Virus record (IMG/VR): IMGVR_UViG_3300042335_000105
Span: 1 to 25,760 of that record
Direction: 5' to 3' (one strand)
DNA length: 25,760 bases
Origin: a virus
The notes below the pieces were generated by a model. It did not search any database. It was not told where the DNA came from and worked only from the letters and a program-made list of their open reading frames with translations. A program made the position numbers and the translations under genes. Shown here in pieces: positions 1 through 25,760 of the stretch. Position 1 is the stretch's first letter. Each line of letters starts with the position of its first letter.

Positions 1-82
1 AGTTTTTAACGATAGTAAATCCTACCTTATAAGCGTAGGCGTGAATCTTTCCACGAATCGTCTTTTCTTTTGGGATTTTCAT
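1..82 (-). CDS. Partial small protein, leftward, cut by window edge
   Basis: The reverse strand has an ATG at 82-80 followed by 27 open codons (starting MKIPKEKTIRGK) that run off the left edge. A purine-rich AAAGAAAGAAAAAG stretch lies just upstream and could serve as a weak ribosome binding site; the neighbouring leftward gene has a similar leader. The visible part is basic (many Lys) and shows no recognisable domain. It lies 20 bases downstream of the stop of the leftward gene at 103-315, so the two probably share a transcript. The start is plausible but most of the protein is outside the window, so no function is assigned. Confidence 0.5.
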   Translation of the reverse strand, partial: MKIPKEKTIRGKIHAYAYKVGFTIVKN

Positions 83-102
83 ATCTTTTTCTTTCTTTAC
101 CT

Positions 103-315
103 TTATCGGCCTACAGTCATCAAACCCCTAAAATGAGAGAAGGTCAAACTGAGAACCCTATCGGGATACTTCTGGTCGATATACTTCTGTGCAGTAGTTT
201 TCCGATTATCAGTAGATCCAACATACTGAACAATCGTACCATCCTTATCGACAACCTTCCACACTTTTCTTTCTTGAATCTTGGGGAGGCTACCGATGAA
301 ATCGTTAACGTGCAT
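103..315 (-). CDS. Small hypothetical protein, 70 aa, leftward
   Basis: This is a 70-residue leftward reading frame with an ATG at 315-313 preceded by the purine-rich leader GAGAGAAAGAAA. The protein is soluble-looking and basic, with a run of alternating hydrophobic and charged residues near its middle (KVWKVVDKDGTIVQYVGS) that looks like a beta hairpin. There is no membrane segment or cysteine. It is not recognised. It is preferred over the longer rightward frame across 70-555 because its composition looks protein-like, its leader resembles that of the leftward gene after it, and a sigma70-like promoter faces it at 357-384. It is probably the first gene of a leftward early or middle transcript; function unknown. 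Confidence 0.6.
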   Translation of the reverse strand: MHVNDFIGSLPKIQERKVWKVVDKDGTIVQYVGSTDNRKTTAQKYIDQKYPDRVLSLTFSHFRGLMTVGR

Positions 316-356
316 TTTCTTTCTCTCTTTCTTTCTCTCTTACTTCTTATATCGAC

Positions 357-384
357 ATTCTACGGGCGATTCTTGAAATTGCAA
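357..384 (-). promoter_or_regulatory. Candidate sigma70-type promoter driving leftward genes
   Basis: Read on the reverse strand there is a TTGCAA -35-like hexamer (384-379), a 16-base spacer and a TAGAAT -10-like hexamer (362-357). Transcription would begin near 350, about 35 bases before the ATG of the gene ending at 103. The match to host sigma70 consensus is moderate and the region is AT-rich, so a chance match is possible. The contrast with the TATAAATA-like elements facing right fits early genes read by host polymerase leftward and late genes rightward. Confidence 0.4.
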
Positions 385-708
385 GCATATTTTTTTGGAT
401 TTTTCAAATATAGTTTCATGCCAAACAACAAAATAATTTCTATAATTCTTTGGCACAGTATTTGCTACACACACTCATATACGAACACTGATCGTAAGTC
501 TATGGTACGTAAGGGTTTACGACGAACGAGGCCCGCCCTAATGGATATATGGTAAGATGGGTACTCTAGGGGGTTTTATCTTATAAATTCGATTTTCTCA
601 GCCGCCCGAAAAAACCGGGGGTGGTTCATACACAATATCCAAAAATATTAATTATGTATTACCCAATCCTTCCTCATCGCCTCCTTCTAGCAGCAATTAT
701 TTCTTCTG

Positions 709-720
709 GTGTATATTATA
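709..720 (+). promoter_or_regulatory. Late-promoter-like element upstream of the gene at 735
   Basis: GTGTATATTATA matches the element before the genes at 9799 (GTGTATATTA), 12861 (GTGTATATAA) and 19832 (GTGTATAAATA). A start about seven bases after the AT core would fall inside the AAGGAG ribosome binding site (723-728), closer to the gene than in the other cases. The TATAAATT octamer at 582-589 is therefore an alternative late promoter for this operon. The motif resemblance is seen directly; the promoter function is inferred. Confidence 0.35.
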
Positions 721-734
721 GTAAGGAGTTTATT

Positions 735-908
735 ATGATTAAGAAAACAACAATTGAATCACAATTAGATTGTAGGGCAACTGCGGCTCTCCGTAGCTCA
801 ATAGCTGAAGATTTATCCAAACCCGATAAGCCCATAGCTGATATACTATCAAAGGACGAGGGTGAGGAAAAGGATGAATCTCAAGACGAGTCTAACAACA
901 GCAATTGA
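735..908 (+). CDS. Small acidic hypothetical protein, 57 aa
   Basis: The ATG at 735 has a textbook AAGGAG six bases upstream, which decides the start over the upstream ATG at 621. The 57-residue product begins MIKKTTIESQ and ends in a highly acidic, low-complexity tail (residues 40-57, mostly Asp, Glu, Ser, Asn). The next gene starts inside this tail and overlaps it by 35 bases, so the two are probably translationally coupled. It is the first gene of the rightward late cluster. No family is recognised; the tail is likely disordered. Confidence 0.6.
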   Translation: MIKKTTIESQLDCRATAALRSSIAEDLSKPDKPIADILSKDEGEEKDESQDESNNSN

Positions 909-1650
909 GCTAGGAAACATTAGCTCAGACGATAATATTGAATTACTAGGAGTTGAGCCGCTAAAGCTTGTTAATCAAGCCCTATACTTTGCTATCGAAA
1001 ATAAAGATATAACGCCCCAACACACATTTAAATCCACATTTGGCCCCGATGTTCTATTCTTTTATGCCCTAGAACAAGTTAAAAATAATTCTGTTATAAA
1101 GTATGAGCGCGGAATTGGTTACTATTTTGAGCAAAATAATAAATCTTTCTTAAAAAGACATATACCAATAGCGACCGGCTCAAACTCCCAGAATAGCTCT
1201 ATTTGTTCTGGAGGTTGCACCAAATTTAATTGCACAGAATGTGATCACTTAATAGTTTATTCCACTGTTCCTATAACTTATGCAGAGTGTTTAATACATA
1301 AAAACTCTATTATAACTTCTGCTAATCCTTTTCAGCCCCACTCATTTGTTGTTGAGGAAAACTCACTTGTTGGAAGACTTGGCGACAATGTTGGCTCTAT
1401 ATCTTTAGAAGATAAGAATTTTATAGATTCTTTAGTCTCTTCTATTTGTCAATTCTCTAAACAGATAGTTCTTAAAACAAGCAAGCTTATTTGCAAACGC
1501 GCCCAAGTTGATATACTAGATTTTCTTCCATCCTCTAACCCAAAAGCTAAAAAGGGTTCTTTATATTATGATAATGACTCTAATACCCTTAAAGTTTATG
1601 ACGGTAATAAATGGAAAACATTATCTTATGTTGATGAGGACTCTGAATGA
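874..1650 (+). CDS. Putative virion protein with Cys cluster, 258 aa
   Basis: The start is placed at ATG 874 because GAGG lies six bases upstream; a GTG at 862 in the same frame is less likely. The protein has a four-cysteine cluster (C111, C115, C120, C123; spacing C-x3-C-x4-C-x2-C, with H125 nearby) that could bind zinc. Its C-terminal segment (about residues 228-252) follows the pattern GSLYYDNDSNTLKVYDGNKW, a short 'label' motif often found at the ends of phage fibre and structural proteins. There is no signal peptide or membrane helix. Its stop overlaps the sigma factor start as ATGA. It could be a virion component or a regulator; the structural reading rests only on the C-terminal motif. 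Confidence 0.6.
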   Translation: MNLKTSLTTAIELGNISSDDNIELLGVEPLKLVNQALYFAIENKDITPQHTFKSTFGPDVLFFYALEQVKNNSVIKYERGIGYYFEQNNKSFLKRHIPIATGSNSQNSSICSGGCTKFNCTECDHLIVYSTVPITYAECLIHKNSIITSANPFQPHSFVVEENSLVGRLGDNVGSISLEDKNFIDSLVSSICQFSKQIVLKTSKLICKRAQVDILDFLPSSNPKAKKGSLYYDNDSNTLKVYDGNKWKTLSYVDEDSE

Positions 1651-2153
1651 AAATTCCCAAGAAAATGACCCAACAAGAGATTATAGATCAAATTACTATA
1701 GTAGTTAATCGCATCGCCCCCAAGTATACATTTAATGGATATGACATTGACGATATAAAACAAGAGGCTTTTATTATATGTATGGACGCCCTTAATAGAT
1801 ATGACAACAATCGCCCCCTAGAGAATTTCTTATCAGTTCATCTTAGTAATCGCCTTAAAAATTTTATAAGAGATAATTATTACTCAAAAGATGAAGAAGA
1901 AAAGAAAAAAATATTAAAACCCAAAAGTTTATCTGATGAAGACTTTGTTCCGATTAGTCATTACAACTATGATCAAGATGACGCTATAGACGCTAAGAGT
2001 ATTCAAAATATATTAGATAAATATTTACCAGCATCCTATAGGGCGGATTACTTAAAACTTATTAATGACGTTTATGTTCCTAAGAAAAGACGCGAAGAAG
2101 TAATAGAATTAATAAAGGAAATAGTGGAGGCCCACAACGATGAAGAAGGGTAG
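1647..2153 (+). CDS. 55: Late-transcription sigma factor, T4 gp55-like
   Basis: This 168-residue protein carries a sigma region 2-like core: DIDDIKQEAFIICMDALNRY at residues 33-52, then a segment near 56-76 with an RPLENFL motif and Arg/Lys-rich helix ending FIRD, parallel to regions 2.1-2.2 of sigma70. A classical region 4 is not evident, as in T4 gp55, and the length is close to gp55 (185 aa). In T4, gp55 directs core RNA polymerase to TATAAATA late promoters and contacts the gp45 sliding clamp through its C-terminus; here the C-terminus (about 150-168) is a helix with an acidic tail. Late-promoter-like motifs elsewhere in the window support the call. The start overlaps the upstream stop as ATGA. 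Confidence 0.82.
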   Translation: MKIPKKMTQQEIIDQITIVVNRIAPKYTFNGYDIDDIKQEAFIICMDALNRYDNNRPLENFLSVHLSNRLKNFIRDNYYSKDEEEKKKILKPKSLSDEDFVPISHYNYDQDDAIDAKSIQNILDKYLPASYRADYLKLINDVYVPKKRREEVIELIKEIVEAHNDEEG

Positions 2154-2925
2154 ACTCTCTAAAGAGGAAATACGCTTTATATCGGCTAGTTTAGATAGCT
2201 TAACTACAGATGATATTGCTAAGAAGCTAGACCGCGATGTTGAGTCTATAGAGGCGTTCATTAAGCGAAAATTGAAAAAGGGGCTTTCTATAGAAGAAGA
2301 GGTAGCCTTTGAGTTAGAAGATCGCCCATACTGGAAAGAGTTAGAAAGTCAATTCACATTAGAAGAACTAGAATTATTTAAATATCACTGGACTAGGATT
2401 ATAGCACAGTTCAAAGACGATGTATTCCCCACAGAAGAACTTCAAGTTGTGGATGTTATTAAGTTAGAAATACTTATGAATAGATGTTTAAAAAGTAATA
2501 AAGATAACATATCGGAAATGAGCGTTATTGAAAAATTAATTCGTGATGAGCGCGCCGTAGACAAGGATCAGCGCGATCAAGATTATATTATGAATATGGA
2601 GAGACAAATGGCGGCGCTGCGTGCTAGTCAAGAAAGTCTTAACCGCGATTATCGTGAACTTCAAACAAAAAAAGCCGCTATGCTTAGAGAAATGAAGGGA
2701 ACTAGAGAGCAGCGTATTAAGCGACTAGAAGATAGTAAACAAAGTTTTACATCTTGGATCGCTACTCTTATCCAAAATCCAGAAACCATGAAACAATATG
2801 GTATAGAAATGGAAAAGATGAAGATGGCAATGAAGAAGGAAGAACAAAGATTAAGCGCCTATCATAAATATGAAGATGGACAAATCGATCAACCGTTCTT
2901 AACGCCAGATACAGTGCAGGACTAA
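2140..2925 (+). CDS. HTH and coiled-coil protein, candidate small terminase subunit
   Basis: The 261-residue product has a likely helix-turn-helix at residues 5-45 (LTTDDIAKKLDRDVESIEAF is the recognition part), a central helical domain (62-118) with PYWKELESQF and FPTEELQVVDVIKLEILMNR, and a long charged coiled coil at about 140-200 with further helix to 240. DNA-binding N-terminus plus oligomerising coiled coil is the usual plan of phage small terminase subunits, which recognise packaging sites and stimulate the large subunit encoded three kilobases downstream. The gene overlaps the sigma factor by 14 bases and has a GGAGG upstream. It is not a clear match to a named family from sequence alone; a transcription regulator is the alternative. 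Confidence 0.55.
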   Translation: MKKGRLSKEEIRFISASLDSLTTDDIAKKLDRDVESIEAFIKRKLKKGLSIEEEVAFELEDRPYWKELESQFTLEELELFKYHWTRIIAQFKDDVFPTEELQVVDVIKLEILMNRCLKSNKDNISEMSVIEKLIRDERAVDKDQRDQDYIMNMERQMAALRASQESLNRDYRELQTKKAAMLREMKGTREQRIKRLEDSKQSFTSWIATLIQNPETMKQYGIEMEKMKMAMKKEEQRLSAYHKYEDGQIDQPFLTPDTVQD

Positions 2926-2943
2926 CATACCACAGGAGAGAAT

Positions 2944-4035
2944 ATGAACGCTATTATATTTGGTATTACGGGACAGGATGGAAGCCACTTAGCCGACCTT
3001 TTATTAGAAAAGGGTTATGACGTTTTAGGTGTTGCGCGACGATCAAGCGTAGATACCTCAGAAAGAATAAAACACCTTAAAAATAATAGTAGATTCAAGC
3101 TAGTCGAGGGTGACATCACGGACTATAGTAGCATTTTGCATGTATTTCAGAATTACGCCTATGTAGATGAAATCTACAACTTAGCTGCCCAATCCCACGT
3201 AGGCACTTCCTTTACTCAGCCGGGACTAACTTGGGATATTACTGGCAAAGGGTGCATGAATATATTACAGGCTATTATTGATTCAAACGCATATCCAGCA
3301 CGATTTTATCAAGCTTCATCTAGTGAAATGTTTGGAGATTCTTATGATATTGGGGTAGATGGCGAGAGATATCAAAATGAAAATACTAGATTTTTACCGC
3401 AATCCCCATACGCTATATCAAAGTGCGCTGCCCATTATGCCGTGAGATTATACAGAGAAGCATATAACTTACATGCAAGTGCCGGAATTCTATTTAACCA
3501 CGAAGGCCCAAGGCGCGGAGATAACTTCGTAACCAAAAAGATCACAAATTGGATTGTAGATTTTAAAATATGGATCGACAATAATGGTCTTGGTCCAGAT
3601 GATTTAATATCCGATGGAGATCTGATATATTCTAAATCTTTAACTCAAAATAGACCAAAATTAAGACTAGGAAATCTGGACGCCTTTAGGGATTGGGGTT
3701 ACGCTGGAGATTATGTAGAGGCTATGTGGCTTATGCTACAGCAAGAAACTCCAGATGATTATGTGATATGTACGGGTAAAACATATACAATTAGAGAGTT
3801 CTTAAATCATGCATTTGGATATATTGGTGTATCTGATTGGTCACCATATGTTACGGTTGATCCAGCATTTTATAGACCAGCTGAAGTGAATTATCTCAGA
3901 GGTGATTCATCTAAAGCTCAAACAAAGCTAGGATGGACCCCAAAGTACGATCTAAAAAGTTTAATTTCATTAATGATAGACGATAGAACAAATGAGAAAT
4001 TATCGAATAATGTTAGACATCTCAAATGTGTTTAA
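2944..4035 (+). CDS. gmd: GDP-mannose 4,6-dehydratase
   Basis: This is a full-length (363 aa) short-chain dehydrogenase of the extended type. It converts GDP-D-mannose to GDP-4-keto-6-deoxy-D-mannose, the precursor of GDP-fucose, GDP-rhamnose and perosamine. Visible signatures are the nucleotide-binding GITGQDG (7-13), NLAAQSHV (79-86), the catalytic QASSSEMFG (123-131, Ser instead of the more usual Thr), YAISK (156-160), ILFNHEGPRRGDNFVTKKI (182-200), LGNLDAFRDWG, and YFRPAEV-like FYRPAEV. Compared with bacterial enzymes there is an extra segment of roughly 25 residues between the VTKKI helix and LGNLDA. A strong AGGAG precedes the ATG. It is an auxiliary metabolic gene placed among packaging genes, probably for host-surface or virion glycan change. 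Confidence 0.93.
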   Translation: MNAIIFGITGQDGSHLADLLLEKGYDVLGVARRSSVDTSERIKHLKNNSRFKLVEGDITDYSSILHVFQNYAYVDEIYNLAAQSHVGTSFTQPGLTWDITGKGCMNILQAIIDSNAYPARFYQASSSEMFGDSYDIGVDGERYQNENTRFLPQSPYAISKCAAHYAVRLYREAYNLHASAGILFNHEGPRRGDNFVTKKITNWIVDFKIWIDNNGLGPDDLISDGDLIYSKSLTQNRPKLRLGNLDAFRDWGYAGDYVEAMWLMLQQETPDDYVICTGKTYTIREFLNHAFGYIGVSDWSPYVTVDPAFYRPAEVNYLRGDSSKAQTKLGWTPKYDLKSLISLMIDDRTNEKLSNNVRHLKCV

Positions 4036-4240
4036 CAGAATAAAACATTTATCGTTGAGATCATATAATGCACCATTTCCAACGGTATTCATATCAGCTA
4101 CAGATCCAGATGAAGCTTGTAGATTAGCGTTGGATGAATTAATTACCATCATTCTGCATCAAAATCCTTCAATAAAAATGAGAATAATATGTAGAGAGAT
4201 TAAAAGGCGATGTCGAATAGATAAAATATATATTTTATGA
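4010..4240 (+). CDS. Small conserved-looking phage protein, 76 aa
   Basis: This small basic protein overlaps the end of gmd by 26 bases and its stop overlaps the HNH start as ATGA. It contains FISATDPDEACRLALDELI and a basic C-terminus (MRIICREIKRRCRIDKIYIL). The ATG at 4010 is chosen, but the ATG at 3992 in the same frame is possible; neither has a good Shine-Dalgarno, so translation is probably coupled to gmd. The sequence has the feel of a small helical phage protein seen near packaging genes, but I cannot name a family. Function unknown. Confidence 0.6.
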   Translation: MLDISNVFNRIKHLSLRSYNAPFPTVFISATDPDEACRLALDELITIILHQNPSIKMRIICREIKRRCRIDKIYIL

Positions 4241-4497
4241 AACGTAATTATAATGACCCAGCATACGAAACTTTTAGAAAAGCCGTATTAAAACGCGATG
4301 GATATAAATGCAGAATGCCTGGATGTACGTATACCAAAAAATTACAGGTACATCATATTAGAAAGTGGTCAACCGCTTCATCATTAAGATATGAAATATC
4401 TAATGGTATTAGCCTATGTCCAAACTGTCACAGGTCTATCAAAAACCAAGAACATCACTACGAATCCTTATTTATGGAAATAGTCAATGGCATATAA
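4237..4497 (+). CDS. HNH endonuclease
   Basis: This is an 86-residue single-domain HNH nuclease. The beta-beta-alpha metal fold is shown by C25/C30, LQVHHIRKWS with the HH at 39-40, the central Asn in SNGISL (56), and CPNCHRS (61-67) followed by H73/H74. Four cysteines in two pairs indicate a structural zinc. It has no intron-homing DNA-binding extension, so it is not a typical group I intron or free-standing homing enzyme. Small HNH proteins encoded beside the terminase assist DNA cleavage at packaging in HK97-like phages, and this one lies about 1.1 kb upstream of the large terminase gene. No ribosome binding site is visible; translation is likely coupled to the preceding gene. Confidence 0.88.
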   Translation: MKRNYNDPAYETFRKAVLKRDGYKCRMPGCTYTKKLQVHHIRKWSTASSLRYEISNGISLCPNCHRSIKNQEHHYESLFMEIVNGI

Positions 4498-4987
4498 ACA
4501 AGCTCCATCATTTATAGTGATCAAAGATACCAGAGAGCAAGATGGCTATTATTTTAAGCCACATAATACTTGCGCTGGCATGATTGATAAAAAACTAGAT
4601 ACCGGAGATTATTCTATACAGGGATTAGAAGACAAACTATGTATAGAACGCAAAGGGTGCGTAGAAGAACTAGCCATGAATCTGGGACAGAAAAAATATG
4701 CGTTTTTAGATGAAATAGCAAGAATGTCAGATTTTCCACACAAATATTTAATATTAGAATTTTCTTTAGAAGATCTTATTAAGTTCCCAGATGAAACTAG
4801 AATACCAATAAAAAATAAAGCATCAGTAAAGATTACTGGTAAGTATATGTTAAAATGCTTGTGTGAATTTGAATTATACAATAATTTACACGTATTATTT
4901 TGTGAAAATAAATATAATGCTTTTATTATGGTTAGCAGTATCTTAAAAAGAATAAATGAAATGTACACCATAGGGAGAAAAGAGTAA
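4487..4987 (+). CDS. ERCC4/XPF-fold nuclease
   Basis: The 166-residue product carries the ERCC4 nuclease signature: IKDTREQ (12-18), LDTGDYSI (38-45) and IERKG (53-57), matching the GDx(n)ERK active site of XPF/Mus81-type enzymes, which cleave branched DNA. The residue after ERKxxx is Glu rather than the usual Asp. There is no C-terminal tandem helix-hairpin-helix, so it is a minimal nuclease domain. It overlaps the HNH gene by 11 bases and the ClpP-like gene by one base (TAATG), so it belongs to the packaging operon. It could resolve recombination or replication branches ahead of packaging, as T4 endonuclease VII does; that role is inferred. Confidence 0.85.
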   Translation: MAYKQAPSFIVIKDTREQDGYYFKPHNTCAGMIDKKLDTGDYSIQGLEDKLCIERKGCVEELAMNLGQKKYAFLDEIARMSDFPHKYLILEFSLEDLIKFPDETRIPIKNKASVKITGKYMLKCLCEFELYNNLHVLFCENKYNAFIMVSSILKRINEMYTIGRKE

Positions 4988-5628
4988 TGGCTGAACCAGA
5001 ACTTCTGAAAGATTTCCATGAATATGGTGCTAATATTACAACAAGAGAAATATTTCTCCATAATCACTACCATTCTGAAGATAATCAAAATCCTGGCGTA
5101 GAATATAGAATGTCCAACACTTTTATTAAGAATTTAAGAGCATTGGACATGAGGGCGAATGCAAATATAACTATTCATTGCCACAGCATTGGTGGGGAAT
5201 GGTCCGATGGTATGGCAATTTATGATGCTATTAAGATGTGTAGATCTTATGTTACAATGATTATATATGGTCAGGCTGAATCTATGAGCAGTATCTTTAT
5301 GCAAGCAGCAGACTATAGATATATGACTCCAAGTTCACATTTTATGTGTCATTATGGATCATCAGATATTAATACTGACTATTTAAGCGCCATGAATCAG
5401 GCTCGTTACGAAGAAAGAACCGCAGATACTATGTTTAATGTTTACGCTAGTAGATGTGTTGAAGGCAAATTCTTTGCGGAAAAATTTGGTAAAAAACCAA
5501 GCGAAAAACAGGTTAAACAATATTTGATAAGAAAACTCAAGTCTGGAGATTGGTATTTAAGTGCCGAAGAAGCCGTATACTATGGTTTTGCCGACGCTGT
5601 TCTAAATAATTGGCATTTTACTGAATGA
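4987..5628 (+). CDS. ClpP-like serine protease
   Basis: This 213-residue protein matches the ClpP/crotonase-fold serine peptidase. The catalytic triad is in place: S99 in YGQAESMSS (ClpP has GxAASMA), H122 in MCHYGSS, and D188 in GDWYLSAEEAVYYGFAD, which parallels the ClpP DRxLSAxEAxxYGLxD segment. ITIHCHSIGGEWSDGMAIYD (61-80) corresponds to the oxyanion loop and first helix. In many phages such proteins are maturation proteases fused or adjacent to portal or capsid genes, but here a separate prohead protease exists at 9799. This enzyme sits directly before the terminase (ATGA overlap), so its target may be another host or virion protein. It could also act with the host Clp machine. Confidence 0.87.
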   Translation: MAEPELLKDFHEYGANITTREIFLHNHYHSEDNQNPGVEYRMSNTFIKNLRALDMRANANITIHCHSIGGEWSDGMAIYDAIKMCRSYVTMIIYGQAESMSSIFMQAADYRYMTPSSHFMCHYGSSDINTDYLSAMNQARYEERTADTMFNVYASRCVEGKFFAEKFGKKPSEKQVKQYLIRKLKSGDWYLSAEEAVYYGFADAVLNNWHFTE

Positions 5629-7607
5629 AAAATAAACTTAAGCATATAGACGAAGCTTGGCTTGGACTAGATACATTAGATGCTGATGTATTTAATCCTA
5701 TGTGTATTATTAGACCTTCTGATGAAGATTTTCATCTTAGGTTAGCTTGGCTTATGAGTAGGCCAGAATATCTTTCATTTTTTGCTCAACATATATTAAA
5801 TATTCAGCTATTACCGTCTCAGGGATTGATTATTAAAGAACTATGGGAAAGAAAATTCCCTATGCTTATTGCTAGTCGAGGATTTGGTAAATCTTTTAAA
5901 TTAGCTATCTATTCTATGCTTAGAGCATTAATGTATCCTAGGCGCAAAATTGTTATTGTTGGCGCGGCATTTAGACAGTCTAAAGTTGTTTTCGAATATA
6001 TGGAAACGATATGGCGCAATTCTCCAATGTTAAGAGACATATGTGACTCAGATAGTGGCCCACGCAGAGATACAGATCGATGCGTTATGAGAATAAACGA
6101 CAGTGTTATAACGTGCCTACCTCTTGGCGACGGTCAAAAGATTAGAGGTCAACGCGCTAACGATATTATTGCTGACGAATTCGCGTCTATACCAAGAGAT
6201 ATTTTTGAAAACGTGGTGGCTGGTTTTGCCGCTGTTAGCGCTGATCCGGTAGCAAATGTTAAGCGATTAGCCGCGCAAAAAAAAGCAAAAGACCTTGGTG
6301 TAGAAATTATAGCAGAAGATGCTCCCAAAGATCAAAAAGACAATCAAATTATCCTATCTGGAACAGCGTATTATGACTTTAATCACTTTGCTACATACTG
6401 GAAGAAATGGAAAGCCATAATAAAGAGTAGAGGCTCTCACAACAAACTAAAAGAAATTTTTAATGGTGAAGATCCGCCAGAGAATTTTGATTGGACGCAA
6501 TATTCTATTATAAGAATGCCATATGAATTACTACCTCCGGGATTTATGGATGCTGATCAGGTTGCTAGATCAAAAGCCACGGTTCATGCTGGTATTTATC
6601 AAATGGAGTATGGAGCATGTTTTACTAGAGACAGTCAAGGCTTTTTCAAGCGCTCTCTTATAGAGTCATGCGTTATCAAGAATGATAATCCTATTAAAGA
6701 TAGTAAAGGAAATATTATAGAATTTTCCGCGTCTTTAATGGGCGATCCACATAAAAAATATATTTTTGGAGTTGATCCAGCATCAGAAGTAGATAATTTT
6801 AGTATTGTTGTATTAGAAGTTAATCCAGATCATAGAAGAATAGTACACTGCTGGACAACAACAAGATCAGAACATAAAGAATTAATTAAAAAGGGATATT
6901 CCACAGAAACAGACTTTTATTCTTATTGCGCTAGAAAAATTAGAGATTTAATGGTGCTGTATCCATGTATTCACATATCTATTGATGCTCAAGGTGGCGG
7001 TATTGCCGTTATTGAATCATTACACGATAACGATAAGTTAAAAGATGGTGAATTACCAATATGGCCAATAATAGATGATGATAAACCTAAAGATACAGAC
7101 GGCGAAAGAGGACTACATATTATAGAACCGTGTCAATTTGCTAGATACGAATGGCTATCAGAAGCTAATCACGGCATGAGAAAGGACTTTGAGGACAAAG
7201 TTCTACTATTTCCATTCTTTGATGCTATTTCTATTAGTCTCTCTAATGTAGAAGATTCTATTAAACATAGAATGTATGATACACTAGAAGAATGCGTTAT
7301 GGAAATAGAAGAACTAAAAGATGAATTGGCCATGATACAGATGACACAAACAAATGGCGGCAGAGACAGATGGGACACTCCAGAATTAATTGTTGGCACA
7401 GGCAAGAAAAGTAAAATGAGAAAAGACCGCTACTCTGCCCTACTAATGGCAAATATGGCAGCAAGAGTATTACAAAGAACACCAGAGCAGGAGGCTTATA
7501 ACTTTTATGGCGGATTTGCTACCGGTGGACACATATCTAAAAGCGAAAATGCCAAACTTTACAACGGACCCAGCTGGTTCACTGAACAGATGAAAGATGT
7601 GTATTAA
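5625..7607 (+). CDS. terL: Terminase large subunit
   Basis: This 660-residue DNA-packaging motor has an N-terminal ATPase with Walker A ASRGFGKS (83-90), Walker B IIADEF (181-186, with the catalytic Glu) and a coupling-type LSGTAYYD segment near 245. The C-terminal RNase H-like nuclease has its acidic residues in FGVDPASE (D384), ISIDAQGGG (D454) and KDRYSALLMA (D601). It pumps DNA into the prohead through the portal encoded next and cuts the concatemer. Its length fits phage large terminases. The start overlaps the protease stop as ATGA. The stop lies inside a GTGTATTAATTA sequence that may be a promoter for the portal gene. Confidence 0.95.
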   Translation: MKNKLKHIDEAWLGLDTLDADVFNPMCIIRPSDEDFHLRLAWLMSRPEYLSFFAQHILNIQLLPSQGLIIKELWERKFPMLIASRGFGKSFKLAIYSMLRALMYPRRKIVIVGAAFRQSKVVFEYMETIWRNSPMLRDICDSDSGPRRDTDRCVMRINDSVITCLPLGDGQKIRGQRANDIIADEFASIPRDIFENVVAGFAAVSADPVANVKRLAAQKKAKDLGVEIIAEDAPKDQKDNQIILSGTAYYDFNHFATYWKKWKAIIKSRGSHNKLKEIFNGEDPPENFDWTQYSIIRMPYELLPPGFMDADQVARSKATVHAGIYQMEYGACFTRDSQGFFKRSLIESCVIKNDNPIKDSKGNIIEFSASLMGDPHKKYIFGVDPASEVDNFSIVVLEVNPDHRRIVHCWTTTRSEHKELIKKGYSTETDFYSYCARKIRDLMVLYPCIHISIDAQGGGIAVIESLHDNDKLKDGELPIWPIIDDDKPKDTDGERGLHIIEPCQFARYEWLSEANHGMRKDFEDKVLLFPFFDAISISLSNVEDSIKHRMYDTLEECVMEIEELKDELAMIQMTQTNGGRDRWDTPELIVGTGKKSKMRKDRYSALLMANMAARVLQRTPEQEAYNFYGGFATGGHISKSENAKLYNGPSWFTEQMKDVY

Positions 7608-7609
7608 TT
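7599..7609 (+). promoter_or_regulatory. Weak late-promoter-like element at end of terL
   Basis: GTGTATTAATT overlaps the terminase stop codon and resembles the GTGTATAWWA element found before three other late genes. It lies about 50 bases before the portal start, in line with their spacing. The match is the poorest of the set and half of it is coding sequence, so it is reported with low confidence. Confidence 0.25.
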
Positions 7610-7615
7610 ATTACG

Positions 7616-7637
7616 CAATCCAATTACAATCCAATTG
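7616..7637 (+). repeat. Tandem 11-base direct repeat in the portal leader
   Basis: CAATCCAATTA (7616-7626) is followed directly by CAATCCAATTG (7627-7637), two 11-base units differing only in the last base. One unit equals about one helical turn, so a protein could bind both on the same face; it may instead be chance duplication. It lies between terL and the portal gene, just before GAGG. Confidence 0.6.
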
Positions 7638-7651
7638 AGGTAAATGTAAAT

Positions 7652-9751
7652 ATGAGCGATGAATTTAGCGATATGATAACGTGGTCAGATGATAATCTAC
7701 CAAGTAAAGCTCAAGCAATGTCGCAGCTTTCTAACAATATAAATTCTTATAGCGGTCTACCAAAATCTCAAGGTTCTACTTATCGTAATTTTATAGATAT
7801 TGAACCTAATCGCTCTGTACGACCACAATTTGGTCCTTCTGATTACTATAGTTTTAGACCGAATGAAGCTGTACCAAGTCAGCAACGTAAAATCATTAAG
7901 ATGTGCATGGACGCATATGATAAAGTTGGTATTATTAGAAATATTATAGATTTGATGGGTGATTTTGGTAGTCAAGGTATAGAAATTATACATCAAAACA
8001 AAAGCGTTGAACGTTTCTATCAACAGTGGTTCAGAAATGTCAACGGTAAAGAAAGATCAGAAAGATTTTTAAATAATCTCTATAAAACTGGCAATGTGAT
8101 AACTTATCGCAGTTATGCCAAAGTTACTCCACAGTTAGAGAAATATATGAAGTCTCTAGCTGCTGATATTAAGGTTGAAGTTCCTAACATTTCACAAAAA
8201 GAAATACCCTGGCGGTACAATTTCTTTAATCCATTAAATGTTAATCATAAAGATGGACAATTATCAATATTCTTAGGCTCACCGTCATACACCATTAATC
8301 TTGGTACATTCTTTGATAGATTCACGGATGGGGATGTTCCAAACGATGTGCTGAATACATTACCAGATAATATCAAACAAGCTCTTAAAAGCGGTCAAAA
8401 GCAAGTTCAGCTAGACACTGATCGGCTTAATGTTTTTTACTATAAAAAAGATGATTGGCAGATATGGGCCAATCCAATGCTTTATGCTATTCTTGATGAC
8501 ATTATTATGTTAGAAAAAATGCGCCTTGCTGATATGTCAGCATTAGATGGTGCAATCTCTAATATAAGACTATGGACTCTTGGTAGTCTAGAACATAAGA
8601 TTTTACCAAATAAAGCCGCTATTAATAAATTAAGAGATATTTTAGCTAGCAATGTTGGTGGCGGAACGATGGAGCTAGTTTGGGGTCCAGAATTAACATT
8701 TAAAGAGTCAAGTAGTGAAGTTTATAAATTCTTAGGATCAGAAAAGTATACAGCAGTTTTAAATAGCATTTATGCTGGACTAGGCGTTCCTCCAACACTT
8801 ACTGGCATGGCTACCAACGGCGGCGGCTTCACGAATAACTTCATCTCACTTAAAACTCTAGTAGAAAGACTTCAGTACGGAAGAGATTTATTAGTTAAGT
8901 TTTGGGAAAAGGAAATAGAGATTGTTAGAAAGGCTATGGGTTTTAGACATAAGGCTCATATTAAATTTGATCAAATGAGTTTATCTGACGAAGCATCTGA
9001 AAAAAATCTACTTATTCAATTAGCTGATAGAGATATTATTAGTCAAGAAACTCTACTTCAAAGATTTAAAGAAATTCCGCAGATCGAACATATTAGACTA
9101 CAAAGAGAAGTAGAAGATAGGAATGATGATAAAAACCCCAAGAAGGCTGGGCCATATCATACTCCGCAGCATAAAGAAAATCTTGAAAAAATCGCACTAC
9201 AAAGTGGACAGGTCTTACCACAAGATGTTGGCATTAAGACTAGCGTACCTAAAGATTTATTAATGCAACCTAAAGCGCCTTCTACTCCAGGCGGTGGCTC
9301 TTCTCCATCTCCAAAAGCTCCAAACTCAAATGGTAGACCAGCAATGAAACAGGATCAAAATCCTAGAAAACAAAGAATCGCTAAACCAAAATCTAAACCC
9401 GGAGTTGCAGAACTCATGGTTTGGGCAGAAGAGTCTTGGGACACAATATCCTCTATTTTAAATGACGCCTTTCTTAATCAAAATAATAAAAAAAATTTAA
9501 GACAATTAACTAAAGCTGAGTTCAATAACCTAGAACAATTAAAATTAGATGTATTAACTAATTTAGAGCTTTTATCTAAAGCTGATGCAAGCACCATCTA
9601 TAGCATCCTCAAAGATAAGAAGCAAACCCCAAAAGAGTTTATAGACTTATTAAATAATAATAATATTAATTTGGATTCCATGAGTGTTGAAAAATATCGT
9701 AGAAATGTTTTAGGATTATATGTAGAACACAACGCCTTTTTTAAAAGTTAA
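7652..9751 (+). CDS. Portal protein with C-terminal extension
   Basis: This 699-residue protein is placed directly after terL. The portal core is visible as an N-terminal wing (about 75-160), a central part with WANPMLYAILDDIIMLEKMR (272-291), the crown-to-stem region with SIYAGLGVPPTLTG (372-385) and NNFISLKTLVERL (395-407), then LIQLADRDIISQETL and KAGPYH (about 454-503). Portals form the dodecameric ring at the capsid vertex through which DNA passes. After residue 535 comes a Pro/Gly/Ser-rich, basic linker (to about 585), then a separate helical domain of about 110 residues. The extension makes it longer than most portals. The ribosome binding site GAGG is 11 bases upstream, a little far. 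Confidence 0.92.
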   Translation: MSDEFSDMITWSDDNLPSKAQAMSQLSNNINSYSGLPKSQGSTYRNFIDIEPNRSVRPQFGPSDYYSFRPNEAVPSQQRKIIKMCMDAYDKVGIIRNIIDLMGDFGSQGIEIIHQNKSVERFYQQWFRNVNGKERSERFLNNLYKTGNVITYRSYAKVTPQLEKYMKSLAADIKVEVPNISQKEIPWRYNFFNPLNVNHKDGQLSIFLGSPSYTINLGTFFDRFTDGDVPNDVLNTLPDNIKQALKSGQKQVQLDTDRLNVFYYKKDDWQIWANPMLYAILDDIIMLEKMRLADMSALDGAISNIRLWTLGSLEHKILPNKAAINKLRDILASNVGGGTMELVWGPELTFKESSSEVYKFLGSEKYTAVLNSIYAGLGVPPTLTGMATNGGGFTNNFISLKTLVERLQYGRDLLVKFWEKEIEIVRKAMGFRHKAHIKFDQMSLSDEASEKNLLIQLADRDIISQETLLQRFKEIPQIEHIRLQREVEDRNDDKNPKKAGPYHTPQHKENLEKIALQSGQVLPQDVGIKTSVPKDLLMQPKAPSTPGGGSSPSPKAPNSNGRPAMKQDQNPRKQRIAKPKSKPGVAELMVWAEESWDTISSILNDAFLNQNNKKNLRQLTKAEFNNLEQLKLDVLTNLELLSKADASTIYSILKDKKQTPKEFIDLLNNNNINLDSMSVEKYRRNVLGLYVEHNAFFKS

Positions 9752-9760
9752 AGTATTTTT

Positions 9761-9770
9761 GTGTATATTA
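9761..9770 (+). promoter_or_regulatory. Late-promoter-like element before protease/capsid operon
   Basis: GTGTATATTA follows a run of five T's in the 47-base gap between portal and protease. A start seven bases after the AT core would give a leader of about 22 bases to the ATG at 9799. It is nearly identical to the elements at 12811 and 19782 and fits recognition by the gp55-like sigma factor encoded at 1647. It would drive protease, scaffold, decoration and capsid genes. Confidence 0.55.
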
Positions 9771-9798
9771 ATTTGAGACACTATAAGGCAACTTTTAA

Positions 9799-11226
9799 AT
9801 GAAAATATATCAGCAAGAAATTCTAGACGGACTATCAGAATCTATTAAGGCACAAGCCAGCGTTGCATATTGTGCGCCAGCTGTTTTGGCTACAGATTCT
9901 GAAACTGGTTCATGGAATTTAGACGTTATCAACAAGATCAAAGCTTCCAGCAATCCCAATCAAATAGATTTATATTATATTAAATCTATACTAGTGTCTA
10001 CTGGTTGGAACAAGAATGATGACGTATTTGAGCCAGAGCAAACTTGGGCTGCTAGAAATACGCCCGAAGATAAACAATTCAACTTCATGCATAATGAAAA
10101 TGATATAATTGGACACATTACTGGTAGTTATGTTGTAGACAGAAATGGTAATAAGATTGTAGCAAAAGACGGAACAGCACCACAAGAATTCGATATTATT
10201 ACTGAAGCCGTACTATACAACAGTTGGACCAGTCCAGATAACAGAGAGAGGATGCAAAAAATTATATCCGAAATCGAAGAAGGCAAATGGTTCGTTTCTA
10301 TGGAATGTTTATTTGCTGGCTTTGATTATGCTGTTATAGATAAAAATGGTAGTGCCAGATTAGTCACACGTAGCGAAGAGTCAGCGTTTTTAACCAAGCA
10401 CTTGAGAGCATACGGTGGTACAGGAGAGTACGAAGGCTATAAAATTGGTAGATCATTAAGAGATATTTCTTTTTCTGGTAAGGGTTTAGTTTCTAGGCCA
10501 GCCAATCCAAGAAGTATTATTCTTGATTCTAGCAAAGCTTTCTCTGTCAACAAAGACGAGTATAGTATTTCATTCGTTTCTAAAGGAGATATTAATATGT
10601 CAGATACTAACTTAGAGAAGCAGCTAGCCGATCTACAAGTTGAGTTAGCTACTTCACAAGAGGAAAATAAGACTGTTAAGGCTGAAATAGAAACAGTAAA
10701 CAAAGAGTTTGCTGAAAAAGTTTCGGTGCTAGAAACAAGTCTAGCTGAAAAAGATTTAGCTCTAAAAACTTCAGAAGAGAAGATTGCTTCACTAGAAGAA
10801 ACTCTAGCCAGCAAAGAAAAAGAGCTAACTGAACTTTCAGTTGCCGTTAAGGATATGCAAAAGAAAGAAAAAGATCGTATGCGTAAAGAAAAACTAGTCA
10901 TGGCTGGTTTTGAAGACGCAGAAGCTGAAGAATCACTTGCTTTCTATGACGCCTTGGGCGATGAGGCTTTTGAAGCCGTAGTCGCTGCTATGAAAAAGAA
11001 GTGGGGCGCTATGAAGGACAAGATGATGAAGGAAGAGAAGAAGGAAATGGCATCAGAAGCTGCTACAGCAACTACAACAGAAGCTACTGAAGTTACCCCA
11101 GAACTCTTCGAAGAAGTCAAATCAACAGAAGCCACTCTTGTAGATGCTTCTGATGTAAATGATGAATTAGAGGCCACAAGAGCTAGTGTGGCAGAGTGGC
11201 TAACAGAAAACGTTCTACGTAAGTGA
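9799..11226 (+). CDS. Prohead maturation protease fused to scaffold
   Basis: The 475-residue protein has an N-terminal protease domain (1-245) and a C-terminal scaffold-like part. In the protease, H98 in FNFMHNENDIIGHITGSY and S167 in KWFVSMECLFAGF are the likely catalytic His and Ser of a phage prohead serine protease, and GRSLRDISFSGKGLVSRPAN (217-236) is the usual strand after the active site. From residue 267 the chain becomes a long charged coiled coil (to about 360), then a Met/Lys/Glu-rich helix and an Ala/Thr/Glu-rich linker. Such proteases cleave scaffold and capsid precursors inside the prohead. An in-frame internal start at 10597 should yield the scaffold alone. Confidence 0.88.
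   Translation: MKIYQQEILDGLSESIKAQASVAYCAPAVLATDSETGSWNLDVINKIKASSNPNQIDLYYIKSILVSTGWNKNDDVFEPEQTWAARNTPEDKQFNFMHNENDIIGHITGSYVVDRNGNKIVAKDGTAPQEFDIITEAVLYNSWTSPDNRERMQKIISEIEEGKWFVSMECLFAGFDYAVIDKNGSARLVTRSEESAFLTKHLRAYGGTGEYEGYKIGRSLRDISFSGKGLVSRPANPRSIILDSSKAFSVNKDEYSISFVSKGDINMSDTNLEKQLADLQVELATSQEENKTVKAEIETVNKEFAEKVSVLETSLAEKDLALKTSEEKIASLEETLASKEKELTELSVAVKDMQKKEKDRMRKEKLVMAGFEDAEAEESLAFYDALGDEAFEAVVAAMKKKWGAMKDKMMKEEKKEMASEAATATTTEATEVTPELFEEVKSTEATLVDASDVNDELEATRASVAEWLTENVLRK
10597..11226 (+). CDS. Nested capsid scaffold protein (internal in-frame start)
   Basis: Within the protease gene, codon 267 is an ATG preceded by AAAGGAG (10582-10588) with an eight-base spacer, one of the best ribosome binding sites in the window and out of place inside a gene unless used. 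It would make a 209-residue protein beginning MSDTNLEKQLADLQVELATS: a coiled coil (about 3-95), then a segment with AGFEDAEAEESLAFYDALGD, and an acidic Thr/Glu/Val-rich tail. This matches phage scaffolds, which are helical, acidic and needed in hundreds of copies against few protease copies. The arrangement parallels lambda C/Nu3. The internal start is a strong inference from sequence; a protein product is not shown. Confidence 0.75.
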   Translation: MSDTNLEKQLADLQVELATSQEENKTVKAEIETVNKEFAEKVSVLETSLAEKDLALKTSEEKIASLEETLASKEKELTELSVAVKDMQKKEKDRMRKEKLVMAGFEDAEAEESLAFYDALGDEAFEAVVAAMKKKWGAMKDKMMKEEKKEMASEAATATTTEATEVTPELFEEVKSTEATLVDASDVNDELEATRASVAEWLTENVLRK

Positions 11227-11245
11227 TTTAACAAGGAGAAAAACT

Positions 11246-11713
11246 ATGGCCCTAAAAACAGATAGATACGAGCTTCAAACTGATATCAGTTTCTTCTACA
11301 ACGAAGGTGCTGCTACTCGCGGTGGCGTTGTTGTACATGATACAGCCGGTTCGGGAGCCGCTATGGATCAGGGTGTTAACCTTGTGAAGTATGCTCAAGT
11401 TACTTCGGCTAGTCGCCCAGTAGGTATCCTACTAAACGACGTTGTAAATAAGGATCTAACCCGTACTCATCTTAATCAACACAAGGACGAAGTACAAAAG
11501 GGTGGTAAGGTTACAGTACTCCGCAAGGGCTACGTTGTAACAAATAGTCTTACTGGTAACATTAACGCTGGCGATCCAGCTTATGCTTGCCATGTAACGG
11601 CTGGAAATCTTCGTGCTGATAGCCCAGGTAGTTCTGGTGTTCTACAGGTTGGCCGTTTCTTATCCGGCAAGGATGAAGACGGTTATGCCAAAGTAGAAGT
11701 TAACCTCCCCTGA
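11246..11713 (+). CDS. Probable capsid decoration protein
   Basis: This 155-residue protein lies between scaffold and major capsid genes, with AAGGAG before the ATG. It is rich in Gly, Val, Thr and Asn and looks all-beta: TRGGVVVHDTAGSGAAM (24-40), ASRPVGILLNDVVNKDL (55-71), GGKVTVLRKGYVVTNSL (86-102), NAGDPAYACHVTAGNL. Small beta-rich proteins in this position decorate or stabilise the capsid shell in many phages, like lambda gpD or DUF2190-type proteins. Its codon usage (CGT/CGC for Arg, more GC) matches the major capsid gene and differs from the rest, consistent with very high expression. Function comes from position and fold appearance, not a firm family match. Confidence 0.65.
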   Translation: MALKTDRYELQTDISFFYNEGAATRGGVVVHDTAGSGAAMDQGVNLVKYAQVTSASRPVGILLNDVVNKDLTRTHLNQHKDEVQKGGKVTVLRKGYVVTNSLTGNINAGDPAYACHVTAGNLRADSPGSSGVLQVGRFLSGKDEDGYAKVEVNLP

Positions 11714-11741
11714 TAATAAATTAAACAAAGGAGAATCAAAC

Positions 11742-12749
11742 ATGCCAAATAATAAAAGACCTAGCGATGAGTTTATCGCTCTCCTACGTAAGTCAGGGGA
11801 TGCCGATATCAATGTAGCTGCTGCTGCTCAACGTGAGTTTGCAAAGGCTCTAGAGCTTCCCTTACGTAAGGGTGTTCTAGTCGGTAATATTCTTGGTTCT
11901 ATCTTCGAAACCATCAACGTCGAACCCGGCGCAACAACCGAGTATCCTCTTGATCTAGTTTCACCCGGCCTTGAAGGTGAGCATGTTGCTTACACCAATC
12001 CCGGTCACGGTAGAATTCCAGAAAGATCAGTCGAAGGCGACTATGTGATGATTCCAACATACAGCATCACATCTTCGGTTGACTATCTACTTCGCTATGC
12101 CCGCGAAGCCAGATGGGATATCGTTGGTCGTGCCATGCAAGTCATGGAAGCTGGTTTTACCAAGAAGATGAACGATGACGGCTGGCACACACTTCTTGCT
12201 GCTGGCGTTGATCGTAACATTCTAGTTTATGACGCTGATGCTACAGCCGGTCTATTCAGCAAGAGACTCGTTTCTCTTATGCAGACCGTTATGCGTCGTA
12301 ATTCTGGTGGTAATAGCGCCTCTGTCGGTCGTGGCCGTTTAACCGACATGTATGTTAGCCCAGAAGCCCTAGAGGATGTTCGTAATTGGGGCTTAGATCA
12401 AGTTGACGAAGTAACTCGTCGTGAAATTTACACCGCTTCTGAAGGTGGCGCTCCCATCACAAGAATCTTTGGTGTTAATCTTCATGATCTTGATGAACTT
12501 GGCGAAGGCCAAGAGTATCAGAACTTCTTCGTGAACGATCTAGGTGGTGCTGTTCAAGCTAGCGATCTTGAACTAGTTGTTGGCCTTGACCAATCAACCA
12601 GTGATAGCTTCGTAATGCCCATGAAAGAGCAACTCCAAGTATTCGAAGATCCCACCTTACATCGTCAGCAGCGCGCTGGCTATTATGGATGGGCTGAACT
12701 TGGTTTCGGTGTTCTTGATAATCGTAGAGTCATTCTTGGCTCATTCTGA
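11742..12749 (+). CDS. Major capsid protein, HK97 fold
   Basis: This 335-residue protein has the position, length and end motif of an HK97-fold capsid protein. N-terminal helix about 8-50, a beta-rich E-loop/P-domain region with TTEYPLDLVSPGLEGEHVAY (65-84), a long spine helix near 119-145, a C-terminal A-domain, and the closing strand GYYGWAELGFGVLDNRRVIL. It assembles with the scaffold into the prohead. At 335 residues it is much shorter than T4 gp23. AAAGGAG precedes the start. Arg codons are mostly CGT/CGC and GC is higher than in the neighbours, a mark of translational selection. A strong terminator follows 27 bases after the stop. Confidence 0.9.
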   Translation: MPNNKRPSDEFIALLRKSGDADINVAAAAQREFAKALELPLRKGVLVGNILGSIFETINVEPGATTEYPLDLVSPGLEGEHVAYTNPGHGRIPERSVEGDYVMIPTYSITSSVDYLLRYAREARWDIVGRAMQVMEAGFTKKMNDDGWHTLLAAGVDRNILVYDADATAGLFSKRLVSLMQTVMRRNSGGNSASVGRGRLTDMYVSPEALEDVRNWGLDQVDEVTRREIYTASEGGAPITRIFGVNLHDLDELGEGQEYQNFFVNDLGGAVQASDLELVVGLDQSTSDSFVMPMKEQLQVFEDPTLHRQQRAGYYGWAELGFGVLDNRRVILGSF

Positions 12750-12775
12750 TCTAAGAACATTTAGTTTCTGAAATT

Positions 12776-12809
12776 AAGCCACCCTCATTTGCTTGGGGGT
12801 GGCTTTTTT
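12776..12809 (+). terminator. Strong intrinsic terminator after the capsid gene
   Basis: AAGCCACCC (12776-12784) pairs perfectly with GGGTGGCTT (12797-12805) around a 12-base loop, and the arm is followed by a T run to 12809. This nine-pair stem with U-tract is the clearest terminator in the window. It should end most capsid transcripts and isolate head genes from the tail/fibre genes that start 50 bases later. Confidence 0.9.
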
Positions 12810-12810
12810 C

Positions 12811-12820
12811 GTGTATATAA
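12811..12820 (+). promoter_or_regulatory. Late-promoter-like element before fibre operon
   Basis: GTGTATATAA begins one base after the terminator's T-run (with a single C between), so transcription would stop and restart at the same point. A start near 12827 gives a leader of about 34 bases to the ATG at 12861. It is one of the three best matches to the recurrent GTGTATAWWA element. Confidence 0.55.
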
Positions 12821-12860
12821 CATTAGAAAAGTCTATAACGACTCTAATTAGGAGAAAAAT

Positions 12861-13553
12861 ATGGCAGCATTATCGGATTATTTGGAGTCGGGTTTACTTA
12901 ACCATATCTTTAGAAATGCAGCATTTGCTAAACCCTCCACAATTGCAATCGCTTTAACTAGCGGAGTACCTTTAGATTCTAATACTGGCTCTACTATTCC
13001 AGAGTTACCGTCTGGAGTAAGCAAGGGTGCAAATTTTGTTAGCACGAATTATAAAAGAGTAAATTTAGGTGATCCATCTACTAATGGTAACACTGTTTGG
13101 AATTCTGTTGGTGTTGATGATACAACCACTTTTTCAGTATATGGCACAAGTAGTTCTGGAAATACTGTTGGCATGAGTGGATATTTTTATCCATTATACT
13201 TAAATCAAACTACTGCTTTAGCAGCATCTACTGGATTTACTCAATCGTATAGATTCACAGAATTCCCCAACGTTACATTTTATGCGCCCACAAACCTACA
13301 ACAGTCTGGAGTAGCTACAGATCCAGGCTATGTCAAATATGATGGTAATGGATTTATTAAAAATGCATCACAAATAGTATTCGATACCGCTCTAACAGAT
13401 TGGGGATGGGTTTCTGGTATAGCCATTGTGGATACAGCAAATCATGCTTCTGGTAATTTATTAATGTATGCTAAGTTAGAAAATCCTCGGTATATCTACA
13501 CTGGTGATAATATCAAGTTTGATATTAACTCTCTAGAAATAAGTTTAAAGTAG
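12861..13553 (+). CDS. Gp80-like tail/fibre-associated protein
   Basis: The 230-residue protein opens with MAALSDYLESGLLNHIFRNA and PSTIAIALTSG (25-35) and closes with a segment from WVSGIAIVDTA (about 183-193) through NLLMYAKL to TGDNIKFDINSLEISL. These ends match the small phage 'Gp80 / tail fibre' protein family, whose core is a compact beta sandwich. The centre is longer than usual (about 45-170), with a Gly/Ser/Thr-rich inserted region. AGGAG precedes the ATG. It is the first gene after the late-promoter element and is probably a virion appendage or decoration component. The exact site in the particle is not known from sequence. Confidence 0.65.
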   Translation: MAALSDYLESGLLNHIFRNAAFAKPSTIAIALTSGVPLDSNTGSTIPELPSGVSKGANFVSTNYKRVNLGDPSTNGNTVWNSVGVDDTTTFSVYGTSSSGNTVGMSGYFYPLYLNQTTALAASTGFTQSYRFTEFPNVTFYAPTNLQQSGVATDPGYVKYDGNGFIKNASQIVFDTALTDWGWVSGIAIVDTANHASGNLLMYAKLENPRYIYTGDNIKFDINSLEISLK

Positions 13554-13554
13554 C

Positions 13555-16500
13555 ATGATTTTAAGCAAGCTAAAACTTGTTGAAAATATCCTTAATGAAA
13601 TATCCGACAACTCAACTGGCCAAATATCACCACACGATATTCGCCATAACTTGTTGGATATCATAGATTCTGTACATCTATTACTAAATGAACAGAATGT
13701 AAATTCTCTTAATTTTGCAACACCAGCTACTAGAAATACTAAAGCTGGCGATTTAACGCTAGAAAATTTAAATCTAAATAATTATACTAGTGTTGATAAT
13801 TCTGCTTTTGGATATTCTGCCCTTAAGGCTAGTTATCAAACTGCCAGAAATACAGCTGTAGGATCGAATGCTTTATCTTGCAATGTTTATGGTAATGATA
13901 ATGCCGCCATTGGTTACAGCGCACTTGGTGGTAATAGTACTGGATTTGCGAATGTTGGGCTTGGCAACTATGTACTAAGTAATAATAAGGTTGGTAACTT
14001 TAATATCGCTATTGGACATGCAGCTGGATATTATGCAGATCGTTCAACGTGTAATAAATTATTCATTGCTTCTCATCCTGTTGATGGCGAATATATTTGC
14101 AATAATCCACTTGGATCTGGATTAACCCCATTAGTATATGGTGATCTAGAATTAAACCAATTTGGTATTAATGTTACTAATTTAGATTCTAGCGGAACGC
14201 TACAGGTTGGTGGTAATATTACTCCATCGTCTGGTTCGGCCCATAATATTGGATCAGCAGATTATATCTGGAATATCCTATATTCTAATAGCGTAAACTT
14301 TGGTAGCGGTTTATATCTAACAAGAAATAACACAGATATAGCTACTAATATAAACCTCATACCAGATAGTCCACTATGCACACTTGGTAATCAAAGTAGT
14401 AGTTGGAAGCATGGATACTTTGATAACATCACTGTGTCTGGAATAGCCACATTTAATAGATTCAATGCTTATGAACACTGTGAATATTTTTGTAAAACTA
14501 TTCATTTAGCTTCTAGCGGAACAGTAACGGTTATTGATGGCGGCGGCGCAAATTCGCTATATGATTATGCTTATCAATCTAATTTAGTATATTCATGTCC
14601 ACTCTTAACAGACGAAGAAATGAGCGGCGCTGGTATAGTTGCAAGTACTAGCGGTATCGGATATAGGAGAGATTATAACTTTATATTTGCTCCACCATCA
14701 GATAATAATATACCGTGTGACAGCAACGGATACGCCACATCAGCATGGTCTAGTAATATTAGTATTGTTTTAGATTCTAGTGTTTATCTTAAAACAAATA
14801 GAATTGTTAGTCATGACCAAAATTGCCACGGCGTATTCTTTGATAATGGAAATACATTCGTTGGACGCAAAAATATTCTTGATGCTAATCCTTCTAGCAT
14901 AAATGGTAGATTGGCTGGAGTTGGGAACATAAATTTCGTTGGTAATTCTGGAGTATTGACCGACTATGTATCAACTATAGGCGCTATGGAATCTGGAGTT
15001 AGCGTATCAACCAGAATGCTAACTGGTATTAAAAAGCGAGTTAAAGATCCGACAAATGATAATAAAGATAATCTTACTGGCTTTGAAATTAAATTTATTG
15101 ATACGGCCTTACAAAATCTTTCAATGCCATCTGATAGATTGGTGCTAGGCTCGTATAACAACTCATCACGCATGTTTAATACCGCTGTTTTAATGAAAGA
15201 TGGCAATCAGGGTATATTTGGCATTAATAATCTGGGAGTTTTATCTGAAAATATTGTGCCAAAAACAGCTTTAGACATCAGAACAACAGGTAATGCTATT
15301 ATAAGATCCACAGCTGAAAATCAAAGCAACACTATATCCGCTTTACAATTATTTGGTCAACAAAGTTGTGAATATAATGGGTTTGAAGCCGCATATTTAA
15401 ATATGAGTGGTGTAGCTGACCTAAGTATATTTAAAGATTCTGGTAAGCAAGTATTTTTTAGACTATACAATAATAACTCTGTGGGATTATTTACATCTAG
15501 TGGTACATCAAACGCCATGTTAACCATTGGCGATAATTTTAGAAATACAGCTGCTATTAGTATAAAAGAACATTCTAGCACACCATCAACTACTAGCACA
15601 TATGGTAAATTATACGTAAAACCTAAAATTGCATCACTACAAGCTCAAACAGTCAATCTTTTAGATGGATCTGGCAATATTCATGATTTAGTAGTCAACA
15701 AGTATGACGTTAACGATGGCAGAGCATTATATACAGACTCATACGAGAATACTTTTGGCGGATTACTATCGCCTACTAATAGAGTTAATATAACTTCAAC
15801 TACTGTTGGTAATACTGCAATAGGCTATAAATCACTAACAGCAATCACCAGCGGCGATTATAATATAGCTATTGGCGCAAACTCAGCAAGTGGTATTTCT
15901 AGTGGCTCACGCAATATTGTAATTGGGGCGTTATCCGCACGACAAATAACAGCCGGACACAATAATATTGTTATTGGTGATTCTACATTTAATAATACAA
16001 ACGGCGCCGTCAGTCATAATATCATTATCGGAAACAGCGGTGTCGGCAGCGGCATTTCTTCTAATTATAATTTATTAATTGGATCAAATAGAAACTCTAT
16101 TTTACTACATGGTATACTTGGTCCAACAAATAATGATAAACATCTATATATGCCAAGCGGCGGTAAATTATCAATCTATGATAACACCAATGCTGATGGT
16201 TTATCTTTTAGGGCAAATACTATAGAAGTTCAAGATTTTAGTGGTAATAATTATCCAGATAATACCTTATCTTTCAAGTTTACCGGCAATCAGTCAGCAG
16301 ACTTGCTAGTATTAAAGCATAGCACCGCCCCCTTAAATAAAATAGGAAATTATAATAGTATTTCTAATACTAGACCAAACGCTGAACTAAAAGGAGACTT
16401 AAAGCTTCTAGGCGCTATTAGATTTAGCGACAACACCTCCTTAGAATCAGCTTCTCAGATAGATACTTTAACAAGTGGTTTAAATAATACTAATAATGCG

Positions 16501-16776
16501 CTAAACTCTCTACAAAGCGCTGTTAATAGCTTAATAGTAGAGGGTACATCTTCTTACAAAATATCGCCACCTTCTGATCCTAGCATCCCAACATCTGGTA
16601 ATATGATTGTGCGTAATACAAGCTGGCAAGATATAGGTAATGCGACTCTAGTAAATAGAGATAAAGCGTTAACTATAAATGCTGGAGACTACGTAGTAGC
16701 TATTAGAGTAAATAATGAATATAGACCATTGTGGGTCAGTAATCAAAATCTTTCATGCTCTCATTGCAATAACTGA
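13555..16776 (+). CDS. Long fibre protein with 17-residue repeats, 1073 aa
   Basis: The N-terminus (about 10-45) shares the segment ISPHDIRHNLLDIIDS with the fibre at 20351, a likely anchoring domain. Residues about 80-158 and 751-846 are blocks of a 17-residue repeat of the form N-x-A-I/V-G, like the beta-roll heads of trimeric adhesins (YadA). Between them are segments typical of phage fibres, such as SSWKHGYFDNITVSGIATF (about 284-302), and a variable Ser/Asn/Thr-rich region. A predicted short coiled coil (about 970-1000, LTSGLNNTNNALNSLQSAVN) precedes the C-terminus, which ends in a CSHCNN cysteine pair. It is likely a trimeric adhesive fibre. It starts one base after the preceding stop. 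Confidence 0.8.
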   Translation: MILSKLKLVENILNEISDNSTGQISPHDIRHNLLDIIDSVHLLLNEQNVNSLNFATPATRNTKAGDLTLENLNLNNYTSVDNSAFGYSALKASYQTARNTAVGSNALSCNVYGNDNAAIGYSALGGNSTGFANVGLGNYVLSNNKVGNFNIAIGHAAGYYADRSTCNKLFIASHPVDGEYICNNPLGSGLTPLVYGDLELNQFGINVTNLDSSGTLQVGGNITPSSGSAHNIGSADYIWNILYSNSVNFGSGLYLTRNNTDIATNINLIPDSPLCTLGNQSSSWKHGYFDNITVSGIATFNRFNAYEHCEYFCKTIHLASSGTVTVIDGGGANSLYDYAYQSNLVYSCPLLTDEEMSGAGIVASTSGIGYRRDYNFIFAPPSDNNIPCDSNGYATSAWSSNISIVLDSSVYLKTNRIVSHDQNCHGVFFDNGNTFVGRKNILDANPSSINGRLAGVGNINFVGNSGVLTDYVSTIGAMESGVSVSTRMLTGIKKRVKDPTNDNKDNLTGFEIKFIDTALQNLSMPSDRLVLGSYNNSSRMFNTAVLMKDGNQGIFGINNLGVLSENIVPKTALDIRTTGNAIIRSTAENQSNTISALQLFGQQSCEYNGFEAAYLNMSGVADLSIFKDSGKQVFFRLYNNNSVGLFTSSGTSNAMLTIGDNFRNTAAISIKEHSSTPSTTSTYGKLYVKPKIASLQAQTVNLLDGSGNIHDLVVNKYDVNDGRALYTDSYENTFGGLLSPTNRVNITSTTVGNTAIGYKSLTAITSGDYNIAIGANSASGISSGSRNIVIGALSARQITAGHNNIVIGDSTFNNTNGAVSHNIIIGNSGVGSGISSNYNLLIGSNRNSILLHGILGPTNNDKHLYMPSGGKLSIYDNTNADGLSFRANTIEVQDFSGNNYPDNTLSFKFTGNQSADLLVLKHSTAPLNKIGNYNSISNTRPNAELKGDLKLLGAIRFSDNTSLESASQIDTLTSGLNNTNNALNSLQSAVNSLIVEGTSSYKISPPSDPSIPTSGNMIVRNTSWQDIGNATLVNRDKALTINAGDYVVAIRVNNEYRPLWVSNQNLSCSHCNN
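13798..14028 (+). repeat. Protein-level 17-residue repeat block 1 (51-bp period)
   Basis: Five repeats encoded in the 1073-residue fibre place the Gly of A-x-G at residues 86, 103, 120, 137 and 154, exactly 17 apart. Examples are DNSAFGYSAL, NTAVGSNAL, NAAIGYSAL and NIAIGHAAG. The DNA is diverged, so this is an old protein repeat rather than a recent DNA duplication. Confidence 0.85.
15805..16092 (+). repeat. Protein-level 17-residue repeat block 2 (51-bp period)
   Basis: Six repeats place the conserved Gly at about residues 757, 774, 791, 808, 826 and 843, spacing 17, 17, 17, 18, 17. Examples are GNTAIGYKSL, YNIAIGANSA, RNIVIGALSA, NNIVIGDST and HNIIIGNSG. Same period and motif as block 1, about 600 residues downstream. 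Confidence 0.85.
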
Positions 16777-16787
16777 GGACTTATGTT

Positions 16788-19031
16788 ATGCCACAAGTCC
16801 AAACGGATTATGTAAAACCTTGTGATCCATTTATTGATTTTACAACATCAACATCGTCCACAACAACGTTGCCCCCAACGCTAGAATACTTTTCTTTACC
16901 AATAAGCGGCGTTCAGTGTCCATATGATCCATGTATATGTGGATCACTCTTCATTCCGGCTGGGAAAAACTATAATCCTAGCGGAAGTTATATAAGTATT
17001 AATAATACGTCATACTCTTTGGTCAATAACTCAAATTCTTTTTTAGAAAAAGAGCAACTATTCGTAGCTACAACTCAAAAACTAGTACCATCAGAATCTA
17101 GCAATTTAACAGCAGCAAATATTGATATATATCTAGGATCAAGCATTAATTTGATCAATGTTGTACAAGTTATCATAAAAATTAGAGAAACTAAAAAAAT
17201 TATCGGTCAAGTTATTGTTGGATCATTTGATTCTTTAACAAATCTAGATCGATTATCAGTTCCTCTTATAGATACTTTTAATTTGTCTAACCTAACATTA
17301 CAATGTGAAATTTCTAGTTTGTGCAAAAATTCTAAAGCAATATGCTGTGATAGATTACCAAGTTCTGTTACATTAACTAATATAATTAGTAATATATATT
17401 GTACTACCACCACAACGCTTCCGCCGTTTTGTACAAATTTTAATTTACCAGATATATTTTATATGACTATTAAAGGTTATGGCTTATTGGGTGGTCAGGA
17501 AGACTATAATCTTGTTCAGCGCACTGGTAATACGTGGTATACCAGCGGATCTTTTCCGTGCGGAGCTAATTATTATATTAGTATGACCTGTAATCCTACC
17601 TTGCAGTTGTTTACTTATGATGGATATATAGATTGCTGCGAAGAATCCACCAAAGTTATTATATCCCCCACACAAACTCCATATCTATATCCAAACGGGA
17701 TTACACCACCTATACTATCTTATAGCGATTGTTTTTGTGATTTAAGATGTTCTACGACCACATCAACTTCCACAACTACTACAGATTTTCCAACAACCAC
17801 AACAACTCCACCACCAATCCCGTGTGAAGAAACAACAAGTTTCACCATAAACGGTTATGCGTTTTATAGATATAGTGCTGGGACAGTTGATATCCCTGGT
17901 ATTGGCCCGTTAAACATACCTTGTTATGGTGGCCATGTTTGTAATGGAACTAATTTTATTCCACAAATTATTACTCCACGCAAAACCTTTACCGCTTCAC
18001 AAATTTCATTAAATAATTCTCCCGGAGGAGGCAATAGAAGTCAAACATTTAGTTTCTTTATAGATGATGCATCACTATTATCTAACGGAGCGTCTGTTAG
18101 TTTGAAGTGCGCAGATAGTAGTTGTCATAACGGTGTAACATTTGTTGTATTAACAGTAGATATAAATGGACAAACGGTACTACTATTTAATAGTTGCATA
18201 TTACCAAACTCGTTAGATAATTTAAATTTCGAATGCATAGACTGCTGTGATTGGGATGGGGATGGTACGCTACAATTTAATAATATATGTGACGGACTTA
18301 CTAAGTCGGCACAGTTCTATAAAATTGCTGATAATTTATGGGAATGCGATGTTGATATTGATTGCGGTGATCGTATAAACATGATTATAAAATGTAATTC
18401 GGATATCAAGTTTGATCCAGAAGCAACAAATTTAGATCTATTATGTAAACAAAAATGGGAGCTTGTTAATTTTAGTTTTCCGTGCGCAGTTAATCCAAGG
18501 TGGACGGGAAATCTATTAAGTTTATGTGATTGTGATAAACCTCCAATATTTGAACTTACGGCTGACAGTGTAATTAATTGCAATTGTTGCGACGATGGGT
18601 ATCATTATGCAATAATGATTTGTAATAGTAATAGCGCCAGAGATGACAACTTTGATATTACGCTTAATAACACAGTTGTACATAACTTGAATTTATCTGC
18701 CGAAGGAGTTCTTAACGGATGTTTTCTAAGAACTCATCCACTCATTACTAGCGCAGATATCTGTGATCTTTACTCTGGCACTTTTTGTATGTGCGTCACA
18801 AGTCAATATATGTTTATAGGTGATATTGATCGTGATCTCTTTTTATCCGGCAATAATAGCCTAGATATGATTAATGCTGGAGCAAACCTTAATGGAAATT
18901 ATGGATTAGTAGGCGTTTGGAAATTTCAAATAGTAAATAATACCATTATTTCTACTACCAGTTTACTTAATAGTGAGTATAACGGTGGGAATGGTGTATC
19001 TTTCAATTACACATTTAACAATCCAGAATAA
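16788..19031 (+). CDS. Thr-rich, Cys-rich multidomain virion protein, 747 aa
   Basis: Beta-rich domains are separated by mucin-like threonine linkers at about 19-31 (TTSTSSTTTLPPT), 205-213 (CTTTTTLPP) and 321-345 (Thr/Ser/Pro run). I count about 42 cysteines, many in pairs (CC at 186, 283, 486, 600). A domain is duplicated: NTWYTSGSFPCGANYYISM (249-267) followed by TCN, and NLWECDVDIDCGDRINMI (516-533) followed by IKCN, with identical spacing W-x7-CG and C-x9-CN. No signal peptide or membrane helix is seen. No named family is recognised. Position between a long fibre and a discoidin protein, plus a similar Thr linker in the next gene, suggests a receptor-binding appendage. GAGGA precedes the start. 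Confidence 0.7.
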   Translation: MPQVQTDYVKPCDPFIDFTTSTSSTTTLPPTLEYFSLPISGVQCPYDPCICGSLFIPAGKNYNPSGSYISINNTSYSLVNNSNSFLEKEQLFVATTQKLVPSESSNLTAANIDIYLGSSINLINVVQVIIKIRETKKIIGQVIVGSFDSLTNLDRLSVPLIDTFNLSNLTLQCEISSLCKNSKAICCDRLPSSVTLTNIISNIYCTTTTTLPPFCTNFNLPDIFYMTIKGYGLLGGQEDYNLVQRTGNTWYTSGSFPCGANYYISMTCNPTLQLFTYDGYIDCCEESTKVIISPTQTPYLYPNGITPPILSYSDCFCDLRCSTTTSTSTTTTDFPTTTTTPPPIPCEETTSFTINGYAFYRYSAGTVDIPGIGPLNIPCYGGHVCNGTNFIPQIITPRKTFTASQISLNNSPGGGNRSQTFSFFIDDASLLSNGASVSLKCADSSCHNGVTFVVLTVDINGQTVLLFNSCILPNSLDNLNFECIDCCDWDGDGTLQFNNICDGLTKSAQFYKIADNLWECDVDIDCGDRINMIIKCNSDIKFDPEATNLDLLCKQKWELVNFSFPCAVNPRWTGNLLSLCDCDKPPIFELTADSVINCNCCDDGYHYAIMICNSNSARDDNFDITLNNTVVHNLNLSAEGVLNGCFLRTHPLITSADICDLYSGTFCMCVTSQYMFIGDIDRDLFLSGNNSLDMINAGANLNGNYGLVGVWKFQIVNNTIISTTSLLNSEYNGGNGVSFNYTFNNPE

Positions 19032-19032
19032 T

Positions 19033-19770
19033 ATGCTAAAAGTAGCAGATATTAATATCTCTGAAGACAACTGTGGACTCTATGTAATTAAATTATATGG
19101 AAATGATGCAATATATTTTCAAGTAATAGATAAATCGCTTTATTTTCTTTTAACAGAACCTAATATATGTAAAAATTTATATAAAGTCACTATTTCGGTA
19201 GAAGATTTAGCCGGACGATTTACTCCAAAAGTAACATCTTACTCATTAAATACATATAATTGTATATGTACGTCCACAACTACTAGTACCACCCCATCTC
19301 CTACAACTACTAGCACATCCACTACCATCGCCCCGTTTGTATATCCTAGTAATATAGTGTCTACTAATGCTATATATACCCAGTCTTCAGTTTGGTCAGA
19401 AAATACTTTTGCTACCGCACTAGGCATGAACAATCAAATAGCGTCAGAAAGTTTTCAAACCGGAACAAATCTCGGAACATCTGAGTGGATTAAAATGGAA
19501 TTAAATGCAATATATAATATTAAAAATATTGTTGTGGGATGTGATTTCAATAATACTTTACGTTTTGGCTGGGGTAAATCATATACAGAAAACTTACTAA
19601 TTCAGTATTCTCTAGATAATTTTACGTGGGTTAATGCTGCAAATACCGGTATTTTTATTACCCCCATGAAAGTATATCCTGTTAATTTTAATGCAAGATA
19701 TATTAGATTAACTAATTCTAATAAAGGTAACACATGGATGGCGGCTACAGAGTTTGCTGCTGGGATATAG
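19033..19770 (+). CDS. Appendage protein with C-terminal F5/8 type C (discoidin) domain
   Basis: The ATG at 19033 lies one base after the preceding stop and is preferred over an in-frame GTG at 18973 inside the upstream gene. The 245-residue protein has a beta-rich N-terminus (1-78; YKVTISVEDLAGRF resembles cadherin-like strands), a Thr/Ser/Pro linker (80-100) and a C-terminal discoidin-like domain (104-245): EWIKMELNAIYNIKNIVV (151-168), LLIQYSLDNFTWVNA (188-202) and ARYIRLTNSN (221-230) follow the F5/8 type C order. Such domains bind sugars or lipids on cell surfaces, so this is a candidate host-receptor binding module. The linker resembles those in the preceding protein, with which it is probably cotranslated. 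Confidence 0.78.
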   Translation: MLKVADINISEDNCGLYVIKLYGNDAIYFQVIDKSLYFLLTEPNICKNLYKVTISVEDLAGRFTPKVTSYSLNTYNCICTSTTTSTTPSPTTTSTSTTIAPFVYPSNIVSTNAIYTQSSVWSENTFATALGMNNQIASESFQTGTNLGTSEWIKMELNAIYNIKNIVVGCDFNNTLRFGWGKSYTENLLIQYSLDNFTWVNAANTGIFITPMKVYPVNFNARYIRLTNSNKGNTWMAATEFAAGI

Positions 19771-19781
19771 TGTATTTTTTA

Positions 19782-19792
19782 GTGTATAAATA
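19782..19792 (+). promoter_or_regulatory. Late promoter with exact TATAAATA core
   Basis: GTGTATAAATA in the 61-base gap includes TATAAATA (19785-19792), identical to the T4 late promoter consensus octamer, preceded by a T run. A start near 19799 would give a leader of about 33 bases to the ATG at 19832. Two further GTGTA copies flank it (19770 and 19804). The same octamer also occurs by chance inside coding sequence at 19898 and 25288, so intergenic position and the GTG prefix carry the argument. Confidence 0.6.
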
Positions 19793-19831
19793 TATGTAAT
19801 TTCGTGTAATTTCTATTCATAGGAATATTCT

Positions 19832-20338
19832 ATGCTGTGGCAAGAACATACTAATATAATGGTTCGTCATTTAATCAATGATATGGACTTTAACAACTAT
19901 AAATATTCCGACGATAGAATCAATTCTACCGTTGCAGTAGCCGCACAATTGGTTGTTTTGGAGCTTGATTTCAACGCTTCTTATTCCGTGGACGTTGCAT
20001 CTCAAGTTATAACACCAGATCCAACATCAGATAACGCTTTCACAAATTTAGTGGTTATGAGAGCTTCCGTAATTATTGTCGGGGGTGAAGTCAAAACAGA
20101 AGCATCAAATGCTATATCTATCAAAGACGGTCCTTCTGCTATAGATTTACGCGGAGTCTCTTCAACCCTATTAGCTCTTTACAAAGATTTATCAGACAAA
20201 TACGATAGTCTCGCCCAAAGTTATGGATATACAGGTGGCGTCGGTAAAGCTATACTTGGTCCATATTCACCCGGTAGCGACTATGTAACACGAACAAATA
20301 ATGATTATAATTTTAGAGGCAACTATTTTAGGTACTAA
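19832..20338 (+). CDS. Putative head-tail adaptor protein
   Basis: This 168-residue mostly helical protein has RHLINDMDFNNYKYSDDRIN (12-31), a helix VAVAAQLVVLELDF, DNAFTNLVVMRASVIIVGGE (67-86), the segment ISIKDGPSAIDLRG and a helix LLALYKDLSDKYDSLAQSY, and ends in a Gly/Tyr-rich tail. A short helical bundle with a 'YSDDRI..' start and a 'GP(S/A)' turn resembles head-tail connector (adaptor) proteins that dock under the portal. TAGGAAT lies before the ATG. It is the first gene after the TATAAATA element. The call rests on general fold and gene company; the position after fibre genes is unusual. Confidence 0.5.
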   Translation: MLWQEHTNIMVRHLINDMDFNNYKYSDDRINSTVAVAAQLVVLELDFNASYSVDVASQVITPDPTSDNAFTNLVVMRASVIIVGGEVKTEASNAISIKDGPSAIDLRGVSSTLLALYKDLSDKYDSLAQSYGYTGGVGKAILGPYSPGSDYVTRTNNDYNFRGNYFRY

Positions 20339-20350
20339 TGGAGGAAATCA

Positions 20351-21298
20351 ATGGCTATTTTACCAACAGGTCAGTTAAGAGCTAACATATCATCAGAACT
20401 AGCAGATAATAATGCTGGCCTCATTTCTGCTTATGATGTTAGACATAACATGGAGGATATTGTAGACTCCATTAATCAAATTGTTGCTAGCGGCGATTTT
20501 GATGTAAGCACACCATTTACCGGTAGCAATGTTAGAGCTAAAATTATTAATAATCAATATGGAGCTTTTATAGCTGAATCTGGCGTAGTTTTTCCATATG
20601 GATCAAATAATGGTAGACAATTAGAAGCATATCCCGGAGCATCCGGCGTTCAGCACAATCAATTAGCCGGATTGACTGTTGGAGATCCACATATTCAATA
20701 TATGCCATTAACTGGAACTAGGGTCATGTCAGACAACCTAGGTCTAGGCAATAATTGGATTAATGCTAGTGGTAATTCTGATATTGTGAATAGCGATGGA
20801 AGAGGTTTACAGTTTCAAACATTGTCTAATACTGCTGAAAATATCAGAGTTGGAACAGCAACAAAATTTGTATTTAATACCGATAATTCTACTTTAGCTA
20901 CATCAAAAGGTGTAGCCAAGGCTTGGATTAGTTTTGATGCTAGCGGCGTAAATAATGCTCCAGAAGTAAAAGATTCTTATAACATTAAAGAATTGCAGAA
21001 GCTAGATGTTGGTAAGTTTAAGATTATTTTTAATTCTGGCGTGTTAAAAAACAATAACTATGTTGCTATAGGTACTAGTAATTCACGCAGCACATCAAAT
21101 AGTCAAGAAGACTTTGATCTTAATACTGTTGGTATAGTCTCAAGAGTTGGAGACGATGCTACTATGCTAAGAAGCTTAACTTTTTGCATTCTTAACGATG
21201 GCAATCAATTTATTGATGCTGCCATTAATGATTTAGTAGTTTTTGGATTAGGAGCAAATGAATCCAGTGGCGTTCCGCCCACGGTAACTGTCCTATAA
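20351..21298 (+). CDS. Tail fibre protein with shared N-terminal anchor
   Basis: The 315-residue protein begins with an anchor segment (10-45) containing ELADNNAGLISAYDVRHN and EDIVDSI, closely similar to the start of the long fibre at 13555. It then has the fibre-type motif GVQHNQLAGLTVGDPHIQYM (about 98-117), common in phage shaft proteins, and a beta-rich C-terminal domain (from about 190) with FKIIFNSGVLKNNNYVAIG and SRVGDDATMLRSLTFCILN, which looks like a knob or receptor-binding tip. GGAGG precedes the start. It probably attaches to the same site on the particle as the long fibre. Confidence 0.75.
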   Translation: MAILPTGQLRANISSELADNNAGLISAYDVRHNMEDIVDSINQIVASGDFDVSTPFTGSNVRAKIINNQYGAFIAESGVVFPYGSNNGRQLEAYPGASGVQHNQLAGLTVGDPHIQYMPLTGTRVMSDNLGLGNNWINASGNSDIVNSDGRGLQFQTLSNTAENIRVGTATKFVFNTDNSTLATSKGVAKAWISFDASGVNNAPEVKDSYNIKELQKLDVGKFKIIFNSGVLKNNNYVAIGTSNSRSTSNSQEDFDLNTVGIVSRVGDDATMLRSLTFCILNDGNQFIDAAINDLVVFGLGANESSGVPPTVTVL

Positions 21299-21312
21299 TA
21301 TAGGAGTTAAGA

Positions 21313-23226
21313 ATGTCAGATAATACTATACGTTTAGCAGATAGAATAAAAGAAATCAGTTATACTATGGGTACTGGCAACATGGCGCTTGCTGGTGCCG
21401 TTGCTGGATTTTCATCTTTTGCATCAAAGTTCAATAACAACGATGCTGTATTTTATGCTATAACAGATGGATCAACCTACGAAGTAGGTTCTGGCGTTTT
21501 TCTTTCATCGCCATATAGCCAAATAGTTAGATTTCCAATTGTTAGTAGCAGTAGCAATAACAGGGTTAATTTTGCTGAAGGTATAAAAGAAGTTTATGTT
21601 ACATATCCAGCCACGCACGCTGTTTATACAGGCTCTGGAGTTGGGAATCTTAATACTCCGGAAACAAATAATATAGCAGTTTGGGCTTCACCAAATGTTT
21701 TAGACTCTACTAGTAATTTAACTTGGAATAAAGAGTTTAATCGTTTAGGTGTTAATCACAATGCTCCAGATTATGGTATTCATGTTGGCGGCGTTGGCGC
21801 AGAATCTATTGTTAAAGCCTCTGGATTTTTAGTCGGCTCTTCTGGTATTTACTTTCAACCATACGGTTCGTATTCCGGTGGTTTACAACTAACTCATCAT
21901 GAAAAGAATCAATTAGATCAATATGCATTAAGTCAAGGCTTGATTGGACAATTAACTGGAACCAGTGCTGTATTTGATTTGAGCGGTGTTGCTAATCAAT
22001 ACTTCTTATTTAAGAAACAAACTGCTGGACTCGTATTTGCGGGACCAGCTAGTGGATGTACTCCACCCTGTTCACCAGCATATCCTTCATTTAGACAGTT
22101 GACTATTGACGATGTGCCAGCTATTACGCAGGTGTCTGGTATATTAAATAACAAAATTTTTACGATGACAGCAGCTTCTAATTCAACTACATTAGCTGTA
22201 TCTGGCATTCTTAACAATAAGATTAATGCAGTATCTGGATTATTTAATAATTTTGCTAATACATTAAATGGTGATCGCGGAGATGTGTTAGTAACTAATA
22301 GTGGAACTCTTTGGACAATAGATACAAATGCCGTTACTAATGCAAAGATTGCAGATTCGGCCATTACAGCTAATAAGTTATCTTATACCAATTCTCATAT
22401 AGCTTGTGGAAGATTAACTCTAGAGAGTAATAATCCCGTAAGCATGGGAGATCAAAGTGCTAAATCAGTAGTGTATTATACGCCCCATACAGGGTCAGTT
22501 ATTTCTCTATATAATACATCAACCGGCAAATGGGATACTATCAACTTTATCCAAACTTCTATAACACTATCCGGTCTTATCTCTGATAGAAATTATGATA
22601 TTTTTGGGTATAACAACGCTGGTACTTTAACATTAGAACTTAATGTATGGACTAATGACACCACTAGAAGTATTTCTATAGTAACTCAGGATGGAGTATA
22701 TTGCAAGTCTGGCGATTTAAGTAGAAGATATTTAGGAACTATAAGAACCACAAGCTCAAATACAACAGCAGACACATTATCCCAAAGATTAGTTTGGAAT
22801 ATGAGCAATCGCGTTAGACGTAAAGTATTTAATCCAACAGCCGCTGGACCTTGGACATATTCAACATCAACTTGGAGAGCATTAAATAATACTCAGACCA
22901 AGATTGATATAGTGTGTGGTCTTTCTTCTTTAATAGAAGTAACCGGAGGTATTTTATACGCTGCGCCCCAATCTGCCGCAACAGTATCCTATTATTTAGG
23001 TGTTGCAAAAAATGGATCCAATACCCCCCTTACTGGAACCAGACATCAAAGTTATAATGACGCAGTACAGGTACAGTTAATTGCTAATTTATTAGACCAT
23101 ACAACTATTGGATATCAAGCTTATTATCCAGTAGAGTATGCTGTTACAACAACAACAATAGCCACGCTCTATGGCGGCAATAATAACTCATATTTTGGTG
23201 GAATTTATGGAACTTGGGAGTGCTAA
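21313..23226 (+). CDS. Tail fibre protein, 637 aa
   Basis: The N-terminal domain (about 7-110) has DRIKEISYTMGTGNMALAGA and VNFAEGIKEVYVTYPA, a beta domain widespread at the start of phage appendage proteins. The middle shows repeated VSGILNNKI/AVSGLFNN segments (about 275-315), probably a trimeric shaft, then a Gly/Thr stretch ending in TNAKIADSAITANKLSY (about 341-357), typical of fibre shafts. The C-terminal part has RRKVFNPTAAGPWTYSTSTW followed by a beta-rich end with YYPVEYA. It likely carries the receptor-binding tip. CTPPCSP near 249 adds two cysteines. AGGAG precedes the ATG. Confidence 0.78.
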   Translation: MSDNTIRLADRIKEISYTMGTGNMALAGAVAGFSSFASKFNNNDAVFYAITDGSTYEVGSGVFLSSPYSQIVRFPIVSSSSNNRVNFAEGIKEVYVTYPATHAVYTGSGVGNLNTPETNNIAVWASPNVLDSTSNLTWNKEFNRLGVNHNAPDYGIHVGGVGAESIVKASGFLVGSSGIYFQPYGSYSGGLQLTHHEKNQLDQYALSQGLIGQLTGTSAVFDLSGVANQYFLFKKQTAGLVFAGPASGCTPPCSPAYPSFRQLTIDDVPAITQVSGILNNKIFTMTAASNSTTLAVSGILNNKINAVSGLFNNFANTLNGDRGDVLVTNSGTLWTIDTNAVTNAKIADSAITANKLSYTNSHIACGRLTLESNNPVSMGDQSAKSVVYYTPHTGSVISLYNTSTGKWDTINFIQTSITLSGLISDRNYDIFGYNNAGTLTLELNVWTNDTTRSISIVTQDGVYCKSGDLSRRYLGTIRTTSSNTTADTLSQRLVWNMSNRVRRKVFNPTAAGPWTYSTSTWRALNNTQTKIDIVCGLSSLIEVTGGILYAAPQSAATVSYYLGVAKNGSNTPLTGTRHQSYNDAVQVQLIANLLDHTTIGYQAYYPVEYAVTTTTIATLYGGNNNSYFGGIYGTWEC

Positions 23227-23227
23227 T

Positions 23228-23725
23228 ATGCTATCAGAATTACATAAAAAAATAAACGATATAGTTCCAATTAATGGGCTATCCACTTTAGAAAATGGTA
23301 GCGTTGTTGTAAACTACATAAACTTACCTACACCAGAGCAAGAAGCCTTAATTAGTAGCCTGTTAAGCAATCTTCCTCTCACAAATGCTAAATTTGAAAA
23401 GTTATCAGAAATTGATAACGAGTGGAAGCAAACAGTACAAAATGGATGGCAAACCCCAAGCGGGTGGAAAATTGGAATGGATACTCAGGATATCACACTA
23501 TTAACTGGATTATTTATGTTAGCCAAAGAAGCCTCTATGTTGGGCATAACAGATCCAGTAACAGTTATTGATTTAGATGGACAACCACATAATTTAACGC
23601 TATCAGAACTTACCACACTTATGTTACAGTATGGTGCTGCTAGAGCCGCACTAAGTACTCAATATGCTAATCGTCGTAATTTAGTAAATTTAGCCACCAC
23701 TATAGAAGAATTGGATAGCATATAA
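23228..23725 (+). CDS. DUF4376-like protein, possible fibre assembly chaperone
   Basis: The ATG at 23228 is chosen over one at 23171 because GGGAG lies nine bases upstream and it begins one base after the fibre stop. The 165-residue, mainly helical protein has LPTPEQEALISSLLSN (33-48) and a C-terminal domain (about 60-150) with SGWKIGMDTQDITLLTGLFM and DLDGQPHNLTLSELTTLM. This follows the pattern of DUF4376: 'small aromatic strand, helix that counts Ala, D-G-x-x-x-x-LT, helix'. Such domains are found in fibre proteins and fibre-assembly proteins of phages, and the gene lies right after a fibre. Chaperone role is inferred. Confidence 0.6.
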   Translation: MLSELHKKINDIVPINGLSTLENGSVVVNYINLPTPEQEALISSLLSNLPLTNAKFEKLSEIDNEWKQTVQNGWQTPSGWKIGMDTQDITLLTGLFMLAKEASMLGITDPVTVIDLDGQPHNLTLSELTTLMLQYGAARAALSTQYANRRNLVNLATTIEELDSI

Positions 23726-23726
23726 T

Positions 23727-24209
23727 ATGCCAGTATATGTACCAGAAAGCGTTTTCGATAAATATTATGATGTGATAGACTCCACATTTGACATTTTCGG
23801 CGTCAAGTGTCAGTTAGTATCTATCAACAAAGTAGAAGAACTTGGTCCAATTATAGACAATAATATTCCAGAAAAAAATTCTATCAATGCTCATCGCGTT
23901 CGCGGCGGTGATTATGAACGACAAAACAAAGTTATTAGAGAAGTAGAGTCACTCAAAGATATCAAACTCAAGGTTTACTGGGATAGTAGACAATGGGTAA
24001 ATGTTGGCGGTAACATTCAAGTTCCAGATGGTTCAATTCAGACCATCGGATTCATGAAAGATTTACCAGAAGTATTAAAAGCTAAAGCATTAATAGTACA
24101 CAAGGAAATTAAAGACTACAAAGAACTTAGATTCGAAAGGTTTGGGGAATACACTCCTATGGGATTAAGACAAAATCGTTACTTCTCTTGTATGTGGAAA
24201 AGAATATAA
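23727..24209 (+). CDS. Putative head closure / connector protein
   Basis: This 160-residue protein begins one base after the preceding stop. It has an N-terminal helix-strand (DSTFDIFGVKCQLVSINKVE, 18-37), then a beta-rich part with LKVYWDSRQWVNVGGNIQVP and DGSIQTIGFMKDLPEVLKAK, and ends RFERFGEYTPMGLRQNRYF and CMWKRI. A beta barrel of this size with a 'GSIQTIGF..DLP' strand is in keeping with head-closure ('stopper') proteins such as SPP1 gp16, which plug the portal and bind the tail. This is a fold-level guess supported by the neighbouring genes; it could be another small virion protein. Confidence 0.5.
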   Translation: MPVYVPESVFDKYYDVIDSTFDIFGVKCQLVSINKVEELGPIIDNNIPEKNSINAHRVRGGDYERQNKVIREVESLKDIKLKVYWDSRQWVNVGGNIQVPDGSIQTIGFMKDLPEVLKAKALIVHKEIKDYKELRFERFGEYTPMGLRQNRYFSCMWKRI

Positions 24210-24841
24210 TGTCGTTGTCTATTACAATAACAGATTCTATAGATAGTATCACTAGAAATGTTAATGTGGCGATAGCGGATTATATCAATAAACTGATTCG
24301 CAGCAAAGAAAATGTTTTAATTTCTTCGGCCAAAAGATTAGTTGATGAATGGGTTAGCAATCAGCCAGAAATACTATCATTAAAATCTTCAAGTCCAGCG
24401 TCTTTGGTAGGAGTTTTTGGCATCCCCGGTAATACCGATAATATTGTTAATACCATAGTATCATCGGTTGTTAACTCAATTAGTATTAAATTTGTTCCTT
24501 ATAGTAAAAATCTTAAAGGTGGATTAGAATTAAATTTTCAGCCATCAAACTTCGCTAACCTATTATCATTACCAGAGGGCCACACAAGAATAGAAAATGG
24601 AGATTTACACTGGTTAGATTGGCTACTAAAGCGTGGAGACAATATTATTATTGTAAATTATCAATATAATCCAACTAGTGGACTTGGTAGATCGGGATTA
24701 GGAAACATGGTTGCTGGAGGATCATTCAGAGTTCCTCCGCAGTTTTCTGGTACAGAAGACAATAACTTCATCACTAGAGCTTTAATTGGTCCAAATCAAG
24801 AAAAACAAATCACCAAACTCTTTAGCGATATCTTAGGTTAA
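24209..24841 (+). CDS. Putative neck / tail completion protein
   Basis: The start is ATG 24209 overlapping the upstream stop by one base (TAATG); an in-frame ATG at 24188 lies in the previous gene. The 210-residue protein has an N-terminal helical part (to about 55), SSPASLVGVFGIPG (about 61-74), then a segment with LHWLDWLLKRGDNIIIVNYQ (about 132-151) and SGLGRSGLGNMVAGGSFRVP, ending with NNFITRALIG. The 'L-W-L-x-W-L-L-x-x-G' and 'S/G-R-S-G' motifs look like those of neck or tail-completion proteins in marine phages, but I cannot name a family with certainty. Confidence 0.5.
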   Translation: MSLSITITDSIDSITRNVNVAIADYINKLIRSKENVLISSAKRLVDEWVSNQPEILSLKSSSPASLVGVFGIPGNTDNIVNTIVSSVVNSISIKFVPYSKNLKGGLELNFQPSNFANLLSLPEGHTRIENGDLHWLDWLLKRGDNIIIVNYQYNPTSGLGRSGLGNMVAGGSFRVPPQFSGTEDNNFITRALIGPNQEKQITKLFSDILG

Positions 24842-24843
24842 AT

Positions 24844-25760
24844 ATGTCTGATTATTTTAATTTAAAAGGCTTTGATGACGTTTATTCAACAACCTTGAAT
24901 AATGAAATTCAAGATAATTTAGTTGAATTTTTGGATTGGGCCTTGCTACAGAAGGGTAACTATCAAAATGTAACTTTGGGCGAATTATCTCCCAATGGAA
25001 AAGATTATAGTAAACTCAGAGTATCCTCAAACAATAATTTTGCTAGTGGAGTTGCTTGGGAAGGATTCAGAAAAAACTGGGTCTGGCAAAGTGGGGTATC
25101 CTATAATCCAGCCCCCATTGTTGGTAATAATAACTCTATACCCGGCATATCTGGAGTTTATGTAAATAACACATTTTATCCATCAACAACATCTGGCACC
25201 TATGCTCATAAAGTAGATTATTATAATGGTAGAATTATATTCAATAATCCTATACCTACAGGTTCGGTAGTCAAAGCAGAATATAGCTATAAATATATAA
25301 ATGTTATATATGCTAATAGTTTACCTTGGCTAAGAGAAGTACAGTACAGAACACTAGATTTAGCCTCAAATTTTGAGAATTTAAGTGCTGGAGATTTTGC
25401 TTTACCAGCAGAATCAAGAGTTCAATTACCAGCTATAGCTGTAGAAGTAGTACCAAGAAGAACCCTTAGAGGCTACCAGCTAGGTGGTGGTCAATGGGTA
25501 GATACGGACGTTTTATTCCACTGTTTGGCCGAAGACGAATTTACTAGAAATAAATTAGTAGATATTATCTCGCTCCAAAGCGATAAAACCATACGAATGT
25601 TTAATAGTAACTTTATTGCTAATAATAGTGCTTTTCCGCTAGATTACCGTGGGGTTCCTGTTTCTGGAGCAATGAGATATCCAGAACTGGTAGAGAATTT
25701 CTATAGAGGCCCGTTAAGATTGAAAAATTCGGTCGTACAGGGAATGCAGCTAATAAATAC
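24844..25760 (+). CDS. Partial large structural protein, right edge
   Basis: Open from ATG 24844 to the window end (305 codons visible). The start MSDYFNLKGFDDVYSTTLNN lies two bases after the preceding stop. The sequence is beta-rich with few charged runs: VAWEGFRKNWVWQSGV (about 75-90), SGTYAHKVDYYNGRIIFNNP, a helix-strand region LPAIAVEVVPRRTLRGYQLG, and VLFHCLAEDEFTRNKLVDII. No frameshift or stop occurs. The order (virion-like Gly/Asn/Tyr-rich protein after connector candidates) suggests a neck, tail or baseplate component. No family is recognised; the rest lies outside the window. Confidence 0.7.
   Translation, partial: MSDYFNLKGFDDVYSTTLNNEIQDNLVEFLDWALLQKGNYQNVTLGELSPNGKDYSKLRVSSNNNFASGVAWEGFRKNWVWQSGVSYNPAPIVGNNNSIPGISGVYVNNTFYPSTTSGTYAHKVDYYNGRIIFNNPIPTGSVVKAEYSYKYINVIYANSLPWLREVQYRTLDLASNFENLSAGDFALPAESRVQLPAIAVEVVPRRTLRGYQLGGGQWVDTDVLFHCLAEDEFTRNKLVDIISLQSDKTIRMFNSNFIANNSAFPLDYRGVPVSGAMRYPELVENFYRGPLRLKNSVVQGMQLIN

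Follow-up and report, generated by a model that had tools for sequence, protein, structure and literature searches.

A conserved GTGTATA element at the head of virion gene blocks and an accompanying sigma factor in a widespread phage lineage

Gene blocks and element copies in the window

The window analysed here, positions 1 to 25,760 of IMG/VR record IMGVR_UViG_3300042335_000105, is a virus record of 25,760 bases with no larger genome behind it, and relatives were therefore used for testing. It carries five copies of a short GTG-led element, designated P1 to P5, at 709, 7599, 9761, 12811 and 19782, exactly where a preliminary description of this DNA had placed them. The distance from element to start codon across the five copies is 26–53 nt. 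The element copies and the genes around them are as follows.

709..718, plus strand: P1 element GTGTATATTA (the 709 copy is also written GTGTATATTATA), 26 nt 5′ of the ATG at 735, heading the operon that contains the sigma gene
735..908, plus strand: first small ORF of the P1 operon (57 aa, function unknown), with an in-frame ATG at 735, conserved among relatives
877..1650, plus strand: second ORF of the P1 operon, function unknown, no Pfam match, overlapping the sigma start (ATGA)
1647..2153, plus strand: sigma factor of 168 aa, with region 2 (residues ~2–79) and a three-helix C-terminal part, region 4 undetected
2140..7607, plus strand: remainder of the P1 operon, comprising an unknown ORF, a GDP-mannose dehydratase-like gene, a small ORF, HNH, an ERCC4-type nuclease, a Clp protease and the large terminase (terL)
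7599..7608, plus strand: P2 element GTGTATTAAT (the 7599 copy is also written GTGTATTAATT), 5′ of the portal gene and overlapping the 3′ end of terL, where an Asp codon is followed by Val GTG, Tyr TAT and the stop TAA
7652..9751, plus strand: portal protein, assigned from its position after the terminase and its conservation, no Pfam or PHROG match
9761..9770, plus strand: P3 element GTGTATATTA, 38 nt 5′ of the ATG at 9799, heading the prohead-protease/cement/major capsid block
9799..12749, plus strand: P3 block, with a putative prohead protease/scaffold gene at 9799 (named by position), cement protein at 11246 and major capsid protein at 11742
12776..12810, plus strand: intrinsic terminator with a 12-bp stem and T tract, immediately 5′ of P4, conserved as GGGGTGGCTTTTTT in relatives
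12811..12820, plus strand: P4 element GTGTATATAA, 50 nt 5′ of the ATG at 12861, heading a gp80-like head/fibre gene
12861..13553, plus strand: gp80-like virion protein (Pfam Gp80, E 3.4e-22), opening the P4 block
19782..19792, plus strand: P5 element GTGTATAAATA, 50 nt 5′ of the ATG at 19832

The names GDP-mannose dehydratase-like and HNH in the P1 operon were given by inspecting translations. T runs do lie upstream of the last three strong copies, as had been described, and their spacing to the ATGs at 9799, 12861 and 19832, earlier put at 39–51 bases, measures 38, 50 and 50. Two further weak copies, GTGTATT at 19770 and GTGTAAT at 19804, flank P5. The window alone gives a suggestive signal that departs mildly from chance: GTGTATAWWA has three matches where 0.69 are expected, each of them on the coding strand, and two of 100 shuffles reach three. 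The T4-type late promoter sequence TATAAATA, with three matches against 6.5 expected, is not enriched.

Conservation and anatomy of the element

A search with the terminase matched at least 595 related contigs from viruses, and 80 of these (75–100% identity) were retained; a second set, fetched with the sigma protein, overlaps the terminase-fetched set in part. The relatives do not represent independent samples. No phage isolate in the collection is close to the window (nearest terminase ~28% and nearest capsid 23% identical), binned relatives give conflicting hints of the host (SAR202, Flavobacteriales and Gemmataceae MAGs), and the polymerase of the relatives is of the DnaE type.

Across the 80 contigs and the window (0.9 Mb), the coding strand carries 130 copies of GTGTATA and the opposite strand 28, and most copies in the relatives precede orthologs of exactly those genes that lie downstream of the window copies. 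A scoring-matrix (PWM) scan of whole genomes at score 9 gave no overall excess over reversed sequence, because the true sites are few and are lost among short chance matches in coding DNA. An ortholog test was therefore used instead, in which GTGTA(A/T)(A/T), or GTGTAWW, was sought within 150 bases upstream of all non-redundant orthologs. In the terL-anchored set the element was found before the first gene of the P1 operon in 19/19 cases, the portal gene in 63/63, the protease gene in 40/40, the gp80 gene in 22/24 and the 19832 gene in 2/2; another ortholog set gave 3/5 for the last of these. Genes internal to the units lack it (cement 0/31, capsid 0/29, clp 0/59), terL has it in 5/67, and nearly all other genes have 0 to 1. 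The sigma-anchored set gave 44/44 for P1, 52/53 for the portal gene and 28/28 for the protease gene, compared with 1/59 for sigma, 0/18 for cement and 0/56 for clp. The recurrent promoter-like element that the preliminary description saw heading gene blocks thus agrees with the counts in relatives, where it stands at fixed orthologous unit starts and almost never before operon-internal genes. It had been taken as distinctive of one phage and is instead common to a large lineage.

Rankings that presuppose no motif give the same picture. Among upstream 7-mers, the top rank goes to GTGTATA before the P1 operon and gp80 and to TGTGTAT, the same word shifted by one base, before the portal and protease genes; other k-mers lead elsewhere. 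All 7-mers were then compared in the long relatives, a 7-mer being scored as conserved when at least 75% of an orthogroup's members have it upstream. GTGTATA came first, with 6 of 75 core orthogroups; the runner-up is its own overlap (three orthogroups), and unrelated 7-mers reach two at most. GTGTAT likewise leads the 6-mers with eight orthogroups, above the ribosome-binding AGGAGA with six. The element is absent before the DnaE, DnaB helicase and nuclease genes (three genomes each). Two conserved sites precede genes without an obvious virion role, thioredoxin-like and HNH.

The P2 copy, which overlaps the end of terL and had been called weaker, is under selection of its own. In 61 relatives the terminase has Val as its last-but-one residue, invariably encoded by GTG (61/61), a codon used for 9.3% of the Val residues in the rest of these genes; the terminal Tyr codon is TAT in 61/61, versus 73%. 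In three relatives the protein ends in Ile-Tyr, and relatives of that kind carry GTGTATAAT right after the stop codon. Judged by this codon usage, it is the nucleotides rather than the amino acids that are preserved at 7599, a sign of DNA-level selection.

Conservation extends to two more distant sets, in which the terminase is 52–61% identical to that of the window and the sigma factor ~30%. In these sets GTGTA stands after terL in 57/57 and 47/48 cases, after the capsid gene in 40/42 and 21/25, and before the protease gene in 39/52 and 32/32. At all three places the leading unbiased 6-mer is GTGTAT or GGTGTA.

The consensus of the aligned sites is GTGTATAaTa, with T-rich sequence upstream at some of them. 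The first five to seven columns of the matrix were fixed by the search pattern, and the evidence for invariance is therefore the ortholog count, not the matrix. GTGTA is the most invariant stretch, and the last bases of the hexamer vary (portal copies read TATTAA, and distant clades GTGTAC or GTGTAG). The GTG prefix singled out earlier thus falls within the most invariant part. The TATAAATA core to which it had been attached does not hold up as the consensus; a single copy, that at 19782, reads so (19785–19792, as described). The commonest form of the element is GTGTATAAT, which includes a perfect TATAAT.

There is no conserved −35 element: TTGACA matches at a spacing of 15–19 are about as frequent at the four well-sampled sites as in shuffled sequence. 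At P1, 2/47 sequences match at least five of six bases versus 1.1 expected; at the protease site 5/59 match versus 1.4 expected, mostly through chance in T runs. Downstream, a TAGA-like block stands at fixed spacing. Counted from the first G, positions 13–16 read T.96, A.78, G.78, A.87 before gp80 orthologs, and portal orthologs show T.87, A.73. If TATAaT (positions 3–8) were the −10 hexamer with its last base at −7, position 15 would be +1 and mostly a purine. The P4 element lies directly 3′ of the intrinsic terminator and therefore fits a fresh transcription start. The conserved block before P1 was also considered as a structured RNA and rejected: seven pairs could be drawn, compensatory changes were absent, and an Rfam search of the region before P1 gave no match.

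The sigma factor and comparison with known systems

The protein encoded at 1647–2153 matches Pfam Sigma70_r2 (PF04542) at E 5.7e-7, above the family cut-off, as do 28 of its 28 homologs; Sigma70_r4 was found in none of 28 family members at E≤1 in the Pfam search. In an AlphaFold model (mean pLDDT 78), residues ~2–79 match sigma domain 2 at 1.9–2.8 Å. The C-terminal part is modelled as three helices. Its 57 residues, modelled alone, have no significant fold match, and neither gp55 nor region 4 is among the matches listed there; this part may nonetheless resemble gp55 or be a degenerate region 4. Eight long relatives each have one region-2 gene and no second, and every locus whose sequence extends 6.5 kb or more upstream of terL carries the sigma gene (82/82, made up of 25/25, 35/35 and 22/22).

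The preliminary description called this protein gp55-like. Its sigma region 2 stands, and membership of the gp55 family does not: the window protein and three relatives have no match to phrog_234, which the control, T4 gp55, matches at E 2.9e-69. Candidate homology to gp55 was absent or insignificant by phmmer, hmmsearch, hhalign and PHROGs, hhalign giving a probability of 3%. A Foldseek list of weak matches to the model includes gp55 (7d7c_F) at rank 41, E 1.6. The designation is fair as an analogy, not as membership. Similarity to the phiEco32 gp36 family is weak, with a match of the window protein to phrog_1740 at E 2.7e-4 (1.4e-5 to 0.03 over the window protein and relatives, the best value coming from a relative) and a similarly weak one to phrog_351; hhalign against phiEco32 gp36 itself gave 0.5%, an insignificant pairwise score.

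Precedents exist for phage sigma factors that use −10-only promoters, and what is unusual here is the depth of conservation. The gp36 protein of phiEco32 lacks region 4, works with host RNA polymerase (RNAP), and uses a single element, tAATGTAtA, ahead of its middle and late genes; these promoters lack a −35, and transcription starts 6–8 bp downstream (PMC8948821). The present element resembles it in being single, in lacking a −35 and in sharing the TGTATA core, and the weak phrog_1740 match points the same way. It differs in beginning with GTG and ending in aTa, so that the tAATGTAtA consensus is not matched, and it accompanies a sigma factor of 168 aa in another phage lineage that has a DnaE-type polymerase and carries the sigma gene inside the packaging operon. 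With T4 gp55 the system shares a region-2-only sigma, a −10-only promoter, virion genes as targets and a helical C-terminal addition (PMC2988020, PMC7892883), but here the sigma lies outside the gp55 family, a gp45 clamp was not found, the consensus is not TATAAATA and GTG is invariant. In phage 7-11, the sigma factor gp47 directs host RNAP to late genes through a bipartite promoter, GTAAtg-(16)-aCTA (PMC8948821); use of a phage sigma is alike, whereas the element here is single. Bacterial ECF and sigma70 region 2 proteins share the fold of residues 2–79 and the Pfam Sigma70_r2 match, but here region 4 and a −35 are undetected. Searching the literature for phage late promoters described as GTGTATA or GTGTATAAT returned incidental matches only, such as one inside a predicted sigma70 promoter of pf16.

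Candidate mechanism and ALTERNATIVES

With a probability of about 0.85, we read GTGTATA(A/T)(T)A as a −10-type promoter, made of one element, that serves the virion gene blocks of a large, uncultivated lineage of tailed phages and is recognized by the phage region-2-only sigma factor on host core RNAP. The link between sigma and element draws on their co-occurrence and on precedent, and late timing is suggested by gene content. Under this reading, the sigma factor (1647–2153) would bind host core RNA polymerase and recognize the GTGTATA-type element without a −35. The conserved GTGTA would probably cover about −15 to −11 and the TATAaT-like −10 would lie at −12 to −7, with transcription starting at the purine in the TAGA-like block ~6 bp downstream. 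Five promoters would thus serve five units: the sigma/terminase operon, the portal gene, the protease–capsid block, gp80 with the virion genes that follow it, and the 19832 block. Since the sigma gene lies within the P1 operon, sigma would boost its own synthesis once made. A phage-encoded RNAP was also considered as the reader of the motif. Genes for the multisubunit type were sought in the relatives and none were found; the search for a single-subunit enzyme ran without a working positive control, and such an enzyme may be present.

Several other explanations were weighed against this one. The sites could be ordinary host sigma70 promoters, in which a strong −10 with an upstream G/T-rich extension needs no phage sigma. 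The perfect TATAAT within the commonest form would suit such promoters, as would the TTGACA-17-TATAAT at P1 of L082, a relative within the clade of the window, and the TTGACA-N-TATTAT-type promoters at the sigma operons of other clades. The canonical extended −10, by comparison, is TGnTATAAT, from which the element differs; none of the four sites has a clear −35 enrichment, and the element sits selectively at virion gene blocks and is missing before the DnaE, DnaB and nuclease genes. We consider host promoters unlikely because it is GTGTA that is invariant, not a −35 or the last base of the −10. A lower probability still attaches to a function at the RNA level, for example in RNA processing or protein binding within 5′ leaders. 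A position 26–53 nt 5′ of start codons is where leader signals occur, but the P4 copy sits directly after an intrinsic terminator, where a new start is needed, the purine start-like block at fixed spacing and the −10-like core favor initiation, and the element tracks the sigma gene.

Slightly less probable again is a true T4-type late system, with a gp55 homolog, TATAAATA promoters, and activation by the gp45 sliding clamp and gp33. The region-2-only sigma, the −10-only promoter before virion genes, the one copy reading TATAAATA and the low-ranking Foldseek hit recall T4, and T4 gp55 likewise consists of sigma region 2 and a helix-loop-helix (PMC7892883). Against it are the missing phrog_234 match, the hhalign value and the differing consensus, and such a clamp-activated system is very unlikely because gp45 was not detected in relatives and the polymerase is of DnaE type; the search, which recovered T4's own gp45, found neither gp45 nor a beta clamp in eight possibly incomplete relatives. 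Finally, the small excess in the window alone and the overlap of the 7599 copy with terL codons might indicate chance or a coding-sequence artefact, to which we give a negligible weight. The ortholog counts rule it out, unbiased k-mers, the distant clades and a codon choice at 7599 far from background also speak against it, and the preliminary description understated the observation.

Returning to a promoter read by the phage sigma, comparison of clades hints at how the circuit might be entered. The sigma segment RPL(E/D)NF...NRL.N..RDN is kept across clades, and clade B and several other distant contigs have a host-type TTGACA-N-TATTAT promoter before the sigma operon. Together with the P1 of L082, this arrangement suggests, from promoter sequence, an initial round of sigma synthesis by host polymerase, with the element driving expression afterwards; P1 of the window itself shows no such −35. 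We advance tentatively, at somewhat under even odds, the view that a region-2-only sigma with a new C-terminal domain and a GTG-led −10 element form a pair frozen across the lineage, in which GTGTA stays while the sigma factors are ~30% identical, and in which entry into the circuit has been rewired between clades (an autoregulated GTGTATA at P1 here, a host TTGACA-type promoter elsewhere).

The element would serve as a legible marker of late genes in a very abundant phage lineage without a close cultured member in the searched collections, and would let transcription units and virion gene blocks be called straight from metagenomic DNA. To the known single-domain phage sigma factors it adds another, independent case with a distinct consensus, together with hundreds of natural sigma–promoter pairs with which to study how region 2 alone reads a −10 element. 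GTGTATA before each virus-building gene block looks like a late-expression switch in a widespread, unstudied lineage, in which hundreds of relatives share with this uncultivated phage a small protein that probably redirects host transcription.

A conserved block ahead of the sigma operon

Upstream of P1, the copy of the GTGTATA element (the candidate late promoter) at 709..718 (+) that precedes the operon with the phage sigma factor gene, lies a second strongly conserved block:

617-690, GGGGTGGTTCA..ACACAAT..ATGTATTACCCAATCC..CCCC.ATCGCCCC

In most relatives this block is located 90-129 nt 5′ of P1. In three of them (loci L082, L005 and L020), its counterpart is 748-1359 nt from P1, and the block is therefore independent of P1. 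Its position is the point at which the early and late arms diverge. An Rfam search with the block returned no match, and a check for covariation within it found none.

Further GTGTA-containing candidate promoter regions

Three copies of GTGTA occur within 35 bases (19770, 19782 and 19804; region 19770-19809), 5′ of the gene at 19832. This arrangement hints at tandem starts, or at promoter decay and replacement. In clade B, among the more distant relatives, the operon promoter upstream of sigma (L203, L208, L210-L218) reads TTGACA-N-TATTAT/TATAAT with GTGTA in its spacer, and could be a dual host/phage promoter.

Gene content and possible host clues

2944-4035, GDP-mannose 4,6-dehydratase-like gene, between the sigma and packaging genes
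16788-19770, pair of virion-like ORFs containing numerous cysteines and linkers rich in Thr, Ser and Pro (TTTSTSTTT)

The virion-like ORFs are present in just 1-3 of 81 contigs. The dehydratase-like gene, a sugar-nucleotide enzyme carried within the packaging operon, retains its location even in distant clades (L123, L124).

Terminase relatives L122, L123 and L124 are found within bacterial MAGs (SAR202, Flavobacteriales, Gemmataceae), a placement that is likely a binning error for at least two of them. In a 136-kb relative (G002; L091:549-4567), PSCyt1/PSCyt2/PSD1 (DUF1549/DUF1553) and DUF1501 genes are located behind a thioredoxin-like gene with a GTGTATA site of its own. Such PSCyt1/PSCyt2/PSD1 and DUF1501 genes are typical of Planctomycetes; those of L091 may be a clue to the host, or may represent auxiliary metabolic genes.
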